NCBI GenBank assembly: GCA_020160935.1
Contig: JAIUPL010000021.1
Location: forward strand, 45,917 to 109,916
Length of the DNA stretch: 64,000 nucleotides
Direction of reading: 5' to 3'
DNA from: Bacteroidota bacterium
GTDB taxonomy: Bacteria; Bacteroidota; Bacteroidia; Chitinophagales; Saprospiraceae
Positions within the stretch are counted from its first letter, which is position 1. Every line of letters begins with the position of its first letter. Shown piece after piece: positions 1-64,000 of the stretch. The translations under genes and the position numbers were made by a program. The notes below the pieces were generated by a model. It worked only from the letters and a program-made list of their open reading frames with translations, made no database searches and had not been told where the DNA came from.

Positions 1-45
1 ATCTGCCCGGGTCAAAACGATGTAAAGTGTCCTTGTCAGGTTCAT
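1..45 (-). CDS. possible 5' end of a gene running off the left edge
   Basis: Reading leftwards from 45 there is an ATG and 15 open codons (MNLTRTLYIVLTRAD) to the window edge. A TAACTTTG box at 121-114 on the same strand fits the Bacteroidota -7 consensus and would give a leader of roughly 60 bases. The fragment is too short to identify, and the call rests only on the promoter-like box plus an open frame. Confidence 0.3.
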   Translation of the reverse strand, partial: MNLTRTLYIVLTRAD

Positions 46-113
46 CCCGCTGTTATCATATTTGCACTGTCAACAATTCACCAACAATCACCACGCCTTC
101 GGTTCCGACAGCA

Positions 114-121
114 CAAAGTTA
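114..121 (-). promoter_or_regulatory. putative -7 box (TAACTTTG), minus strand
   Basis: The minus strand reads TAACTTTG, matching the TAnnTTTG -7 element of Bacteroidota sigma-70-type promoters. No clear TTTG is seen at the expected -33 spacing. It would drive the truncated reading frame starting at 45. Confidence 0.3.
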
Positions 122-338
122 GTAAAAAAACAACACGGGTTGACGGAACAGCTAAAATGAACACTATGCAAATGTAAAACAATCTTAATCAAGCATTTAA
201 ACGCAATAAAAATCAAAATACGTCGCGTTTATGATCAATCTGACCGGATTGAAAAGGGGAGTTTTGTCCTTTTTTGAAGGGTAGGCTCGCCGGACTTTTG
301 TGCCAGGATTTCAATCTAACACAAAATCATTCCCGGTC

Positions 339-500
339 ATGCCTATCATATTCTTCATCATCAGCCTGTTCCTCGCAAACCAAAACGCAATCACAATTTC
401 CCCAAAAGGGAATGGTACTACTATCCAAAAAACAGTTAAGAATACAGGAGAACCAACTGGTAGCGAAGATTTTATTATTGGGAATGACATCAATCCATAA
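339..500 (+). CDS. possible small exported protein, 53 residues
   Basis: This short open frame starts MPIIFFIISLFLANQN, a hydrophobic signal-like N-terminus, followed by a polar G/T/N-rich tail. A GACTTTTG box about 35 bases upstream, with a TTTG roughly 16 bases before it, resembles a promoter. No family is recognised. The region is otherwise non-coding and AT-rich, so a chance ORF is quite possible. Confidence 0.22.
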   Translation: MPIIFFIISLFLANQNAITISPKGNGTTIQKTVKNTGEPTGSEDFIIGNDINP

Positions 501-639
501 TTACCCAATATTCTGTTTCAAAGAACTTTTCCGGGCCCCCGCCCCGAAACTCGAATATAATCTGTTCAAGATTAATAAGATATTTTGCTTCGTTTATCTT
601 CCCTTGGGGCCTTCAACAGTGAAGGCCAAGCAAATTACG

Positions 640-680
640 GGCCACCTTCCTTCTTTATGAGTAAAGAAGGAAGGTTGGCC
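640..680. repeat. perfect 13-bp hairpin with GGCCA base
   Basis: CCTTCCTTCTTTA (645-657) pairs perfectly with TAAAGAAGGAAGG (662-674) around a 4-base TGAG loop. GGCCA/TGGCC extends the base with one bulged T. There is no T-run on either side, so it is not a standard intrinsic terminator. It is single-word, unlike the tandem-word hairpins elsewhere in the window. Confidence 0.6.
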
Positions 681-802
681 ACCCTTTAATCCGCATCAAA
701 CACGGCATTTTGATAATCCTGTCAAATATAGCAATCTTTCTTTTGCCCACAACACGCCTCATTTTAGTGGGACTATTCCCAGGTCTAATCCCATTTATGT
801 GC

Positions 803-833
803 ACCGGAGCGCTCCCCCGCGCTCCGGTTTTTT
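803..833 (+). terminator. strong intrinsic terminator upstream of valS
   Basis: ACCGGAGCGC (803-812) pairs perfectly with GCGCTCCGGT (819-828) around a 6-base C-rich loop, followed by six T's. It lies only about 80 bases before the valS start and in the same direction. It therefore either ends an unseen short transcript from about 690-800 or acts as an attenuator in the valS leader. Confidence 0.75.
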
Positions 834-914
834 CTTTTTCAGCCGTGTCCGTGTTACCTTTGCCGCCCATTCAGGATTCTCAATCAAACAACACATCGAC
901 CGCTGCTGACGCAC

Positions 915-3590
915 ATGGAACTTTCGACCCGATACTCGCCTGCCGATACTGAAGACCGCTGGTATGCCCACTGGGAACGCCGTGGCTATTTCCGCTCTAC
1001 TCCCGACGACCGGGAGCCATTTACCATCGTAATTCCCCCTCCGAACGTAACAGGTGTGCTTCATATGGGGCACATGCTAAACAACACGATTCAGGATATT
1101 CTGATACGCAAAGCACGCATGGATGGCAAAAATGCCTGTTGGGTACCTGGTACCGACCATGCCAGTATTGCTACAGAAGCCAAGGTAGTGCGCTGGCTGC
1201 GTGAAGAAAAAAAACTGCGCAAGGCGGACATTACCCGTGAGCAGTTTATGGAATACGCCTACCAGTGGAAAGATAAGTATGGTGGCATTATTCTGAATCA
1301 GTTGCGCAGACTCGGTGCTTCCTGCGACTGGGAGCGCACCGCTTTCACTATGGACCCGCAATACTATGCGGACTGCATTCAGGTATTTGTCGATCTGTAC
1401 CAAAAAGGGAAACTGTATCGCGGACAACGGATGGTCAACTGGGACCCGGAAGCCAAAACCGTTCTGTCGAACGAAGAAGTACTGTATTTCGAAGAACAAT
1501 CGCAGTTCTACCATATACATTATAAGAAGGAAGACGGCTCGGATGGCGTTGTCATTGCCACCCAACGCCCGGAAACCATTTTTGCCGATGTCGCAGTGGC
1601 CGTACATCCTAAAGATGCACGTTATGCACACCTTGTCGGACAAAAAGTAATGGTGCCACTCATCGGCCGCGCTGTTCCTGTCATTGCAGACGAATATGTA
1701 GACATCGAACTGGGTACGGGCGCACTGAAAATTACCCCTGCACATGACCCGAACGACTACGAAATTGGACAGCGCCACCAACTCGATATCATCGACATCA
1801 TTACCGATGATGGCCGAATCAGCGATCAATGCACGTTTACACCGCTCGTAGGCCTCGATCGCTTCGAGGCCCGCAAGCGCATGAAAGCCTTGCTGGAAGA
1901 AAGCGAAAATCTGGTAAAAATTGAAGATTATCAAACCAAAATCGGACGTTCTGAACGCACCAACGCCGTTGTAGAACCTAAACTTTCCCTCCAGTGGTTT
2001 GTAAAAATGGAGGACCTCGGCGCTCCAGCGTTGCGGGCTGTCTTGGAAGAAGAGATCAAATTTTACCCACCCAACTTCCAAAACCTCTACCGCAACTGGA
2101 TGGAAAACCTGCGCGACTGGTGCATTTCACGGCAGTTGTGGTGGGGCCAGCGCATTCCGGCCTGGTACCTGAAATCGGAGGGATTGAGTCAGGAAACACA
2201 TGTATTTGTAGCAAAATCCGTAGAAGAGGCCCTGCAAATAGCACGTGAAAAAACCGGAAACGCACAACTCGGTATGGATGACCTCCGCCAGGATGAAGAC
2301 GTGCTGGACACCTGGGCATCATCCTGGCTGTGGCCTATCAGCGTATTTAATGGATTTAGCCAACCGGAAGGCGAAATCAACTACTACTACCCTACCAGTG
2401 TACTGGTGACCGGCTGGGACATTATCTTTTTCTGGGTGGCACGTATGATTATGGCCGGCTATGAATACAAAGGCGCCCGGCCTTTCGAATCGGTTTATTT
2501 CACCGGTATGGTGCGCGATAAACAGCGCCGAAAAATGTCCAAGTCGCTGGGCAATTCTCCGGATGCCCTGAAATTGCTGGATGATTTCGGCGCCGACGGC
2601 GTTCGTTATGGCCTGATGTCGAGCGCTGCTGCCGGTGGCGACATACTTTTTGATGAAAAACTGTGTGAAAACGGCCGTAATTTCTGCAATAAACTCTGGA
2701 ATGCCCTGCGCCTCGTGAAAGGATGGCAAGTTACTGAAGTGCCTGAAAATGAAGAGGTTAAACGCAAAAACGAACTGGCCATTCTCTGGTTGCGTGAAAA
2801 ACTCAACCAGGTGCTTGCCGAAGGCACCAATGATTTCAAACAATTCCGTCTGAGCGAAGCACTGCTCGGACTGTACAGTTTTATCTGGGATGATTTCTGT
2901 TCCTGGTACCTTGAAATGATTAAACCGGGGTACGAACAGCCGATCGATCGGGCAACTTATGAAGCAACCCTCGATCTTTTCTCCGACTTAATGGTGGCCC
3001 TGCATCCATTTATGCCCTTCATCACGGAGGAAATCTGGCATCAATTGCGCGAGCGTGCTGAAGGGAATGATTGCTGTACACAGCCCTACCCTGCTATTTC
3101 CAGCGCCAATGCTACATTGATCAGCCAAGTAGAAACAGCCAAGGATGTAATCGCCAAAATCAGAGACCTGCGCAATCAAAACCAGATCAAGCCTCGTGAA
3201 CCTTTGACTGTAACGGTTCAAAACAGCCCGGCTGTAGTCGAATTGTTCGGTGTAAGCGGCCTGCGGGAAATGATCGTAAAACTCGCCACTTTGAGCGAAT
3301 TGAACGTGTCGGATACCGAACCGGCCAATGCTAAATCGTTTATTTCAGGTACCGATAAATACTACGTTGTACTGAATCAGGAAATCGATGTAGAGGCTGA
3401 AATTCAAAAACTCAGCGCCGAACTCACCTACCAGCAAGGCTTCGCACAATCCGTTCAAAACAAACTCTCCAATGAACGTTTTGTAAATGGCGCACCCGCA
3501 CAAGTCATTGAAAATGAACGGAAAAAATTATCCGACGCACAAACGAGGATAGCCATTTTGGAGGAAAGCCTGGGGAAACTAAGGCCGTAA
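915..3590 (+). CDS. valS: valyl-tRNA synthetase
   Basis: Class I aminoacyl-tRNA synthetase charging tRNA-Val in the cytoplasm; 891 residues, normal for ValRS. The N-terminus WYAHWERRGYF is typical. The HIGH signature appears as HMGH at residues 50-53 after PPNVTGVL, and KMSKS is at about 540-544. The editing domain lies between, and the anticodon-binding domain follows. The last ~75 residues form the charged coiled-coil tRNA-binding arm typical of ValRS. The ATG at 915 gives the expected N-terminus. An intrinsic terminator sits ~80 bases upstream, so expression may involve attenuation. The stop codon is followed within two bases by a tandem-word hairpin. Confidence 0.97.
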   Translation: MELSTRYSPADTEDRWYAHWERRGYFRSTPDDREPFTIVIPPPNVTGVLHMGHMLNNTIQDILIRKARMDGKNACWVPGTDHASIATEAKVVRWLREEKKLRKADITREQFMEYAYQWKDKYGGIILNQLRRLGASCDWERTAFTMDPQYYADCIQVFVDLYQKGKLYRGQRMVNWDPEAKTVLSNEEVLYFEEQSQFYHIHYKKEDGSDGVVIATQRPETIFADVAVAVHPKDARYAHLVGQKVMVPLIGRAVPVIADEYVDIELGTGALKITPAHDPNDYEIGQRHQLDIIDIITDDGRISDQCTFTPLVGLDRFEARKRMKALLEESENLVKIEDYQTKIGRSERTNAVVEPKLSLQWFVKMEDLGAPALRAVLEEEIKFYPPNFQNLYRNWMENLRDWCISRQLWWGQRIPAWYLKSEGLSQETHVFVAKSVEEALQIAREKTGNAQLGMDDLRQDEDVLDTWASSWLWPISVFNGFSQPEGEINYYYPTSVLVTGWDIIFFWVARMIMAGYEYKGARPFESVYFTGMVRDKQRRKMSKSLGNSPDALKLLDDFGADGVRYGLMSSAAAGGDILFDEKLCENGRNFCNKLWNALRLVKGWQVTEVPENEEVKRKNELAILWLREKLNQVLAEGTNDFKQFRLSEALLGLYSFIWDDFCSWYLEMIKPGYEQPIDRATYEATLDLFSDLMVALHPFMPFITEEIWHQLRERAEGNDCCTQPYPAISSANATLISQVETAKDVIAKIRDLRNQNQIKPREPLTVTVQNSPAVVELFGVSGLREMIVKLATLSELNVSDTEPANAKSFISGTDKYYVVLNQEIDVEAEIQKLSAELTYQQGFAQSVQNKLSNERFVNGAPAQVIENERKKLSDAQTRIAILEESLGKLRP

Positions 3591-3591
3591 A

Positions 3592-3728
3592 GAGTTATGA
3601 GTTGTGGAGTTATGAGTTATGAGTATACTCACATTGCTTTCGGCCACTCTATCGTAAAAGCAATGAGTAGTGTGAGTATAACTCATAACTCATAACTCCA
3701 CAACTCATAACTCCACAACTCATAACTC
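3592..3728. repeat. intergenic heptad-word hairpin, class A copy 1 (GAGTTAT)
   Basis: The left arm is tandem GAGTTAT words starting two bases after the valS stop. The right arm is the same words on the other strand (ACTCATA repeats, about 3681-3728). The inner stem is TATACTCACA (3624-3633) with TGTGAGTATA (3671-3680), plus ATTGCTTT/AAAGCAAT. The apex sequence recurs at 29.65 kb and 63.8 kb. No T-tract follows. Confidence 0.9.
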
Positions 3729-3781
3729 ACACCTGATAACTTTTTCCCTTTCTCCCTGTTTAGTGTCAAAACACTCAAACA

Positions 3782-4549
3782 ATGGCGATCACAATCTTAC
3801 CAAAAGAAAAACAGGGATATGGTGCGTTCAATGGCGGCGAAATAGTTGAAAACAAACCTATTGGTTTTCCCAGCGACCACTCTACCCTTCGCCCCTACTC
3901 CAACCTGTTTTATTGGGCTCATGCACGTGCTGTTGTAGACAGCACCATTGGCCTGCATCCGCATCAGGGATTTGAGATTTGCTCGTTTGTACTGAAAGGC
4001 AAAATCAGACATTTCGACACCAAACTGAACGAGTGGCGTCCTTTGGAATCTGGAGATGTTCAAATTATTCGCGCTGGCAATGGAATCAGCCACTCGGAAG
4101 CAATGAATAAGGACGCAGAGATATTCCAGATTTGGTTTGACCCGGATCTGACCAAAACCATGAGCCAGCCGGCCTCTTACGATGATTATCGTGCAGTCGA
4201 TTTCCCGGTAGAATCTATGGAAGGCAGCAAAATTACCCGGCTGGCAGGGGCTGGCAGTCCATTTAAAATGGATACTCCAGGCATAGAAATTGAACGGATT
4301 GACTTGAACAATGCCCACCATTCGATTCCAGCGAGCCCGACAAAAACATATTCTATTTACGTGCTGGAAGGGGAGGCAATCCTGAATGGAACACCGGCCC
4401 AAACATCAGATTTTGCACTCGTCAATGACGAACAAGTTCTTGAAATACAAGCCGATACATCTGCATCTTTGTTTCTGATTTCGTCTCCCAAACACCCGGG
4501 TTACCGGACTTATGCAGAATTGATGAAAGCGCGCATCGGCCAGCATTGA
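3782..4549 (+). CDS. pirin family protein
   Basis: A 255-residue cupin-fold protein of the pirin family. The four conserved metal ligands of pirins are visible: His59 and His61 (GLHPHQGFE), His103 and Glu105 (SHSEA). The RIRHFDT-like stretch of the first cupin barrel and a second, more diverged cupin half are present. Bacterial pirins are reported as quercetin dioxygenase-like or redox/regulatory proteins, and the role here cannot be inferred. It is monocistronic between the class A hairpin and the next gene. Confidence 0.9.
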   Translation: MAITILPKEKQGYGAFNGGEIVENKPIGFPSDHSTLRPYSNLFYWAHARAVVDSTIGLHPHQGFEICSFVLKGKIRHFDTKLNEWRPLESGDVQIIRAGNGISHSEAMNKDAEIFQIWFDPDLTKTMSQPASYDDYRAVDFPVESMEGSKITRLAGAGSPFKMDTPGIEIERIDLNNAHHSIPASPTKTYSIYVLEGEAILNGTPAQTSDFALVNDEQVLEIQADTSASLFLISSPKHPGYRTYAELMKARIGQH

Positions 4550-4619
4550 TGATATTTTGCGCGGTGAAATTTCCGATATAAATTGAATTTGAAATCGGGA
4601 ATTTCATCGCAGATGCCCC

Positions 4620-4627
4620 TACTTTTG
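4620..4627 (+). promoter_or_regulatory. -7 box TACTTTTG directly before a start codon
   Basis: TACTTTTG fits TAnnTTTG and ends six bases before the ATG at 4634. Transcription from it would start at or beside the start codon, suggesting a leaderless or near-leaderless message. It argues for 4634 over the upstream in-frame starts 4583 and 4613. No good -33 element is seen. Confidence 0.45.
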
Positions 4628-4633
4628 TGCGCT

Positions 4634-5203
4634 ATGGTCACCGATTCCGTTGCTCTAATCCTTTGTGCCGCTTTTGTCTGTTGCCTCACCTCGATGGTTT
4701 CCCGGGATTGGGAAAACAGTATTTCCTGCACGTTCAAAAATCGCGATTTAATTCTCGCCTATCCCATGCAGCCCACTGCAGAGGCATACCGCTTGCGTGG
4801 CAGGCAGGCGACGCTGAAAATGGATACGCTTAGCAACTGGTACGATTCCGTAAAAAATTATGTGGAAATTGTGCGTCAGGATCACCCAACACAGCCCACA
4901 CTCGGTATTGCCATAGGGTTTGAATTCGATGAACAAAACGGCGAATATCCATACACGCCCTCCTATGCAGTACTACAATTAAAAGACTTTGGCTGGGGCG
5001 GCGTGGAGTTCAGCAAGCGCGATACACTCAACTACACCGGTATTTCCAACGATGTAAGCGATGACCTGCAAATTGAAATCGAGGACTACCGAAACGACAC
5101 TATTTTCGGGCATTTTTCCGGCTTGCTGTTGAGCGGCGCCGGCCCAATGGGCAGTATTGAAAACGGACGCTTTGCTGTAAAGGTTTACAGGGTTCAGAGG
5201 TGA
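4634..5203 (+). CDS. hypothetical exported protein
   Basis: About 189 residues from the ATG at 4634. The N-terminus is a signal-like hydrophobic stretch containing Cys-Cys (VALILCAAFVCCLTSM), after which the protein is soluble and rich in acidic and aromatic residues. I recognise no domain. Starts at 4583 or 4613 are possible, but the promoter-like box at 4620 overlaps them. The gene converges with the LuxE-like gene, whose stop lies nine bases beyond. Confidence 0.6.
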   Translation: MVTDSVALILCAAFVCCLTSMVSRDWENSISCTFKNRDLILAYPMQPTAEAYRLRGRQATLKMDTLSNWYDSVKNYVEIVRQDHPTQPTLGIAIGFEFDEQNGEYPYTPSYAVLQLKDFGWGGVEFSKRDTLNYTGISNDVSDDLQIEIEDYRNDTIFGHFSGLLLSGAGPMGSIENGRFAVKVYRVQR

Positions 5204-5211
5204 AAGGGCAT

Positions 5212-6207
5212 TTATTCCACCATAAGGTTGCATCCGCGCATTTCCGCCACATCCAGGCGGCCCAGCACTTCAAAACGACCGTCTTCATACACCCTGCCAA
5301 CATCTTCTGTTTGTATAAAACTACAGGTATCGAGATTGGCAAGGTCAATAACATTCAGCACACCGGTTTTCCCGGGTCTTGTGATACAAAATGGGTCGTT
5401 GATCTCTGTTGTCTGAATACGCATGGTAGCCATCGGCGCAAAAACCTCTCCCTCCATGGCATATGCCTGCGAAAGCAATTCCGTCATACCATATTCAGAA
5501 TGAATGTGTTGCACATGGAAAGCCTGTCGCAATTCCTGATGCAGTTCGCTTCTGGTGAGTTCTTTTCGACGCCCTTTCATACCGCCTGTTTCCATAATTG
5601 TAACACCGGATAAATCCATGGGAAACTGCTCGGCAAAATCCAGCAAACCAAAACTTACGCCCAACAGCAACGTTTTATACCCATGCAGACGGCATCTTAC
5701 GAGTGTATGACTGAGTTGCTGCAGATCGTTCAGGAAAAAGCCGCTTTCTGAATATTTCGACAAGTGGATAAAATAGTCGGCCATCGCTACCAGCGAAGAC
5801 CCTGTACGTTCCAAATAGGACGGAAGCAGCGCCAAAACACACCACTCTGATGGATCGCCATAAAACTGCCCAAACCCTCGCCTCGTATTTTGCAGGTACC
5901 AGTCGACGGAGCGTACCAGGTGCTGCGATGGCGTTTGACCCGTCGTACTACTGCTCAGAAAAATCGTTTCAGGCGTCCAATCGCCGCTTTGTATTTCCTG
6001 TTTTTTGAAAAACTGGATAGGCAAAAAAGGAATATCAGACAGCCGATCAATCGTTTCAGGGTTGCGGCCAAGCAATTTCAGGTATTTTGCATAAAAAGGA
6101 TTGGCTTTCGCCTGATACCGAAAAACAGACAATGCGGTCGTTTCGAACTGCGCTGGCGACAAATCTGCCAGTAGTGGCAATAATTCTGATCGTTCGGGTG
6201 TTTGCAT
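5212..6207 (-). CDS. LuxE/acyl-protein synthetase-like protein
   Basis: About 331 residues from the ATG at 6207 (MQTPERSELL); an upstream ATG at 6237 is in frame but less likely. It resembles the LuxE-type acyl-activating family within the ANL adenylate-forming superfamily. It has the phosphate-binding loop SSSTTGQTPSQH near residue 85, the MTELLSQAY element near residue 240 and a C-terminal GRLDVAEMRGCN. Bacteroidota carry such proteins in surface-polysaccharide or aminoacyl ligation settings. There are no Lux neighbours, so luminescence is not implied and the substrate is unknown. Confidence 0.72.
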   Translation of the reverse strand: MQTPERSELLPLLADLSPAQFETTALSVFRYQAKANPFYAKYLKLLGRNPETIDRLSDIPFLPIQFFKKQEIQSGDWTPETIFLSSSTTGQTPSQHLVRSVDWYLQNTRRGFGQFYGDPSEWCVLALLPSYLERTGSSLVAMADYFIHLSKYSESGFFLNDLQQLSHTLVRCRLHGYKTLLLGVSFGLLDFAEQFPMDLSGVTIMETGGMKGRRKELTRSELHQELRQAFHVQHIHSEYGMTELLSQAYAMEGEVFAPMATMRIQTTEINDPFCITRPGKTGVLNVIDLANLDTCSFIQTEDVGRVYEDGRFEVLGRLDVAEMRGCNLMVE

Positions 6208-6260
6208 TCTCACAAAAAAAGCCAATTTTTGGCACAAATTACGGCATAAATCTTTTCGCT

Positions 6261-6779
6261 ATGAAGAACAGTGTCCTCACAATACTTTGCCTGGCTGTTT
6301 TGGCGGGTCTGACGGCTCAATTTTGTGTAAAACCGCCTGATTACCCCCTGGAGCCGGTCATTGAGTTCAAAAGCGTCTCTACCACTGTGATGCGGCAAAA
6401 AGCCATTCCAACGACTGACCCCGACAGTGTTACGGTAACATTTTCCTATACAGATGGCGATGGAGATTTGGGCTATCCGGATGATGACCCGACTACCAGC
6501 GTTTTTTTTCGCGACGAGCGTGATCAGTTTGCCAGCGAACGCAAATTGCCGTTTGTAGACCCACAAGGTGCAGGTAATGGCATTTCCGGAGAAATTTCCG
6601 TCGTTTTACCCACCACCTGTTGTATCCATGTCGACCCGGTAGAAGGCACAAAAACGGCCTGCGAACTGGTCCCAATCAATACAGATACCCTTCGGTACGT
6701 CATCACCATTCGCGACAGAGCGGGGCATATGAGCAATGAAATAAGAACCAGCCCGATCGTTTTGATTTGCAAACAATAA
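6261..6779 (+). CDS. exported protein with acidic DGDGD motif
   Basis: 172 residues from the ATG at 6261, which begins a signal peptide (MKNSVLTILCLAVLAGL). The cysteine after it (AQFC) is not a canonical lipobox. The mature part contains FSYTDGDGDLGYPDDDP, an acidic loop of the kind seen in small Bacteroidota lipoproteins, with a beta-rich pattern and paired cysteines (TTCCIH). Function unknown. It is divergent from the LuxE-like gene, with about 53 bases shared between the two starts. Confidence 0.6.
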   Translation: MKNSVLTILCLAVLAGLTAQFCVKPPDYPLEPVIEFKSVSTTVMRQKAIPTTDPDSVTVTFSYTDGDGDLGYPDDDPTTSVFFRDERDQFASERKLPFVDPQGAGNGISGEISVVLPTTCCIHVDPVEGTKTACELVPINTDTLRYVITIRDRAGHMSNEIRTSPIVLICKQ

Positions 6780-6873
6780 AATTTGTAAAAAAATACCCGG
6801 TACTGTCTCATTTCAGAATTGTCGATGGTTATAGAAGTGTACTTGAACATTCTGTAACCAAACAAGCAACAAC

Positions 6874-7215
6874 ATGGACGAATTTGTATTGATTTTCAGG
6901 CACATGGATGGCAAAGAAGTAGCCTCTCCCGAACAAATCCAGCAGTGGATGCAAATGACGATGGACTGGATCGGGGGTATTGCGGCCCAAAACAAGTTTG
7001 TAGCGGGCGTCGGACTTCCTTTTGACGACGCCAAAGTGGTGCACTCCAACAAAATGGTGACCAACGGCGCCTTTGGAGACATCAAGGAAACTATTGGCGG
7101 ATACATTATTGTAAAAGCCGAGTCCGTAGAGGAAGCAGTCGAATTTGCCAAGGGAAGCCCTGTTTTGCTTGGCGAAGGGAATACCGTAGAAGTCAGAAAA
7201 ATAGCACATCAATAA
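6874..7215 (+). CDS. YCII/DGPF-domain protein
   Basis: A 113-residue single-domain protein of the YCII-related (DGPF) family: an N-terminal beta strand FVLIFRHMDG and a C-terminal GGYIIVKAESVEEAVEFAKG typical of the dimeric alpha-beta fold. Established knowledge: DGPF proteins are the conserved genomic partners of ECF42 sigma factors. The next gene downstream is such a sigma factor, so the pair is a recognisable ECF42 module. Its biochemical role is unknown in the family. Confidence 0.85.
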   Translation: MDEFVLIFRHMDGKEVASPEQIQQWMQMTMDWIGGIAAQNKFVAGVGLPFDDAKVVHSNKMVTNGAFGDIKETIGGYIIVKAESVEEAVEFAKGSPVLLGEGNTVEVRKIAHQ

Positions 7216-7221
7216 CAATCA

Positions 7222-7249
7222 GAGAGAAGGCTTTCCACACCCTTCTCTC
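7222..7249 (+). terminator. 9-bp hairpin after the YCII gene
   Basis: GAGAGAAGG (7222-7230) pairs with CCTTCTCTC (7241-7249) six bases past the YCII stop. There is no T-run, so it is at most a weak terminator or processing hairpin. The right half merges into a TTCTCAC tandem-word tract. Confidence 0.4.
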
Positions 7250-7274
7250 GCTTCTCACCTCTCACTTCTCACCA
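7243..7274. repeat. one-armed heptad-word tract (TTCTCAC) before the sigma factor
   Basis: Words of 7 bp (TTCTCAC, CTCTCAC) run directly into the coding frame of the sigma factor. The same CT-rich words precede the Rieske oxygenase gene at 60.9 kb. There is no matching second arm. Confidence 0.65.
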
Positions 7275-8510
7275 CTGTCTCTACTTCCACATCTTTTTCG
7301 AAACGAATTCAGCAAGATCACAGCCGTTTTGTGCAAGCGGCTGGGGCCGCATTTTATCCATGTAGCCGAGGATATTGCATCCGAAACTTTTTTGCTTGCT
7401 TCCGAAACCTGGCCTTACAAAGGTGTTCCAGAAAACCCGGTAGCCTGGTTGTATGTAGTTGCCAAAAACAAACTGCACAACTACCTGACTCGCAACAAGT
7501 TGTACAACGATAAGATTAAACCCAAACTTCAATCGCCCCGTGCTGCATTCGAATCCCCAGATATCGACCTTTCCGAATCCAATATTTACGACAGCCAGTT
7601 GCAAATGTTGTTTGCCATCTGCCACCCGGCCATTCCAGCAGAAGCACAAATCGCGCTGGCGCTCCGGATTCTCTGCGGTTTTGGTATCGAGGAAATTGCA
7701 AGCGCATTCCTGAGCAACAAGGCAACTATCAACAAACGCCTGCTGCGGGCAAAAGAGAAACTGCGCCTCGAAAATATCCCGATTGAAATGCCCCCCGACG
7801 AGGCCATACCACAACGGTTAGGAAATGTATTAACCACCCTGTACCTGCTTTTTAACGAAGGCTATTATTCCGAAAGTCATGATGCTGTGTTGCGCAACGA
7901 TTTGTGCCTGGAAGCCATGCGCCTGACTCAAATGTTGACGGTACATCCTGCTACCGCCCATCCGCAAGTATTTGCTTTGCTGGCCATGATGTGTTTTCAT
8001 GCTTCCAGGTTTGAAGCGCGAAAAAACGACCGGGGTGAACTGGTTTTGTACGAAGATCAGGATGAAACCCTTTGGAATCGTGAACTGATAGCACAGGGCG
8101 CCTATTTTCTACATGAGGCATCCAGAGGTGAGCATGCTTCGCGCTACCATCTCGAAGCGGGTATCGCATACTGGCACACCATCAAAACTGATTCGCCTGA
8201 AAAGTGGCAGCAGATACTCCAACTGTACAATCGCCTGCTCATGCTGGAATACTCCCCCATTGCAGCACTTAACCGAACGTACGCACTTTCCAAAGTGAAA
8301 GGCATTGAAGCAGCCATCTCAGAGGCCGAAAACCTGCTACTGTCGGATAACCCTTACTACTTCAGCCTGCTTGGAACACTGTATGCTGAAAGCAATCCAA
8401 AAACTGCTATCGAACACTTCGAAAAGGCTGTGTCGCTGGCGAAAACCAGTGCCGACAGAAATCTTATTGCCCTGAAAATCAGTCGTTTGAAAGCGCAGCA
8501 AAACCGCTGA
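7275..8510 (+). CDS. ECF42-type RNA polymerase sigma factor
   Basis: An extracytoplasmic-function sigma factor with a long C-terminal TPR-like extension, the ECF42 layout. Region 2 holds AEDIASETF and TWPYKGVPENPVAWL; region 4 holds IEEIASAFLSNKATINKRL. The DUF6596-type YLLFNEGYYSE motif follows, then helical repeats ending in a TPR (LLGTLYAESNPKTAIEHFEKA). The start is problematic. Conserved residues PHLFRNEFSKITAVL lie upstream of the first TTG (7329), and no in-frame ATG, GTG or TTG exists before it. The only NTG codon is CTG at 7275, used here as a placeholder. The repeat tract before it may have displaced the real start. The gene pairs with the YCII gene. Confidence 0.85.
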   Translation: MSLLPHLFRNEFSKITAVLCKRLGPHFIHVAEDIASETFLLASETWPYKGVPENPVAWLYVVAKNKLHNYLTRNKLYNDKIKPKLQSPRAAFESPDIDLSESNIYDSQLQMLFAICHPAIPAEAQIALALRILCGFGIEEIASAFLSNKATINKRLLRAKEKLRLENIPIEMPPDEAIPQRLGNVLTTLYLLFNEGYYSESHDAVLRNDLCLEAMRLTQMLTVHPATAHPQVFALLAMMCFHASRFEARKNDRGELVLYEDQDETLWNRELIAQGAYFLHEASRGEHASRYHLEAGIAYWHTIKTDSPEKWQQILQLYNRLLMLEYSPIAALNRTYALSKVKGIEAAISEAENLLLSDNPYYFSLLGTLYAESNPKTAIEHFEKAVSLAKTSADRNLIALKISRLKAQQNR

Positions 8511-8512
8511 TT

Positions 8513-10957
8513 TTATTTCAGGATGCGCTTCGCTTCCCAGTTGCTCATCAATACGCCGAACAACACAATAGAAATCGAACTCGTTGGCATAAGAATCGCT
8601 GCCACCAGCGGCGACAAGTGACCCGTTACACTGTAACCAAGTCCGATGATGTTGTAAACCAGTGCAACTGCATAGGATTTGTTTACCGTACGAACACCGG
8701 CACGGGCAAGTTGTACGTACTTGGGCAGGTTTTCAAACTCGTCTGCATGTAAAATCGCATCGCAGGCCGGCGTAAAGTTGTTGGTATCCTCTGCCACCAC
8801 CACGCCGAGGTTGCTTTGGCGCAAGGCGCCTGCATCGTTTAGGCCATCGCCCAGCATCATAACCTGACGACCGTGACGCTGGAGTTTTTTTACAAATTCA
8901 AGTTTGTCCTGTGGCGTACGCTGGAACAACATGGTTTCGCGATCGGGGAAAAATGGAGACAGCGCATTTGCTTCGCGGTCCTGGTCGCCAGACACCAGCC
9001 ACACGCGATTAAAATCGTTCTGTTGTTTACGCCACCAGGTAGCCGGTCTGGTTTGACGGAAATAATCCAGCACTTGTTTCAGGCCATAGCGATACCGGCT
9101 TTTCACTTCGTAGTAGCCGAGGATATTTTCATCGATCGCTACAAAAAGTCCCTGACCCTCTGCACCTACAAATGCAGCCGAACCAACTTTTACATTCCTT
9201 CCATCAATGTTGCCCTGAATGCCTAGTCCTGGTAATTCCTGAAACTGTTGCGGCGTCACAAGCGGTACATCCGGCATGGATTCATACAAACGCCGGCTCA
9301 AAGGGTGCGAAGAATGCTTGGTTAGCGAACGAATGGCCACTTTATCAGCAGCCGAAAGCGCCTGGCCTTTAAATTCATACGTTTGTTGCGATACATTGGT
9401 AATTGTACCTGTTTTGTCGAATACCACCGAATCGATCGCGCTAAAAGATTCCACCGTTTTGATGTTTTTCATGTAAAAACGGTGACGGCCCAGAATGCGC
9501 ATGATATTTCCCAGGGTAAAAGGAATAGACAAGGCTACTGTACAGGGGCAAGCCACAATCATCACTGCTGTAAAGGCATTGATCGCGCGGCCCATATCGG
9601 TGGGCATCCAGTACAGGAAAGCGCCCAATCCGAAAATCAGGATCATCCAGGAGAAAAAACGGCCCGCCTGATCTGCCAGTTTGGTCACCTGCCCTTGCTC
9701 ATCTTCTTTGAACGCCTGGTCATTCCACAGCCGTGTGAGGTAACTCTGCGATACACGACGGGTAAGCGAAATTTCAATGCTCTCCCCTACCTGCTTGCCG
9801 CCGGCAAAAATACGCTCTCCGCTTTTGACGATCTGGGGCTCGGCTTCACCCGTTACAAAACTGTAATCCACCTGCGCCGTACCTTTCAGCAAAATACCAT
9901 CGGCAGGGATAATTTCCTGGCTACGTACCACGATGATATCGCCCGGGACTAGCCGATTTACGGGTACGGACGTTTCTTCGTCGCCATTTTTCAAAGAAGC
10001 GGCAACGGGAAAATAGGATTTATAATCGCGCTCGAAAGACAATTGGTGCCAGGTGCGCTGCTGGAACCATTTCCCGATCAGCAGCAAAAAGGTAAGTCCG
10101 GCAAAGGAATCGAGGTAGCCCGGCCCGGTGTGCGTCAGAATTTCCCATACACTTCGGCCAAAAAGCGACAACAAGGCCAGGCACAAAGGAATATCGATGT
10201 TCAAGTGTCCGTTTCGCAAGCCGTTCCAGGCAGAAACCAGATAGTCGCGGGCGCTCACCAGCAAAACAGGCAGGGCCAGCAAGAGGCTCAAGTAGCCAAA
10301 AACATCAGCAAACCATCGATATGTTTCACCGTCCATTCCAACATACTCGGGGAAACTGAACAGCATGATGTTGCCAAAAGCAAAACCGGCAATACCGATT
10401 TGATACGCCAGTTTTTTGCTGATTACCTTGGGTTTTGCGTTGTCTACATCGCCGAGGTTGATTTCGGGTGCATAGCCTATGGATGACAGCAGGGCCGCCA
10501 GTTTGCGAAGCGAAGTCTGTTCGGGATTATACTGGATTGTAGCCGTTTTTTTCAGAAAAACAACGCGGGAATGCAGCACGCCCGCATCAAGTTTGTACAG
10601 GTTTTCCAGCAGCCAGATACAACTCACGCAGTGCATATTGGGCAGGTAGAAAGTCACTTGCGCGGTTTCTCCGTTGTTGAATTCAAGCAGTTTTTCCTGC
10701 ACTTCCGGGTCGTCGAGGTATGCATAGGCCTTGGCATTGCGCTGATCTTTCAGGCTTTTTCCGGGCTTATCGTCCAGCGCATAGTATTCGCACAGGTTGT
10801 GCGTATTCAATATCTCGTACACCATCTTGCAACCGTCGCAACAAAAAAACTTGTCGTCGATGTGCAGGTGCTCATCGGGGCACACATCGTGGCAGTGGAA
10901 ACAGGTATGCGATGTTATGGCAGGATTTTTAGGTTGCAAGAGTACGCTGGAAGCCAT
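8513..10957 (-). CDS. CcoI/FixI-type copper-translocating P1B ATPase
   Basis: 814 residues. An N-terminal cysteine-rich metal-binding region (CFHCHDVC, CCDGC) precedes an HMA domain with MHCVSC, then the transmembrane core. Membrane metal site CPC at about residue 469 (VACPCTVALSIP), phosphorylation motif DKTGT at about 513, nucleotide-site HP (KHSSHPLSRRL) and the hinge GDGLNDAGALRQS are all present. Established knowledge: this FixI/CcoI layout exports copper for cbb3 oxidase assembly. No ccoNOPQ genes are in the window, so the partner enzyme is elsewhere. It ends two bases from the sigma-factor stop (convergent). Confidence 0.93.
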   Translation of the reverse strand: MASSVLLQPKNPAITSHTCFHCHDVCPDEHLHIDDKFFCCDGCKMVYEILNTHNLCEYYALDDKPGKSLKDQRNAKAYAYLDDPEVQEKLLEFNNGETAQVTFYLPNMHCVSCIWLLENLYKLDAGVLHSRVVFLKKTATIQYNPEQTSLRKLAALLSSIGYAPEINLGDVDNAKPKVISKKLAYQIGIAGFAFGNIMLFSFPEYVGMDGETYRWFADVFGYLSLLLALPVLLVSARDYLVSAWNGLRNGHLNIDIPLCLALLSLFGRSVWEILTHTGPGYLDSFAGLTFLLLIGKWFQQRTWHQLSFERDYKSYFPVAASLKNGDEETSVPVNRLVPGDIIVVRSQEIIPADGILLKGTAQVDYSFVTGEAEPQIVKSGERIFAGGKQVGESIEISLTRRVSQSYLTRLWNDQAFKEDEQGQVTKLADQAGRFFSWMILIFGLGAFLYWMPTDMGRAINAFTAVMIVACPCTVALSIPFTLGNIMRILGRHRFYMKNIKTVESFSAIDSVVFDKTGTITNVSQQTYEFKGQALSAADKVAIRSLTKHSSHPLSRRLYESMPDVPLVTPQQFQELPGLGIQGNIDGRNVKVGSAAFVGAEGQGLFVAIDENILGYYEVKSRYRYGLKQVLDYFRQTRPATWWRKQQNDFNRVWLVSGDQDREANALSPFFPDRETMLFQRTPQDKLEFVKKLQRHGRQVMMLGDGLNDAGALRQSNLGVVVAEDTNNFTPACDAILHADEFENLPKYVQLARAGVRTVNKSYAVALVYNIIGLGYSVTGHLSPLVAAILMPTSSISIVLFGVLMSNWEAKRILK

Positions 10958-10985
10958 ATGCAGTATGGTTGAGATGAATTTTTGT

Positions 10986-10993
10986 CAAAAGTA
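10986..10993 (-). promoter_or_regulatory. -7 box TACTTTTG for the copper ATPase
   Basis: Minus-strand TACTTTTG, matching TAnnTTTG, lies 28 bases before the ATPase start codon at 10957. The -33 region is not clear. Confidence 0.45.
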
Positions 10994-11048
10994 CCTGCTA
11001 GCGGACATGCACCGGGGTGACCATAGTCATGGGTGTGGATGATTTCTA

Positions 11049-11056
11049 TACATTTG
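11049..11056 (+). promoter_or_regulatory. -7 box TACATTTG for the MFS gene
   Basis: TACATTTG lies 18 bases before ATG 11075. It makes the in-frame start at 11033 unlikely, because that codon would be upstream of the transcript start. Confidence 0.45.
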
Positions 11057-11074
11057 CCTCAAATCACTTTGCAA

Positions 11075-12295
11075 ATGATGAACAATGGACGCGGCATTTT
11101 CCAACTGGCCGTGATAGTAAGCGCACTGGGTTTCTTTGTAGACGTTTATGATCTGCTGCTTTTTGCCATCATCCGAAAAGCCAGTCTGGCAGGACTCGGA
11201 CTTTCACCGGATCAAATACTGACAGAAGGTGAATTGCTGATCAGTGTACAGATGATTGGTCTGTTGCTGGGCGGTATTTTGTTTGGCATCATTGGCGACA
11301 AAAAAGGCCGATTGAGTGTATTGTTCGGCTCCATTCTACTGTATTCCATTGCCAATATCCTGAATGGCATGGTGACAAGCATGCCGCAATACCTCATCCT
11401 GCGTTTTATTGCGGGCATAGGCCTGGCTGGCGAACTGGGCGCCGGTCTGACGCTCGTAAGCGAAATGCTTCCAAAGGAAAAACGAAGCATCGCAGCGGGT
11501 TTTATCGCCGGTTTCGGCGTATTGGGCGCTGTGGCTGCCTTTCTTATTAGTAAAGTTTTCGATTGGCGCACCTGCTACTATATCGGTGGCGCGCTGGGTT
11601 TTGTTTTGTTGCTGATGCGCGTGAGCGTACACGAAAGCGGCCTTTTCAAACAGGTGCAACAAACATCGGTCGAACGCGGCAATTTCCTTCAATTCTTTAC
11701 CAGCCGCGAGCGATTCGGGCGCTACATCCGATGTATTCTGATCGGTGTACCTGTGTGGTATGTCATTGGCGTGCTAGTGACTTTTTCGGATCAGTTTGGA
11801 AAGGCATTTGGTATTCCGGATGTCGATCCTGGCATGGCTATCATGTATTTGTATTTGTTTGTCGGGCTCGGCGATTTTTCTGTGGGCTGGCTCAGCGAGC
11901 GCCTAAAAAGCCGGAAAAAAACACTGTTTCTTTTCATGGCCATTACCATATTCTTCTGCGTTTTGTTTTTCCTGCAACGTGGGGGCAGTGCTTTCACTTT
12001 CTATCTCTTGTGTATGGGCCTGGGTTTTGGCGCAGGTTTCAATGTGGTGTACATGACCATGGGTGTCGAGCAATTCGGCACCAACTTGCGTGCTTCGGCA
12101 GCCATCAGCATACCTAACATGGTGCGGGGCGCCCTGCCGCTCATCATTTTGCTATTTAAATACACCCGAAATCTTTTTCAGGATTATGTGACCGGGGCCT
12201 GGGTCACTGGCGTCATTTTGTTTGCCATTGCGATTGCTGCGGCCTGGACGATGGAAGAAACGTATGGAAAAGATTTGGATTTTTTGGAACACTGA
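11075..12295 (+). CDS. MFS transporter (metabolite:H+ symporter type)
   Basis: About 406 residues with a twelve-helix hydrophobic pattern. The loop motif GIIGDKKGR after helix 2 and RFIAGIGLAGELGAG in helix 4 fit the major facilitator superfamily. GFFVDVYDLLLFAII in helix 1 resembles the phosphate/metabolite symporter branch. The substrate cannot be read from sequence. Starts 11075 and 11078 are adjacent ATGs; I prefer 11075, just downstream of a TACATTTG box. Divergent from the copper ATPase. Confidence 0.85.
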   Translation: MMNNGRGIFQLAVIVSALGFFVDVYDLLLFAIIRKASLAGLGLSPDQILTEGELLISVQMIGLLLGGILFGIIGDKKGRLSVLFGSILLYSIANILNGMVTSMPQYLILRFIAGIGLAGELGAGLTLVSEMLPKEKRSIAAGFIAGFGVLGAVAAFLISKVFDWRTCYYIGGALGFVLLLMRVSVHESGLFKQVQQTSVERGNFLQFFTSRERFGRYIRCILIGVPVWYVIGVLVTFSDQFGKAFGIPDVDPGMAIMYLYLFVGLGDFSVGWLSERLKSRKKTLFLFMAITIFFCVLFFLQRGGSAFTFYLLCMGLGFGAGFNVVYMTMGVEQFGTNLRASAAISIPNMVRGALPLIILLFKYTRNLFQDYVTGAWVTGVILFAIAIAAAWTMEETYGKDLDFLEH

Positions 12296-12296
12296 G

Positions 12297-12498
12297 ACAC
12301 GGATTGCGCGGAGTTTTTGACGGATTTACACGGATTTGATGGGTAGTAATGAAGCATACCAGATAAATCAATACCATCTATCAAATCGAGCAAATCCTGG
12401 AAACCACCATAAAATCTGAATATATCCGCAGAACAAAATTTCTTCATCACCACCCATCAAATCCGTGTAAATCCGCCAAAACTCCGCGCAATCCGTGT
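12297..12498. repeat. intergenic long inverted repeat (CGGATTT words)
   Basis: The left arm 12297-12344 and right arm 12452-12498 pair over about 47 bp almost perfectly (ACACGGATTGCGCGG against its complement). The word CGGATTT recurs within the arms. The pairing continues more weakly inward (GTAGTAATGAAG with CTTCATCACCAC). It starts one base after the MFS stop and ends about 30 bases before the GMC gene. It shares words with the repeat at 32.4 kb. Confidence 0.9.
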
Positions 12499-12530
12499 TA
12501 CATTAGCGGCTCAAACTTCTCTCTTGACAC

Positions 12531-14279
12531 ATGTCCGATTTTCAGATTAAAGCAGCCCCGACCACCTATGATGTAATCATTATTGGCTCCGGAGCAGGCG
12601 GCGGCATGGCCGCCTACGAACTCACCAAAGCCGGCGCCAAAGTGTGCATGCTCGAAGCAGGCCAACATTTCGACCCGGCAGATCCGAAGTACATTACCCA
12701 ACTGAAATGGCCCTATCAGTCGCCACGCCGTGGCGCCAGCACCAAATACCGCCCATTTGGTGATTTTGATGCTGCATATGGCGGCTGGGACATCGACGGA
12801 GAACCATACACGACCAAAGATAACACAAAATTCCGCTGGTTTCGTTCGCGTATGCTGGGCGGGCGTACCAACCATTGGGGGCGTATCAGCCTGCGTTTCG
12901 GACCACAGGATTTCAAACGCAAAAGCATTGATGGCCTGGGAGAAGACTGGCCTATCGGATACGAAGACGTAGCACCTTTTTATGATGAAATTGACCGCCT
13001 GATCGGCGTTTTTGGCAGCAATGAAAACCTTCCAAACGACCCGGATTCGATTTTTCTGCCCGCACCCAAGCCGCGCCTGCATGAAATGATGTTGTTGAAA
13101 CACAACAAAAGGCTTGGCATTACCACTATTCCTTCCAGGCTCAGTATTCTTACCAAACAGATCAACGAAGAGCGCGGCTCCTGTTTCTATTGCAGCCAGT
13201 GCGGCCGCGCCTGCGTTGCATATGCTGATTTTTCCTCTTCGTCCTGTCTGTGCAAACCCGCCCAAAAAACCAGCAATCTGGACATCGTTTACTACGCCAT
13301 GGCGCGCGAAGTGCTGACTGACCCACAAACAGGGCTGGCCAATGGCGTGTCGTACGTTGATACGTTGAGCATGGAAGAAAAAACGGTGCGCGGAAAAGTC
13401 GTCGTGCTGGCTGCCAGCGCCTGCGAATCGGCGCGGCTGTTGCTGAATTCCAAATCAGCGCGTTTCCCAGAAGGGCTGGCCAATTCATCGGGTGTGGTAG
13501 GAAAATACTTGCACGACTCCACCGGTGCTTCCAGAGGCGCTATTGTTCCGACCTTGTTTGACCGGAAACGATACAACGAAGATGGTGTTGGAGGCATGCA
13601 CGTGTACTCACCCTGGTGGCTCGACAATAAAAAACTGGACTTTCCGCGTGGTTATCACATCGAATACTGGGGCGGTATGGGCATGCCAGCCTACGGTTTT
13701 GGCTGGGGTATTGAAGGCATCAACGGGATGTTCCCAGACCGAAATGGCAACAAGCACGAAGCAGGTGGTTATGGCGCATCGCTCAAGGACGACTACCGCC
13801 GTTTTTATGGTGCTTACATCGGTATGGCCGGCCGCGGGGAAGCCGTAGCCCGCGAAGACAACTATTGCGAAATTGATCCGGAAAAAGTGGACAAGTTTGG
13901 CATACCCGTATTGCGGTTCCATTATAAATGGTCGGACTACGAGCGCCTGCAAGCCAAACACATGCACGATACATTTGAACAGATCATTCAGGAGATGGGC
14001 GGTATTGCGTTGGGTAAAAAACCGGGCGCCGACGCAGATTACGGCCTTGCCGAGCCTGGAGAAATTATCCACGAAGTAGGTACCATTCGCATGGGCAATG
14101 ACCCGAAAAAATCGGCCCTTAACAAATGGCAACAGGCGCACGACGTAAAAAATCTTTTTGTCGTAGATGCGGCGCCCTTTGTTTCACAAGGCGATAAAAA
14201 CTGTACCTGGACCATTCTTGCCCTGTCTATGCGCGCTTCCAGGCATATTGTTGAAGAACGAAAAGCAGGCAACCTCTAA
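12531..14279 (+). CDS. GMC family FAD-dependent oxidoreductase
   Basis: 582 residues. The N-terminal FAD-binding dinucleotide fold is IIGSGAGGGMAAYEL followed by MLEAGQHFDP. The GMC-type LGGRTNHWGRISLRF is near residue 108, and the C-terminal substrate/FAD segment HEVGTIRMG ... FVVDAAPFVSQGDKN is present. A cysteine cluster CFYCSQCGRAC near residue 218 suggests a metal or disulfide site. The following Tat-exported subunit-3-like gene implies a membrane-associated sugar or alcohol dehydrogenase acting outside the cytoplasm. The substrate is unknown. Confidence 0.9.
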   Translation: MSDFQIKAAPTTYDVIIIGSGAGGGMAAYELTKAGAKVCMLEAGQHFDPADPKYITQLKWPYQSPRRGASTKYRPFGDFDAAYGGWDIDGEPYTTKDNTKFRWFRSRMLGGRTNHWGRISLRFGPQDFKRKSIDGLGEDWPIGYEDVAPFYDEIDRLIGVFGSNENLPNDPDSIFLPAPKPRLHEMMLLKHNKRLGITTIPSRLSILTKQINEERGSCFYCSQCGRACVAYADFSSSSCLCKPAQKTSNLDIVYYAMAREVLTDPQTGLANGVSYVDTLSMEEKTVRGKVVVLAASACESARLLLNSKSARFPEGLANSSGVVGKYLHDSTGASRGAIVPTLFDRKRYNEDGVGGMHVYSPWWLDNKKLDFPRGYHIEYWGGMGMPAYGFGWGIEGINGMFPDRNGNKHEAGGYGASLKDDYRRFYGAYIGMAGRGEAVAREDNYCEIDPEKVDKFGIPVLRFHYKWSDYERLQAKHMHDTFEQIIQEMGGIALGKKPGADADYGLAEPGEIIHEVGTIRMGNDPKKSALNKWQQAHDVKNLFVVDAAPFVSQGDKNCTWTILALSMRASRHIVEERKAGNL

Positions 14280-14304
14280 TCTTTGAACTCAAAAGCACTA
14301 CATC

Positions 14305-14937
14305 ATGAAACGTCGCAATCTATTGAAAGGCATCGGTTTGGGTTCACTGGGCATGGTTGGCCTGAGCCCTCAGGTAAAAGCCTCCGAAATATTGAATCCG
14401 CTGGAAGGGCTGGAGGAAAAGAAAAAAGACCCGGCATTCGAACAATTCGGGCGAACAGACTATGAAACGGCCCGGGATGCCAAACTCTTTGCCGAACAGT
14501 TTTTCACCAAACACGAAATGAAAACCATTTCTGTACTGGCCGATATTATTATTCCGCGCGACAGCCGTTCGGGTAGCGCCACGGATGCGGGTGTTCCCGA
14601 ATTCATCGAATTCATGGCAAAAGACAAACCGGAATTACAAACACCCTTACGCGGGGGCATCGCCTGGCTCGACAGCCAGATGAAAAAACGCCACGAGCAG
14701 GATTTTATCAGCAGCACAGATGTTCAGCGCATTGCCATGGTAGAAGATATCGCCTATCCGGAGCGTAAGAAAAGCGGTATGAGTCAGGGTATTGCTTTTT
14801 TCAGTCTCATGCGCAACCTGACCGCTTCCGGCTTCTGGTCGAGCAAAATAGGCATCGAAGATATTGGATACCAGGGCAATACACCCAATCAGTGGGACGG
14901 GCCGCCGGAAGATGTCATCAAACAATACGGTTTATGA
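14305..14937 (+). CDS. gluconate 2-dehydrogenase subunit 3 family protein (Tat-exported)
   Basis: 210 residues. The N-terminus MKRRNLLKGIGLGSLGMVGLS is a shortened twin-arginine signal (RR followed by a hydrophobic stretch). The body matches the small subunit-3 family: LADIIIPRDSRSGSATDAGVPEFIEFM and the C-terminal WDGPPEDVIKQYGL. Established knowledge: these subunits accompany GMC dehydrogenases and are thought to help export the FAD subunit, which lacks its own signal. It starts 25 bases after the GMC gene. Confidence 0.9.
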   Translation: MKRRNLLKGIGLGSLGMVGLSPQVKASEILNPLEGLEEKKKDPAFEQFGRTDYETARDAKLFAEQFFTKHEMKTISVLADIIIPRDSRSGSATDAGVPEFIEFMAKDKPELQTPLRGGIAWLDSQMKKRHEQDFISSTDVQRIAMVEDIAYPERKKSGMSQGIAFFSLMRNLTASGFWSSKIGIEDIGYQGNTPNQWDGPPEDVIKQYGL

Positions 14938-15221
14938 GCAAGGTATTGTTCTATGTATTATTCGGTTTTGTGGCCATCCTGGGCGTTTATTACGTTGGAA
15001 GCAGCCTTTTCGGCCGTTTTTCCTTGTGGAATGCCCATCCGGTGGTTGCCCGGGTTATACTGCTTCTGGCAGCAGCCCTGGGCGCCCGCGTATTGTACTG
15101 GGCATACCAGATGGGTGAATTGCAAAACCGATGGCTCGCCGGAGCAGGCGCGGTGGTGTTGGCCTTGATTTCTTTCCAGGCTGTGCTGTTGCTGGGCGCG
15201 GTGACGCTGGGGAGGAGATAG
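14934..15221 (+). CDS. small membrane protein of the GMC operon
   Basis: 95 residues with three predicted hydrophobic helices (VLFYVLFGFVAILGVYYVG; VVARVILLLAAALGARVLY; AGAVVLALISFQAVLLLGA). Its ATG overlaps the TGA of the subunit-3 gene (ATGA), indicating translational coupling. It could anchor the dehydrogenase or pass electrons, but no heme or quinone motif is seen. Family not recognised. Confidence 0.7.
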   Translation: MSKVLFYVLFGFVAILGVYYVGSSLFGRFSLWNAHPVVARVILLLAAALGARVLYWAYQMGELQNRWLAGAGAVVLALISFQAVLLLGAVTLGRR

Positions 15222-15263
15222 TCGACAGACGACAGTCAACAGTCGTCAGACGAAAGGTGTCAG
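15222..15263. repeat. short heptad-word tract (CGACAGT/CAACAGT)
   Basis: Words CGACAGA, CGACAGT, CAACAGT, CGTCAGA follow each other with a 7-base period, starting at the stop codon of the membrane protein and ending at the stop of the convergent hydrolase. A weak internal stem GACGAC/GTCGTC exists. The word CAACAGT is also a known heptanucleotide repeat word in filamentous cyanobacteria. Confidence 0.6.
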
Positions 15264-15266
15264 TCG

Positions 15267-16097
15267 TCAGTTGGCCGGGAGGTGTTGTTTCATCCAGTTA
15301 AAGGTGTATTCAAACACTTCAGCCTTTTCATTTTCATTGTGCAACTCATGGTAAAGCCCATCCCATTCCTGGTGTGTCACATCACCTTTTACCCTTTCGG
15401 CGAATGCCTTTGTGGCAACAGGTGAAATGATTTTGTCGCCCGTGCCATGCAACAACAGCAATGGCATCGGCACTTCCCCTTTGTACGAATCCAGCCAGTC
15501 AGCGGCATCCATCAGCGCGATGCCTGCGGCTGCACTGATTTTATCATGAACCAGGGGATCGTTTTTGTAAGCCTCCACGACTGCTTTGTCTTGAGAAATA
15601 AAATGTGCTGCCAGGTTGGTTGGCAACGTGAGTGTGGGCATAAATTTCCGCATCAGTTTACCTACAAGCACTTTGATAGCGGGCGCTTCAAACGCCAATT
15701 GTATCCAGGGACTGGTAGCAATCAAGCCTTTTAGTTCCGGTTTGCGGCGCAGCGCATAATTCAACACCAGGTTGCCGCCCATGGAATGCCCGTACAGGAA
15801 CAAGGGCGTATCAGGGTATAATTCCGCTGTTTTTTCCAGCAGCAGTCCAATATCGTCCAGAAAAGCATCCAGATCTTTCACATGGCCTCTGGGGCCGCCA
15901 CTACGGCCGTAGCCCTGGTGATCAAAACCAACCACAGCCACCCCATGTGCATTGTACCATTCCGCTACATGCTGATAGCGGCCTATGTGTTCGCCCTGTC
16001 CGTGGGCTAAAGCGATAACGGCAATCGGGTTCGCCACAGGCCAGTGCGCAGCATACAACTCGATTCCCTGACTATTTTTCCAGTTTAATGCGTTCAT
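15267..16097 (-). CDS. alpha/beta hydrolase, monoacylglycerol lipase-like
   Basis: About 276 residues from the ATG at 16097 (MNALNWKNSQGIELY). The oxyanion/HG region is ALAHGQGEH, the GFDHQGYGRSGGPRGH stretch is typical of the lysophospholipase/monoacylglycerol lipase family, and the nucleophile elbow is GHSMGG near residue 108. The catalytic Asp is likely in LLHGTGDKII and His in YHELHNE near the C-terminus. No signal peptide. It follows the OmpA gene with a ~34-base gap on the same strand. Confidence 0.85.
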   Translation of the reverse strand: MNALNWKNSQGIELYAAHWPVANPIAVIALAHGQGEHIGRYQHVAEWYNAHGVAVVGFDHQGYGRSGGPRGHVKDLDAFLDDIGLLLEKTAELYPDTPLFLYGHSMGGNLVLNYALRRKPELKGLIATSPWIQLAFEAPAIKVLVGKLMRKFMPTLTLPTNLAAHFISQDKAVVEAYKNDPLVHDKISAAAGIALMDAADWLDSYKGEVPMPLLLLHGTGDKIISPVATKAFAERVKGDVTHQEWDGLYHELHNENEKAEVFEYTFNWMKQHLPAN

Positions 16098-16131
16098 ATC
16101 TGTCTGAATTGATTGGTTGATACAGGTGCCA

Positions 16132-17697
16132 TCATTTGATAATTTCCTTGCCTTTTGGCCCGAACCGGACCAAAATAGCATCGGGGTGTTCAGGTTTTAT
16201 GGTCTTTTTGTAGTATTTTTTTATATCACTATCGGTTCCTGTTGGGATAACGTAATAATACCATGCGCCTTCACCTTCCTGCCGCCAGAAAATTTCCGAA
16301 AAACTGCGCAGGTTTTTAGGCAGGGCATTCAATTCATTCGGGGTCGTATAAATTTGAACAGCATAACCTGCATAAGCGCCGTCGAGGGGGACAATATTTA
16401 CCTGTCTGGACTGGCTTTTATCCATAGATCGTGCCGGACTGCCCGACTGATTGGAGCCATCCACTTTGTTGTTTCCCTGAAATTCCGGCAATGGTACCGA
16501 GTTATTTGCTTCCGGAAGTGGTTTGTTTTTGATTCGGGGTGGTTTGGGAACGTTTTTGACCAAATTTTGCTCCGATTGCGCGCGGGCTGCAATTTTCTCC
16601 TCTTCAATTACCTGTTCAATGCTCAACCAGGCATAGGGCTCTTGTGAAACGCTGGTGATGGTAAGTTCCACACGACGATTCTGAAGATGTTCTTCTTCCG
16701 TACAGGAAACGTCATTGGCACATTTATTTAGCAACTGAGTTTCACCATATCCTTTTGCTGTGATGCGTTCAGGCTCCACCCCGCCGTTAATAATATAATT
16801 GCGCGCAGCATCAGCCTGTTTTTGTGAAAGTTCCAGGTTATAAGCATCGTTTCCCCAGGAATCCGTGTGAAATCCGATTTCAAATGACACATCCGGGTTG
16901 TCTCGTAAAAGCATGATAACCTGATCCAGTCCTTTTATATGACCATCAGATTGAGTCCACTTATCTCCTGGATTACTTTCCGGATAATAGAGCACTGGTA
17001 TGTGTTTTCCTACAACGGATCGTTCCAATATCACCGGGGCAGATAAAGGAATCACTTTATTGGTGCCGATTTGCTGGATTTTATCACCTTTTGTGTAATC
17101 TGGCAGACCTTCCAGGCACAGCGCGCAGCCATTGTTATTGATATACACTTCAATACGTCGGCCAAGATAACCAGGTTTTCTAAGCATGACGAGGTAGCGA
17201 TTTCCCTGATCAAAACGCTGTTGAAAAACCGAAGTTGTTTTCAGGTGCTGCACTGTTTCTGCCAAATCTCTGGTTCTGTTATACACTTCCACCGTTACGT
17301 CTTGTACCTCGATTTGATTTGTATTACCCGGGGCGATTTCTACTAATTGTGCATTCAGCAAATACCCGGGCTGACGATTCAAAACAACCTTGAGAAATAT
17401 TTTGGTGTTTTCCACCTTGAAGATGTCCTCTCGATCTTCAAATATATCTTTGCGGGTCACCATGCGGTACTGTCCGGCAGGCAGACTGGTACTAAAATGT
17501 CCAAACGGACCTGAATTGAATGTACCAATCTCCTTGTTGTCCGGTATTGAATAGAGTGTAACTATTGCGTTTTCAATAAACCCGGCGTTGTTGTTTTCGT
17601 ACACATAACCTTCCACTACAACTTGTGAAAAGGCAGAAAATGATACAAAAACGAGGAAAAAAGGCAGAAAGAAGAAGGAGTGTTTATGGTATTGCAT
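16132..17697 (-). CDS. OmpA family outer membrane protein
   Basis: About 521 residues from ATG 17697. A signal peptide (FFFLPFFLVFVSFSAFSQ) is followed by a carboxypeptidase-regulatory-like beta region (VEGYVYENNNAGFIENA). An OmpA C-terminal peptidoglycan-binding domain spans roughly residues 230-345 (IGFHTDSWGNDAYNLELSQ, ITAKGYGETQ, NRRVELTI). A Pro/Asn-rich linker leads to a C-terminal YAVQIYTTPNE region resembling a SPOR fold. The expected location is the periplasmic face of the outer membrane, bound to the cell wall. Confidence 0.85.
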   Translation of the reverse strand: MQYHKHSFFFLPFFLVFVSFSAFSQVVVEGYVYENNNAGFIENAIVTLYSIPDNKEIGTFNSGPFGHFSTSLPAGQYRMVTRKDIFEDREDIFKVENTKIFLKVVLNRQPGYLLNAQLVEIAPGNTNQIEVQDVTVEVYNRTRDLAETVQHLKTTSVFQQRFDQGNRYLVMLRKPGYLGRRIEVYINNNGCALCLEGLPDYTKGDKIQQIGTNKVIPLSAPVILERSVVGKHIPVLYYPESNPGDKWTQSDGHIKGLDQVIMLLRDNPDVSFEIGFHTDSWGNDAYNLELSQKQADAARNYIINGGVEPERITAKGYGETQLLNKCANDVSCTEEEHLQNRRVELTITSVSQEPYAWLSIEQVIEEEKIAARAQSEQNLVKNVPKPPRIKNKPLPEANNSVPLPEFQGNNKVDGSNQSGSPARSMDKSQSRQVNIVPLDGAYAGYAVQIYTTPNELNALPKNLRSFSEIFWRQEGEGAWYYYVIPTGTDSDIKKYYKKTIKPEHPDAILVRFGPKGKEIIK

Positions 17698-17756
17698 GAA
17701 TCCGCAGTTGGGAATGAAATGAACCCGCAAAATTAAAAAGAGTTTCTGTTCGACTT

Positions 17757-18671
17757 ATGAGAATTGTGTATCTCGGCACACCCGAATTTGCGGTTGCGCC
17801 ACTTCGTGTGTTACTGGAAAACGGATATCAGGTAGTGGGTGTTGTAACCGCGCCCGACAAACCCGGCGGAAGAATGGGTTTGCAGGTATCGGCAGTGAAA
17901 AAATTTGCCCTCGACCACGGGCTCCCTGTTCTTCAACCTGAAAAACTTAAAAATCCTGATTTTTTGGAACAATTACGCGCCTGGAAGGCTGACCTTCAGA
18001 TAGTTGTCGCCTTTCGGATGCTTCCGGAAATTGTATGGAATATGCCACCTATGGGTACCATGAACCTGCATGGCTCCCTTTTGCCCAAGTACCGCGGGGC
18101 AGCGCCCATAAACTGGGCCGTCATCAATGGTGAACAGGAAACGGGTTTAACTACCTTCTTGCTAAAACATGAAATCGATACCGGCGACCTGCTTTTCCAG
18201 GAACGCATAGCAATAGGGGAAAATGAAACCGCTGGCGAATTACACGATCGCATGATGGAAGCCGGCGCTGGTCTTGTATTGAAATCCGTGCAAGCCCTTG
18301 AGAATAAAACAGTTGTACCGTTTCCTCAGGAAGAAACAGAAGCAACACATGCGCCGAAAATCTTTACGGAAACGTGTAAAATCGACTTCCAAAAGCCACT
18401 CCAGACGGTACACAACTTTGTTCGTGGACTAAGCCCCTACCCCGGTGCATGGACCGAACTCGATGGCAAAACCCTGAAAATATTGCGCGCCCAAAAAACA
18501 AATGGCGCCCCTTCTGTACCACCCGGCACTTTTATTTCCGATGGAAAAAACCACTTGCGCGTCAGCACTTCCGACGGCTTTCTCGATATTCTGGAACTCC
18601 AAATGGAGGGAAAACGCCGAATGGGTGTGAAAGAGTTTTTGAACGGGTATCGGTTGGGGGGAGGGATTTAG
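17757..18671 (+). CDS. fmt: methionyl-tRNA formyltransferase
   Basis: 304 residues. It formylates initiator Met-tRNA using 10-formyl-tetrahydrofolate. The N-terminal domain has LGTPEFAV, the signature NLHGSLLPKYRGAAPINWA, and EIDTGDLL; the C-terminal OB-like domain follows (VRGLSPYPGAWTEL). Length is normal. The stop TAG is embedded in the first word of the following tandem-word hairpin. Divergent from the OmpA gene with 59 bases between starts. Confidence 0.96.
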   Translation: MRIVYLGTPEFAVAPLRVLLENGYQVVGVVTAPDKPGGRMGLQVSAVKKFALDHGLPVLQPEKLKNPDFLEQLRAWKADLQIVVAFRMLPEIVWNMPPMGTMNLHGSLLPKYRGAAPINWAVINGEQETGLTTFLLKHEIDTGDLLFQERIAIGENETAGELHDRMMEAGAGLVLKSVQALENKTVVPFPQEETEATHAPKIFTETCKIDFQKPLQTVHNFVRGLSPYPGAWTELDGKTLKILRAQKTNGAPSVPPGTFISDGKNHLRVSTSDGFLDILELQMEGKRRMGVKEFLNGYRLGGGI

Positions 18672-18804
18672 TGTTTTGGTGTTTATGTGTTTTGGTGTTT
18701 TTGTGTTTTGGTGGGCTTCGCTCTTGATATTTGAGAATAGTTCTTTCGAAAAACCAAGAGCGAAGCCCACAAAAACACATAAACACTAAAACACCAAAAC
18801 ACAA
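18667..18804. repeat. intergenic tandem-word hairpin (GTGTTTTG)
   Basis: The left arm is about six copies of GTGTTTTG-like words; the right arm is the complement (CACAAAAACACATAAACAC...). The inner stem GTGGGCTTCGCTCTTG pairs with CAAGAGCGAAGCCCAC. The same inner core recurs at 42.06-42.12 kb. It lies between convergent fmt and the SPOR gene and contains the fmt stop. Confidence 0.9.
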
Positions 18805-18808
18805 ACCA

Positions 18809-19498
18809 TCACTGCTTGCTCCGGTCAAAAACCGCCGCATCCACGCCTTTTTCCTCTAGTTTGTCTACGACCCGGATGGCAGCATTTTTATCATTGGAAC
18901 GGAACACCACCACAGCGGCCTTGCCGTCGGAGGTTTTTGAAATTTCAGCATTCGGGTAGCCCAAACGAATCACTTCCTCCAGGCGGCGGCGAGCGCCTTC
19001 CATTTGGCTAAACGTTCCTGCTCTAACAGCCCAGCGGCCTGCGCCCGGGCCTTTTACAGCAGCGACACCTTTGGACGCAGTAGGCGTTGTGGTGGTCGTA
19101 GCAGGTTTGGATGTAGTAGTGGCAGGTTTTGCGGTTGTAGTGGTCGACTTACCCGTTGTAGTAGCCGTTGTTGTCGGCTTGGAGGTAGTCGCAGGCGTCT
19201 GGGTAGCAGGCGTAGTTTTGGATGTAGTAGAAACCGAAGAACTCGTTGTCGGAGATTCTTTTTCTATTCCGTTTGAAGTCGTCGTCGTTGAAGTAGCATC
19301 ACCTGTGTATGCACTTCCTGTAGATGTGGTATCATCCCGCACATAGCCCATATCGCGAAGTGTTTTTTGCAGTTCAGCCTCTTCTTCTGCAAGGCGTTTT
19401 TTGGATTCCTGCATTTGGCAGGCTTTGTATCCGGCGGCAATGATCAACAGGGCAAGCAACGCGTAGAGCAGGTATGTAAGCAGATTATTGGTCTTCAT
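18809..19498 (-). CDS. SPOR domain protein with Thr/Ala/Pro-rich linker
   Basis: 229 residues. A single N-terminal membrane anchor (LLTYLLYALLALLIIAAGY) is followed by a short charged coil. A long low-complexity linker of about 90 residues consists of TTT, TSKPAT and TTKP runs. A C-terminal SPOR domain (WAVRAGTFSQMEGARRRLEEV ...) ends the protein. SPOR domains bind denuded peptidoglycan at division or outgrowth sites. The linker is encoded by repetitive triplets and is likely length-variable between strains. Confidence 0.82.
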   Translation of the reverse strand: MKTNNLLTYLLYALLALLIIAAGYKACQMQESKKRLAEEEAELQKTLRDMGYVRDDTTSTGSAYTGDATSTTTTSNGIEKESPTTSSSVSTTSKTTPATQTPATTSKPTTTATTTGKSTTTTAKPATTTSKPATTTTTPTASKGVAAVKGPGAGRWAVRAGTFSQMEGARRRLEEVIRLGYPNAEISKTSDGKAAVVVFRSNDKNAAIRVVDKLEEKGVDAAVFDRSKQ

Positions 19499-19618
19499 AT
19501 GACGAGAATGTTTAATAAAGGTTAAGATTCAGGTTTCAGCCGCCGAAAGGTAGTGGACCCGAACGATTGCTGTATTAAATTTGATTGAAAATCTTTGTTT
19601 TATGTACACGCAACCCTT

Positions 19619-21490
19619 TCAGGCGCCCCATTTGTTGTCGGCTGGATTTACATCCGGGATAGTTCGATTACCCAGTTCTACTTTCACAACTTTTTTTCCC
19701 GCAGGACATGGAATCCGAAGGTTGTGTTGCCCATCTTTCCAAACAACAGCGGTTTTGTGTACAGTTGTTTTGGTACCATCTGAAAAAGATATTTCCAGGT
19801 GAACCGGCACAGGAATATTCCCTTTTTGTTCAACGATTACCACCTGCGCATGAGCAGCCTCGTCGCTGATCACACCCTGAACAGCCAGATCAGGATATCC
19901 CCATTCAAAAAACCAGGCACGCCAGAACCAATCAAGGTTCTCTCCGGATGCTTCATTCCAGGTTTGAAAAAAATCGAATGGCGCAGGGTGTTTCCCTTTC
20001 CAGCGATCCATATACGTGGTCATGCAGGTGTGAAATTTATCATACCCCAGCAGATCGAGCAAGGTGAAATACGCATTTTGGGGGCGTTGGTAGGAGGCAT
20101 TGCGATAGGCCACGCTCAAATTGCGTGATTTAACCATCGGAGGTACATCATCTTCCGTGCCGGCGATGGGTGAGTAGGGCCTTACCCTTCCCAGCGTATG
20201 CCCCGAAAGCGAATCGGACAATTTAAAATCGAAAAAAGCAGCCCAGCCTTCATCCATCCAGGCATAATCCTGTTCGTTGATGCCCATCATGAAAGGGAAA
20301 TAGGTGTGGCTCACTTCGTGTATCGTGAGAGTCATCGGCGACTCCGGGGCTACGCTTGCATCATTGCACATCATGGGGAATTCCATCCCGTCATTGCCGT
20401 TAAAAACCGTCATAACCGGATAGGGAAACGGATAACCCGGCAGCCAGGTACTCATCAGGCGAATGCCATCGGCAGCAATGCGTGCTACTTTTGGATAATC
20501 CAGCGATGAGGTATTATACACTGCACTGACAAATGTTCGGCGACCGGTTTTGTCGTCTACTACGGTCGAGGTGGCATCCCAATTAAAGTGATTGCTCGTA
20601 CCAAAGGCAAAGTCCGGCACATCGGTTGCTGTAAAGCGGAAAGACTGGGCATTTTTGCTTTTGAAAACGCCCCCTGTGATCAGTTCTTTTTCGGTAAAAA
20701 TAGAAGATACTTCACTCGCTGTGTGCGCCTTGTTCCAGCGCTCATAGTAGGTGGGAGACAGAATATCCCCTGCATTTTGCCATTCTCCTGTTGCCCACAC
20801 CTGAAAACCGGCAGGCATGGTAATCGTCACATCGTAATCGTTGAAATCGTTGTAAAACTCTTGCAATCCTGTGTAGGAGTGTGAGGCCCAGCCATTCATA
20901 TCGTCGTAAACGGCAATTTGCGGGTACCAGTACGCCACGAAAAAAGAGGATGAATCGCAGATACACTCCCGCGCTGCACTTTCTGCCTCGGGCAGTCGAT
21001 AAGACCATTTTACCGAAAGTGTACCCTTGGAACCTCCGGGTAAAGGTTTGTCTTTCAAGGGAATATCCAAAAATGTCTGAAAACGCCTGTATTTATCCGG
21101 CGCAATTTCCTGTCCATTCCAGCGGATCGACTCAATACGTACACCGTCGTCTACATCTGAAGCATCTACTTCAAAAGAGCGCGGAACACCTTTTCTGTAC
21201 AAGTCGTGTTGTAATTTGATACGAATCAATGGAAGCGAGTCGGGACTGTTATTAGAATACGTCACCGTTTCTTCACCTGTCAGCAAATGCGTTTTAGGGT
21301 CGAGGGAGGCCGTAATTATATACCGGGCTTTATTTTGCCAGTAGCGACTGCCTGGCTTGCCATCCCAACTTCGGGTACCTTTTTCGTAAGATTTCTGGAT
21401 ATTTCGGGGTACAAAGAGGGTTGTTTGGCCAAATATTGACAAGGCTGTCAACAGCAAGAGAAGGCCTGTAGAGCAAAAACGATTCAACAT
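19619..21490 (-). CDS. M1 family metallopeptidase (secreted)
   Basis: About 623 residues from ATG 21490, which opens a signal peptide (MLNRFCSTGLLLLLTALSIFGQ). An M1 aminopeptidase-type N-terminal beta domain precedes the catalytic domain with DGMEFPMM (the GAMEN-equivalent) and zinc motif HEVSH, with the third ligand Glu 18 residues later in WMDEGWA. Upstream in-frame starts exist but precede the signal peptide. No type IX sorting tail is evident; the C-terminus is a short beta segment. Confidence 0.88.
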   Translation of the reverse strand: MLNRFCSTGLLLLLTALSIFGQTTLFVPRNIQKSYEKGTRSWDGKPGSRYWQNKARYIITASLDPKTHLLTGEETVTYSNNSPDSLPLIRIKLQHDLYRKGVPRSFEVDASDVDDGVRIESIRWNGQEIAPDKYRRFQTFLDIPLKDKPLPGGSKGTLSVKWSYRLPEAESAARECICDSSSFFVAYWYPQIAVYDDMNGWASHSYTGLQEFYNDFNDYDVTITMPAGFQVWATGEWQNAGDILSPTYYERWNKAHTASEVSSIFTEKELITGGVFKSKNAQSFRFTATDVPDFAFGTSNHFNWDATSTVVDDKTGRRTFVSAVYNTSSLDYPKVARIAADGIRLMSTWLPGYPFPYPVMTVFNGNDGMEFPMMCNDASVAPESPMTLTIHEVSHTYFPFMMGINEQDYAWMDEGWAAFFDFKLSDSLSGHTLGRVRPYSPIAGTEDDVPPMVKSRNLSVAYRNASYQRPQNAYFTLLDLLGYDKFHTCMTTYMDRWKGKHPAPFDFFQTWNEASGENLDWFWRAWFFEWGYPDLAVQGVISDEAAHAQVVIVEQKGNIPVPVHLEISFSDGTKTTVHKTAVVWKDGQHNLRIPCPAGKKVVKVELGNRTIPDVNPADNKWGA

Positions 21491-21724
21491 GATATGAGTA
21501 TGTGCAAGTAAATGGATGTCGGGAAAGCAAAAGCAGTCCAGGAAACAATGGCCGGCAAAGATATGAATGGAAGAACATCGATTTGCTGCTGTAAATTCCA
21601 TGTGTCGCTACTTCATCCGGGGCCATCCGTTTTAAGACGCTGTTGATCGAATTATCTACGCCTTCAACTTGTTATCAGCCATTTTAGGATACAACTTTGC
21701 ATTTCCATTTTTCAAACAAACAGC

Positions 21725-22309
21725 ATGACACCATATAAAAATTTTAGCCAAAGCCAGTCCTGGAGCAGTAGGGTACGAAAAGGCGCATTGTACGTAGCCG
21801 TTTCCGCTCTGCTGGCCGTTCCCGCTGCTTGTGGCAGCGATAATGGTTCCGATTGGGAGGAAGTTACTGTAGAAGAACCTACCAAAGGCGTTGTTACAAC
21901 AGTAGAAGAAACCGAGCCAGGTCAGTTCACCGTGGCTGGCGAACAAATCGTGGACACGCGCGATCAGTCGAGGGTGATTGTAAAACACCTCGATGGAAAA
22001 ATCGACACGCTCAGCCTGGCGCAGGCACGCGGACTGGTAGGCTCGCAGGATACTGTACGTCAGACAACGGTTGTTCATCAACACCATGGCGGATTCGGAC
22101 TGGGGCATATTCTCTGGTGGAGCGCCATGGGCCATATGATGGGCCGCAGTTTTGGATCGCCAGCACCAGCCTATGTGTATCGCAACGGCTCGGCGATGGG
22201 TAATACAGCCTCCGAATTGCGCCGTACCTCGGTGAGCAGAACTGTAAAAGTGCCCGCAAAAAGCCGCAGCGGATTTTTTAAAGGGTTTGGAAGAAGTTCA
22301 AGATCATGA
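21725..22309 (+). CDS. YgiB-like exported protein partnered with YgiC
   Basis: 194 residues. A basic N-terminus and hydrophobic stretch (GALYVAVSALLAVPAACGS) end in a lipobox-like AAC. An acidic segment follows, then a His/Gly-rich HQHHGGFGLGHILWWSAMGHMMGRSFG, and a basic Ser-rich tail. The layout (lipoprotein signal, MMGR-type hydrophobic patch, T/S/R-rich tail) and position directly before a YgiC-type gene parallel E. coli YgiB. Residue-level similarity is weak, so homology is an inference. Its stop overlaps the next start (ATGA). Confidence 0.6.
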   Translation: MTPYKNFSQSQSWSSRVRKGALYVAVSALLAVPAACGSDNGSDWEEVTVEEPTKGVVTTVEETEPGQFTVAGEQIVDTRDQSRVIVKHLDGKIDTLSLAQARGLVGSQDTVRQTTVVHQHHGGFGLGHILWWSAMGHMMGRSFGSPAPAYVYRNGSAMGNTASELRRTSVSRTVKVPAKSRSGFFKGFGRSSRS

Positions 22310-23490
22310 TCAGGAAAAAATCGATTTCTCAATTGCCCAATCAGGTTTTTCGCGATCTGGGTTGGGACTACTTTATATCAGACGAAGCCGCCGATTATCT
22401 GACTACCGAACTGGTATTGGTGCAGGATAAAGAACGGGATGCATTTTACGAAACCGGAAACAGGCTTTACGACCTGTTTGTACAGGCGGGCACTTATGTC
22501 TTGCAGCACCATTTGCTCGATGAACTCGGTATTCCACGCAATCTGCACGAGTTGATCCGCCTGAGTTGGGACGACGACCGACACCTGCACCTCTTCGGGC
22601 GTTTCGATTTTGCAGGAGGCGTGGATGGGTTACCCATTAAATTGCTGGAGTTTAATGCGGATACACCGACATCCCTGCCCGAAACTGCCATTATCCAATG
22701 GGGACAACTCAAGGCCAATAACCTGCCGGATGATGCTCAATTCAATCATGTGTACGATGCGCTGATCGACAATTTTGAGCGCCTGAAATCGCTCAATCCC
22801 GATCGGGAGCCCGCTATTCTCTTTAGCACTTTGAGAAATGCCCAGGAAGATGACGACAATGTTTCATTATTGGCAGCCGCAGCGGCTGAAGCCGGTTTTG
22901 AAACACGTTTTTGTTATGTAGACGAGGTGCATTTTTCAGAAATGGAAGGGATTTTTGCGCCCGACAAGGGCCGGGATACTTTCACCCGATTTGATTTCTG
23001 GTTCAAATTGGTGCCCTGGGAGTACATTGCACAGGATGAGCCGGAATTGTGTAATATCCTCACACGAATAGTGCAGCGCGACCTGGCGGTAGTATTAAAC
23101 CCTGCCTATACCATGCTTTTTCAATCGAAAGCCATTTTGAAATACTTGTGGGATCTGTTTCCGGACGATCCGGCGCTGCTGGAAGCCACTTTGGTGGAGC
23201 CTGTGGGTAAAAGCAATTTCCCCTTTGTACAAAAAGTCTTTTTTGGCCGGGAAGGCGCCAATGTTAGCATACACGATGAAATAGGGCTGCCTGTAGAAGT
23301 GCGACAGGGTGAGTATGAGCAACAAAAAAGCGTTTATCAGGCATTGGCACAACTTGCACGCGATGAGTCAGGCTACTATTACCAGGCGGGAATATTTTTT
23401 GCTTTCGAAGCCTGCGGCCTTGGATTCCGACGTAGCCAACAACGTATTATCGACAATGGGGCTCAATTCGTGGGGCATATGATCGAATAA
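22306..23490 (+). CDS. glutathionylspermidine synthase-like ATP-grasp protein (YgiC/YjfC family)
   Basis: 394 residues with the family's ATP-grasp C-terminal synthetase fold. ADTPTSLPE near residue 118, FWFKLVPWEY near residue 230, NPAYTMLFQSKAIL near residue 265 and FFGREGANVSI near residue 310 are characteristic. E. coli relatives YgiC/YjfC lack proven glutathionylspermidine activity, so the substrate is open. Translationally coupled to the preceding YgiB-like gene. Confidence 0.88.
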   Translation: MIRKKSISQLPNQVFRDLGWDYFISDEAADYLTTELVLVQDKERDAFYETGNRLYDLFVQAGTYVLQHHLLDELGIPRNLHELIRLSWDDDRHLHLFGRFDFAGGVDGLPIKLLEFNADTPTSLPETAIIQWGQLKANNLPDDAQFNHVYDALIDNFERLKSLNPDREPAILFSTLRNAQEDDDNVSLLAAAAAEAGFETRFCYVDEVHFSEMEGIFAPDKGRDTFTRFDFWFKLVPWEYIAQDEPELCNILTRIVQRDLAVVLNPAYTMLFQSKAILKYLWDLFPDDPALLEATLVEPVGKSNFPFVQKVFFGREGANVSIHDEIGLPVEVRQGEYEQQKSVYQALAQLARDESGYYYQAGIFFAFEACGLGFRRSQQRIIDNGAQFVGHMIE

Positions 23491-23639
23491 TTTGCGAAAT
23501 AAAAATTTTTAACCTCAAGAAGCAACCTGGGCGTGAATTTGTTCGTGTTATAGTGATTCAGAAGAAAAAATGAGGTTATCAAATCGTTTTTTTAGCGTTT
23601 ATCGGACTAAAAAATTTCCATGGCAAAATTTAAACTTTC

Positions 23640-23647
23640 TATATTTG
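23640..23647 (+). promoter_or_regulatory. -7 box TATATTTG upstream of the M43 protease gene
   Basis: TATATTTG in an AT-rich 275-base intergenic region; the predicted leader is about 110 bases. Otherwise the interval between YgiC and the protease shows no gene. Confidence 0.5.
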
Positions 23648-23765
23648 CCCTGCGAAAATTCTCTCCGATCTTAAAAACGAAAATGAAAATTTGGCTTCAT
23701 TTAACCTGCCTTTCTGAATAACATCAACATAAACTGTTCATTTTCAAACCTTTACTGTCTTAATC

Positions 23766-25715
23766 ATGATTCGAAACCTACTGCTTGCTATGGGCGCATT
23801 CCTGCTCGTGGCTTTCAATGCCTCCGCCCAACGTGTTTGCGCTTCACATGATGTACTGGAAGAACAACTCATGAACAACCCGATCCTCCGTGAAAAAATG
23901 GAGGAAATCGAACGTCACACCGAAGATTTCATCAACACACCGCCCGGCGTGCGCGAACGCGTACAGGTTACTATTCCGGTGGTGGTGAACGTAGTTTGGA
24001 ACACGGCTTCTGAGAACATCAGCGACGCCCAGATTCAGTCACAAATCGATGTTCTGAACCAGGACTTTCGCGCAACCAATGCCGACCGTACGAATACGCC
24101 TGCTATCTTCTCCAGCCTGATTGCCGACTTTGAAATCAACTTCTGCCTGGCTACTCAAGACCCAAGCGGCAACGCAACTACCGGTATCCGTCGCCAGCAA
24201 ACGTCCACTACTGCTTTCTCGAGCAACGACGCTGTGAAGTTCACGGCGCAGGGTGGTCTGGACGCATGGGATCGCAACAAATACCTCAACCTGTGGGTAT
24301 GCGACCTGAGCGGCGGCCTGCTGGGCTACGCTCAATTCCCTGGCGGCGCTGCTGCTACGGATGGCGTGGTGTGCGACTACCTGTACTTTGGTACAGTAGG
24401 TGTTGCTACAGCACCTTTCAACAAAGGCCGTACTGCTACGCACGAAATTGGCCACTGGCTGAACCTGCGCCACATCTGGGGCGATGCCAACTGCGGCAGC
24501 GACCTCGTGAGCGATACGCCTACGCACAACACCTCTAATGCTGGTTGCCCAACTTACCCGCATTTGTCTACCTGCTCTGGCACGCCGGTTGAAATGACCA
24601 TGAACTACATGGACTACACCGACGATGCTTGCATGTACATGTTTACTGCAGGTCAGAAAGCACGTGCACAGGCGCTGTTCGCTACCGGCGGCAGCCGCGT
24701 TTCGCTGCTGACTTCGCCGGGTTGCCAACCACCTTCCGGTGGTGGTACCTGCGCAGTGGCTTCCGGCCTGAGCGCTACCAGCATTACACAAACGGGCGCA
24801 ACCCTGAGTTGGTCGGCTGCCAGTGGCGCTGTTTCCTACAACCTGCAGTACAAACTGTCGTCGTCTGCTACCTGGACTACCATCACAGGTATCACTACTA
24901 CTTCGCGCAGCCTGACAGGCCTGACCGCTAACAGCACCTACAACTACCAGGTTCAAACGGTTTGCAGCGGTTCTTCTGCTGTTTACTCTACTGCTGCTTC
25001 GTTCACTACGCTGGCTTCCGGCGGTGGTACTTGCACAGATACCTACGAGTCGAACAACACCCGCAATACAGCCAAATCGCCTCCAGTCAACACCACCTTC
25101 ACCGCTCAGATTGCTTCTGCTTCTGATGTAGACTGGTACAAGTTTGCCAATACATCTGCTACAAGCCGCATCAAAGTCGACCTGACTACCCTGCCAGCCG
25201 ACTACGATGTACGCCTGTATCGCGGTACCAGCAATACTATCCTGGCTGTTTCTGAAAATGCAGGTACAACTGATGAAGTGTTGATTTACAACACGACGAC
25301 TGTATCGACCAGTTACTACGCGTATGTGTATGGCTACAATGGTGCATTCAGCAACACCCAGTGCTACACCATCCGTATCAGCCTGAGCAGCAGCAACTTC
25401 CGTACCGACGGCAGCACCGACGGTGAAGTACAGGAACTGGAGATCCCTGTTATCTTTGAAAATGCAGCATTCGGTATGTTCCCGAACCCGGCTGGCGAAC
25501 AGGTTACCGTGGAAGTTCCGATGGAAGCCGATGCTGACGTTCAGGTAACGATCGTTGATCCATCCGGCAAAGCAGCCATCCAGCAAAACCGTGTAATGGG
25601 TAAAGGCGACAATCGCATGAACTTCGATATTAGCCGCCTCGCTAACGGTATCTACTTCGTAGAAGTACGGAATGGCGATTCGAAAAGCACCCGCAAACTC
25701 GTGGTTCAGCGCTAA
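23766..25715 (+). CDS. secreted M43 (pappalysin) zinc protease with T9SS sorting tail
   Basis: 649 residues. A signal peptide (LLLAMGAFLLVAFNASAQ) leads to a pro-region and an M43 catalytic domain with zinc motif HEIGHWLNLRH at about 226-236 and Met-turn MNYMDYTDD. A fibronectin type III domain (about 330-415) follows, then a PPC-like beta domain (ESNNTRNTAKSP to about 545). The C-terminal type IX sorting domain contains FPNPAGEQV ... NGIYFVEV ... RKLVVQR. Likely extracellular or surface-attached. Followed by a strong intrinsic terminator. Confidence 0.95.
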   Translation: MIRNLLLAMGAFLLVAFNASAQRVCASHDVLEEQLMNNPILREKMEEIERHTEDFINTPPGVRERVQVTIPVVVNVVWNTASENISDAQIQSQIDVLNQDFRATNADRTNTPAIFSSLIADFEINFCLATQDPSGNATTGIRRQQTSTTAFSSNDAVKFTAQGGLDAWDRNKYLNLWVCDLSGGLLGYAQFPGGAAATDGVVCDYLYFGTVGVATAPFNKGRTATHEIGHWLNLRHIWGDANCGSDLVSDTPTHNTSNAGCPTYPHLSTCSGTPVEMTMNYMDYTDDACMYMFTAGQKARAQALFATGGSRVSLLTSPGCQPPSGGGTCAVASGLSATSITQTGATLSWSAASGAVSYNLQYKLSSSATWTTITGITTTSRSLTGLTANSTYNYQVQTVCSGSSAVYSTAASFTTLASGGGTCTDTYESNNTRNTAKSPPVNTTFTAQIASASDVDWYKFANTSATSRIKVDLTTLPADYDVRLYRGTSNTILAVSENAGTTDEVLIYNTTTVSTSYYAYVYGYNGAFSNTQCYTIRISLSSSNFRTDGSTDGEVQELEIPVIFENAAFGMFPNPAGEQVTVEVPMEADADVQVTIVDPSGKAAIQQNRVMGKGDNRMNFDISRLANGIYFVEVRNGDSKSTRKLVVQR

Positions 25716-25746
25716 TCAACACGCTGACAACCAGTTAAAATAATCA

Positions 25747-25781
25747 GGGCGGCTACTCGATATGAGTAGCCGCCCTTTTTT
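25747..25781 (+). terminator. strong intrinsic terminator after the protease gene
   Basis: A perfect 12-bp GC-rich stem (GGGCGGCTACTC with GAGTAGCCGCCC), a 5-base loop and six T's, starting 31 bases after the stop codon. Confidence 0.93.
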
Positions 25782-25819
25782 ATGTTTCGCAGGCATTTTT
25801 CGCGAGCAACAGAGATTCC

Positions 25820-26272
25820 TTATTTGCCTCTTTCCTGCATATCCGAGTAAAAAATTAAATTCCATTCACCATCTGACTGTTTTGCAAAACGGCGTTCAAT
25901 GCCAAACCCGCCAGCAGTGATGGTGATAAATTCAATAATCAGGTCATCACTCAATTTTTGAATCTGGCGTTTGTAATCACCGGAAGCATAATTCACCGGG
26001 TGGTGCATCAGCCAGGTTTCTTTTTGCCAGAAAATATCTTTTTTCGCATAATGTGTGCTGTCGGTTTGTTCGCTGGTATCTCCCTGAAGCGGCCAGGAAA
26101 TGTGTTCCAACTGATACAAACTGTCGGTATGGAATTTTTCATAAAAAGTATTAAAATCGGCCGGCAATGCAGCATCGGATGTTGTTACCGAATCGGCCTG
26201 GGCTGGCGTATTGTTGCGTTTACAGGCAACGATCAGAAAAGAGGCGCAAAGAAAAACCGGGAAAAATTTCAT
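25820..26272 (-). CDS. small lipoprotein, DUF4348-like
   Basis: 150 residues from ATG 26272, which opens a lipoprotein signal (FPVFLCASFLIVACKRNN; lipobox IVAC). The mature part (FNTFYEKFHTDSLYQLEHI ... WPLQGD ... FWQKETWLMH ... EWNLIFYSDM) resembles the DUF4348 pattern of Bacteroidota lipoproteins, though I cannot confirm this. Function unknown. An in-frame upstream start at 26368 would bury the signal peptide and is rejected. Confidence 0.68.
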   Translation of the reverse strand: MKFFPVFLCASFLIVACKRNNTPAQADSVTTSDAALPADFNTFYEKFHTDSLYQLEHISWPLQGDTSEQTDSTHYAKKDIFWQKETWLMHHPVNYASGDYKRQIQKLSDDLIIEFITITAGGFGIERRFAKQSDGEWNLIFYSDMQERGK

Positions 26273-26344
26273 AACACTTGTCAAATTTGAAATGGCAAAA
26301 GAGCGGTAAAAATAGAATGTCCCGCAAACGAAATTCAAGGGAAG

Positions 26345-26352
26345 TATATTTG
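26345..26352 (+). promoter_or_regulatory. -7 box TATATTTG for the DUF486 gene
   Basis: TATATTTG lies 31 bases before the ATG at 26384, a good match to TAnnTTTG. Confidence 0.48.
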
Positions 26353-26383
26353 CAGGCATACCCGTCAATTCGTAAAAAAATCC

Positions 26384-26749
26384 ATGAGAGGCATTTTCAC
26401 CATCCTGTTACTGATTCTTTCCAACATCTTCATGACCTTCGCCTGGTATGGTCATCTCAAATTCCAGGAATTCAAATTTTTTCAAAAAGCCGGCATTTTC
26501 GGACTTATCATAGCCAGTTGGCTTATTGCATTTCTGGAGTACAGCCTGATGGTGCCTGCCAACCGAATGGGATACAAGGAAAACGGCGGCCCTTTTACCC
26601 TTATCCAACTCAAAGTGATTCAGGAAGTAATCACCCTGCTTGTCTTTACCGCATTTACCTTGATATTTTTCAAAAACGAATCGTTCAAATGGAATCATTT
26701 CGTCGGATTCGGGCTGCTGGTGCTTGCGGTGTATTTTATTCGGAAGTGA
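26384..26749 (+). CDS. DUF486 / DMT-like small membrane protein
   Basis: 121 residues, four hydrophobic helices (IFTILLLILSNIFMTFAWYG; IFGLIIASWLIAFLEYSLM; VITLLVFTAFTLIFF; FVGFGLLVLAVYFI). VPANRMGY and the EMR-like length match the DUF486 family, related to small drug/metabolite transporters; substrate unknown. The stop TGA lies within the first word of the following GTGAGTG tandem tract. Confidence 0.88.
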   Translation: MRGIFTILLLILSNIFMTFAWYGHLKFQEFKFFQKAGIFGLIIASWLIAFLEYSLMVPANRMGYKENGGPFTLIQLKVIQEVITLLVFTAFTLIFFKNESFKWNHFVGFGLLVLAVYFIRK

Positions 26750-26853
26750 GTGGTGAGTGGTGAGTGGTGAGTGGTGAGTGGTGAGTGGTGAGTAGTGAGT
26801 GGCACATATAGCCCTGAAAGGGCGTATCCAATAGCACAGGGCAACGCCCTGTG
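26746..26853. repeat. GTGAGTG heptad tract joined to two small GC palindromes
   Basis: Seven to eight GTGAGTG words (26746-26802) begin at the DUF486 stop codon. They are followed by GCCCTGAAAGGGC (26811-26823) and CACAGGGC/GCCCTGTG (26835-26853). There is no complementary word arm, so it is one-sided. The palindromes resemble dispersed GCCCTG-type repeats of other bacteria. Confidence 0.8.
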
Positions 26854-26878
26854 GGGGTGTGGGCACATGAATAGGCAT

Positions 26879-28027
26879 TCATTTCCACCGCACATCCGAG
26901 CGTTTCACCCACAAAAACCACGGTACCACCATTCCGGTGTAAACAGCCATTCCGACATCCAGTAAAGGAATCCAGGGAATCAAATCCCGGCATTGCAACA
27001 CCCTGAACACTCTTTTATATAAAATGTAAAGCACTATCTGTCGTACAGCATACAGCAGCAAGGCAAAAACGGCATGTTTCAGCGTGATCAATAACAGAAA
27101 CAGGAAAAAATAGTGAAAAACCAACGATAACCCTATCGAAGCCAATAACCACTGGTGCAGGGGACGATAAGAAGTGGAAGCCCCCAGGTGACGTTTTTTT
27201 TGTGCCAGCCATGCCGGCCAATTGGATTTTCCGGCAGAATACATAAAAGAATTCCGGGATACACAAACAGCAGTATTGTTCGAATTGGCAGCGGCATTCA
27301 CCAGCAAATCGTCATCGCCTGAAGGAATATGGCGATGTGCCTCAAAGCCGCCTGTGCGTTCAAAAATTTGCTTTGAAAAAGCAAGATTGCGGCCAACGCC
27401 CATGTATGGCATGCGAGCCAGTGCAAAAGAAAAATATTGCAAAGCCGTATGTGCCGTTTCAAAGCGAATCCAGCGATTGAGCATACCGGGTATTTCCTTC
27501 ATAGGGCCATAGCCCAGTACTATTTCAGTTTTGGGCTGCACAGCAAATGATTCAGCCATATCAGCCAGCCATTTATTCCCAACAGGCATACAATCGGCAT
27601 CCGTAAGCAGCAGGTATTCATACTGCGAAGCGAGAATACCCTGTTCCAGCGCATGTTTTTTGCCACGGGAGGATTTGTTTTTCAGCGGCAAATACCTCAA
27701 TCGCGGATAAACAGATTGCAAATCCTCCAGCACAGCAATAGAGTCGTCAGATGAGTCGTCATCCACAACCAGCAACTCCCACACACCGTCATATTCCTGC
27801 TGTAAAATGGAAGGTAGATGGCTGCGCAAATTTTCCGCTTCATTTCGGGCACAAATAATCACGGAAAAAGGCAGTAGCAACGTGTTTTTTTCTCGTTCTT
27901 GCAGCCGATTTTTTTCACCTCTGTACAAGGCAAAACGAGCGTATATTCCGCAGCAAACCAACATTTGCCAAAGCGTGGCGCCTGCGTAACACACCAGTAA
28001 CAAGAATAAAAAGAAGTCAGTCTGCAT
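26879..28027 (-). CDS. membrane glycosyltransferase family 2
   Basis: 382 residues from ATG 28027. An N-terminal helix (FFLFLLLVCYAGATLWQML) is followed by a GT-A domain. This has SVIICARNEAENL, the DDDSSDDS stretch, the LLTDADCMP metal-binding DxD motif, and HIPSGDDDLL; the retaining/inverting call cannot be made. Two or three C-terminal helices follow. Such processive or polyprenyl-linked transferases build cell-surface glycans. The upstream open frame to 28729 is antisense to cmk and not part of the protein. Confidence 0.88.
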   Translation of the reverse strand: MQTDFFLFLLLVCYAGATLWQMLVCCGIYARFALYRGEKNRLQEREKNTLLLPFSVIICARNEAENLRSHLPSILQQEYDGVWELLVVDDDSSDDSIAVLEDLQSVYPRLRYLPLKNKSSRGKKHALEQGILASQYEYLLLTDADCMPVGNKWLADMAESFAVQPKTEIVLGYGPMKEIPGMLNRWIRFETAHTALQYFSFALARMPYMGVGRNLAFSKQIFERTGGFEAHRHIPSGDDDLLVNAAANSNNTAVCVSRNSFMYSAGKSNWPAWLAQKKRHLGASTSYRPLHQWLLASIGLSLVFHYFFLFLLLITLKHAVFALLLYAVRQIVLYILYKRVFRVLQCRDLIPWIPLLDVGMAVYTGMVVPWFLWVKRSDVRWK

Positions 28028-28090
28028 GAAAAAGTAGACAAGGCAAGGCGGTAAAAATATCCGAATTGCCAGACTTTTGTGCGGTAAATT

Positions 28091-28765
28091 ATGAAACGCA
28101 TTATTGTGGCCATCGACGGCTATTCTTCCTGTGGCAAGAGCACGCTTGCCAAAGCCATGGCGAAAGCACTCCATTACGCTTACCTCGATTCCGGGGCAAT
28201 GTATAGAGCCGTCACGCTGTATTTCCTCGACCATCACCTCGATTACAATGACCCGGCGGTGGTGGAAGCCGCGCTGCCCAACATTCAGATTCATTTTGAA
28301 CGCATTGATGGCCAGAACCGTACATTTATGAACGGGAAGGACATTGAACACGACATTCGGGAAATGCGCGTCAGCGAACACGTAAGCCCGGTGTCGACGA
28401 TTTCGGCTGTCCGCCGTGCGATGGTGCAGCAACAAAAAATGATGGGGAAGCGCAGGGGCATTGTCGCCGACGGCCGCGATATCGGCACAGTTGTATTTCC
28501 GGATGCAGAATTGAAAATATTCCTCACAGCCGACCTCGACGTGCGCACCAGCCGCCGACACCTCGAACTGGCCGCCAAGGGCATCGACGCCGACTGGCAT
28601 GAGGTGCAACGCAATTTGGAGGAACGCGACCGCATCGATTCCACTCGTGCCGATAGTCCGCTCACCAAAGCCGATGATGCGATCGTCATTGACAACACCC
28701 TTTTGTCGGAAGAACAGCAACTCGAACAATCCCTGAAACTGGCCCGCGAGCGAATGCCCAACTGA
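28091..28765 (+). CDS. cmk: cytidylate kinase
   Basis: 224 residues. It phosphorylates CMP/dCMP with ATP in pyrimidine nucleotide synthesis. P-loop DGYSSCGKSTLAKAMA at 9-24, CMP-binding YLDSGAMYRAVTLYF, and DGRDIGTVVFPDAELKIFL with the LID arginines (RTSRRHLEL) are present. Divergent from the glycosyltransferase; the esterase follows two bases later, forming an operon. Confidence 0.95.
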   Translation: MKRIIVAIDGYSSCGKSTLAKAMAKALHYAYLDSGAMYRAVTLYFLDHHLDYNDPAVVEAALPNIQIHFERIDGQNRTFMNGKDIEHDIREMRVSEHVSPVSTISAVRRAMVQQQKMMGKRRGIVADGRDIGTVVFPDAELKIFLTADLDVRTSRRHLELAAKGIDADWHEVQRNLEERDRIDSTRADSPLTKADDAIVIDNTLLSEEQQLEQSLKLARERMPN

Positions 28766-28767
28766 AC

Positions 28768-29625
28768 ATGAATTTCTGGCAAAAACCCGTCGAAACGCTG
28801 CTCGAATTGTTGCAGCGAAAAGCCCCGCATCTACGCCAGGTGCGGCATTTCCCGTCGCAACACCTGCATCGGGAAGTGGATTTCGACGTGTATCTGCCGC
28901 CCGATTACCACCGTTTTCCGGAGCGAAGGTATCCGCTGGTCGTATTCAACGACGGCCAGGATCTGCCTGTTATGCATTTTTCCAGCATCCTCGAGCGACT
29001 TTATTACCAACAGGAAATACCCCATTTTATTGCTGTTGGCGTATATGCTTCCAGCGAACGAATCCACGAATACGGTACCGCCCGGCAGGTAGACTACAAA
29101 CAACGCGGTGAAAAAGCGCCTCAATATACTTCCTTCATTATCAACGAATTACTCCCTGCCATAGAGCGTCGTTTCCGGCTGTTGGAAGGCGCGGAACATC
29201 GAGCGATCGCCGGTTTTTCACTGGGCGGTCTTTCTGCCATCGACATTGCCTGGGCGCACCCCCACCTGTTTGGTACAGCAGGTGTGTTTTCCGGTGCATT
29301 GTGGTGGCGTTGGTCGCCGGTGCATCCTGAAAACCCGGACGCCGATCGCATCATGCACGATATTATTCGCCAGAGCACGCACTGGCATCAGGGACAACGA
29401 TTCTGGTTTCAATGCGGCACCCTCGACGAGGAAGACGACCGCAATGGCAACGGCGTCATCGACTCTATCGACGACACGCTCGATCTGATACGGGAACTAC
29501 GCATGAAAGGCTGCCCTGAACGCGATGTGTATTACCATGAAATGGAAGGCGGGCGGCATGAACCATTCACCTGGGGAGAGGCGATGCCGGTGTTTTTGAA
29601 ATGGAGCCTCTTTAGGGAGTTATGA
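28768..29625 (+). CDS. putative esterase (esterase D / enterochelin esterase-like)
   Basis: 285 residues, alpha/beta hydrolase fold. VVFNDGQDLP near the oxyanion region and the nucleophile elbow GFSLGGLSA near residue 150 are seen, and the catalytic His is probably in MEGGRHEPFTW. A DRNGNGVIDSIDDT segment near residue 225 looks like a calcium-binding loop and is unusual for the family. It starts two bases after cmk. The last residues Glu-Leu and the stop TGA are encoded by the first GAGTTATGA word of the adjoining hairpin repeat. Confidence 0.85.
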   Translation: MNFWQKPVETLLELLQRKAPHLRQVRHFPSQHLHREVDFDVYLPPDYHRFPERRYPLVVFNDGQDLPVMHFSSILERLYYQQEIPHFIAVGVYASSERIHEYGTARQVDYKQRGEKAPQYTSFIINELLPAIERRFRLLEGAEHRAIAGFSLGGLSAIDIAWAHPHLFGTAGVFSGALWWRWSPVHPENPDADRIMHDIIRQSTHWHQGQRFWFQCGTLDEEDDRNGNGVIDSIDDTLDLIRELRMKGCPERDVYYHEMEGGRHEPFTWGEAMPVFLKWSLFREL

Positions 29626-29727
29626 GTTATGAGTGATGAGTTATGAGTTTTACTCACGTTGCTATTGGCTTCTTCAAAAGTGTGCCAATAGCAACGTGAG
29701 TAAAACTCATAACTCATAACTCATAAC
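29617..29727. repeat. intergenic heptad-word hairpin, class A copy 2 (GAGTTAT)
   Basis: GAGTTAT words form both arms. The apex stem is TTTTACTCACGTTGCTATTG with its complement near 29690-29705. Both convergent genes end inside it: the esterase in the left arm and the molybdoenzyme in the right arm, each reading GAG TTA TGA (Glu-Leu-stop). The apex is homologous to the copies at 3.6 and 63.8 kb but is in the opposite orientation to the 3.6-kb copy. Confidence 0.92.
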
Positions 29728-32029
29728 TTTTTAAGATTTTGATAATTACCATCTTCGATGTCGGCGTATTGCTTTTATCGGCAATGCTATCGATGGGCAC
29801 CAGCACATTGGTTTCAGGGAAATAAGTAGCCGTACAGCGCTCGGGGATATCATAGGCAACGACGATAAATTTACGGGCAACACGTTCCACGCCGCCGCTG
29901 TAATTGAATAAATCTACCACATCCCCATCTTTCAAACCGGCTTTTCCTATGTCATATGGATTCATCAAAATCACGCGTCGTTCGTGAAAAATGCCGCGAT
30001 AACGATCATCCAACCCATAAATCGTGGTATTGAACTGGTCGTGGCTACGAATGGTCATCATAATATACTCGCCGTCGGCAAGTTGTAATTTGGGCACCTC
30101 CGCCAGGTTGAAATGCGCTTTTCCGGAAAGGGTATTGAATTTCCCTACCCGCGCGCCATTGGGCAGGTAAAAACCGCCCGGTTCGCGCACCCTGCCGTTG
30201 TAATCATCAAAGCCTGGAATAGCGCGTTCAATATCTGCACGGATATGATCGTAATGTTGTTCGTATTGATCCCAATTGATACCGGAATCGGCTCCCAGTA
30301 CGGCTTTAGCCAATTGGCACACAATGGCTGGTTCGGAAAGCAATTGACTGGAAACAGGCCTCAGGTTGCCTTTCGAACTGTGCACGACGCCCATCGAATT
30401 TTCCACTGAAACAAATTGCTGCGTTCCACCGGTCATATCGCGGTCTGTACGGCCCAGACAGGGCAGGATGATAGCCTCCTTGCCATGTACGAGGTGGCTG
30501 CGATTGAGTTTGGTTGATACATGCACCGTCAGGTCGCAACGACGCAGGGCTTTCGCCGTATATTCTGTATCTGGCGTGGCCGAGAGGAAATTGCCGCCCA
30601 TGGCAAAAAACACCCTTACTTTTCCTTCATGCATAGCCTGTATACATTCTACAACGTCATAACCGGGTTCTTGGGGCGGACGGAAGCCGAAGGTACTTTC
30701 CAGTCGATCCAGAAATGCCTGCGGCGGTCGTTCATAAATACCCATCGTACGGTCGCCCTGTACATTGCTATGTCCACGCACCGGGCAGGTGCCTGCGCCG
30801 GGCTTGCCGATGCTGCCTTTGAGCAAGAGCAGGTTAACAATTTCCTTGATCGTATCTACCGCATTTTTGTGCTGTGTAAGGCCCATGGCCCAGCAGGCAA
30901 TGATCTTTTTGTGTCCAATCAACAGTTCGGCTGCCGCTCTGATTTGCGGTAAGGGTACGCCACATTCTACCGCCAGGTCTTCCAGGTTGTACTGGCGAAG
31001 ATTTTGCAGGTATTCTTCCATGCCAGTTGTGTGTTCGCTCATAAATGTATGATCGAACACGGCGCCGGGGTTCCGTTCTTCGGCTTCCAGCATCAGAAGG
31101 CCCAGTGCCTTGAGCAGGGCCATATCGCCGTTTATCTTTACCTGAAGGAATACATCGGTGAGTTCTGTAGCAATGCCCAACAGTCCTTTTACCTGTTGCG
31201 GGTGGCTGAAGCCCAAAAGACCCGTTTCGCGCAAAGGGTTTACCGAAATAATTTTCGCGCCTTTTTCCTTTGCTTTTTGCAGGGCAGTGAGCATACGCGG
31301 GTGATTCGTACCCGGATTTTGCCCCAGGATGACGATCACTTCTGCTTCGTAGAAGTCTTCCAGCGTAACAGAACCCTTGCCGATGCCCAGCGATTCATTC
31401 AGCGCTACTCCACTCGATTCGTGGCACATATTGCTGCAATCCGGCAGGTTGTTGGTGCCGAATTTTCTGACAAACAATTGATACAAAAACGCAGCTTCAT
31501 TGCTGGTACGCCCAGAGGTGTAAAATGCGGCCTCGTCGGGCGATTTCAAACCGTTCAGGTGTTCTGCAATTTTGGCAAAGGCGGTTTCCCAGGAAATAGG
31601 CTGGTAATGGGTGGCTCCTGCCGGAAGGTACACGGGCTCCGCTACCCTGCCCTTTTTGCCGATTTCAAAATCAGTCAGCGCAGAAAGATCGAAAACCGAA
31701 TTTGCAGCAAAAAATGCAGCATCCAGTTTGCGCGTGGTGGCTTCTTCGGCGATTGCTTTTGCGCCGTTTTCGCAGTATTCTGCTATGCCCGAGCGTTCGT
31801 CGTCGGGATCGGGCCAGGCACAACCGGGACAATCATATCCCTTCATCTGGTTCAGTTCTGCGAGGGCTTTCAATCCCCGTGGCACATCCATAGCCTCAAA
31901 AACATGCTCCAGGGCGCTTACAACGGCAGGCAACCCGCCCGCTTTTTTAGCAGGTTTGCTGCGCCGCATACCGGTCAACGTTTCCGGATTTTCAGCAAGC
32001 GGTTGTGGTGGTTCCGTCTCTTTTTTCAT
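29714..32029 (-). CDS. FdhF/YdeP-type molybdopterin oxidoreductase
   Basis: About 771 residues from ATG 32029 (32065 and 31969 are alternative starts). It belongs to the FdhA-alpha-like/YdeP group of molybdopterin enzymes. It has GYDCPGCAWPDP instead of a full four-cysteine Fe-S motif, CHESSGVALNESLG in the cofactor region, GQNPGTNHPRM, RGHSNVQGDRTMGIYERPP and a C-terminal molybdopterin dinucleotide-binding domain. E. coli YdeP is linked to acid resistance; formate oxidation is not assured. The C-terminal Ser-Tyr-Glu-Leu and stop come from the hairpin arm. Partner FdhD is upstream on the same strand. Confidence 0.9.
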   Translation of the reverse strand: MKKETEPPQPLAENPETLTGMRRSKPAKKAGGLPAVVSALEHVFEAMDVPRGLKALAELNQMKGYDCPGCAWPDPDDERSGIAEYCENGAKAIAEEATTRKLDAAFFAANSVFDLSALTDFEIGKKGRVAEPVYLPAGATHYQPISWETAFAKIAEHLNGLKSPDEAAFYTSGRTSNEAAFLYQLFVRKFGTNNLPDCSNMCHESSGVALNESLGIGKGSVTLEDFYEAEVIVILGQNPGTNHPRMLTALQKAKEKGAKIISVNPLRETGLLGFSHPQQVKGLLGIATELTDVFLQVKINGDMALLKALGLLMLEAEERNPGAVFDHTFMSEHTTGMEEYLQNLRQYNLEDLAVECGVPLPQIRAAAELLIGHKKIIACWAMGLTQHKNAVDTIKEIVNLLLLKGSIGKPGAGTCPVRGHSNVQGDRTMGIYERPPQAFLDRLESTFGFRPPQEPGYDVVECIQAMHEGKVRVFFAMGGNFLSATPDTEYTAKALRRCDLTVHVSTKLNRSHLVHGKEAIILPCLGRTDRDMTGGTQQFVSVENSMGVVHSSKGNLRPVSSQLLSEPAIVCQLAKAVLGADSGINWDQYEQHYDHIRADIERAIPGFDDYNGRVREPGGFYLPNGARVGKFNTLSGKAHFNLAEVPKLQLADGEYIMMTIRSHDQFNTTIYGLDDRYRGIFHERRVILMNPYDIGKAGLKDGDVVDLFNYSGGVERVARKFIVVAYDIPERCTATYFPETNVLVPIDSIADKSNTPTSKMVIIKILKSYEL

Positions 32030-32390
32030 AACGCGGGTTAGGATAATTGTCAGACTGGTCTTCATCTACCTCATCGAGGCAAACAAAATCTTTTTCCAGT
32101 AACAAAAATAGAGAAGTATCGGCCGTCAGGGGCTTGGAATAATTGAAACCTACACGATCCTCTTCAGGCCAGTTTTTTGCCCACGCTTCGGGCAGCAACA
32201 ACACGATCCGATGTGCCTGGTATTCAGCGTCAAGGTTGTCCAGATCGGCGCGGGTTTCTATGGCATAGGTAAGCACCTGCCCTTCAGCGAAAGTGGTGGT
32301 TTCACTAATGGTGCCATGATCGGCCAGGGCGCGCACCTCGGTTTGGGTGAGGCGGTAGCGGAGGGAATTGCCTTTGATGCGAATTTTCAT
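31992..32390 (-). CDS. small DUF7009-like protein of the molybdoenzyme operon
   Basis: 132 residues, soluble, beginning MKIRIKGNSLRYRLTQTEV. It fits a small family (DUF7009-like) that I recall beside FdhD/FdhF-type genes in Bacteroidota, though the family name is from memory. Its 3' end overlaps the start of the molybdoenzyme by about 38 bases, implying coupled translation. A role in maturation or assembly is a guess from position. Confidence 0.7.
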   Translation of the reverse strand: MKIRIKGNSLRYRLTQTEVRALADHGTISETTTFAEGQVLTYAIETRADLDNLDAEYQAHRIVLLLPEAWAKNWPEEDRVGFNYSKPLTADTSLFLLLEKDFVCLDEVDEDQSDNYPNPRYEKRDGTTTTAC

Positions 32391-32408
32391 AAGTAAACAT
32401 AGATTGGA

Positions 32409-32575
32409 ACACGGATTACACGGATTGAAACACTGAAACGCGGATTACACGGATTGAAACACGGATTACACGGATTGGATGTTGAAAAAGGAACAATCTT
32501 TACTTCACCTCTATCCAATCCGTGTAATCCGTGTTTCAATCCGTGTAATCCGCGTTTCAGTGTTTCAGTCCGTGT
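32409..32575. repeat. intergenic tandem-word hairpin (ACACGGATT words)
   Basis: The left arm 32409-32480 and right arm 32512-32575 are built from ACACGGATT and GAAACACGGATT words and pair nearly perfectly. The right arm lacks one 9-base unit present in the left. The fdhD stop codon (32565-32567) and its last two or three residues are in the right arm. Words are shared with the repeat at 12.3 kb. Confidence 0.93.
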
Positions 32576-33368
32576 ACATATTAAATCGCTCTCCTCTTAA
32601 AAAGCCGATCAGGGTGATACCAAATGCACGGGCAGTTTCGACAGCCAGGCTGGAAGGGGCGCCTACCGCACACACCAATGGTATGCCCGCTACTGCGGCT
32701 TTTTGCAGCAATTCGAAACTGGCACGGCCACTTAAGAGAAGAACAGATTCTTCGAACAATGTCGCATTTTCTGAAGAAATGTGGCCAATCAATTTGTCGA
32801 GCGCGTTGTGGCGGCCGACGTCTTCCCGAAGCGCCAGGAGGTTTCCATTTATGTCGAACAGCGCCGAAGCATGGATTCCGCCGGTTTGATCGAAGGCCGA
32901 TTGTTGTCGGCGTAGAGTTTCGGGGAGCGAATAGATGACTTCTTTGTCAATGTTGATTTTTCGGGGAGCGCGCGACTTGCAATGCCCGCCGGCTAATACG
33001 GCCTCGATAGAAGTTTTACCGCATACGCCACAACTCGAAGTGGTGTAAAAATGCCGGTCGAGGCGCTGCATATCAAATTGAGCGGCAGGCGAAAGTCGGG
33101 CCAGTACTACGTTTTCTGAAAGCGTGGAAACGGAAAGAATATCTGCGGGCGATTGTACAATACCTTCTGTCAACAAAAATCCGCGCACCAGGTCTTCATC
33201 CTCTCCAGGCGTGCGCATCGTGACTGATAAGGGTCGCGTGCTACGCGGTTGCTCCGGGCCATACTCAAGGCGTATTTCCAGTGGCTCTTCAATGGCCAGG
33301 AAGTCTTCTTTCGGGGTGATATCGGTTGGGGTAACGGTATTTACAGTGGCGCGGGCTATGCTGGGCAT
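32565..33368 (-). CDS. fdhD: formate dehydrogenase accessory sulfurtransferase FdhD
   Basis: About 267 residues from ATG 33368. FdhD transfers sulfur from IscS to the molybdenum cofactor of formate-dehydrogenase-type enzymes. The persulfide loop SSCGVCGK near residue 107, GGIHASALFD, REDVGRHNALDKLIG and GRASFELLQKA are all conserved. It is co-oriented with the molybdoenzyme it presumably matures. The gap to the DUF7009-like gene is filled by the tandem-word hairpin, which also encodes the C-terminal Thr-Asp-stop. Confidence 0.95.
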   Translation of the reverse strand: MPSIARATVNTVTPTDITPKEDFLAIEEPLEIRLEYGPEQPRSTRPLSVTMRTPGEDEDLVRGFLLTEGIVQSPADILSVSTLSENVVLARLSPAAQFDMQRLDRHFYTTSSCGVCGKTSIEAVLAGGHCKSRAPRKINIDKEVIYSLPETLRRQQSAFDQTGGIHASALFDINGNLLALREDVGRHNALDKLIGHISSENATLFEESVLLLSGRASFELLQKAAVAGIPLVCAVGAPSSLAVETARAFGITLIGFLRGERFNMYTD

Positions 33369-33403
33369 GGTGGTGTGTTTTTTCCTGTGGAATCTGTGGA
33401 AAA

Positions 33404-34183
33404 TCAACCAACTTTCTCTTTTACTTTCGCTTCATTCCACAGAACATCCATTTCTGTCAATGACATTTCCTGCAAGGGTTTAGTCGCCTGATTTTCAATA
33501 TATTCAAACCGGGATTTGAACTTTCGGTTCACTTTTTCAAGCGCGGTTTCAGGGTCGACGCCGATAAAGCGGGCGTAGTTTATCAGTGCAAACAACACAT
33601 CTCCGAATTCCTCCTCGATGTCGGCTTGCGGGGCCTGGTTTTCAATATTTTCGCGCAATTCTCCAATTTCCTCTTCCACCTTGTCCCATACTTGTTCGGC
33701 AGTTTCCCACTCAAACCCGACCTGTTTGGTTTTTTCCTGCATGCGATATGCTTTCACCATGGCCGGCAATCCGGCGGGCACGCCTTGCAGCAGCGATTTT
33801 TTTCCTTCCTTGAGTTTGAGTTGTTCCCAGTTGCGTTTCACCTCTTCTTCATCTTTCACCTTGACATCGCCGTAAATATGCGGGTGACGTGCCACGAGTT
33901 TGTCGCAGATAGCATGCAGTACATCCGCAATATCAAAAGCGCCCTGTTCGGATGCGATGCGCGCATAGAAAACCATGTGCAGCATAATATCGCCCACTTC
34001 CTCCTTTACGCCAGGCAGGTCATTGCTGAGAATAGCATCAGCCAGTTCGTAGGTTTCTTCGATGGTCAGGTTGCGTAGCGTGCCAATGGTTTGCTTGCGG
34101 TCCCAGGGGCACTGTTCGCGCAATTCGTCCATGGTCGTGAGCAGGCGGCCAAATGCTTCGAGTTTTTGTTGAAAAGAGTTCAT
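33404..34183 (-). CDS. mazG: nucleoside triphosphate pyrophosphohydrolase MazG
   Basis: 259 residues with two MazG all-alpha domains. The N-terminal domain contains CPWDRKQTIGTL and EETYELADAI, then EEVGDIMLHMVFYA. The C-terminal repeat contains EEIGELRENI and EEFGDVLFALINYAR. The paired ExxE..D metal motifs are intact. It hydrolyses noncanonical or excess NTPs to NMPs. It sits about 35 bases before fdhD and 50 bases after pyrC on the same strand. Confidence 0.95.
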   Translation of the reverse strand: MNSFQQKLEAFGRLLTTMDELREQCPWDRKQTIGTLRNLTIEETYELADAILSNDLPGVKEEVGDIMLHMVFYARIASEQGAFDIADVLHAICDKLVARHPHIYGDVKVKDEEEVKRNWEQLKLKEGKKSLLQGVPAGLPAMVKAYRMQEKTKQVGFEWETAEQVWDKVEEEIGELRENIENQAPQADIEEEFGDVLFALINYARFIGVDPETALEKVNRKFKSRFEYIENQATKPLQEMSLTEMDVLWNEAKVKEKVG

Positions 34184-34233
34184 AGGAACACGGATTGTAC
34201 AAACAGTACAGATTTACACAGATGTTAGGTGTT

Positions 34234-35568
34234 TCAGCGAAATTCAAATTCCAGTCGTTGTCCTGCGACACCCTCCTGAATTCGGCCCTCATGCCATACG
34301 AGTTGGCCGCTCACCACGGTGCTTAACACCTGCCCCCGGAAAGTTGTTCCTTCAAAAGGTGACCAGCCGCAGTGATACAGGATATTTTCTTTTGAAACCG
34401 TCCATTTTTTATCCAGATCGACAATAGAAAGGTCGGCAAAATAACCTTCATCCAGAAAGCCGCGCTCCTGAATTCGAAACAATACAGCCGGAGCATGACA
34501 CATTTTTTCTACAATGCGTTCGAGGCTGATTCGGCCTTCGTGGTACATGCCCAGCATAACATTCAGGCTGTGCTGCACCAGTGGTAGTCCGGAAGGGGCC
34601 TGCAGGTAAGGCTGGTCTTTTTCTGCGCGGGTGTGTGGCGCATGGTCGGTGGCTATTACATCTAGGCGGTTATCGAGCAGGGCCGGCAACAGTGCGTCGC
34701 GGTGTTCGCGGCTTTTGATGGCCGGGTTGCATTTAATGTCATTGCCGAGGCGAGCATAGTCATCAGCGCTGAAATGCATGTGATGTACGCACACTTCAGA
34801 TGTAATACGTTTCTGCTCCAGTGGAATGGTATTGTCGAACAACGCCAGTTCGTCTTGGGTGCTGATATGCAGGATGTGGAGGCGAGTGCCATGGCGTTTT
34901 GCCAGATCGACGGCCATAGACGAAGACCGCAAACAGGCTTCCACGTCGCGAATCAAGGGATGATGCGCTGCAGTGAGTTGGTCGCCATATCGGGACTTAT
35001 ACAATTCGAGGTTGTGGCGAACAGTGGCTTCATCTTCGCAGTGGGTAGCAATGAGCAAGGGAGACTCTGCAAAAATACGTTCCAGCGTCAGAGGAGAATC
35101 CACCAGCATATTACCTGTGCTGCTACCCATAAAAATCTTGATGCCGCACACACGCCGCCCGTCTGTTCGCAGCACCTCTTCCAGATTGTCGTTGGTGGCG
35201 CCCATGAAAAAGGAATAATTGGCCGCTGACGTACGTGCTGCAATGGCATATTTTTCTTCCAGCAAAGTTTGCGTCACAGTGGGCGGATTCACATTCGGCA
35301 TTTCCATAAAGGAAGTGACGCCACCGGCCACGGCTGCCCGACTCTCGGATGCGATATTTGCTTTGTGGGTAAGGCCAGGCTCGCGAAAATGCACCTGGTC
35401 GTCGATGATGCCGGGCAACACATATTTCCCCTGTACGTCGATTTCCCTATCGGCCGAAGCACTGATGGACGGTGCAATTTTTTCAATACGATCGTGGCGT
35501 ATCAGCAGGTCGGATTCAAAAATTCGGCCACGGTTGACGATGCGGGCATTGCGCAGGAGGATAGACAT
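34234..35568 (-). CDS. pyrC: dihydroorotase (class I type)
   Basis: 444 residues. Amidohydrolase catalysing carbamoyl-aspartate cyclisation in pyrimidine synthesis. The first metal motif reads DDQVHFREPGLTHK, so the first His of the usual HxH is Gln. Later ligands are present: THCEDE, LHILHISTQ, and ATDHAPHTRAEK. I recall this Gln variant as common in Bacteroidota dihydroorotases. pyrB and pyrR lie 24 kb away. The start ATG 35568 follows the GC-rich hairpin repeat. Confidence 0.9.
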   Translation of the reverse strand: MSILLRNARIVNRGRIFESDLLIRHDRIEKIAPSISASADREIDVQGKYVLPGIIDDQVHFREPGLTHKANIASESRAAVAGGVTSFMEMPNVNPPTVTQTLLEEKYAIAARTSAANYSFFMGATNDNLEEVLRTDGRRVCGIKIFMGSSTGNMLVDSPLTLERIFAESPLLIATHCEDEATVRHNLELYKSRYGDQLTAAHHPLIRDVEACLRSSSMAVDLAKRHGTRLHILHISTQDELALFDNTIPLEQKRITSEVCVHHMHFSADDYARLGNDIKCNPAIKSREHRDALLPALLDNRLDVIATDHAPHTRAEKDQPYLQAPSGLPLVQHSLNVMLGMYHEGRISLERIVEKMCHAPAVLFRIQERGFLDEGYFADLSIVDLDKKWTVSKENILYHCGWSPFEGTTFRGQVLSTVVSGQLVWHEGRIQEGVAGQRLEFEFR

Positions 35569-35580
35569 GGGAGGGATCGT

Positions 35581-35757
35581 GGATTTTGGGGGGGATCGGC
35601 TTGCGCCGACCCGGGGTTGGGGATTTTGCGGATTTTGCGGATTACTGTTGATCTTCTATAATAAGAAATAAATGATCAAAAATGGCCTTTAGGCCATAAA
35701 AATCAAAAATAATCCGCAAAATCCCCAACCCCGGGTCGGCGTAAGCCGATCCCCCCT
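35581..35757. repeat. GC-rich intergenic long hairpin with GGATTTTGC words
   Basis: The arms, about 46 bp each (near 35589-35640 and 35710-35757), pair almost perfectly: GGGGGGATCGGCTTGCGCC and its complement, then GGATTTTGC repeated. A small GGCCTTTAGGCC palindrome lies in the centre. It separates the Ppx-like gene from pyrC, both on the minus strand. Confidence 0.92.
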
Positions 35758-35762
35758 CTCTC

Positions 35763-36776
35763 TCAAAGTTGCAACAAGAATCCAATCGTAAAGTTGGCAT
35801 CCCAGTCGAACACGAATTGTTTGCAGCCTGTAGCGTCAGCAATTGCCGAGTAGATATTCAGCCCTGCTTCCTGCTTGGCTCCATCGGCCTTGTAATCGGC
35901 CGGGGCTTTGAGGACCGTGTAGCGCTCCTTGCCGTTGCGCACCTGCTTGGCCAGTTCGTACGGCACACCACCGATGATGAAGCAGGTACCACGCAGGTTC
36001 GACGGAATTTGCGCCGCTTTGCCTTTTACCTCCTGGTACACATCGCTTGCGTTCAGGTTGTTCTGGTAGTATTTCGCGCCGGGTGCTTCCAGCGCGCCGC
36101 CAGGCAGCCAGGACATTTTGGTGTTGCCGGAACCGATGTCGACGACGAAGCCGCGATTGCTGTACGCCGATGGCAGAGCAGCCTTCAGGGCATAGCGGGC
36201 CTCTTGTTCGGGCGTTACGACATTGACGTAATAGCCCATTCCTTTGAGGGCGGCATTGATTTTTGGCATAATGGGCTCTTTTTGTGCGCCCGAACTCACC
36301 ACGAAGTGGATGTCTTTGGGCCCTACGCCAAACGACAGCATATCAGCAATATAGCGCTTCAGGCCGTTTTTCACATCATCGTCGGTAGCCAGGCCTTCTT
36401 TCACGAGACTTACGCCAAATTCAGCCTTTTCGAGTTTCCAGTTTTTCTGGGCGTCGAGGCGAATAATAAAGGAGTTGAAACCCGTAGCGCCGAGTTCTAC
36501 CACACCTTTTAGTTTGCCACCATTGGGCATGGGAGCGCTGTAGGTAAATGCAGTTGGTGTGAAAGAAGCGCCCGTTTTTCCCCAGGTGGAACTATTGGAA
36601 GGCGCCGTTGCAGAGGAGGAACTCTCTGTGGATGTTCCACTAGTAGGTTGTTCGGTAGTTGGGGTGGTGTCTTTGGAGCCGCCGAGCCCGGGTATGAATT
36701 TGCGTGCTACAAAAAACAGGGCCGCCACGATCAGCAAGGTGATCAGGAGACGGGAAAAAGTGGTTAGTCTTGCCAT
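35763..36776 (-). CDS. membrane-anchored Ppx/GppA-like (actin-fold) protein
   Basis: 337 residues. The N-terminal transmembrane helix (LLITLLIVAALFFVARKFI) is followed by a Thr/Ser-rich linker of about 45 residues. The domain starts with VELGATGFNSFIIRLDA. FVVDIGSGNTKMSWL near residue 215 and FIIGGVPYELA near residue 270 resemble the phosphate and adenosine loops of the Ppx/GppA-ASKHA fold. Anchoring of such a domain outside or beside the membrane is unusual, and activity (polyphosphate or (p)ppGpp) is not demonstrated. A CT-rich word tract abuts its start codon. Confidence 0.62.
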   Translation of the reverse strand: MARLTTFSRLLITLLIVAALFFVARKFIPGLGGSKDTTPTTEQPTSGTSTESSSSATAPSNSSTWGKTGASFTPTAFTYSAPMPNGGKLKGVVELGATGFNSFIIRLDAQKNWKLEKAEFGVSLVKEGLATDDDVKNGLKRYIADMLSFGVGPKDIHFVVSSGAQKEPIMPKINAALKGMGYYVNVVTPEQEARYALKAALPSAYSNRGFVVDIGSGNTKMSWLPGGALEAPGAKYYQNNLNASDVYQEVKGKAAQIPSNLRGTCFIIGGVPYELAKQVRNGKERYTVLKAPADYKADGAKQEAGLNIYSAIADATGCKQFVFDWDANFTIGFLLQL

Positions 36777-36809
36777 AGTGAGTGGTGAGTATTGAGTGGT
36801 GAGTATTTG
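36777..36809. repeat. one-armed GTGAGTG tract directly before a start codon
   Basis: Words GTGAGTG, GTGAGTA and TTGAGTG (7-base period) lie immediately upstream of the ATG at 36776. Read in the gene's sense the tract is CACTCAC-type, as at 54.4 kb. Confidence 0.75.
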
Positions 36810-36938
36810 GGTGGCCGTGTTTCTGCATCAATAAGGAATTATTGACAAACATGCCTCCGCAAAAGTAGGTTGCGTGCGTAAACGGTGCAAGGGAAAGGCG
36901 TATTGTGGTGAATAAAATGAGGACGGCACGATGACGTA

Positions 36939-36960
36939 GAGACAAGGCATGCCTTGTCTC
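36939..36960. repeat. GAGACAAGGCATGCC palindrome, copy 1
   Basis: A perfect 22-base palindrome centred on GCATGC. It recurs at 36989 and 37496. Similar palindromes with GTAGAGAC ends and a GCATGC centre are dispersed in other bacteria, notably cyanobacteria. Confidence 0.9.
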
Positions 36961-36988
36961 AGCACACAGATGAACACACAAAATTTAT

Positions 36989-37016
36989 GTAGAGACAAGG
37001 CATGCCTTGTCTCTAC
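36989..37016. repeat. GTAGAGACAAGGCATG palindrome, copy 2
   Basis: A perfect 28-base palindrome, the same core as copy 1, extended by GTA/TAC at the ends. It lies just left of the 21-bp tandem array. Confidence 0.92.
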
Positions 37017-37041
37017 GTGGAACAACCCCGGTTCGGCAACG

Positions 37042-37377
37042 AAAATTTTGACGCCAGGGGGCAAACGTTCGGCCCTCCTTGCCAAAAATTTCAACCTCGC
37101 CGCTAAACGTTTGATTGCCTGGATCAAACGTTTGACAAACCTTGCCCATCATTTGGGTCCCGGCACGATGCATTTCATTCATGTTGAGAAGTGATTGATC
37201 GCTGGAACGAACCGGTTGACTCCAGCCATCAAATTTTTCACAAAAAGACCTGATCGTTTGATCGAAGTGATCAAATGTTTGGGTCGTGCAGTCAAAGGTT
37301 TGACAAAACGAGTGAAACACTTCGTGAAAAGACCCAAACGGAACATGACAGACAGGAAACGCTTCCTCTTACTGATG
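37042..37377. repeat. degenerate 21-bp tandem array, about 16 units
   Basis: Sixteen consecutive 21-base units keep exact spacing. The best conserved part is AAACGTTTGA near the unit start (37105, 37126; variants at 37063, 37252, 37273, 37294). The rest of each unit is variable. Read on the minus strand it is open for most of its length (down to 36985) and gives a heptad xxxxQTF; on the plus strand it gives KRLxxxx with one TGA at 37192. No recognised gene. Confidence 0.85.
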
Positions 37378-37495
37378 TTTTTTACTTTTGGGGTTTATAA
37401 ACAAATGAATTTTCCTCGTTATAGCCAAGCGCCCACTCACTCTGCAAGTTTTATTTAAAAGGTACCTGCAACTATTTTGAAATAAGGCGCCTGAA

Positions 37496-37521
37496 TAGAG
37501 ACAAGGCATGCCTTGTCTCTA
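37496..37521. repeat. TAGAGACAAGGCATG palindrome, copy 3
   Basis: A perfect 26-base palindrome identical in core to copies 1 and 2. With copy 2 it brackets a 533-base segment that contains the 21-bp array. Confidence 0.92.
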
Positions 37522-37640
37522 CCAATCCGTTGTTCACGAGTGCACTATTCCCGGCATTAAGGTCATCACAAGCAATTCAGACTTGTTTCAATCTGGTTGT
37601 TTGCATATTCACCTTTATCACTTCACTTCAAAACCTCCAA

Positions 37641-37880
37641 ATGATGTATTACTTAGCAATAGGTTACATGGCTTCGCTTTTCGTAAAAGGTGGCCTGGGC
37701 GACGACGACAACACCTATTTTTACTGGATCGCCTGGCGTATTCTCGGCGCCCTGGTCGCCACTGGCGTCGGTTATGCCGCTGCCGCAGGCGAATTCAATG
37801 TCGGCACAGCAGTAGTAGCAGGTGCGGTAGCGAACTTCGCTGTGGCTACGGCGGGCAGGTTCGCGGGCAAAACCCGTTAG
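37641..37880 (+). CDS. small membrane protein, 79 residues
   Basis: From ATG 37641 (adjacent second ATG 37644). There are two likely helices, IAWRILGALVATGVGYAAAAG and GTAVVAGAVANFAVATAG, separated by an acidic GGLGDDDNTYF stretch. Codon use looks like neighbouring genes. No family recognised. The stop TAG immediately precedes the hairpin word tract into which the IS630 element inserted. Confidence 0.55.
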   Translation: MMYYLAIGYMASLFVKGGLGDDDNTYFYWIAWRILGALVATGVGYAAAAGEFNVGTAVVAGAVANFAVATAGRFAGKTR

Positions 37881-37937
37881 ATTATTGGTTATTAAGTTCT
37901 TTGACAGGATTGTTGTAACATTTATTAATTTTGTGCT

Positions 37938-38375
37938 ATGAGTGCACAAAAAGTATTTATCAAATTGTCTGAAGAGCAGCGTAAGGAACTGGAACGAGGT
38001 TTCAAATCAGGGAACAAACCCATTTTTCGCCAACGTTGCCACTACATTCTGCTGAGTGATCGAGGCTATGAGATTCCGCAAATTGCTGAGTTATATCGAG
38101 TAACTCGTCAATTGGTAGGTCGTTGGTTTGAGCGTTACAAGCAACAAGGTATGGCTGGATTACATACCGCCAAAGGGCGAGGAGAAAAACCTATTCTTCG
38201 GTTAGATAATGCAGAACACGTGCAAACTGTGAAAAATTTGGTAGATCAACATGCTCAAGACCTCAATCCAGTTTTAGCAGCGCTGGAAGAGCAATTGAAA
38301 CAGCCTTTGTCTAAACGAACGCTTCACAGGTTTTTAAAAAAATTGGTTACGTCTGGAAACGCTTCAGAGGAGTGA
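37938..38375 (+). CDS. IS630 transposase, frame A (DNA-binding part)
   Basis: 145 residues in its own frame. The N-terminal helix-turn-helix region (EQRKELERGF; GYEIPQIAELYRVTRQLVGRWFERY) and the second winged-helix-like part up to KRTLHRFLKKL are typical of IS630/Tc1 transposases. The frame ends after a run of seven A's. A -1 shift there fuses it to frame B as LKKIGYVWKRFRG, which restores the conserved family sequence. Confidence 0.88.
   Translation: MSAQKVFIKLSEEQRKELERGFKSGNKPIFRQRCHYILLSDRGYEIPQIAELYRVTRQLVGRWFERYKQQGMAGLHTAKGRGEKPILRLDNAEHVQTVKNLVDQHAQDLNPVLAALEEQLKQPLSKRTLHRFLKKLVTSGNASEE
38336..38342 (+). other. slippery heptamer A AAA AAA for -1 frameshifting
   Basis: Seven A's lie exactly in phase with frame A codons (TTA AAA AAA). 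A -1 slip leads without interruption into frame B and reconstitutes the IS630 transposase. No pseudoknot was worked out downstream. Confidence 0.7.
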
Positions 38376-38980
38376 CTGCTGGAAAGCCGGATGAATCTGA
38401 TTACAAGCAAGGAGTGAAGCATTTGAAGACTTTAATGACTTTATCTACACTCCAACACATTGACCTGTATTTTGCAGATGAAAGCGGTTTTTCCTTGTTA
38501 CCTCAAATACCTTACGGCTGGTTACCTAAAGGCAAGCAAACAGGAATTTTATCGGATAGTAAACGAGTCATGAATGTTTTCGGCTTGATGAGCCTGAGTC
38601 AGAAACTATACACCTACCCCATTAAAGGCACCATCAATTCTGCATTTATTTGTCAGGCTTTGGATGATTTTTCCAAGACTATCGACCTGCCCACTGTGGT
38701 CGTGCTGGACCAAGCAACCTGGCATACCGCAGCCAATATTCAAAACCGAATACAAGAATGGCAAAACCAAAATCTGTTCCTCTTCTTTTTGCCAAAATAC
38801 AGTCCCCATCTGAATGCCATTGAAATCCTGTGGCGAAACATCAAATACCGATGGTTGAAGCCAAAGGATTATCTCAATGAGCATACCTTCCACGACGCGC
38901 TTTGCAACATCTTCAAAAACTTCGGCAATCTCTTTCAGATCAATTTTTCAAAGAACTTTTATGTGTTACAACAATCTTGA
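38372..38980 (+). CDS. IS630 transposase, frame B (DDE catalytic part)
   Basis: 202 residues from a nominal GTG that overlaps the frame A stop. Catalytic residues are seen: Asp in YFADESGFSL, Asp in VVLDQATWHT, and Glu in SPHLNAIEILW (37 residues after the second Asp). It is probably translated mainly as the -1 frameshift fusion. It appears intact. Confidence 0.88.
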   Translation: MTAGKPDESDYKQGVKHLKTLMTLSTLQHIDLYFADESGFSLLPQIPYGWLPKGKQTGILSDSKRVMNVFGLMSLSQKLYTYPIKGTINSAFICQALDDFSKTIDLPTVVVLDQATWHTAANIQNRIQEWQNQNLFLFFLPKYSPHLNAIEILWRNIKYRWLKPKDYLNEHTFHDALCNIFKNFGNLFQINFSKNFYVLQQS

Positions 38981-39149
38981 ACACCTACTTAGTTATTGGT
39001 TATTAGGGGTTGACAAGGGTTTATTTTCACAAGTTCATGGCAGCACAACCAGTGAAGCCAAAAAAATCTGAAAATAAACCCTTACCAACCCCTAATAACC
39101 AATAACTAATAACCAATAACCTAACTGACAACCGATAACTAAAAATCTG

Positions 39150-39157
39150 TACTTTTG
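39150..39157 (+). promoter_or_regulatory. -7 box TACTTTTG for the aminotransferase gene
   Basis: TACTTTTG lies 62 bases before the ATG at 39220, immediately after the heptad-word hairpin, matching TAnnTTTG. Confidence 0.5.
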
Positions 39158-39219
39158 CGCAGTCCAATCAAAAAAGGCCATGCACCTTTTTTATTCACCT
39201 GTATTTTCCACTGAATTAC

Positions 39220-40425
39220 ATGACTGCCACGCACACCCAGCTCTCCGAGCGCGTACAGAAACTTGCAGAGTCTGAAACCCTCAAAATGGCCCGTATGGCC
39301 CGCGAATTGCGCGCCCTTGGCCACGACGTGATCAGCCTGAGCCTTGGCGAACCTGATTTTGATACGCCCGACCACATTAAAGAGGCCGCTTATCAGGCTC
39401 TGAAAGATGGTTATACCAAATATACACCCGTTGCAGGCTTGCCAGAACTGACCAAGGCCATTTGCGAAAAACTCAAACGCGACAACAATCTCGATTTCCG
39501 CCCCGAACAGATTGTGGTGAGCAATGGCGCCAAGCAAACTGTGTACAACCTTTGCCAGGCCCTGCTCGATCCGGGCGACGAGGTAGTGATTTTTGCTCCG
39601 TACTGGGTTTCTTACTGGGAAATTGTAAAAATGGCGGAAGGCGTGCCCGTACCGGTATATGCCGGTGTGGAAACCGACTTCAAACCCACGCCACAACAAG
39701 TGGCCGACGCTATTACCGAACGTACCAAGTTTGTACTGTTCTCTTCACCTTGCAACCCGACAGGTACGGTATTCTCCCGCGAGGAACTGAAAGCGTACGC
39801 CGATGCGATTGCACCGCATGAGCACGTGCTGATCGTCAGCGATGAAATTTACGAATACATCAATTTCACGCACGAACACGTGAGCATCGGCTCTTTCCCC
39901 AACGTGAAAGACCGCACCATTACCATCAACGGCTTTGCTAAAGGTTTTTCCATGACCGGCTGGCGCCTCGGCTATATGGCCGGCCCAAAATACGTGGCTG
40001 ATGCCTGCTCAAAAATCCAGGGTCAGGTGACCAGCGGCGCTTCTTCTTTTGGCCAGAAAGCCGGCGCCGTAGCGCTCATGAGCGATATGGCCCCGACCGA
40101 CCACATGCGCGAGGCTTTCCGCGAACGCCGCGACATCGTGCTGTCATTGCTGGAAGAAATTCCAGGCATCCGCACCAACCACCCTGAAGGCGCTTTTTAT
40201 GTATTCCCGGATGTAAGCGCTTATTTCGGCAAATCGGATGGCCAGGTAACCATCAAAAATGCCGATGATTTTTGCGACTACGTGATGAGCAATGCCTATG
40301 TAGGACTGGTTTCCGGCGCTGCTTTTGGCGATCCGAACTGTTTCCGCCTGAGTTATGCCGCCTCGGAAGCGCAATTGCGCGAGGCTGTACGGAGAATGAA
40401 AGATGTACTGGGGAGACTGAAATAG
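39220..40425 (+). CDS. aspC: aspartate aminotransferase (class I, PLP)
   Basis: 401 residues, subgroup Ib-like. PLP-dependent transamination between aspartate and 2-oxoglutarate is the likely reaction. SLSLGEPDFDTPDHIKEAA, the cofactor-binding SSPCNPTG, SDEIYEYI, and the Schiff-base lysine in NGFAKGFSMTGWRLGYMAG (Ala-Lys rather than the commoner Ser-Lys) are present, as is the C-terminal FRLSYA arginine. The gene symbol is by family; substrate preference was not tested. The stop is directly followed by a heptad-word hairpin. Confidence 0.9.
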   Translation: MTATHTQLSERVQKLAESETLKMARMARELRALGHDVISLSLGEPDFDTPDHIKEAAYQALKDGYTKYTPVAGLPELTKAICEKLKRDNNLDFRPEQIVVSNGAKQTVYNLCQALLDPGDEVVIFAPYWVSYWEIVKMAEGVPVPVYAGVETDFKPTPQQVADAITERTKFVLFSSPCNPTGTVFSREELKAYADAIAPHEHVLIVSDEIYEYINFTHEHVSIGSFPNVKDRTITINGFAKGFSMTGWRLGYMAGPKYVADACSKIQGQVTSGASSFGQKAGAVALMSDMAPTDHMREAFRERRDIVLSLLEEIPGIRTNHPEGAFYVFPDVSAYFGKSDGQVTIKNADDFCDYVMSNAYVGLVSGAAFGDPNCFRLSYAASEAQLREAVRRMKDVLGRLK

Positions 40426-40559
40426 TCCTGAGTCGTAAGTCCTGAGTCCTGAGTCCGTAGAGTACACCTACTTGCTCTTGGTATTTTAATAGATGAATGC
40501 CAAGAGTAAGTAGGTGTACTCTACGGACTCAGGACTCAGGACTTACGACTCAGGACTCA
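40426..40559. repeat. intergenic heptad-word hairpin, class B copy 1 (TCCTGAG)
   Basis: TCCTGAG words form the left arm immediately after the aminotransferase stop; CTCAGGA words form the right arm. The inner stem GTAGAGTACACCTACTT pairs with AAGTAGGTGTACTCTAC, and the apex adds CTCTTGG/CCAAGAG. The inner GTAGAGTACACC also occurs in the copies at 53.3 and 54.0 kb. Confidence 0.93.
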
Positions 40560-40572
40560 AATAAACTAAACA

Positions 40573-41901
40573 ATGACTTTCGATACCCTCGCCCTTACCC
40601 AGCCCCTGCGGGATGCCTTGTTTGATCTGGGCTACACGCAACCTACGCCCATACAGCAGAAGGCGTTTTCCGTCATTCTGTCGGGCCGCGATGTGGTGGG
40701 TATTGCCCAAACGGGTACGGGTAAAACGTTTGCCTATCTGTTACCGATTTTGCGCAACCTGAAGTTCAGCAAGGAAAAAGACCCTCGGGTACTGATCGTT
40801 GTGCCTACTCGTGAACTGGTGATTCAATTGGTGGGTGAAATCGAAAAACTCACCAAGTACATGACGGTGCGTGTGGAAGGAGTGTATGGTGGCACGAATA
40901 TCAACACACAAGCCAAAACGGTGGCACAGGGTGTCGACATTCTGGTAGCCACGCCGGGGCGCCTGCTCGATCTGGTGCTGAACCGGGCCTTGCTGCTGCG
41001 TTCTGTCAAACAATTGGTCATCGATGAGGTCGACGAAATGCTCAACCTGGGTTTTCGTTCTCAATTAAACTCCCTGTTCGACCTGATACCCAAAAAGCGC
41101 CAAAACCTGCTGTTTTCCGCTACCATGACCGAAGATGTGGATGAAATGATCCATATCTTTTTCAACGGCCCGGAAGTAATTGAGGTAACACGAATGGGTA
41201 CGCCGCTCGAGCGCATCCGGCAGACGGCCTATAGGGTGCCCAATTATTTCACCAAACTCAACCTGCTGGAACATCTGCTGAAAACAGATGAATCGATGGA
41301 AAAGGTGCTGATTTTTGGCGCGAGCAAACGTATGGCCGACCGGATTTTCGAGTTTCTGGACGGGAAATTTCCAGATCAGTTCAGCGTCACACACTCCAAT
41401 AAATCGCAGAATTTCAGGATGCAGGCAGTGCAAAAATTCGAGGATGGGACATTGCGCGGCCTGGTTTCAACAGATTTGCTGGCACGCGGCCTCGATGTGT
41501 CTGACATTACGCACGTCATCAACGTAGATACGCCGGATGAACCGGAAAACTATATTCACCGCATCGGGCGTACGGGGCGGGCCGATTCGGATGGCGCTTC
41601 TATCACGTTTGTTTCGGATCGTGAAGTGGAATTCCGCACACAGATTGAAACCCTGATGGGCAAGGAAATTCCCGAACTGCCGCTGCCCGATGATTCGCTG
41701 ATTTCTACCCAACTGACGGAAGAAGAACGCGAAGCAGGTTATTCCGGGAAAAACTATATGCCCTCTCCTACCCTTCGGCATTCTCAAGGGGCATTTCATG
41801 AGAAAAAGGAAAAAAACAAAAAGGTCAATCTGGGAAATGCTACCAAGCACAGGCGAGATATGAAGTACAAAAAGCCGATCAAGAAACGGCCGAAGAAGTG
41901 A
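40573..41901 (+). CDS. DEAD-box-type RNA helicase (RhlE-like)
   Basis: 442 residues. Q motif (YTQPTPIQQKAF), motif I AQTGTGKT at about 49-56, Ia PTRELVIQL, motif II DEVD instead of DEAD (VIDEVDEMLNLGF), motif III SAT, motif V ARGLDV, and motif VI HRIGRTGRAD are visible. The C-terminal tail after about residue 370 is Lys-rich, suited to RNA binding. The role is probably ribosome assembly or RNA decay. A hairpin repeat precedes it and a composite repeat/terminator follows. Confidence 0.93.
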   Translation: MTFDTLALTQPLRDALFDLGYTQPTPIQQKAFSVILSGRDVVGIAQTGTGKTFAYLLPILRNLKFSKEKDPRVLIVVPTRELVIQLVGEIEKLTKYMTVRVEGVYGGTNINTQAKTVAQGVDILVATPGRLLDLVLNRALLLRSVKQLVIDEVDEMLNLGFRSQLNSLFDLIPKKRQNLLFSATMTEDVDEMIHIFFNGPEVIEVTRMGTPLERIRQTAYRVPNYFTKLNLLEHLLKTDESMEKVLIFGASKRMADRIFEFLDGKFPDQFSVTHSNKSQNFRMQAVQKFEDGTLRGLVSTDLLARGLDVSDITHVINVDTPDEPENYIHRIGRTGRADSDGASITFVSDREVEFRTQIETLMGKEIPELPLPDDSLISTQLTEEEREAGYSGKNYMPSPTLRHSQGAFHEKKEKNKKVNLGNATKHRRDMKYKKPIKKRPKK

Positions 41902-42150
41902 GTTTTTTGTGTTTTTGTGTTTTAGTGTTTTTGTGTTTTAGTGTTTTTGAGGGGCCATTTGTATAAAATTTCGGCATTTCGCTTTTGCAGCCGGGATTTT
42001 GTACAAATGGCCCCTTTTTTTATGGGTGTTTTTGTGTTTTAGTGTTTTAGTGTTTTGGTGGGCTTCGCTCTTGAAATTTCAGAATAATTTTTCCGAAAAG
42101 CCTAGAGCGAAGCCAACAAAAACACCAAAACACTAAAACACAAAAACACT
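41902..42150. repeat. composite tandem-word hairpin (GTGTTTTA) enclosing a terminator
   Basis: GTGTTTTA/GTGTTTTT words lead from the helicase stop. A perfect terminator hairpin follows (41951-42021). Then come a second run of GTGTTTTA words, the GTGGGCTTCGCTCTTG core with its imperfect complement, and a right arm of CACTAAAA words to 42150. The core matches the repeat at 18.7 kb. Confidence 0.88.
41951..42021 (+). terminator. intrinsic terminator of the helicase gene
   Basis: GGGGCCATTTGTA (41951-41963) pairs perfectly with TACAAATGGCCCC (42002-42014), followed by seven T's. The 38-base loop holds a small CGGC/GCCG stem. It lies inside the tandem-word repeat. Confidence 0.88.
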
Positions 42151-42297
42151 AATTTTAACAAAATTTTAAACCCCTGCCTTTTAAACGCCCGGCACTACCA
42201 GCGGTCTATGCTTTCGTTTCCCGGCCGGAAACAGGATCATTCACCCAAACACATATTCAATCATCCCTTGAGCAATCAAGATCAAATACATTCCGAC

Positions 42298-43095
42298 ATG
42301 AAGAAGACCGCTTTGCTTTTCAGCATCATATTCGCAGCATTTTCCACTTTTCAGTCCTGCAAAAAATCCGAAACCCAGGACGTTGCCATTATCACTTCTG
42401 AAGACATTTCCGCCCAGGAAGACTATTCCGAGCAAACCGACATGGACATCGACTTAGCGGTGGAAGAACGTGGCGGTAGTGGCTCCTGCCCCACTATCAC
42501 GTTTGCACAGCCGGAAGGTACCTGGCCCAATACGATCACCATCGATTTCGGTACCGCTTGCACCCGCCCCGACGGCCGTGTGCTGAGTGGCAAACTGATT
42601 GTCAACCAAACCGATGAAATCAGAAATGCCGGCGCCGTTCGCACGATCACCCACGACAATTTTTACATAGACGGTATTCATGTAGAAGGTACGCGCACCT
42701 GGACCAACAACGGCCAAAACGATGCCGGACTATGGTCGTACACCAAAACTGCGACCGACATGAAACTTACCTTCGAAGACGGCAGCAGTGCCACCTGGAA
42801 TAAAACCCGTACCAGCGTACTCATTGAAGGTGGCGACACTGCCACGCACCTGGATAATGTATGGAGCAGTACTGGTACAGCCACCGGCTTTAACCGCAAT
42901 GGCAATCCCTTTACCGCTACCATTACCGAACCACTGATAAAAAGCGCTTCCTGCCGCTGGATTTCTGCCGGCGTGCTGGATGTTACCGTGGGTGATCGCC
43001 ATCACTCGCTCGATTTCGGCGATGGTAGTTGCGACCGGTTTGGGGAAATTACCCTGAACAACGGAAATACCTTTACCGTGCGCCTGCGCCGGTAG
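42298..43095 (+). CDS. hypothetical lipoprotein
   Basis: 265 residues from ATG 42298, opening a lipoprotein signal (KKTALLFSIIFAAFSTFQSC). After an acidic spacer (SAQEDYSEQTDMDIDLAVEE) there is a beta-rich domain with repeated TITIDFGTAC, NDAGLWSYTKTATDMKLTF and ATWNKTRTS-like strands, and Gly/Asp-rich DFGDGSCD near the C-terminus. No family recognised. It is flanked on both sides by tandem-word hairpins. Confidence 0.7.
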   Translation: MKKTALLFSIIFAAFSTFQSCKKSETQDVAIITSEDISAQEDYSEQTDMDIDLAVEERGGSGSCPTITFAQPEGTWPNTITIDFGTACTRPDGRVLSGKLIVNQTDEIRNAGAVRTITHDNFYIDGIHVEGTRTWTNNGQNDAGLWSYTKTATDMKLTFEDGSSATWNKTRTSVLIEGGDTATHLDNVWSSTGTATGFNRNGNPFTATITEPLIKSASCRWISAGVLDVTVGDRHHSLDFGDGSCDRFGEITLNNGNTFTVRLRR

Positions 43096-43096
43096 T

Positions 43097-43237
43097 GTTA
43101 TCAGTTATTGACTATTAGTTATTAGGGGTGGTAGGGGACCATCTGTACATATCATTGGCTACACAAAAAGGAATGCCAATCATATCTTCAGATGGTCCCC
43201 TACCACCCCTAATAACTAATAACCAATAACTGATAAC
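43097..43237. repeat. intergenic heptad-word hairpin (TTATTAG), second copy
   Basis: The left arm starts one base after the lipoprotein stop. Words like TTATTAG are followed by GGGGTGGTAGGGGACCATCT, which pairs with AGATGGTCCCCTACCACCCC on the right. The apex stem ATATCATTGGC/GCCAATCATAT has one mismatch. It shares words with the IS-split repeat at 37.9-39.1 kb. Confidence 0.93.
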
Positions 43238-43489
43238 CAAACAGATAACCAATTCATGGTATTTTTCCCTCACATGAAGCGTATTTTCATTTATGGCATG
43301 AAAATCGCAATTTGGAGGTCGGTTGTTTAATCCATGAACCCGACCTTCAGCATTCCTGCACTTCGCCGGCTATTCTGCGCGGCTGTTTTCCTGTTTGCTG
43401 AATTTATTTATTTCCCTTGCAAAATGTTCTCCGGCGCATGCCATAGGTATGCCCGGCAGATATAAAGATGTAATCGGTTTTTGGGATGT

Positions 43490-43523
43490 CCTCTTCCGCA
43501 GCAACTGTGGGGGAGGATTTTTT
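43490..43523 (+). terminator. intrinsic terminator with no obvious gene; possible small RNA end
   Basis: CCTCTTCCGCAG (43490-43501) pairs throughout (with some G-U pairs) with CTGTGGGGGAGG (43505-43516) around CAA, then ATTTTTT. It faces right, but no plus-strand gene lies nearby. The stretch 43240-43489 shows no ORF but has AGGTCGG/CCGACCT and CCGG...CCGG pairings, so an unannotated structured RNA of about 150-250 nt is possible. Confidence 0.5.
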
Positions 43524-43540
43524 ATGTGCCGGGCAATTAC

Positions 43541-44251
43541 TCACACCAGATCAATCCATTGCCTGACAGCCAGGCGTTCCTGGTGTTTCCAGTCACCGGA
43601 TTTCCAGTCATAGGACTCTAACGCATTGAAATTCAGTTTGTAATCAAACTGGGAAGGAACATCGTAGGTGTAGCCGGGGTAATAGTAGTCCATGCCCATA
43701 TCCAGCGATTTTTGCAGTTCCAGCAGAAAAGTATAGGAGCCCAGACTAAACCGGGCGTAGTCGGGATGGAAAAAACAGTAGGTGCCCGATACCGCCGTTT
43801 TACCGGAGTGCATGCAACTGAAAGCGATCATTTTCCCTTCTGCATTTCTCACTGTAAAGGAAGTACCGGTAACGGGCTCCAGGTGTGCCTGCGCCCCAAT
43901 AAACGTTGCCAGTAGATCTGGCCGTCGTTCGGTAAACCGCTGTTCGGAATGTGTGTGAAACAACGCATCGTGTTCAGGAGTAAGCACGATAGGGCCGTAT
44001 TCCACCCAAAGGCCGGCATTGCGGCGCAGCAATTGCCGCTGGCTTTTGGAAAAAGTGAAATCGCGTAGCCGGATACGCAGCGGAATGGTGCCACACATCT
44101 GGCTGCGGCACACCGCAATATTGTGGCGAATAATGGAATACCCCAACAAGCGCCAACCGGCAGCCATATACTGGTCGAACACCGCCGGATCGAGGGGCTG
44201 CATTACAACACGCTCATCGATCACGTCTTCAAAAAATACGGGCTGTCTCAT
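43541..44251 (-). CDS. arginyl-tRNA--protein transferase-like protein
   Basis: 236 residues with a GNAT-like fold as in the C-terminal half of ATE/Bpt aminoacyl-tRNA-protein transferases. LRDFTFSKSQRQLLRRN near residue 62, AFSCMHSGKTAVSGTYCFFHPDYARFSLGS in the centre, and DYYYPGYTYDVPSQFDYKLNF near residue 187 are seen. The N-terminal Cys cluster of true ATE enzymes is absent, so N-end-rule activity is only an inference from family resemblance. Divergent from ppc. Confidence 0.72.
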   Translation of the reverse strand: MRQPVFFEDVIDERVVMQPLDPAVFDQYMAAGWRLLGYSIIRHNIAVCRSQMCGTIPLRIRLRDFTFSKSQRQLLRRNAGLWVEYGPIVLTPEHDALFHTHSEQRFTERRPDLLATFIGAQAHLEPVTGTSFTVRNAEGKMIAFSCMHSGKTAVSGTYCFFHPDYARFSLGSYTFLLELQKSLDMGMDYYYPGYTYDVPSQFDYKLNFNALESYDWKSGDWKHQERLAVRQWIDLV

Positions 44252-44392
44252 GGGAAGGTCGCATATGGAGCTGCAATTTTATGTTTTTTTAGCCAAAATA
44301 ATAAATAGAAGTACAGCATACCCGTTCTTTGCAGCATGAGTCATACCGCAACGGTACACTGATACGACTGGAACCTGACAACTCTTCCCGAT

Positions 44393-46990
44393 ATGAATTT
44401 TGAATCGTCCATCGCCCTGCTCTACCATACCTACAACAGCCTTTTTTTGAGTTTGCCGTTCAAAGGAATTGAAGAAACAGGCACCCACCTGGCTTTGTTT
44501 GGCCAGCATTGCAAAACCGAATTCAAGGAGGGAAAAAGTCCGGTCGACATCGTAGAGTCCTTCTGGAATGAATATTTTGAAAAAGCCGATGCGGAAGAAC
44601 GCATCACCCTGTTGTTCTATTTCATCCGGTACATAGAGCGGCAGGTCGTATTGTTCGACTCCGTAGAAGACTCCCTGTTTGAGCAAACGCATGAAATGAA
44701 TGGTCCGGGCTCGCTCAAACACCTGCTCGGCCGCCTCGACTCGGAAGAACTGCAACAACGACTGCTGGAAAAAATCAAATCATACAGCGTACGCCTGGTA
44801 CTCACGGCCCACCCGACGCAGTTTTATCCGGGAAAAGTGCTGGGTATCATCAACGACCTGGGCAAGGAAATCCGCCAGAACGACCTTGAAGACATCCGCA
44901 TGTTGCTCATGCAGTTGGGTAAAACCACCTTTTTCAACCGGCAGCGCCCTACGCCATTCGATGAGGCATTGAGCCTGAGTTGGTATCTGGAACATATTTT
45001 CTTTTATGCCTTGCCCGATATTCTTTTCCGCCTGCTTCGCTCGCTCGGGCAGGATGTGACCACTTTTGAAAATCCGCAATTGTTGGCACTTGGATTCTGG
45101 CCGGGCGGCGACCGCGACGGCAACCCGTTCGTGAATGCTGAAACGACCGAACAGGTTGCCAAACGCCTGCGCGAAGTGGTGTTGCGCGGCTATTACCGCG
45201 ACATCCGACAACTCAGGCGGCGCCTGACCTTCCGTGGCACGGAAGACTGGCTGGCAAAAGCGGAAATGAAAATCAACAACACGCTGTACTATCCCGACCG
45301 CGAAACATATGGCAGTTGCAAGGAATTGCTGGAAGACCTGCTGGAAGCGCGCAAAATTCTCATGAGCGACCACCAGGAATTGTTTCTGGATGAACTGGAT
45401 CGTTTTATCCTCAAAATCAGGGTATTCGGCTTTTATTTTGCCAGCCTCGACATTCGGCAAGACAGCCGCAAGCACGGCGAAGTGTGGGAAGCCATTTTCA
45501 ACAACTGGAGCGAAAAATTTCCCTGGTTCGAACTCGAGGCATTCCGAAAAGCAGACGAAAATACGCAGATGGATCGCCTGCTGAGCACCAATTACCACCT
45601 GGATGAAAACGATTTTTCCGATCCGTTTGTCAAGGAAACCATTCGCTCATTCAGCGCCATCGCCCATATTCAGGAGAGCAACGGCGAACTGGGCTGCCAT
45701 CGCTACATTATCAGCAACTGCCAGAGCGCGCTCAATGTGGCCGAGGTACTGGCACTGGCCCACCTCACCCTGCTGCCCTTGCAACAGAGCCGACACAAAA
45801 ACAAAGCGGAAACCGCTACTGAAACAGTGCCGCTCGACATCGTTCCGCTGTTTGAAACCATCGACGACCTGGCAGCCTGCGGCGACATCATGGAAAAACT
45901 GTACACCAACCGCTATTATGCCAAACACCTGGAAGCGCGTGGCCATGTGCAGCACATCATGCTCGGTTTTTCCGACGGTACCAAAGACGGCGGCTACCTG
46001 CGTGCCAACTGGAGTATTTACCTTGCCAAAGAAACCCTCACACGTGTGAGCCGGAAACATGGCATTACGGTGCTGTTCTTCGACGGTCGTGGAGGCCCTC
46101 CGGGACGGGGCGGTGGCAACAATGCCAGTTATTACGCCGCGCATGGCAATACCATTGAAAATCAAGGCATTCAGGTAACTATTCAGGGCCAAACAGTAAG
46201 CAGCACCTACGGCACCCGGGCAGCGGCTATCTTTAATACTGAACGACTTTTTGCTGCCGGACTGGAAGGACACCTGTTTGGAAGCCATGCCAGCGAACTG
46301 ACGGATGAAGACCACCGATTGCTGGAAGAACTGGCCGAAGCAGCGTATAAAAGTTACCTGAGCCTCAAAACCCACGAAGATTTTGTGCCCTATCTTGAAA
46401 AAATGACGCCGCTGAAATGGTATGGCGATACCAATATTGCCAGTCGCCCTACCAAACGAAGCGGAACCGGGGGCATGCGCTTTGAAGATTTGCGCGCCAT
46501 ACCATTTGTAGGCGCCTGGGCACAAATGAAGCAAAACGTACCCGGCTACCACGGCCTGGGCAGCGCTATTGCCAGTTTTAAAAAGGAAAAAGGAGAAGCG
46601 CTCCGGCAACTGTACCAGCGTTCGCTGTTTTTCCGAACCCTGCTGGAAAATTCCATGCAATCGCTTGCCAAATCAAATTTCGAGGTGACGCATTACCTCG
46701 CCGACCACCCCAAATTTGGTGGTTTCTGGAAAATCCTCAACAGCGAGTACGAACTGACCGGCAAAATGCTGCGCGAATTATCGGGACAGGAACTCCTGTC
46801 TGGCAATGCCATGACCCGCGCCAGTATTGCTATCCGGGAAAATATCGTACTGCCGCTGATTGCCATTCAGCAGTTCGCGATGCAAAAATTGCAATCGAAA
46901 AACCTGTCGCCTATTGAGGTAGAAACTTACCAACACCTCGTTTTGAGGTGCATGTTCGGCATCATCAACGCAGCGAGAAACGCGGCTTAG
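44393..46990 (+). CDS. ppc: phosphoenolpyruvate carboxylase
   Basis: 865 residues. It carboxylates PEP to oxaloacetate. The catalytic His140 is in VLTAHPTQ, followed by GFWPGGDRDGNPFV near residue 238, LGFSDGTKDGGYLRANWSIY near residue 525, and the glycine loop FDGRGGPPGRGGG near residue 565. The C-terminal tail (LRCMFGIINAARNAA) replaces the usual QNTG end, so allosteric aspartate binding may differ. Length is close to bacterial PEPCs. Confidence 0.95.
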   Translation: MNFESSIALLYHTYNSLFLSLPFKGIEETGTHLALFGQHCKTEFKEGKSPVDIVESFWNEYFEKADAEERITLLFYFIRYIERQVVLFDSVEDSLFEQTHEMNGPGSLKHLLGRLDSEELQQRLLEKIKSYSVRLVLTAHPTQFYPGKVLGIINDLGKEIRQNDLEDIRMLLMQLGKTTFFNRQRPTPFDEALSLSWYLEHIFFYALPDILFRLLRSLGQDVTTFENPQLLALGFWPGGDRDGNPFVNAETTEQVAKRLREVVLRGYYRDIRQLRRRLTFRGTEDWLAKAEMKINNTLYYPDRETYGSCKELLEDLLEARKILMSDHQELFLDELDRFILKIRVFGFYFASLDIRQDSRKHGEVWEAIFNNWSEKFPWFELEAFRKADENTQMDRLLSTNYHLDENDFSDPFVKETIRSFSAIAHIQESNGELGCHRYIISNCQSALNVAEVLALAHLTLLPLQQSRHKNKAETATETVPLDIVPLFETIDDLAACGDIMEKLYTNRYYAKHLEARGHVQHIMLGFSDGTKDGGYLRANWSIYLAKETLTRVSRKHGITVLFFDGRGGPPGRGGGNNASYYAAHGNTIENQGIQVTIQGQTVSSTYGTRAAAIFNTERLFAAGLEGHLFGSHASELTDEDHRLLEELAEAAYKSYLSLKTHEDFVPYLEKMTPLKWYGDTNIASRPTKRSGTGGMRFEDLRAIPFVGAWAQMKQNVPGYHGLGSAIASFKKEKGEALRQLYQRSLFFRTLLENSMQSLAKSNFEVTHYLADHPKFGGFWKILNSEYELTGKMLRELSGQELLSGNAMTRASIAIRENIVLPLIAIQQFAMQKLQSKNLSPIEVETYQHLVLRCMFGIINAARNAA

Positions 46991-47055
46991 GCATTGACTT
47001 TCAATTATTTAGATTTATTAGGCAAAACTGGCACAGGTTTTGGATGGATACCCAT

Positions 47056-47084
47056 GTCGCACCCAAACCGATTCGCGACTTTTT
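47056..47084 (+). terminator. weak terminator-like hairpin after ppc
   Basis: GTCGC (47056-47060) pairs with GCGAC (47075-47079), followed by five T's, about 66 bases after the ppc stop. The stem is short. Confidence 0.35.
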
Positions 47085-47088
47085 GATT

Positions 47089-47178
47089 ATGAAATCTAAA
47101 AGTAAATCCATCGTCACCGTTGTCACTTTGTTGTTTCACATTGTCCTGCTCTACTGGGCATTCCAACAAATGAACTAG
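47089..47178 (+). CDS. possible 29-residue membrane peptide
   Basis: ATG 47089 opens MKSKSKSIVTVVTLLFHIV, a basic N-terminus followed by one hydrophobic helix and a short polar end. It fits a small single-span membrane protein but could be chance. It sits between ppc and the CotH gene, whose promoter box follows. Confidence 0.25.
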   Translation: MKSKSKSIVTVVTLLFHIVLLYWAFQQMN

Positions 47179-47217
47179 GATCGTATCCGGCAGGCACAGG
47201 ATTTTATAGCGAAATGT

Positions 47218-47225
47218 TATATTTG
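47218..47225 (+). promoter_or_regulatory. -7 box TATATTTG for the CotH-like gene
   Basis: TATATTTG lies 22 bases before the ATG at 47248, a full match to TAnnTTTG. Confidence 0.5.
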
Positions 47226-47247
47226 TCCTGCACATAAATCCTGCCTC

Positions 47248-49737
47248 ATGCATCTTCTTTACTCGCGTTTTTTTTTCATTCCCGTTTTTCTATTGTTTTC
47301 GTACTTTTCAGGGGCACAGTCGCTGAAAATCAACGAAATTCTGGCCTCCAATCAGTCCATTCTCGCCGACACTTCCGGTGATTATGACGACTGGGTGGAA
47401 ATTTACAACGCGGGCGACGAGGCAGTCGACCTTGCCGGTTTTTTCATATCGGATAAAACCACACAGCCATTCAAATGGAAAATCCCCTCGGGATCTGGTG
47501 AAACGATTGTTGAAGCAGGCGGTTTTTTATTGCTTTGGCTCGACGACGAGCCGGAACAGGGCGTCCTGCATGCACCATTTAAACTCGATGCTGCGGGAGA
47601 GTCTTTTTTGCTTTCCAACCCGGATAGCCTATTGCTGGATGAATCGGGTTTTGGCCAGCAAACGACCGATGTTTCACTGGCCCGGCAGCCCGATGGCACT
47701 GGCGAGTGGGTATTTTGTCCTGCACCTACGCCCGCGGCTTCCAATGCAAGCACTACCGGCACTCCTCTTACAGCAATGCCGATTGCGTCCATTCCTTCGG
47801 GGCGTTACGCAGAACCCTTGCAAGTAATCTTTTCCTGTGCAACACCCGGTGCGGAAATTCGACTCCGCTTTGATGGGAAAATCCCGGATCAAAACGACTC
47901 ACTATACACCCAACCGCTTGACATCCAGCAAACTACCATCGTTCGGGCGCGTGCTTTCGCACCCGATTATGCTGCCGGTCGCACGGCCTCCTGCAGTTAC
48001 CTGTTTGTAGCGCCGCATACCTTTCCCATTGTTTCACTGGTATTCGATCCCGATGATTTTTTCGATTCCACCAGCGGCATTTACACACATGCTATCGAAT
48101 TATCCAATGTAGAAGTGCCGGCAAATGCCACCTGGATACAGACGGACGGACAACTCGGGTTTTCAGCCGACGTGGCAGTAGAGCCTTTTGGGAGCGGCAG
48201 TCTGGCGCTTCCGCAAAAAAGCCTTTTGCTCAAAACCCAACCCGCTTTTGGGGCCCAGGAAATTGAATACCCAGTTTTTCCCGACCTGCCGCAGGAGAAG
48301 TTCAAAAGCCTTGTATTGCGCAACAGCGGCCAGGACTGGTGTGTGACCATGTTCCGCGATGCCTATGTAGGTTCGTTGGCAACAGACCTGAGCGATCTCC
48401 AGCCCGTTCTCGATACCGTTTCACTGGCATTTCAGGCATCACAGCCATCCGTGGTGTACCTGAACGGCGCATACTGGGGTATTCACAACGTGCGCGAGCA
48501 GCACAACAAGTACTTCATAAAACGCCATTTCGACGTCGATGAAGACAACATCGATTTCATAGAATTTTATGGAAATGCACTTGAGGGCGATAGCCTGGAA
48601 TGGCAAACTTTCTGGCAATGGCTGAATAACCAGAATTTTGAAAACGACGATACTTTTCGGGAAATGGCCCAGCAGAACGATATGGCCAATTTCACCGATT
48701 ACTGCATTTTCCAGATCGTGTCGGACAATGTGGATTGGCCGGGCAAAAACTGGAGGCGATTCAAAGAGCGGCAGCCCGACGCGCAATGGCAATGGTTGCC
48801 TTTCGATTTTGACCTGAGTTTTGGTCTGATGACTACCGATTTTAGTTGGAATACCGGTTTTGCCGGGCAAAATGCCTTTGCACGTGCACTCGACAGTATG
48901 AACAGTTTTTGGGCTACTGCCGATTGGCAAACAATAATTCTTCGCAGAGCCCTCGAAAACGAGCAGTACCGCCATTATTTCCTCAACCGGACGGCCGATT
49001 TGCTCAATACTGTTTTTGAAAAATACCGCCTGCTCGTCCGCCTCGACGATTTTGAAAACCGGTATGTTCCGGAAATAAGCCAGCATTTCGAGCGCTGGTT
49101 TGCCTCACCCGGCTGGGTGTCCTACTGGCAGGATAATGTACAGAAAATGCGCAATTTTGCCTATTCTAGAGCCAATTTATGTTTCCAGCACGTCGTTCAA
49201 ACCTTTCCGGAAGCGGAAGGTGTGGCGAGTGTAGAATTAAAAACAGAGCCACCCGGATCCGGAATGATTCATTTCAGTACACTTCATTTTGATTCGCTGC
49301 AATTGCCCTGGGCAGGTCGTTATTTCAAGGGTGTTCCGGTGCCCGTGAAGGCTGTGGCCAAGCCCGGCTGGTCTTTTGCCGGCTGGTCTATTCCTGGCAT
49401 CGGGCTGTCCGACAGCATTTTGCTGGTACTCAACGAAGACCTGGAACTCACGGCGCGCTTTGTGATGGATTCTTTGCCGCTGGACACCGAAAATGCCATC
49501 AAAAGGTTTCAAATATTTCCCAATCCTGCGGGTCGGATGATGACGGTTTCCTCCACAGAGATGTTCAGGCAGGTTTACCTGTACGATGCTGTGGGTATCC
49601 GCCGTCGGGAATTTTTATTCGAACACGGACTGCTTTCCACACCATTATCGCTCGACAACCTGCCCGCCGGTGTGTACTGGGTAGAAGTGTTGTTTGGCGA
49701 TGGTAAAAGGTCAATTCAACGATTTGTGAAATCGTGA
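47248..49737 (+). CDS. secreted CotH-kinase-like protein with lamin-tail domain and T9SS tail
   Basis: 829 residues. A signal peptide (FFFIPVFLLFSYFSGAQ) is followed by a lamin-tail domain (LKINEILASNQSILADTSGDYDDWVEIYN, about 25-150). A chitobiase-C-terminal-like strand set (GAEIRLRFDGKIPDQNDSLYTQPL) and a CotH kinase-like domain (ILRNSGQDWCVTMFRD; NGAYWGIHNVREQHN; WQWLPFDFDLSFGL; about 300-620) come next. The C-terminal type IX sorting segment is FQIFPNPAGRMMTV ... GVYWVEVLFGDGKRSIQRFVKS. It is likely a surface protein kinase-like or adhesive protein. Confidence 0.9.
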   Translation: MHLLYSRFFFIPVFLLFSYFSGAQSLKINEILASNQSILADTSGDYDDWVEIYNAGDEAVDLAGFFISDKTTQPFKWKIPSGSGETIVEAGGFLLLWLDDEPEQGVLHAPFKLDAAGESFLLSNPDSLLLDESGFGQQTTDVSLARQPDGTGEWVFCPAPTPAASNASTTGTPLTAMPIASIPSGRYAEPLQVIFSCATPGAEIRLRFDGKIPDQNDSLYTQPLDIQQTTIVRARAFAPDYAAGRTASCSYLFVAPHTFPIVSLVFDPDDFFDSTSGIYTHAIELSNVEVPANATWIQTDGQLGFSADVAVEPFGSGSLALPQKSLLLKTQPAFGAQEIEYPVFPDLPQEKFKSLVLRNSGQDWCVTMFRDAYVGSLATDLSDLQPVLDTVSLAFQASQPSVVYLNGAYWGIHNVREQHNKYFIKRHFDVDEDNIDFIEFYGNALEGDSLEWQTFWQWLNNQNFENDDTFREMAQQNDMANFTDYCIFQIVSDNVDWPGKNWRRFKERQPDAQWQWLPFDFDLSFGLMTTDFSWNTGFAGQNAFARALDSMNSFWATADWQTIILRRALENEQYRHYFLNRTADLLNTVFEKYRLLVRLDDFENRYVPEISQHFERWFASPGWVSYWQDNVQKMRNFAYSRANLCFQHVVQTFPEAEGVASVELKTEPPGSGMIHFSTLHFDSLQLPWAGRYFKGVPVPVKAVAKPGWSFAGWSIPGIGLSDSILLVLNEDLELTARFVMDSLPLDTENAIKRFQIFPNPAGRMMTVSSTEMFRQVYLYDAVGIRRREFLFEHGLLSTPLSLDNLPAGVYWVEVLFGDGKRSIQRFVKS

Positions 49738-49825
49738 GCGTGCGCGCCCCAAAAGACACTTTTCTGGCCTGGCAAAAAAATCCCCAACATACTCGTACAA
49801 CTTTCTGCGTTTCAATGAGGTTATC

Positions 49826-49833
49826 TACATTTG
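49826..49833 (+). promoter_or_regulatory. -7 box TACATTTG for the DUF58 gene
   Basis: TACATTTG lies 21 bases before ATG 49855. The in-frame TTG at 49831 falls inside this box and cannot be the start. Confidence 0.55.
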
Positions 49834-49854
49834 TCGCGCATTAAATCACAAAGA

Positions 49855-50793
49855 ATGACACAGGTATTAGAGAGTCAGGACATTCGTTCACTGGGCAGCA
49901 ACCTGGAATTGCTGGCACAACAGGTGGTGGAAGGTTTTATCGTGGGCTTGCACCGCAGTCCGTTCCATGGTTTTTCGGTTGAATTTGCAGAACACCGTTT
50001 GTACAATTCAGGCGAGTCGACACGAAACATCGACTGGAAAGTATTCGGTCGGACGGATAAACTGTTTACCAAAAAATTTGAAGAAGAAACCAATTTGCGT
50101 TGTCACATTGTGGTGGATGCTTCCTCTACGATGTATTACCCCTGGGACGAAAAACAACCCCAGAAATACAAATACTTCAATAAATTCAGTTTTGCTGCGC
50201 AATCGGCAGCGGTATTGATGAATGCCCTCAAACGCCAGCGCGATGCATTCGGGCTGACCTTGTTCGACAATGAGGTTCGTTTCAGTTCTTCAGCCAAATC
50301 CAGTACGGTACATTATCGGCTATTGCTGACCAAACTATCTGAACTCATAGAGCAACAGCAACTGAACAAAACGACCGACCTCGCAGCCAGCCTGCACCAG
50401 ATTGCAGAAAGCATACACCGCCGTTCGCTCGTGGTCATTTTCACCGACGTGATGGAGCAGCCAGGTAAGGCAGAAGATTTGTTTGCTGCGCTCCAGCACC
50501 TGCGCTATGCCAAGCACGAGGTAATCCTGTTTCACGTGACCGATAAAAGCAAGGAACTGGATTTTGAGTTCGAAAACCGCCCCTATGTTTTTGTTGATAT
50601 GGAAAGCGGCGAACAGGTGAAACTCCAGCCCAATATGGTCAAGGATTTTTACATCAAGCAGGTAGCAGAATTCACGGCGCAACTGCGCATGAAATGCCTG
50701 CAATTCAAAATTGATTTCGTGGAAGCCGATATCAACAAGGGTTTTAATCAAATCCTGCAAACCTGGATGGTAAAACGCGCCAGAATGGGATAA
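49855..50793 (+). CDS. DUF58 / von Willebrand A-like protein
   Basis: 312 residues from ATG 49855. RSPFHGFSVEFAEHRLYNSGE and STRNIDWKVFGRTDKLFTKKFEEE are the DUF58 signature. The degenerate MIDAS site is VVDASSTM near residue 88, followed by a vWA-type Rossmann region (LVVIFTDVMEQPG). Such proteins usually partner a MoxR ATPase and Bat proteins; none are adjacent here. Membrane segments are absent. Confidence 0.88.
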   Translation: MTQVLESQDIRSLGSNLELLAQQVVEGFIVGLHRSPFHGFSVEFAEHRLYNSGESTRNIDWKVFGRTDKLFTKKFEEETNLRCHIVVDASSTMYYPWDEKQPQKYKYFNKFSFAAQSAAVLMNALKRQRDAFGLTLFDNEVRFSSSAKSSTVHYRLLLTKLSELIEQQQLNKTTDLAASLHQIAESIHRRSLVVIFTDVMEQPGKAEDLFAALQHLRYAKHEVILFHVTDKSKELDFEFENRPYVFVDMESGEQVKLQPNMVKDFYIKQVAEFTAQLRMKCLQFKIDFVEADINKGFNQILQTWMVKRARMG

Positions 50794-50845
50794 ACATTTA
50801 TTATTCCTTCTTAATCAATTTGTTAGCATACAAAACAAACGACCA

Positions 50846-51598
50846 ATGGCTACCAGACAACTCATAAAACTGTCGGAAATTTCTACTGAAGCACCCAAAG
50901 GACTCAAGAAAAAAGATGTAGCAGAAGAAACGGAGCGCCTCGTAAAACGTTTCGGCGAATTACACCACTTGTTGTATGCGGAAGGCAAACACTCCGTGTT
51001 GGTCATTTTTCAGGGCATGGACGCGAGTGGCAAGGACGGCGCTGTAAGACGGGTATTTCGCGACTGTACCATAGCAGGTCTCGACCTGGTGTCGTACAAA
51101 AAACCTACCGAAATTGAAATGGCGCACGATTTCCTGTGGCGGGTACACCGCTGGGCGCCCGAGAAAGGTATGCTGACCATTTTCAACCGCAGCCATTATG
51201 AAGATATTCTGATCCAGCGCGTACACAAATGGATCGACATGACCCGTGTAAAAAAACGCATGGCTGCCATCAATGCCTTTGAAGAACTGCTGGAGTTTGA
51301 TAACAACACCTTGATTTTCAAATTCTACATGCACGTTTCAAAGGAAGAACAGGCCGTTCAGTTGCAGGAGCGCCTCGACGATCCAAACAAATACTGGAAG
51401 CACAATCCGGGCGACTGGGAAGAACGCAAACTTTGGGACCAATACATGGAGGCCTATGAATACGCCATCAATGAAAGCAGCGTTCCCTGGCATATTTGCC
51501 CGGTAGATAACCGTTGGTACCGCGACTATTTTATCCTGAAAATACTAGTTGACGGGCTGGAGAAATTGAACATGAATATGCCGCAGCCAGGGAAGTAA
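50846..51598 (+). CDS. polyphosphate kinase 2 family protein
   Basis: 250 residues. It probably transfers phosphate between polyphosphate and nucleotides. Walker A FQGMDASGKDGAVRR at about 55-69, the lid/Walker B region IFNRSHYEDILIQRVH near residue 113, and the late PVDNRWYRDYFI near residue 222 are typical of PPK2. The subclass (AMP, ADP or nucleotide-general) cannot be fixed by eye. The stop precedes the GGCAAAA word hairpin by two bases. Confidence 0.92.
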   Translation: MATRQLIKLSEISTEAPKGLKKKDVAEETERLVKRFGELHHLLYAEGKHSVLVIFQGMDASGKDGAVRRVFRDCTIAGLDLVSYKKPTEIEMAHDFLWRVHRWAPEKGMLTIFNRSHYEDILIQRVHKWIDMTRVKKRMAAINAFEELLEFDNNTLIFKFYMHVSKEEQAVQLQERLDDPNKYWKHNPGDWEERKLWDQYMEAYEYAINESSVPWHICPVDNRWYRDYFILKILVDGLEKLNMNMPQPGK

Positions 51599-51600
51599 GC

Positions 51601-51830
51601 GAAGGGCAAGGGGCAAAAGGCAAAGGGCAAGAGGCAAGAGACAAGAGACAAAAGGCAAAAGGCAAGAGACAAAAGGCAAAAGGCAAAAAATTACAATTTT
51701 TCTCTTGCCTTTTGTCTTTTGCCCTTTGCCTCTTGCCCTTTGCCTTTTGCCCCTTGCCTTTTGCCCCTTGCCCTTTGCCTCTTGCCCCTTGCCCTTTGCC
51801 TCTTGCCCCTTGCCTTTTGCCCTTTGCCTC
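51601..51830. repeat. large heptad-word hairpin (GGCAAAA/GGCAAGA)
   Basis: The left arm is about 12 words of 7 bases (GGCAAAA, GGCAAAG, GGCAAGA, GACAAGA). The right arm is longer, with about 18 complementary words (TTTTGCC, CTTGCC). Pyrimidine/purine strand asymmetry is complete. It fills the gap between the convergent PPK2 gene and the outer membrane protein gene to the base. Confidence 0.93.
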
Positions 51831-52631
51831 TTACTTCTTATTCCCTCCGCCCGGGTTAGGGTAAAAGTGCGCTTCTTCGCGTGCCCTTCCAAACAATCTG
51901 AAACGGAAATAGGCTTGAATGCCTGCATTGGTCATTCTGGACTGGCGCTGGATGCGGTCGGTCAGATCGAGTTCGCCGTACACTTCCAGGCCAGTAGTCA
52001 TGTTGCCACCTTCGCCAAGTTCCTTGCCAACGCCAGCGCGCAGGGTAAACAGATTTCCTTTTTGTGAGCCAAGCGGCTCGCGGGCGCCGAAATACTGCTG
52101 CAAGTGGTATCGCTGCGATTTGTCGCCGATGCTGTTGACGATGGTTTTATCGCCAAAACCCTTGTCGAACACGTATTTGTAGCCCCCTACGAAGGTAAGG
52201 AACATGCCAATGTTATCTCCGATTTCAAAGTCCTTGCCCAGACCCAGCGTACCACTGTAAGCCATTCTCTCATAGCCGGACGGCGAACTCATGGCATCCA
52301 GAATCAGGAATGCGGGCCATTTATCGTAGGAAATATGCATGGAAAAGCCAAAGCGCGGTTGCAGGTAACTAGAGCGCAATTTATTGTCGTCGGCATATTT
52401 TTCCCAGGTATAATCGTAATCGATGCCTTCGTCGCGAAATGCTTCTTCCACGTATTCTTCCACACGTTTAAAATCGGCGTTGAGCACGGTGCTTTGAAAA
52501 TCAGTGTCGTGGTACAGCCGGGAAGCGCCCACGTTAAGGCCGAGTTTGATGTTCAGCCGGGCAGGAAGTTGAGCCGAAAGAATGGAAATGGAACAAATGA
52601 AGAGCGTCCAAACAGTAAATAATCTGCGCAT
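51831..52631 (-). CDS. outer membrane beta-barrel protein, hypothetical
   Basis: 266 residues from ATG 52631. A signal peptide (LFTVWTLFICSISILSAQ) is followed by alternating beta-strand patterns (LNIKLGLNVGASRLYHD; FGFSMHISYDKW; GMFLTFVGGYKYVFDKGF; LFTLRAGVGKELGEGG; GIQAYFRFRLFG) as in PorT/OmpW-like barrels. Gly/Asn/Lys tail. Function unknown. The stop codon is at the very edge of the heptad-word hairpin. Confidence 0.72.
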   Translation of the reverse strand: MRRLFTVWTLFICSISILSAQLPARLNIKLGLNVGASRLYHDTDFQSTVLNADFKRVEEYVEEAFRDEGIDYDYTWEKYADDNKLRSSYLQPRFGFSMHISYDKWPAFLILDAMSSPSGYERMAYSGTLGLGKDFEIGDNIGMFLTFVGGYKYVFDKGFGDKTIVNSIGDKSQRYHLQQYFGAREPLGSQKGNLFTLRAGVGKELGEGGNMTTGLEVYGELDLTDRIQRQSRMTNAGIQAYFRFRLFGRAREEAHFYPNPGGGNKK

Positions 52632-52886
52632 ATGAATGGTTAAAGTGTGAAAACATATGAGATTAACCACGGGCAGGAATGTAATCACTGGCCAACGGAA
52701 GTTGACTTTGGACGGATTAATGACGCGAAGTTACAAATAAGGATTTGTTATAGAACATTTAAATGTAAGTGAAATCGAAGGTTCGTCGGCAATAAAGCAA
52801 AAATCCAAGCATTTATGACACAAACCCGACCAAAACCTGAACATTCAATCCAAAACCTGATCTATCACTTTTCAATCATTTCAATC

Positions 52887-53294
52887 ATGAAAAACGCTGT
52901 TCCCAGCCTTTTGGCCCTCCTGCTCATTTCCGCTGTTTCATTCGTTTCCTGCAAGAAAGACGATTCTTTGCAAGACCGCCTGGTCGGCAACTGGCACTCG
53001 AGCCAGGTGAAATCTGGAGGGACTGACTACTCCGCCATCGTTGTATTTAATCTCGATTTACAATCCAGCCAGGAATTTGATCTCGACGTTATCACTACCC
53101 TGCCCTTCACAGGCTCCAGCACCCAATCGTACAATGGCGACTGGAAAGAGGACGAAGCCAAACAGGATTTGATCCTGACATTCAACAACACCAGCAGCAC
53201 ATATGAAATTGTAGAACTGAGCGGCAATGTCATGAAAGCCGAAACAGTATATGAAGGCACCCGTTATGAGGTGACCTTTGAGAGAGTACAATAG
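52887..53294 (+). CDS. small lipoprotein, lipocalin-like
   Basis: 135 residues from ATG 52887. The lipoprotein signal ends SAVSFVSC. The mature domain begins LQDRLVGNWHSSQV, the GxW start typical of lipocalin-like Bacteroidota lipoproteins, with strands SQEFDLDVIT, SYNGDWKEDE and LILTFNN. Ligand unknown. The stop is immediately followed by a TCCTGAG-word hairpin. Confidence 0.7.
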   Translation: MKNAVPSLLALLLISAVSFVSCKKDDSLQDRLVGNWHSSQVKSGGTDYSAIVVFNLDLQSSQEFDLDVITTLPFTGSSTQSYNGDWKEDEAKQDLILTFNNTSSTYEIVELSGNVMKAETVYEGTRYEVTFERVQ

Positions 53295-53421
53295 TCCTGA
53301 GTCCTGAGCCCTGAGTCCTAAGTCTGTAGAGTACACCTTAATACCCTTGGTATCCACAATTAGAAAAGCCACAATTATGAAGGTGTACTCTACCGACTCA
53401 GGACTAAGGACTCAGGACTCA
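53295..53421. repeat. intergenic heptad-word hairpin, class B copy 2 (TCCTGAG)
   Basis: TCCTGAG words start at the base after the stop. Inner GTAGAGTACACC pairs with GGTGTACTCTAC. The apex arms do not match each other well, but they do match the opposite arms of the copy at 53934-54068, showing the two are inverted copies on either side of the S4 gene. Confidence 0.92.
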
Positions 53422-53497
53422 AGAATGACAACTCCAGCCCCCCCTTCACTAACCCCGTCCTGGAAAGTTTTTTCAGCAGGTACATAAAAAAAACCGG

Positions 53498-53531
53498 CGC
53501 CCGGCGAACTTTGCGTTTGTCGGGCGTTTTT
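53498..53531 (+). terminator. terminator-like hairpin upstream of the S4 gene
   Basis: CGCCCG (53498-53503) and CGGGCG (53521-53526) form the stem, followed by five T's. It lies 27 bases before the S4 start and may end the lipoprotein transcript. Confidence 0.55.
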
Positions 53532-53557
53532 ATGCCTACACGTAATATCTACTTGGA

Positions 53558-53941
53558 ATGGAAAATAAAGTCAGAATTGACAAATGGCTGTGGAGTGTGC
53601 GCATTTTCAAAAGCCGCACCATCGCCACAGATGCCTGCAAAGGAGGCAAAGTAAAAATCGCAGGCGTAGCCGTTAAAGCGTCTCATATGATCGCAGAAGG
53701 CGACGTGGTGGCCGTAAAAAAGGAAGGATTTACGTTTGAATACCGCGCTATTCAATTGATTGAAAAACGCGTGGGCGCACCGATAGCCATTACTTGTTAT
53801 GAAGATGTGACACCCGCTGCCGAAAAAAACAAATACGAAGCATGGTTTACCAATGCCACACCTACCAGTGAAAAACGGGAGCGCGGGAGCGGCAGGCCGA
53901 CGAAAAAGGAGCGAAGGGAAATAGATAAAATGAAGTCCTGA
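53558..53941 (+). CDS. S4-domain RNA-binding protein (Hsp15/HslR-like)
   Basis: 127 residues. The S4 fold is RIDKWLWSVRIFKSRTIATD followed by CKGGKVKIAGVAVKASHMI and the G-D-V turn, as in Hsp15, which recycles stalled 50S subunits with attached tRNA. The basic C-terminal tail is rich in Lys/Arg/Glu. The final Ser and stop (TCC TGA) are the first word of the following repeat. The gene lies between two inverted copies of the same hairpin. Confidence 0.9.
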   Translation: MENKVRIDKWLWSVRIFKSRTIATDACKGGKVKIAGVAVKASHMIAEGDVVAVKKEGFTFEYRAIQLIEKRVGAPIAITCYEDVTPAAEKNKYEAWFTNATPTSEKRERGSGRPTKKERREIDKMKS

Positions 53942-54068
53942 GTCGTAAGTCCTGAGTCCTAAGTCCGTAGAGTACACCATCATTATCATGGTTTTACAAA
54001 TAATAGAAACCAAGGGTATTAAGGTGTACTCTACAGACTTAGGACTCAGGACTTACGACTCAGGACTT
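53934..54068. repeat. intergenic heptad-word hairpin, class B copy 3 (inverted relative to copy 2)
   Basis: Starts within the S4 stop codon and ends four bases before the SCP2 stop. Its reverse complement aligns with copy 2 over the apex: TACCCTTGG next to GTAGAGTACACC is shared. Arms are TCCTGAG/CTCAGGA words. Confidence 0.92.
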
Positions 54069-54071
54069 ATT

Positions 54072-54383
54072 TCACATCAGCCCAAACATCTTCGCATATT
54101 TCAGCATTTCGCCGGGGTTGCTGATTTTCAGTTTACCGGTCATCATGGCCATCATTGGATTGAGATCGCCGCTAAGGAGTTTTTTAAATGATTCGGCGCT
54201 GGTAGTCACCTTGCAGTTGGGTTCACCGCTGAGGCCTTCGGTTACGGTCATCTGTCCATTTTCAATTTGAGCGGTAAACTGACCTGCTTCGGAAATATCG
54301 AAATGAAACAAGGTAGAAACGCCTTCAACTACTTCAGGCTTTATTTTGGCAGGGAGGGAAAACAGAAATTCTTTGACGTCCAT
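54072..54383 (-). CDS. SCP2 sterol-carrier-like domain protein
   Basis: 103 residues from ATG 54383. It is a complete single SCP2 domain: FHFDISEAGQFTAQIENGQM, LSGEPNCKVTTSAESF, and LLSGDLNPMMAMMTGKLKISG-like GDLNPM...MTGKLKI. Such proteins bind lipids or acyl-CoA. The start codon is abutted by a CACTCAC-word tract in its 5' leader, and a TACCTTTG box lies at 54484-54477. Confidence 0.88.
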   Translation of the reverse strand: MDVKEFLFSLPAKIKPEVVEGVSTLFHFDISEAGQFTAQIENGQMTVTEGLSGEPNCKVTTSAESFKKLLSGDLNPMMAMMTGKLKISNPGEMLKYAKMFGLM

Positions 54384-54421
54384 CGAGTGAGTGGTGAGTG
54401 GTGAGTGGTGAGTGGTGAGTG
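54384..54421. repeat. one-armed GTGAGTG tract before the SCP2 start codon
   Basis: Five GTGAGTG words of 7 bases, ending two bases from the ATG at 54383, lie inside the predicted 5' leader. In the gene's sense it reads CACTCAC. Confidence 0.8.
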
Positions 54422-54476
54422 AGGGCGGTAATGGTATAATTAACGCTGGGTTAATGCGGGTTTGGGTAGTTTTGCC

Positions 54477-54484
54477 CAAAGGTA
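54477..54484 (-). promoter_or_regulatory. -7 box TACCTTTG for the SCP2 gene
   Basis: Minus-strand TACCTTTG fits TAnnTTTG. The predicted leader is about 90 bases and contains the GTGAGTG tract. Confidence 0.45.
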
Positions 54485-54566
54485 AGGGGTTTGAGAAAAT
54501 TCGCTGCATAGATTATTTCATCACCGACCTTGCCAGGCTCCTGTTCATCATTTGCTGCTACAAAAA

Positions 54567-55484
54567 ATGCGTACAAGTCCTTTCCTTTGGCTCATGTTCA
54601 GCCTTCCTTTTTTCCTGACCTATCAACGTGGCGCCGCACAGGCCGTTGAAGTACCTGCCGGTTTTGACTGGCAGGGTCACCGTGGCTGTCGCGGTTTGCT
54701 ACCGGAAAACAGCATACCTGCTTTTTTGCATGCGCTGGATTTTCCGGAAGTAACCACGCTAGAACTTGACCTCGCCGTTTCGAAAGACAAACAATTGATT
54801 GTCAGCCATGAACCCTGGTTTAATCCTGCGATTTGCAGAAAATCGAATGGTGATTCTATCCCGGTAAAAGAGGCCGAAAAATTCCTTTTGTACAACCTCA
54901 GCGCGGCTGAAATAAAGGAATTTGATTGTGGGAGTTATGGCAATTCCCGCTTTCCGCAACAGGAGCGAATGAAAACCTGGAAGCCGACGCTGCGCGAAGT
55001 AGTGGAGGCTGTTCGGAGACATCCATCCGGACGAGGCGCCGGCATTCGCTGGAATATCGAAATCAAATCGCAGGCTGATTGGGACGGCATTCGGCACCCG
55101 CCGGTGGAAGAATTTGCCAGTCTGGTAATTGCCGAATTGCGGGCGCTAAGCATCGATCATCATTGTACCGTTCAATCGTTCGACAAACGCGCCCTGCAGG
55201 CCATGCATCGCCAGGCGCCCGACATTGCGCTTGCCCTTCTCATTGAAAATATCCTTGGATTTGATTCAAACATAAAAGAACTGGGATTTAAACCTGCCGC
55301 TTACAGCCCGTATTTTCAACTGGTTTCCAAAAAACTGGTGCGCAAATGCCATAAAAACGGCATTCAATTGATCCCCTGGACGGTCAACGATGTAAAATCC
55401 ATGCGCGGGCTGATTTTGCTGGGCGTAGATGGTATCATTACCGATTATCCGGATTTGATCAAATCGGTATCAAATGCGCCCTGA
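54567..55484 (+). CDS. glycerophosphodiester phosphodiesterase
   Basis: About 305 residues from ATG 54567 (a TTG at 54552 is also in frame). A signal peptide (FLWLMFSLPFFLTYQRGAAQ) precedes the TIM barrel with HRGCRGLLPENSIPAF, ELDLAVSKDKQLIVSHEPWF, NIEIK and IIPWTVNDVKSM-like C-terminal LIPWTVND. The second catalytic His-Asp appears as His-Glu (SHEP). A periplasmic enzyme releasing glycerol-3-phosphate. Length is typical. Confidence 0.92.
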   Translation: MRTSPFLWLMFSLPFFLTYQRGAAQAVEVPAGFDWQGHRGCRGLLPENSIPAFLHALDFPEVTTLELDLAVSKDKQLIVSHEPWFNPAICRKSNGDSIPVKEAEKFLLYNLSAAEIKEFDCGSYGNSRFPQQERMKTWKPTLREVVEAVRRHPSGRGAGIRWNIEIKSQADWDGIRHPPVEEFASLVIAELRALSIDHHCTVQSFDKRALQAMHRQAPDIALALLIENILGFDSNIKELGFKPAAYSPYFQLVSKKLVRKCHKNGIQLIPWTVNDVKSMRGLILLGVDGIITDYPDLIKSVSNAP

Positions 55485-55502
55485 CGCCGTACTTTCGCGG
55501 CC

Positions 55503-56744
55503 ATGAATTTCGAGCACATACAAACCGAGTTGCTAATCGTAGGGGCGGGTCCGGCTGGCGCCACCACCTCGCTGTTTCTGTCAAAAATGGGTATTCCGCA
55601 TACCATTGTGGATGCTGCGGCATTTCCACGCGACAAGGTGTGTGGCGACGGCCTGGATTTGAAAGTGTTCAGGGTGTTGCAACATCTTGATCCTGGAATA
55701 AGCGCCGCTGAAGTATTTGAAAATCAAGACTTTTTGCAATCCTGGGGAGCCAGAATTATTACTCCCAATGGCCGCGTTACGGAATTTATTCAGCCAGCGC
55801 CGCCGCCGGGTGCACCCTTGCAATCGGTATTATGGACTTCCAAACGCCTTCATTTTGACCAATTTCTTGTTGGGAAAATAGACCCTCGTTATGCTCGTTT
55901 TTTGCCGGAAACGAAAGTAGAAAGTATGGAACGCATCGAAGGTCGGTGGCGCGTGATCGCGAAAAAAAAAGACGGACAACTTCTAGAGTTTGACACGCCC
56001 CTCGTCATTGGTGCTGATGGCGACCATTCCACTGTTTTGCGTCATGTGGGTGGACGCAGCATCGACCGCAGACACTATGCCGGCACCTTGCGGCAGTACT
56101 GGAAGAATATCGACGGGATGCATCCCCAAAATCTGATAGAAGTGTATTTGCCTAAAGGATTACCGCTTTCCTACTTCTATATTTTTCCTTTGCCAAATGG
56201 GGAAGCCAATGTCGGCTACGGCATGGTGAGCGAACTCATAGCCCGCCACAAACACAACCTGCGCGATTTGTTTAAAAAAATCATTGCGGATGACCCTTAT
56301 ATGGCGCCACGGTTTCGGAATGCCGAGCCCCTGGAAGAGCCGATTGGCTGGGGTATTCCGCTGGCCTCTCGTCGCCGTCGCAATTATGGCGATGGATATT
56401 TGCTTACGGGAGATGCCGCCTCTCTGGTATGCCCAACGAGCGGAGAAGGGATTGGCACCGGTATGATTTCCGGTTATATTGCTGCACATTTTGCCCAAAA
56501 AGCGCTGACAAGCAGGCGATTCGATGCCGAACAATTCCAGGCTTATGACCGTGAAGTGTATAGACGACTGGAAGATGAAATCCTTGTTTACCGATCCCTG
56601 ATGCGTTTTAAACCCTGGAAAATGTACGACTGGGGCTTGAACCTGATTACCCCACTACCCTATTTGCAGCGTTCCTTTACAAAATTGCATACAGGTTGGT
56701 TGCGCACTGCATATGAAAGGAAAATTGATGTGAGGCTGGATTGA
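55503..56744 (+). CDS. geranylgeranyl reductase family flavoprotein
   Basis: 413 residues. The FAD-binding GAGPAGATTSLFLSKMG at about 11-27 and second FAD motif GDAASLVCPTSGEGIGTGM near residue 308 mark the geranylgeranyl-reductase/ChlP-like branch of p-hydroxybenzoate-hydroxylase-fold enzymes. PRDKVCGDGL is also characteristic. It may reduce or modify isoprenoid lipids. A TACTTTCG box ends five bases before the ATG. Convergent with the LVIVD gene, whose stop is one base away. Confidence 0.88.
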   Translation: MNFEHIQTELLIVGAGPAGATTSLFLSKMGIPHTIVDAAAFPRDKVCGDGLDLKVFRVLQHLDPGISAAEVFENQDFLQSWGARIITPNGRVTEFIQPAPPPGAPLQSVLWTSKRLHFDQFLVGKIDPRYARFLPETKVESMERIEGRWRVIAKKKDGQLLEFDTPLVIGADGDHSTVLRHVGGRSIDRRHYAGTLRQYWKNIDGMHPQNLIEVYLPKGLPLSYFYIFPLPNGEANVGYGMVSELIARHKHNLRDLFKKIIADDPYMAPRFRNAEPLEEPIGWGIPLASRRRRNYGDGYLLTGDAASLVCPTSGEGIGTGMISGYIAAHFAQKALTSRRFDAEQFQAYDREVYRRLEDEILVYRSLMRFKPWKMYDWGLNLITPLPYLQRSFTKLHTGWLRTAYERKIDVRLD

Positions 56745-56745
56745 T

Positions 56746-58188
56746 TTAGCGTGTGAGGTGGATCAGTTTTTGGGTAAAATAACCGGAAGAAGTGCTACAT
56801 TTCAGAAAATAAATACCCGCAGGGGCCTGAAACGGAATATACCTCGAGTGCTGTGACACAAGCGTGTCGGCGGGTTTATTGTCAAGAAGTACATTTCCTT
56901 GTAAATCAACAATTTGAAAGCCCAATATTTTCACATTGTTATCTGTACATTCTATCCGGAATCCATCCTGAAAAGGTTGAGGGAATACCCGAATCGATGA
57001 AAAAGCATTGACTTGTTTGGTAGAGGTCAGCGCATCCCATTCAAGTATTCGAACGCCCGACCAGATGCTGAAAAAAGGAAATACCGAAGCAATGTATGTG
57101 AGGTACACCCGATCGCCGTAAAGACCCAGTCCCCAGGTAAAATACAAATCATCAGGATTCCCAAAACTGCCAGCCTGAAACGGGTGCTCCGGGTCCGAAA
57201 CATCCACTACATTCAGTTCGCTTCGGCCGGTGGACAGGAACAACAGGTGTCGGGCCGGGTCCATTTCAATCTGGTTGCTGTGGCCGGGACTGTTTATCCA
57301 GGCATTGTTGGGCGATTGACAATCCCAGGGGTTCCACCATGCTTTTTGCTGGATTTGTGCCGGGTTGGAAATATCGAGTACTTCCAGCCCACAATAATCA
57401 ATGGCGATGTAGGCTTTTCCGTTTTCAAGAATGATATTGTTGTAAGCCTGTTGTTTGCCCAGGGCGGCCTGATTGATGTATCTGCCTGTTTCTATTGGAT
57501 GTTGTTTGTCCGACACGTCGATCAGGCGCAAGCCGCCTGCATCGTAGCACAGCCAGACGGTATCGCCCCGAACCGACATTCCTCTTGCATTGGGCAATTG
57601 CACCGAACTCGGATTTTCTACCGGAAAATGAATATCCGGCACTAGTTCGGACACCTGAAAAATATCATCCTTGTTTTCGATATTCAGGATAACAAGTCCG
57701 CGCGACATGGCGCCGAGATAGGCATAGTTATCGGAAACAGTGACAAAAGCACAGCCGCGGCCAGTCATTTCGCTCACCCACACATCCCGAACAACAGCAT
57801 TTTCCGGGTCTGAAATATCCACCACTGCCATGCCCAGCGGGTTGGAGCCACCAAAGAAATTTCCCAGCGCGAGGTACAAAAACGAACCGCTTTGACAGAG
57901 ATTCATCACTTCCTGACCCTGTAGTTCAGAAACGGTTATTTCCTGTATCAGTTCAGGTGCGTTCTGACTGGAAATATTGTAAATCCGGAGGCCACCTTCC
58001 TTGGAAGCCACATAAAAAAAAGGCCTTCCCAGTTGATCCTCAACTACTTTTTGCGGCAGACCGATACCGGCAAAAGGTAGATCCAGCACCTGCTGAAATA
58101 CAACGGTATCCAGTGGCCCTGTTTGTCCGAATGACGAATGGATAGAAAATAGCAGGCAAAACAACAGGCCGGGAACAGATTTTTCCAT
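56746..58188 (-). CDS. secreted LVIVD-repeat beta-propeller protein with a T9SS-like tail
   Basis: About 480 residues from ATG 58188, which starts the signal peptide (VPGLLFCLLFSIHSSFG). Repeated LVIVD-type blades follow: GGLRIYNISSQNAPELI, GMAVVDISDPENAVV, GLVILNIENKDDIFQ, GGLRLIDVSDKQHPIE, GLEVLDISNPAQIQ, SELNVVDVSDPEHPF. The C-terminal FSSIRVFPQPFQDGFRI ... GIYFLKCSTSSGYFTQKLIHL resembles a type IX sorting domain. Probably extracellular; ligand unknown. Confidence 0.85.
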   Translation of the reverse strand: MEKSVPGLLFCLLFSIHSSFGQTGPLDTVVFQQVLDLPFAGIGLPQKVVEDQLGRPFFYVASKEGGLRIYNISSQNAPELIQEITVSELQGQEVMNLCQSGSFLYLALGNFFGGSNPLGMAVVDISDPENAVVRDVWVSEMTGRGCAFVTVSDNYAYLGAMSRGLVILNIENKDDIFQVSELVPDIHFPVENPSSVQLPNARGMSVRGDTVWLCYDAGGLRLIDVSDKQHPIETGRYINQAALGKQQAYNNIILENGKAYIAIDYCGLEVLDISNPAQIQQKAWWNPWDCQSPNNAWINSPGHSNQIEMDPARHLLFLSTGRSELNVVDVSDPEHPFQAGSFGNPDDLYFTWGLGLYGDRVYLTYIASVFPFFSIWSGVRILEWDALTSTKQVNAFSSIRVFPQPFQDGFRIECTDNNVKILGFQIVDLQGNVLLDNKPADTLVSQHSRYIPFQAPAGIYFLKCSTSSGYFTQKLIHLTR

Positions 58189-58265
58189 AGCGGCTATTTT
58201 TATGGTGAGAAACCGTCTGAGGTGTTCCGGGCATTTATTTGGCCACGTCTCGCGTAACGGAAGAC

Positions 58266-59192
58266 TCAATATTGAGCCGCCAGCAGGTACAGCACTGCCA
58301 TGCGCACCGCTACCCCGTTTTCTACCTGCTGCAAAATGATGCTGTGCGGGCTGTCGGCCACATCCGATGTAATTTCAACACCCCTGTTGATGGGGCCCGG
58401 GTGCATGATGACAATTTCGCGGTCAAGCGAATCCAGCATTTGCCTGTTGATACCGAAATACTGATGGTATTCGCGCAGGCTGGGGAAATATTTGATGTCC
58501 TGGCGTTCCAACTGAATACGCAGCACATTCGCCACATCGCACCAGCGCAGGGTATCCATCACATTGTGCGAAATTTCCACGCCCAGTTCTGCGTAATGTT
58601 TGGGAATCAGGGTTGGCGGGCCACAAACACGCACTTTGGCGCCTAATTTTTGCAGGCAAAAAACATTGCTCAAAGCCACGCGGCTGTGCAAAATATCGCC
58701 GATGATGGCAATTTTTTTGCCCGTTACATCGCCCAGTTTTTCCCGAATGGAAAAGGCGTCCAGCAGGGCTTGCGTAGGGTGTTCATGCGTGCCATCGCCG
58801 GCATTTATGATATTGGCAGGAATACGGGAAGCCAGGTACACACAGGCGCCGGGCGCCGGATGTCGCATAACCACCATATCGACTTTCATCGACAGGATAT
58901 TGTTGACGGTATCGAGCAGGGTTTCGCCCTTGCTGACGCTGGAAGAAGAAGCCGTAAAATTGACGATATCGGCGCTCAGGCGGCGTTCAGCGAGTTCAAA
59001 TGACACACGTGTACGCGTGCTGCTTTCAAAAAAGAGGTTGGCAACAGTAATATCCCGCAGACTGGGGACTTTTTTGATGGGACGGTTGATGACTTCCTTG
59101 AAATTGTCGGCTGTTTCAAAGATCAGGCGGATATCTTCTTCTGTGATGTTTTTGATACCGATCAGGTGCCGTGTACTGAGTCCTTTTGCCAT
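58266..59192 (-). CDS. pyrB: aspartate carbamoyltransferase catalytic subunit
   Basis: 308 residues. It condenses carbamoyl phosphate with aspartate. The carbamoyl-phosphate loop FFESSTRTRVSFELA near residue 53, the KGETLLDT 80s loop, HPTQALLDAFSI near residue 134 and the C-terminal MHPGPINRGVEI are intact. No pyrI partner is visible. Its ATG overlaps the pyrR stop (ATGA), so the two are translated as an operon. Confidence 0.96.
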   Translation of the reverse strand: MAKGLSTRHLIGIKNITEEDIRLIFETADNFKEVINRPIKKVPSLRDITVANLFFESSTRTRVSFELAERRLSADIVNFTASSSSVSKGETLLDTVNNILSMKVDMVVMRHPAPGACVYLASRIPANIINAGDGTHEHPTQALLDAFSIREKLGDVTGKKIAIIGDILHSRVALSNVFCLQKLGAKVRVCGPPTLIPKHYAELGVEISHNVMDTLRWCDVANVLRIQLERQDIKYFPSLREYHQYFGINRQMLDSLDREIVIMHPGPINRGVEITSDVADSPHSIILQQVENGVAVRMAVLYLLAAQY

Positions 59193-59740
59193 CAGGGTTT
59201 TTTATCGAATAATAAAATTTCATCCTCGCCATGCGTTTCCTGCCAGCGAACCTTTACGTATGCTTCATCGAGTGCATCGACGGCGATGCCAAAATAATCG
59301 GGTTGAATGGGCAAATGCCGGTTAAAACGCCGGTCGACCAGCACCAGCAACTCGACTGAGCCCGGTCGACCATAATGCTGAAGGGCCGACAGGGCAGCAG
59401 AAATAGTGCGACCTGTGTAGAGTACATCGTCGATCAGCAGCACCCGCTTGTTTGCAACAATGAAGTTAATATCGTTGGGATGTGGCGACAAAGGGCCGTC
59501 CGACATTCGAAAATCGTCGCGGTAAAACGTGATATCGAGTTTTCCATAGTCGATATGCCGGTTTCCAATGAGTTCCTGAAGGCGGCTGGATATGCGGTCG
59601 GCCAGTAAAATACCGCGCGGCTGAATGCCGATAATGCAGGCATTGGAAAAGTCGCCCCAATCTTCCAGCAACTGGTGGCAAAGACGCTCGATCGTCAGAG
59701 CGAATCGTTCACGGGGCAGGAGCGTTTTTCCGGTTTGCAT
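59192..59740 (-). CDS. pyrR: PyrR: uracil phosphoribosyltransferase / pyr regulator
   Basis: 182 residues from ATG 59740 (MQTGKTLLPRERFALTIE). The PRPP-binding loop VLLIDDVLYTGRTISAAL near residue 96, GIQPRGILLADR near residue 38 and VDRRFNRHLPIQPDYFG near residue 137 match PyrR. In Bacillus it binds pyr leader RNA. Here a TACCTTTG box ends five bases before its start, so its own message seems leaderless and could not be attenuated upstream. It may act as an enzyme or on other targets. pyrB follows by overlap. Confidence 0.92.
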   Translation of the reverse strand: MQTGKTLLPRERFALTIERLCHQLLEDWGDFSNACIIGIQPRGILLADRISSRLQELIGNRHIDYGKLDITFYRDDFRMSDGPLSPHPNDINFIVANKRVLLIDDVLYTGRTISAALSALQHYGRPGSVELLVLVDRRFNRHLPIQPDYFGIAVDALDEAYVKVRWQETHGEDEILLFDKKP

Positions 59741-59745
59741 GACGG

Positions 59746-59753
59746 CAAAGGTA
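59746..59753 (-). promoter_or_regulatory. -7 box TACCTTTG directly before pyrR
   Basis: A minus-strand full match to TAnnTTTG, with five bases between box and ATG. It implies a leaderless or very short-leader pyrRB transcript. No clear -33 element is seen. Confidence 0.5.
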
Positions 59754-59808
59754 TGTCGTTTCAAATTTGCTACTAGGCGTTTGGCAAAAAAAAGCACCCG
59801 GTAATTGA

Positions 59809-60894
59809 TTACGTTTTCAAAGATGCTGCAAGCAGGCTGTGGAAATGGTGTACACCCTGCTCCTGTCGCGGCGAAAAACGACCGTGTTTGTAAAAACGGG
59901 AGCGGGTACCTACCTGCACCTGTTCCACCACGGCTTCGTCTTCGCGTTCTACCAGGTCGACATCGGCGCCGGCGCCTATACCAAGTTTCTCTTCTTTCCA
60001 GACATAGGCCCGAAAACTCACTTTCGTAAGGTGCTGTTGCAGCGGCCGCACAATGTTCAACGACAGGCCCCAGGGATAGAAATTGAACATGATATTTGGA
60101 TACAGCCAAAAGTAATAGCCTGCAATGGACTGTCCGTAATCTTCATGGCCGAGCGGCAGATCGAATACTTCTTCACCCCCTTTGGCAATTCCAACCTGCA
60201 CATTGCTCCAGCGCGACACTTCGGTGCGGTAAGCGCCCCAGTCGAGCCCGGCAGCAAGCGATTTGTGTACAAACGGAATATGAAATCCTTCCAGGTAGTT
60301 GTCGCAATACAAAGCCCAGTTGGCCCGCACCAGGTAATCGCGCGAACGGGCAGGCTGGAAACGGAACTGTTCTACCGGCAAAAAGCCGATTTTCCTTTCC
60401 ATATCGCCCACCCAGTTGTCGAACGGAATCGCAGGGTCGAGCGAGGTAAATACGAACTGTCTCCAGCGATGTACCTGTAGTGGAGTCAAGTTATCATCGG
60501 CACAGGGAAAGTTTTCCATCCCCTGCGTTTCAGGCATGGATACAAACGCGCCGTCGAGGCCAAAACGCCGGCCATGATAACTGCAAATGATGCCGCGATC
60601 GAGTTTACCCGGGTGCTCTACCAGGATTTTTCCCCGGTGTGTGCATACATTCGACATGCAGCGCAAGCGTTGTTCGGCATCTTGCAACACTAAAAGCGGC
60701 TCCTCGATAAAACCCTCCATAAATGGAAAAGGCATGGCGTCCAATGGCAATTTCACAGTTTCCTCTGCACCGGTGATCATTTGCCAGGAGCGTGCGAAAA
60801 CCGCCTCCCGACAGGCATCGAATACATCAGGGCTGTTGTAAAAAGTGCCAGGTAAGGTGGCGGCTTTTCGAATATCCGGATCTATTGCGTACAT
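59809..60894 (-). CDS. Rieske non-heme iron oxygenase, alpha subunit type
   Basis: 361 residues. The Rieske [2Fe-2S] site is CTHRGKI ... CSYHGRRF (CxH near residue 85, CxxH about 17 later). The catalytic mononuclear iron site lies in DNYLEGFHIPFVHKSL near residue 193. The overall form resembles the choline monooxygenase/RHO family, but substrate and reductase partner are not in the window. It starts after ggt on the same strand; a GAGAGGT-word tract separates them. Confidence 0.88.
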   Translation of the reverse strand: MYAIDPDIRKAATLPGTFYNSPDVFDACREAVFARSWQMITGAEETVKLPLDAMPFPFMEGFIEEPLLVLQDAEQRLRCMSNVCTHRGKILVEHPGKLDRGIICSYHGRRFGLDGAFVSMPETQGMENFPCADDNLTPLQVHRWRQFVFTSLDPAIPFDNWVGDMERKIGFLPVEQFRFQPARSRDYLVRANWALYCDNYLEGFHIPFVHKSLAAGLDWGAYRTEVSRWSNVQVGIAKGGEEVFDLPLGHEDYGQSIAGYYFWLYPNIMFNFYPWGLSLNIVRPLQQHLTKVSFRAYVWKEEKLGIGAGADVDLVEREDEAVVEQVQVGTRSRFYKHGRFSPRQEQGVHHFHSLLAASLKT

Positions 60895-60896
60895 GG

Positions 60897-60940
60897 ATAG
60901 AGGATAGAAGCGAGAGGTGAGAGGTGAGAGGTGAGAGGTG
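60897..60940. repeat. one-armed GAGAGGT heptad tract before the Rieske gene start
   Basis: Four GAGAGGT words of 7 bases, degenerating to GATAGAG and GATAGAA next to the ATG at 60894. Sense strand is CTCTCACC-type, the same as before the sigma factor at 7.25 kb. Confidence 0.8.
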
Positions 60941-60948
60941 TGCGTATT

Positions 60949-62658
60949 TTAATACCCTTTGGCGGCATCATTACCCCGGGTATCGGCTGCACCCTGCCAG
61001 TTGCCATCGGGCAGGCGGATAATAGCCTCTACCCTGCCGATAGGACTGCGCGGATGAATTTCATGCCCCATTGATTTCAGGGAATTTAACACCTCTTCGG
61101 GCAAGGCATTTTCCTCTATCGAAATCTGATCGGGGAGCCACTGGTGGTGGAATCGGCCGGCTTTCAGCGCATCAGGCAGGGAAAGCCCAAATTCAGCGAC
61201 ATTGACGATTGTTTGAAAAACGCTGGTTGGTATGGTCGTCCCGCCGGGCGAACCCAGCACCATCCATACCTTGTTCTTTTTGGTAATGATAGTAGGTGTC
61301 ATACTGCTGAGCGGGCGCTTGTTTGGAACAATAGCATTGGCCTTGCCGCCCACCGCCCCGTAAATATTGGGTGCGCCGGGCTTCACACTGAAGTCGTCCA
61401 TTTCATTGTTCAAAATAAAACCAGCGCCTGCCACTACTGCCCTGCTACCATAACTGTCGTTCAGCGTAGTAGTGATGGAAATCGCGTTGCCTTCTGCATC
61501 TACAACGCAATAATGGGTGGTTTCCTCGCTTTCCTTCACTTGTCCGGCAGAAATGGCACTGCTCGGAGTGGCCTTGTTTGCATTAAAATCTTTCATGCGG
61601 CCCTTGAGGTAATTCTGTGAAGTAATCTCATTTACAGGTACTTTCCAGAAGTCAGGGTCGCCCATATGTTCTGCCCGGTCGGCATAAGCGCGGCGTTCGG
61701 CTTCTACCATAAGGTGTACTGCTTCAACGGTATGAAATCCCTTTGATTTCAGGTCATACTGCCCTGTCATACCCAGCAGTTGTTTCAGGATAATACCACC
61801 GCTACTAGGCGGCGGCATGGTAATAATGTGCATTTTTTTGTAATCAAACTCAAGCGGCGTGCGCCACACGCTGTGGTAATCGGCCATATCCTGCTCCGTA
61901 ATCATGCCATTTTTCTTTTTCATGGTATTGACCACAAGCGCAGGGATTCCACCCTTGTAAAACCCATCGCGACCTTCTTCAGCAATTTTCTTCAGCGTTT
62001 GGGCGAGGTCTTTTTGTATAAGCCAGTCGCGAAATTCCCAGGATTGCTGCGAAACAAATGCAGGAATGAGAGGACTGTTGTGCAGAAAATTGAAACGCTC
62101 GGCATTGAGCGCTTCGGCTTCTTTTTGTGTCAATTGAAACCCTTTTTCTGCAAATTCAATTGTGGCCGGAAACAAATCTTTCCAGGGAAGTTTGCCATAC
62201 CGCTGATGCAGTTCCCACATTCCATCAACAGTACCCGGCACGCCGGCAGCCAGCACACCAAGTCGGCTTTTGTCTTTGATAACTTCGCCTGTGGAATCGA
62301 GATACATTTTTTCATAGGCTGCTGCGGGGGCCTTTTCGCGATAGTCGAGCGCGTATACCTTTCCTTCCTTGTCGCGATAAATAGCAAAACCGCCGCCACC
62401 GATATTGCCTGCCTGTGGATACACCACTGCCAGGGCAAATTGAATGGCCACGGCTGCATCTACTGCATTGCCGCCTTTTTGCAGGATTTCAACACCAATT
62501 TTCGTGGCAAGTGGATGAGCCGTTACCACCATCGCACTATCGCCGGTGGCAACTTTTTCATGTACGTATGGGAAAGGGATGTATTTCTGCGCAGGAAGCA
62601 CAAATGTTCCGGCAAACAGAATAAACGCTACAAGAGAAATGTTAAGATGTCTGCTCAT
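60949..62658 (-). CDS. ggt: gamma-glutamyltransferase (glutathione hydrolase)
   Basis: About 569 residues from ATG 62658, with a signal peptide (ISLVAFILFAGTFVLPAQ). The N-terminal AMVVTAHPLATKIGVEILQKGGNAVDAA, the autocatalytic nucleophile Thr in ETTHYCVVD near residue 378, SITTTLNDSYGSRAV, and the SSMTPTI and LGSPGGTTIPT glycine loops are conserved. A periplasmic precursor is cleaved into two subunits. The last codons lie about 10 bases from a GAGAGGT tract. Confidence 0.95.
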   Translation of the reverse strand: MSRHLNISLVAFILFAGTFVLPAQKYIPFPYVHEKVATGDSAMVVTAHPLATKIGVEILQKGGNAVDAAVAIQFALAVVYPQAGNIGGGGFAIYRDKEGKVYALDYREKAPAAAYEKMYLDSTGEVIKDKSRLGVLAAGVPGTVDGMWELHQRYGKLPWKDLFPATIEFAEKGFQLTQKEAEALNAERFNFLHNSPLIPAFVSQQSWEFRDWLIQKDLAQTLKKIAEEGRDGFYKGGIPALVVNTMKKKNGMITEQDMADYHSVWRTPLEFDYKKMHIITMPPPSSGGIILKQLLGMTGQYDLKSKGFHTVEAVHLMVEAERRAYADRAEHMGDPDFWKVPVNEITSQNYLKGRMKDFNANKATPSSAISAGQVKESEETTHYCVVDAEGNAISITTTLNDSYGSRAVVAGAGFILNNEMDDFSVKPGAPNIYGAVGGKANAIVPNKRPLSSMTPTIITKKNKVWMVLGSPGGTTIPTSVFQTIVNVAEFGLSLPDALKAGRFHHQWLPDQISIEENALPEEVLNSLKSMGHEIHPRSPIGRVEAIIRLPDGNWQGAADTRGNDAAKGY

Positions 62659-62754
62659 GTCCAATGAATGTAGAAAAGGTAAAACTTTAGGGCTTTTAAC
62701 GATGCAAACCTATGAAGTTCAGCCTACATTTAAGGCCTAAAAATTAGAATACCT

Positions 62755-63756
62755 ATGCAACAAAATGCCCCTTTTCAAAACAACATGCTGGAACCCAGTA
62801 TGTCTTACGAAGATATGCTCAACGCACTGGAAGCGCAGGCGTTGGGACTGGAGTCAACTTCGGAGGAAGACCTGGCCAATCAATTTCTGGTGTTTCAACT
62901 CAATAATACCGATACGGGTGGAACGGTGCTGGAGACTTCTCTGGTCGACCCTGCCCTCAACGGCAGCGAAGAAGCCCCGGATATTCAGATGACTGTGGAA
63001 ATGATCGCTTTTCACGTCGGCGAAAACGAAGGTATTCCTGAAAATACCCGTGCCACGATGCGCCTGGTGATCGGCAAGGATGAAAATTCGCGCGATAAGT
63101 ACTTCGATGCCGCTTTCTGGACTGTTGCCGCCGGACTTCAGTTGTACAACGACGCCAAAGGCAAACCGGCTGAAAGCAAGGAACTCAAGGCCGATTTCAC
63201 CAAAGCATTCGGCAAACGTCCGATAGAAATTCCGGGTGGACTGGCGCGTATGACTTTTGAAGTAGTGAAACACAAGGAGCCGCAGTGGTGGCAGCGTGTT
63301 TTTGGTTTCATACAGTCGGATACCGGGCGTGCCCTCACCTCGGTGATCGGATTTCCAGCGATCGGCCATACAGCCATCGGCATGATCGATGAAGTGCTGA
63401 ACAAACTGGATGCCGATACAACTGGCGTATTGTTCAAAAGCCGCGCGCTCACGCTCGCCCTGTCCAAGCAGGCTAAAACTGACTTCTCCGGCGGCAATCC
63501 GCGTATCAAAGTAGGCTGCCTGAGCCCGGGCTTCTGTGTCATCGCCCGCGGCCGCGATTATCCGGTCATTGCCAATGCAGATGCGTTTTTTTACACCGCC
63601 TACGGCAAATTAGTGCCCTCTTCGGTAACAGAGGAACAACTGGTGACAGGTAACTACCAGGATCCTTTTAAAAATTGCACGTATGGTATTTTCAAGATTG
63701 GAATGCGTGAAGCGGCGCTGAATCCGAATTTCAATTACGGGAAAACGGGGGTTTGA
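62755..63756 (+). CDS. hypothetical protein, 333 residues
   Basis: A cytosolic-looking protein without signal or membrane spans, apart from an uncertain hydrophobic patch ALTSVIGFPAIGHTAIGMIDEVLNKL. An N-terminal segment rich in Met/Glu/Ala (SYEDMLNALEAQALGLE) precedes a beta-rich part (IQMTVEMIAFHVGENE; ATMRLVIGKDENSRDKYFDAAFWTVAAGLQLYNDA). The C-terminal part contains KVGCLSPGFCVIARGRDYPVIANADAFFY. No family recognised. Codon use matches neighbours. Followed within a few bases by a class A hairpin. Confidence 0.75.
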   Translation: MQQNAPFQNNMLEPSMSYEDMLNALEAQALGLESTSEEDLANQFLVFQLNNTDTGGTVLETSLVDPALNGSEEAPDIQMTVEMIAFHVGENEGIPENTRATMRLVIGKDENSRDKYFDAAFWTVAAGLQLYNDAKGKPAESKELKADFTKAFGKRPIEIPGGLARMTFEVVKHKEPQWWQRVFGFIQSDTGRALTSVIGFPAIGHTAIGMIDEVLNKLDADTTGVLFKSRALTLALSKQAKTDFSGGNPRIKVGCLSPGFCVIARGRDYPVIANADAFFYTAYGKLVPSSVTEEQLVTGNYQDPFKNCTYGIFKIGMREAALNPNFNYGKTGV

Positions 63757-63759
63757 GGG

Positions 63760-63874
63760 ATGAGTTATGAGTTATGAGTGATGAGTGATGAGTTATACTC
63801 ACTTTGCTTTCGATTTTTTCAATAGTGTGGCCGAAAGCAACGTGAGTATAACTCATAACTCATAACTTATAACT
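63760..63874. repeat. intergenic heptad-word hairpin, class A copy 3 (GAGTTAT)
   Basis: GAGTTAT/GAGTGAT words form the left arm and ACTCATA words the right arm. The apex stem TATACTCAC...GTGAGTATA encloses TTTGCTTTCG and CGAAAGCAA. The apex matches the 3.6-kb copy in reverse orientation. It starts four bases after the stop of the 333-residue gene. Confidence 0.92.
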
Positions 63875-64000
63875 GCCGAGTTTCATTAAGTCATAGTATC
63901 ATGAGTTTCAAAAAGTCGTAGTACTTTTTAGGATTCAAAGAGCGGCAACTTTAGTTGCACACCAGGGAATGGGAAGTCGCATTGTCCAATAAGATCGTCG
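63875..64000. other. right edge, no gene seen
   Basis: No ORF of note. AAAAAGT and ACTTTTT form a small stem near 63913-63932, and GAGTTTCA occurs twice (around 63881 and 63904). The next gene presumably starts beyond the window. Confidence 0.4.

Follow-up and report, generated by a model that had tools for sequence, protein, structure and literature searches.

Introduction

Tandem repeats of the STRR kind are known from cyanobacteria. Among described systems of repeated heptamers, the GGGAATC words of Xanthomonas and the GGGGA(C/T)T words of Nostoc are, in the available text of the study concerned, mostly intergenic and near or overlapping stop codons, with 7-9% between divergent genes, and their G-rich strand is the coding strand behind a stop codon and the non-coding strand before a start codon, that is, it points outward from the gene; two Xanthomonas species contained 70 and 75 inverted heptamer pairs, and Nostoc few (PMC4692102). 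REP and REPIN elements, associated with RAYT genes, are dispersed extragenic palindromes that fall into families and are reported to insert into or beside one another; as described in the accessible portions of the sources, REPs measure 20-40 bp, end in GTAG or CGTC and lack word arms (PMC3733652, PMC3116915). Inverted pairs of DNA-uptake words form hairpins that have been suggested to act as terminators (PMC2267715). Within Bacteroidetes, TAACTGA repeats are known from five genomes, as direct repeats that in the main genome lie mostly upstream of start codons, with one inverted case (PMC4679880). Hairpins made by intrastrand template switching have been described in RNA genes, from rRNA histories, and the part of that work available derives an excess of G and T in the 5′ arm and names multi-base paired changes, loop inversion and this 5′ G/T excess as marks of the process (PMC8794818).

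Here we analyze a window of 64,000 nucleotides from a Bacteroidota genome of the family Saprospiraceae, in which gene junctions carry long hairpins whose arms are built of tandemly repeated short words. The arrays share with the Xanthomonas and Nostoc heptamers the period of 7, proximity to stop codons, inverted pairs and outward polarity, whereas the available text on those genomes describes one G-quadruplex word type per genome, and we find many words, core stems, family differences and joint arm evolution (PMC4692102). By eye, the main words GAGTTAT, AGTCCTG, GTTATTG and GTGAGTG contain no GGG and so differ from the Xanthomonas G-quadruplex type, and the 7-nt unit excess and outward G-rich strand are those of intergenic heptamer repeats of the LSSR/STRR kind. 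Like REPs, the hairpins are dispersed and fall into families, but their arms reach 87 nt, and families A-D start, by eye, with word units and not with a REP-type end. The TAACTGA word corresponds, by rotation and reverse complementation, to the CAGTTAT unit of our family D (PMC4679880). The uptake-word hairpins, as far as the available text describes them, consist of closely spaced copies of a single word whose role in uptake is known, and they form no tandem-word families (PMC2267715), and the setting here, dispersed intergenic tandem-word repeats, also differs from the RNA genes in which template-switch hairpins were described. Among the listed matches from the open-licence literature, none concerned hairpins with word arms in Bacteroidota.

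Materials and methods

The window corresponds to G000:C41:45917-109916, G000 being its own genome (assembly of 5.84 Mb in 51 contigs). For one of its proteins, the best relatives with a name came from Saprospiraceae metagenome assemblies, at 86% identity. From this genome we sampled, blind to hairpins, all of contig C41, C25:1-220000 and C14:1-180000, 510 kb altogether. A syntenic relative, G043, with about 85% nucleotide identity to G000, was compared over about 180 kb, and smaller stretches were sampled from 35 other members of the genus and one of the order. All comparisons are from draft assemblies, where repeats may be collapsed. Genes were called with our own codon-usage script, independently of any annotation. 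Hairpins were accepted with arms of at least 24 nt and sorted into families by regular expression. For placement relative to genes, 100 hairpins from G000 and G043 were used, after excluding those containing N or lacking two flanking genes. Periodicity was assessed in 297 intergenic stretches of G000 (79,303 nt) as runs of at least 11 self-matches at a given lag.

Results

Word-armed hairpins are real and periodic

The first-pass annotation had named 14 sites with long imperfect hairpins at gene junctions, and an inverted repeat was present at all 14 (Table 1). The 510-kb sample contained 73 hairpins, compared to none in two Markov shuffles. In the intergenic stretches, 45 self-match runs occurred at lag 7 (mean 0.0 over five shuffles), 21 at lag 8 (0.2 in shuffles), 56 at lag 14 and 46 at lag 21, and at most 3 at each of lags 2-6 and 9-13, so that period 7 exceeds other short periods in this sample, which covers part of the genome. 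Neighbouring heptamer arrays that had related words and were separated by under 200 bp were inverted relative to each other in 38 of 40 pairs and direct in 2 (P = 1.5e-9); like the hairpin count, this places inverted arms in excess of chance in the sample. Across G000 and G043, 79 of 116 period-7 arrays overlapped a hairpin.

Two earlier statements need narrowing. That both arms are tandem runs of a short word is correct for their outer part; the inner part, in most families, is a family-specific core stem and loop, for example ACTCACNTTGCTATTGGC, CCGTAGAGTACACC or GGGCTTCGCTCTTG. As to the period of exactly 7, the words measure 7 or 8 bp in most families, and the family present at the 12.3, 32.4 and 35.6 kb sites has 9-bp or irregular ones. 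The words themselves were called unrelated and, as far as tested, they are: ten family words chosen by hand lie no closer to one another than do words with shuffled letters (minimum spanning tree 17 vs 19.4, P = 0.13). A shorter network obtained with 22 variants (28 vs 37) had mixed variants of the same families, and kinship of the words was rejected on the test with one word per family.

Three further properties of the words were considered and set aside. An AGT skeleton is shared by 17 of 43 words vs 11.1 (P = 0.02, uncorrected). Stop codons in every frame occur in 30% of 186 arms, compared to 16% after shuffling and 22% for the same arms reversed, and 29 of the 43 distinct words have a stop on at least one strand (26.3 expected); these two signals of a design for stops are too weak to put forward. 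Within the window, Rfam at gathering thresholds gave no match and no tRNA was found.

Table 1. Hairpins and one-armed arrays of the window (positions count from its first nucleotide).
Feature	Position	Strand	Setting, basis and comparison with G043
Family A hairpin, (GAGTTAT)n arms	3592-3741	.	directly behind stop codon ending 3590; family D here in G043
One-armed heptamer array, TTCTCAC/CTCTCAC	7245-7273	.	sequence
Family E hairpin, ACGGATT words	12297-12498	.	behind stop ending 12295; arms found 12315-12481, outer ends by eye
One-armed weakly conserved heptamer array AGTCGAC, 68% matches	15220-15271	.	sequence
Family C hairpin, 8-bp words GTGTTTTG, core GGGCTTCGCTCTTG	18667-18805	.	at stop ending 18671; G043 keeps family C, with paired changes
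One-armed (GTGAGTG)n array	26746-26802	+	overlaps stop codon ending 26749
Family A hairpin	29617-29728	.	fills convergent gap; family B hairpin there in G043
Family E hairpin, ACACGGATT words	32409-32576	.	inverted repeat found
Family E-like hairpin, GGGGGGATCGGC outer stem and TTGCGGATT words	35589-35756	.	inverted repeat found
One-armed GTGAGTG array	36778-36807	+	touches start side of minus-strand gene
Family D hairpin, GTTATTG/GTTATTA	38989-39139	.	8 nt behind stop ending 38980
Family B hairpin AGTCCTG, core CCGTAGAGTACACC	40424-40559	.	gene's stop codon overlaps arm
Mosaic array, family C words flanking one side of D-like core GGGGCCATTTGTA	41904-42014	.	mosaic by eye
Family C hairpin	42026-42152	.	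follows 41,904 array at the 41.9 kb site
Family D hairpin	43097-43252	.	loop inverted vs G043
Family K hairpin, (GGCAAAA)n almost up to loop, without core stem	51590-51839	.	GAGAGGT array and short GGCAAA inverted pair at the junction in G043 (by eye)
Family B hairpin	53293-53421	.	at stop codon; K hairpin there in G043
Family B hairpin	53933-54069	.	fills convergent gap; paired changes vs G043
One-armed GTGAGTG array	54387-54421	+	start side of minus-strand gene
One-armed GAGAGGT array	60912-60940	+	between two minus-strand genes
Family A hairpin	63754-63874	.	at stop ending 63756

Hairpins fall into dispersed families

At least 11 dispersed families were distinguished, and in most of them the words enclose a core stem. 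Among the 73 hairpins of G000, family A (GAGTTAT, core ACTCACNTTGCTATTGGC) accounts for 9, B (AGTCCTG, core CCGTAGAGTACACC) for 8, C (8-bp GTGTTTTG, core GGGCTTCGCTCTTG) for 6, D (GTTATTG/GTTATCA, core GGTAAGGG) for 7, E (ACACGGATT) for 7, F (CCCGCAGAACTCGCAGATTT, with GTAGAGTACAC stems) for 7, G (CTTTGTG, with GTACACTCTACG outside in some copies) for 8, H (10-bp GGGTTGATGA) for 3, I (GATTTACGATT) for 3, J (GTGAGTA) for 3 and K (GGCAAAA) for 1, the last two being nearly all words; the other 11 lie outside families A-K. The module GTAGAGTACAC or a close form of it recurs between families, in 5 B, 6 F and 1 G hairpins of this genome. Nine of 12 family B hairpins had a recognised core, and in 6 of these 9, from both genomes, the unit pair TGAGTCG TAAGTCC stands 3-4 units before the core in both arms (in one arm in 1 further hairpin). 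This common pair suggests that the families likely spread as whole cassettes.

Hairpins lie behind stop codons

Among intergenic gaps of at least 60 nt, a hairpin was present in 34 of 49 convergent gaps, in 29 of 115 and 27 of 97 codirectional gaps (both genes on the plus and on the minus strand, respectively) and in 6 of 84 divergent gaps. The 100 hairpins of the placement set were distributed over convergent (35), codirectional (58) and divergent (7) gaps, and none lay well inside a called gene. Within non-divergent gaps, 64 of 93 hairpins lay at most 15 nt from a stop codon, compared to 44 expected if each were evenly placed in its own gap, and 24 of the 93 overlapped the stop codon; 50 of the 58 codirectional hairpins were closer to the stop than to the following start. 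Such placement would be expected of ordinary transcription-end hairpins, and a median predicted folding energy of -85.5 kcal/mol also speaks for RNA folding. However, the 10 nt that follow a hairpin contain at least 5 T at only 29 of 128 ends, with T making up a fraction of 0.30, and since they lack a U-tract the hairpins are not textbook intrinsic terminators. Convergent gene ends had a plain terminator in 1 of 68 cases where a hairpin was present and in 6 of 36 where it was not (P = 0.007); in codirectional gaps plain terminators were not clearly rarer beside hairpins (3 of 56) than otherwise (16 of 182, P = 0.58).

Junctions keep a hairpin and may change its family

At 76 orthologous gaps, a hairpin was detected in 22 of G000 and 19 of G043, 18 of them shared, compared to 5.5 expected under independence, and in one genome alone at 5 junctions, one of these hairpins not being of the word type. 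The family was the same at 15 of the 18 shared junctions and different at 3 (G000/G043: A/D at 3.6 kb, A/B at 29.6 kb and B/K at 53.3 kb). A junction outside these 18, at 25.7 kb, has a plain terminator in G000 and family F words in G043. By eye, a single unit of family D persists at 3.6 kb beyond the end of the A hairpin, suggesting replacement of D by A. Farther from G000, the junction behind fmt (18.7 kb), with family C in both G000 and G043, carries a GGCAAGGGGCAA hairpin in G046 and another hairpin in G016; G020 has two arrays at this place, G023 has a CACATAG hairpin, and no hairpin was found there in G006. At the 12.3 kb junction of G046, one hairpin is nested within family E arms.

Family A cores also differ between the two species. 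With family A copies chosen by their words and core tags scored by regular expression, the CTCAC/TTATAC tags occurred in 25 of 30 G000 copies and 0 of 27 G043 copies, and the GTGTT tag in 21 of 27 G043 copies and 0 of 30 G000 copies, the remaining copies having neither tag. Six orthologous junctions had family A in both genomes, and at five of them each genome had its own species-specific core; at the sixth (L226/L240), the G000 copy has a stray CTCAC tag and both copies, by eye, a third core. Species-specific cores at orthologous sites suggest that the core was exchanged while the word arms were kept, at sites likely occupied before the split. This scoring was made in family A alone; in family B the same GTAGAGTACAC core occurs in 5 of 8 and 2 of 4 hairpins of the two genomes, without a species split.

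The two arms change together without an RNA signature

The stem comparison at the 15 junctions that keep their family covered 655 pairs (56 gapped pairs and 39 unpaired in G000 were set aside), of which 520 were unchanged. Double changes from one Watson-Crick pair to another numbered 43, compared to 4.4 expected under independence; of the single changes, 12 led to G-U and 71 broke the pair, 45 of these 71 from two badly aligning junctions kept in the totals (C41:87817 and C14:118398). A further 9 pairs changed in other ways. Were pairing in RNA the trait that is kept, the joint changes would be compensatory mutations and a lean towards G-U would be expected on the transcribed strand. None was seen: in codirectional gaps this strand had 48 G-U and 54 A-C mismatches (P = 0.62), and the single steps to G-U were rarer than the double changes. 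Without a G-U bias no selection at the RNA level is seen, so that we infer function from position only.

Two other marks of template switching were scored. The 5′ arm had a G+T fraction of 0.63, vs 0.50 in 21 other hairpins, and 8 of 11 families had G+T-rich 5′ arms, the exceptions being B (0.52), F (0.48) and K (0.39). Loops compared between G000 and G043 at a margin of at least 10, for which there is no null, were inverted in 3 of 18 orthologous pairs and direct in 6, with smaller margins in the other 9 (C14:118398 was excluded). Both loop orientations occur within a family, and loop inversion could also reflect import of another copy. No actual template-switching event was observed.

One-armed arrays point outward, and the trait is patchy in the genus

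Polarity was scored for arrays outside hairpins whose nearer gene was within 25 nt and whose other flanking gene lay a further 21 nt or more away. We left out 23 ambiguous arrays, 9 in-gene arrays and those with a weak G/C bias, whose number was not recorded. The G-rich strand ran outward from the nearer gene in 36 of 37 arrays (G000 and G043, 16 of 16; other sampled genomes, 20 of 21), at stop ends (21 of 21) as well as start ends (15 of 16); a looser first count, before the distance rule, gave 20 of 29. Since start and stop ends agree, the polarity rule follows the gene boundary and not transcription.

Other members of the genus have period-7/8 arrays built from other words. Across the 33 genomes with enough sequence, many of them represented by stretches of 10-20 kb and compared without regard to kinship, hairpin density correlated with period-7 density (rho 0.82) and genome size (rho 0.67), and weakly with the number of Y1 transposases (rho 0.41, P = 0.018). 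The hairpin trait is patchy within the genus. The GAGTTAT word by itself abounds in few members: it had 376 hits in G000, 227 in G006 and 179 in G023, and 0-1 hit in 19 of 24 genus relatives, and it is abundant (359 hits) in G035, of another family of the order.

Discussion

On balance we lean towards a reading in which the dispersed tandem-word cassettes are interchangeable, putative two-way transcript-end hairpins, whose palindromy and likeness to one another are probably kept by template switching of DNA and not by selection for pairing in RNA. The place is kept while families differ at orthologous gene ends, which suggests that the sequence is likely rewritten by template-switching DNA copying. 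As replication passes a hairpin, the nascent strand would copy the opposite arm, which would turn a change in one arm into a matched pair. The word repeats may serve as slippage-prone tracts that allow annealing without a fixed register, and such annealing would let the strand jump to a different cassette and bring in the core found there. In their putative role, the hairpins would stop transcription or protect mRNA 3′ ends.

That a shared period with unshared words points to a process and not to descent, as first proposed, agrees with period and polarity being common and words not; "not descent from one sequence", however, fails within families, because these are dispersed copies, as the unit pair of family B and the shared core type of family A indicate. 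Of the two agents first proposed, a replication process acting on the hairpins gains support from the double changes free of G-U bias and the loops inverted at some junctions. A generating enzyme was not found in a search covering the Y1 family, whose number follows hairpin density less closely than genome size does.

It is possible, though not probable, that the hairpins are non-autonomous mobile elements (MITE- or REPIN-like), inserted behind stop codons by an enzyme encoded elsewhere, so that the swaps would be new insertions beside or into old hairpins; the word arms, however, set no fixed ends at which to look for a target-site duplication. The dispersed families with common words and cores, the nested hairpin in G046 and the junctions with a hairpin detected in one genome alone would all fit, but simple insertion leaves the paired changes and the species-specific cores at kept sites unaccounted for, and the Y1 search gave no mobilising gene. 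Specifically, the two Y1 genes (loci L021 and L022) adjoin other hairpins, and the arrangement typical of RAYT genes, with one palindrome repeated on both sides of the gene, was not found there; with these neighbours and the weak correlation, Y1/RAYT as the mover was rejected as the main reading.

A broader version of the DNA-copying account, which we think unlikely, is that a sequence-blind DNA process marks gene boundaries through a 7-8 nt step, outward G-rich polarity, folding by template switching and genome-wide rewriting, such that place, period and polarity would be inherited and sequence not. Ordinary transcription-end hairpins under selection for RNA folding seem quite unlikely: their position and predicted stability would fit, but the pattern of G-U changes and the lack of a U-tract argue against them, and the words would be left unaccounted for.

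Rho prefers C-rich RNA. That the word arrays are Rho-loading or R-loop guards of gene boundaries, such that transcripts entering a gene would carry the C-rich strand and a hairpin would be two guards back to back, is very improbable, for although the one-armed arrays point outward at both gene ends and a like rule is described in the available text for the Xanthomonas and Nostoc heptamers (PMC4692102), the C-rich arm would be folded in hairpins, and families F and G, by eye, lack G-rich 5′ arms.

The common period and outward polarity connect the Bacteroidota heptamers to those of Xanthomonas and Nostoc. Joint change of the two arms is usually taken as a sign of function at gene-end hairpins, whereas here it occurs without an RNA signature. 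At the hairpin density of the 510-kb sample, such a genome would offer several hundred natural sites at which to measure rewriting by replication, and the keeping of place under changing sequence suggests how a genome may renew gene-end structures in families.

Y1 transposase loci and additional repeats

At one of the genome's two Y1 transposase loci (L022), copies of a GTAGTTGGCGAGGACGCCAACTAC hairpin lie on either side of the gene (a 177-aa frame), a layout similar to that of RAYT/REP and different from the word hairpins. Immediately upstream of the other Y1 gene (L021), a hairpin contains AGCCCTGAAAGGGCGTATCCAATAGCACAGGGCAACGCCCTGT, which is also found in the window behind the GTGAGTG array, and a 12-bp GAATACACATAC array lies next to it. 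In the window, a long gap without clear genes contains a short palindrome, AGAGACAAGGCATGCCTTGTCTC, that does not belong to the word type.

Coordinates of the repeats and the transposase locus
Feature	Position
GTAGTTGGCGAGGACGCCAACTAC copies and Y1 gene	L022:1274-2214
AGCCCTGAAAGGGCGTATCCAATAGCACAGGGCAACGCCCTGT	window 26803-26860; L021:1276-1370
AGAGACAAGGCATGCCTTGTCTC	window 36934-37018
ATGTCCA array	L142, about 1650-1711
CAAACCCT array	L036:2554-3031

Among the other genomes, a period-7 ATGTCCA array in G049 apparently lies inside the fmt reading frame region, and the CAAACCCT-unit array in G009, at nearly 480 bp, far exceeds the arrays listed in the own-genome sample. At the G046 orthologue (L157) of the 12.3-kb window site, a ACACATAGG-word hairpin is nested within the arms of a ACACGGATT hairpin, possibly an intermediate of family replacement.
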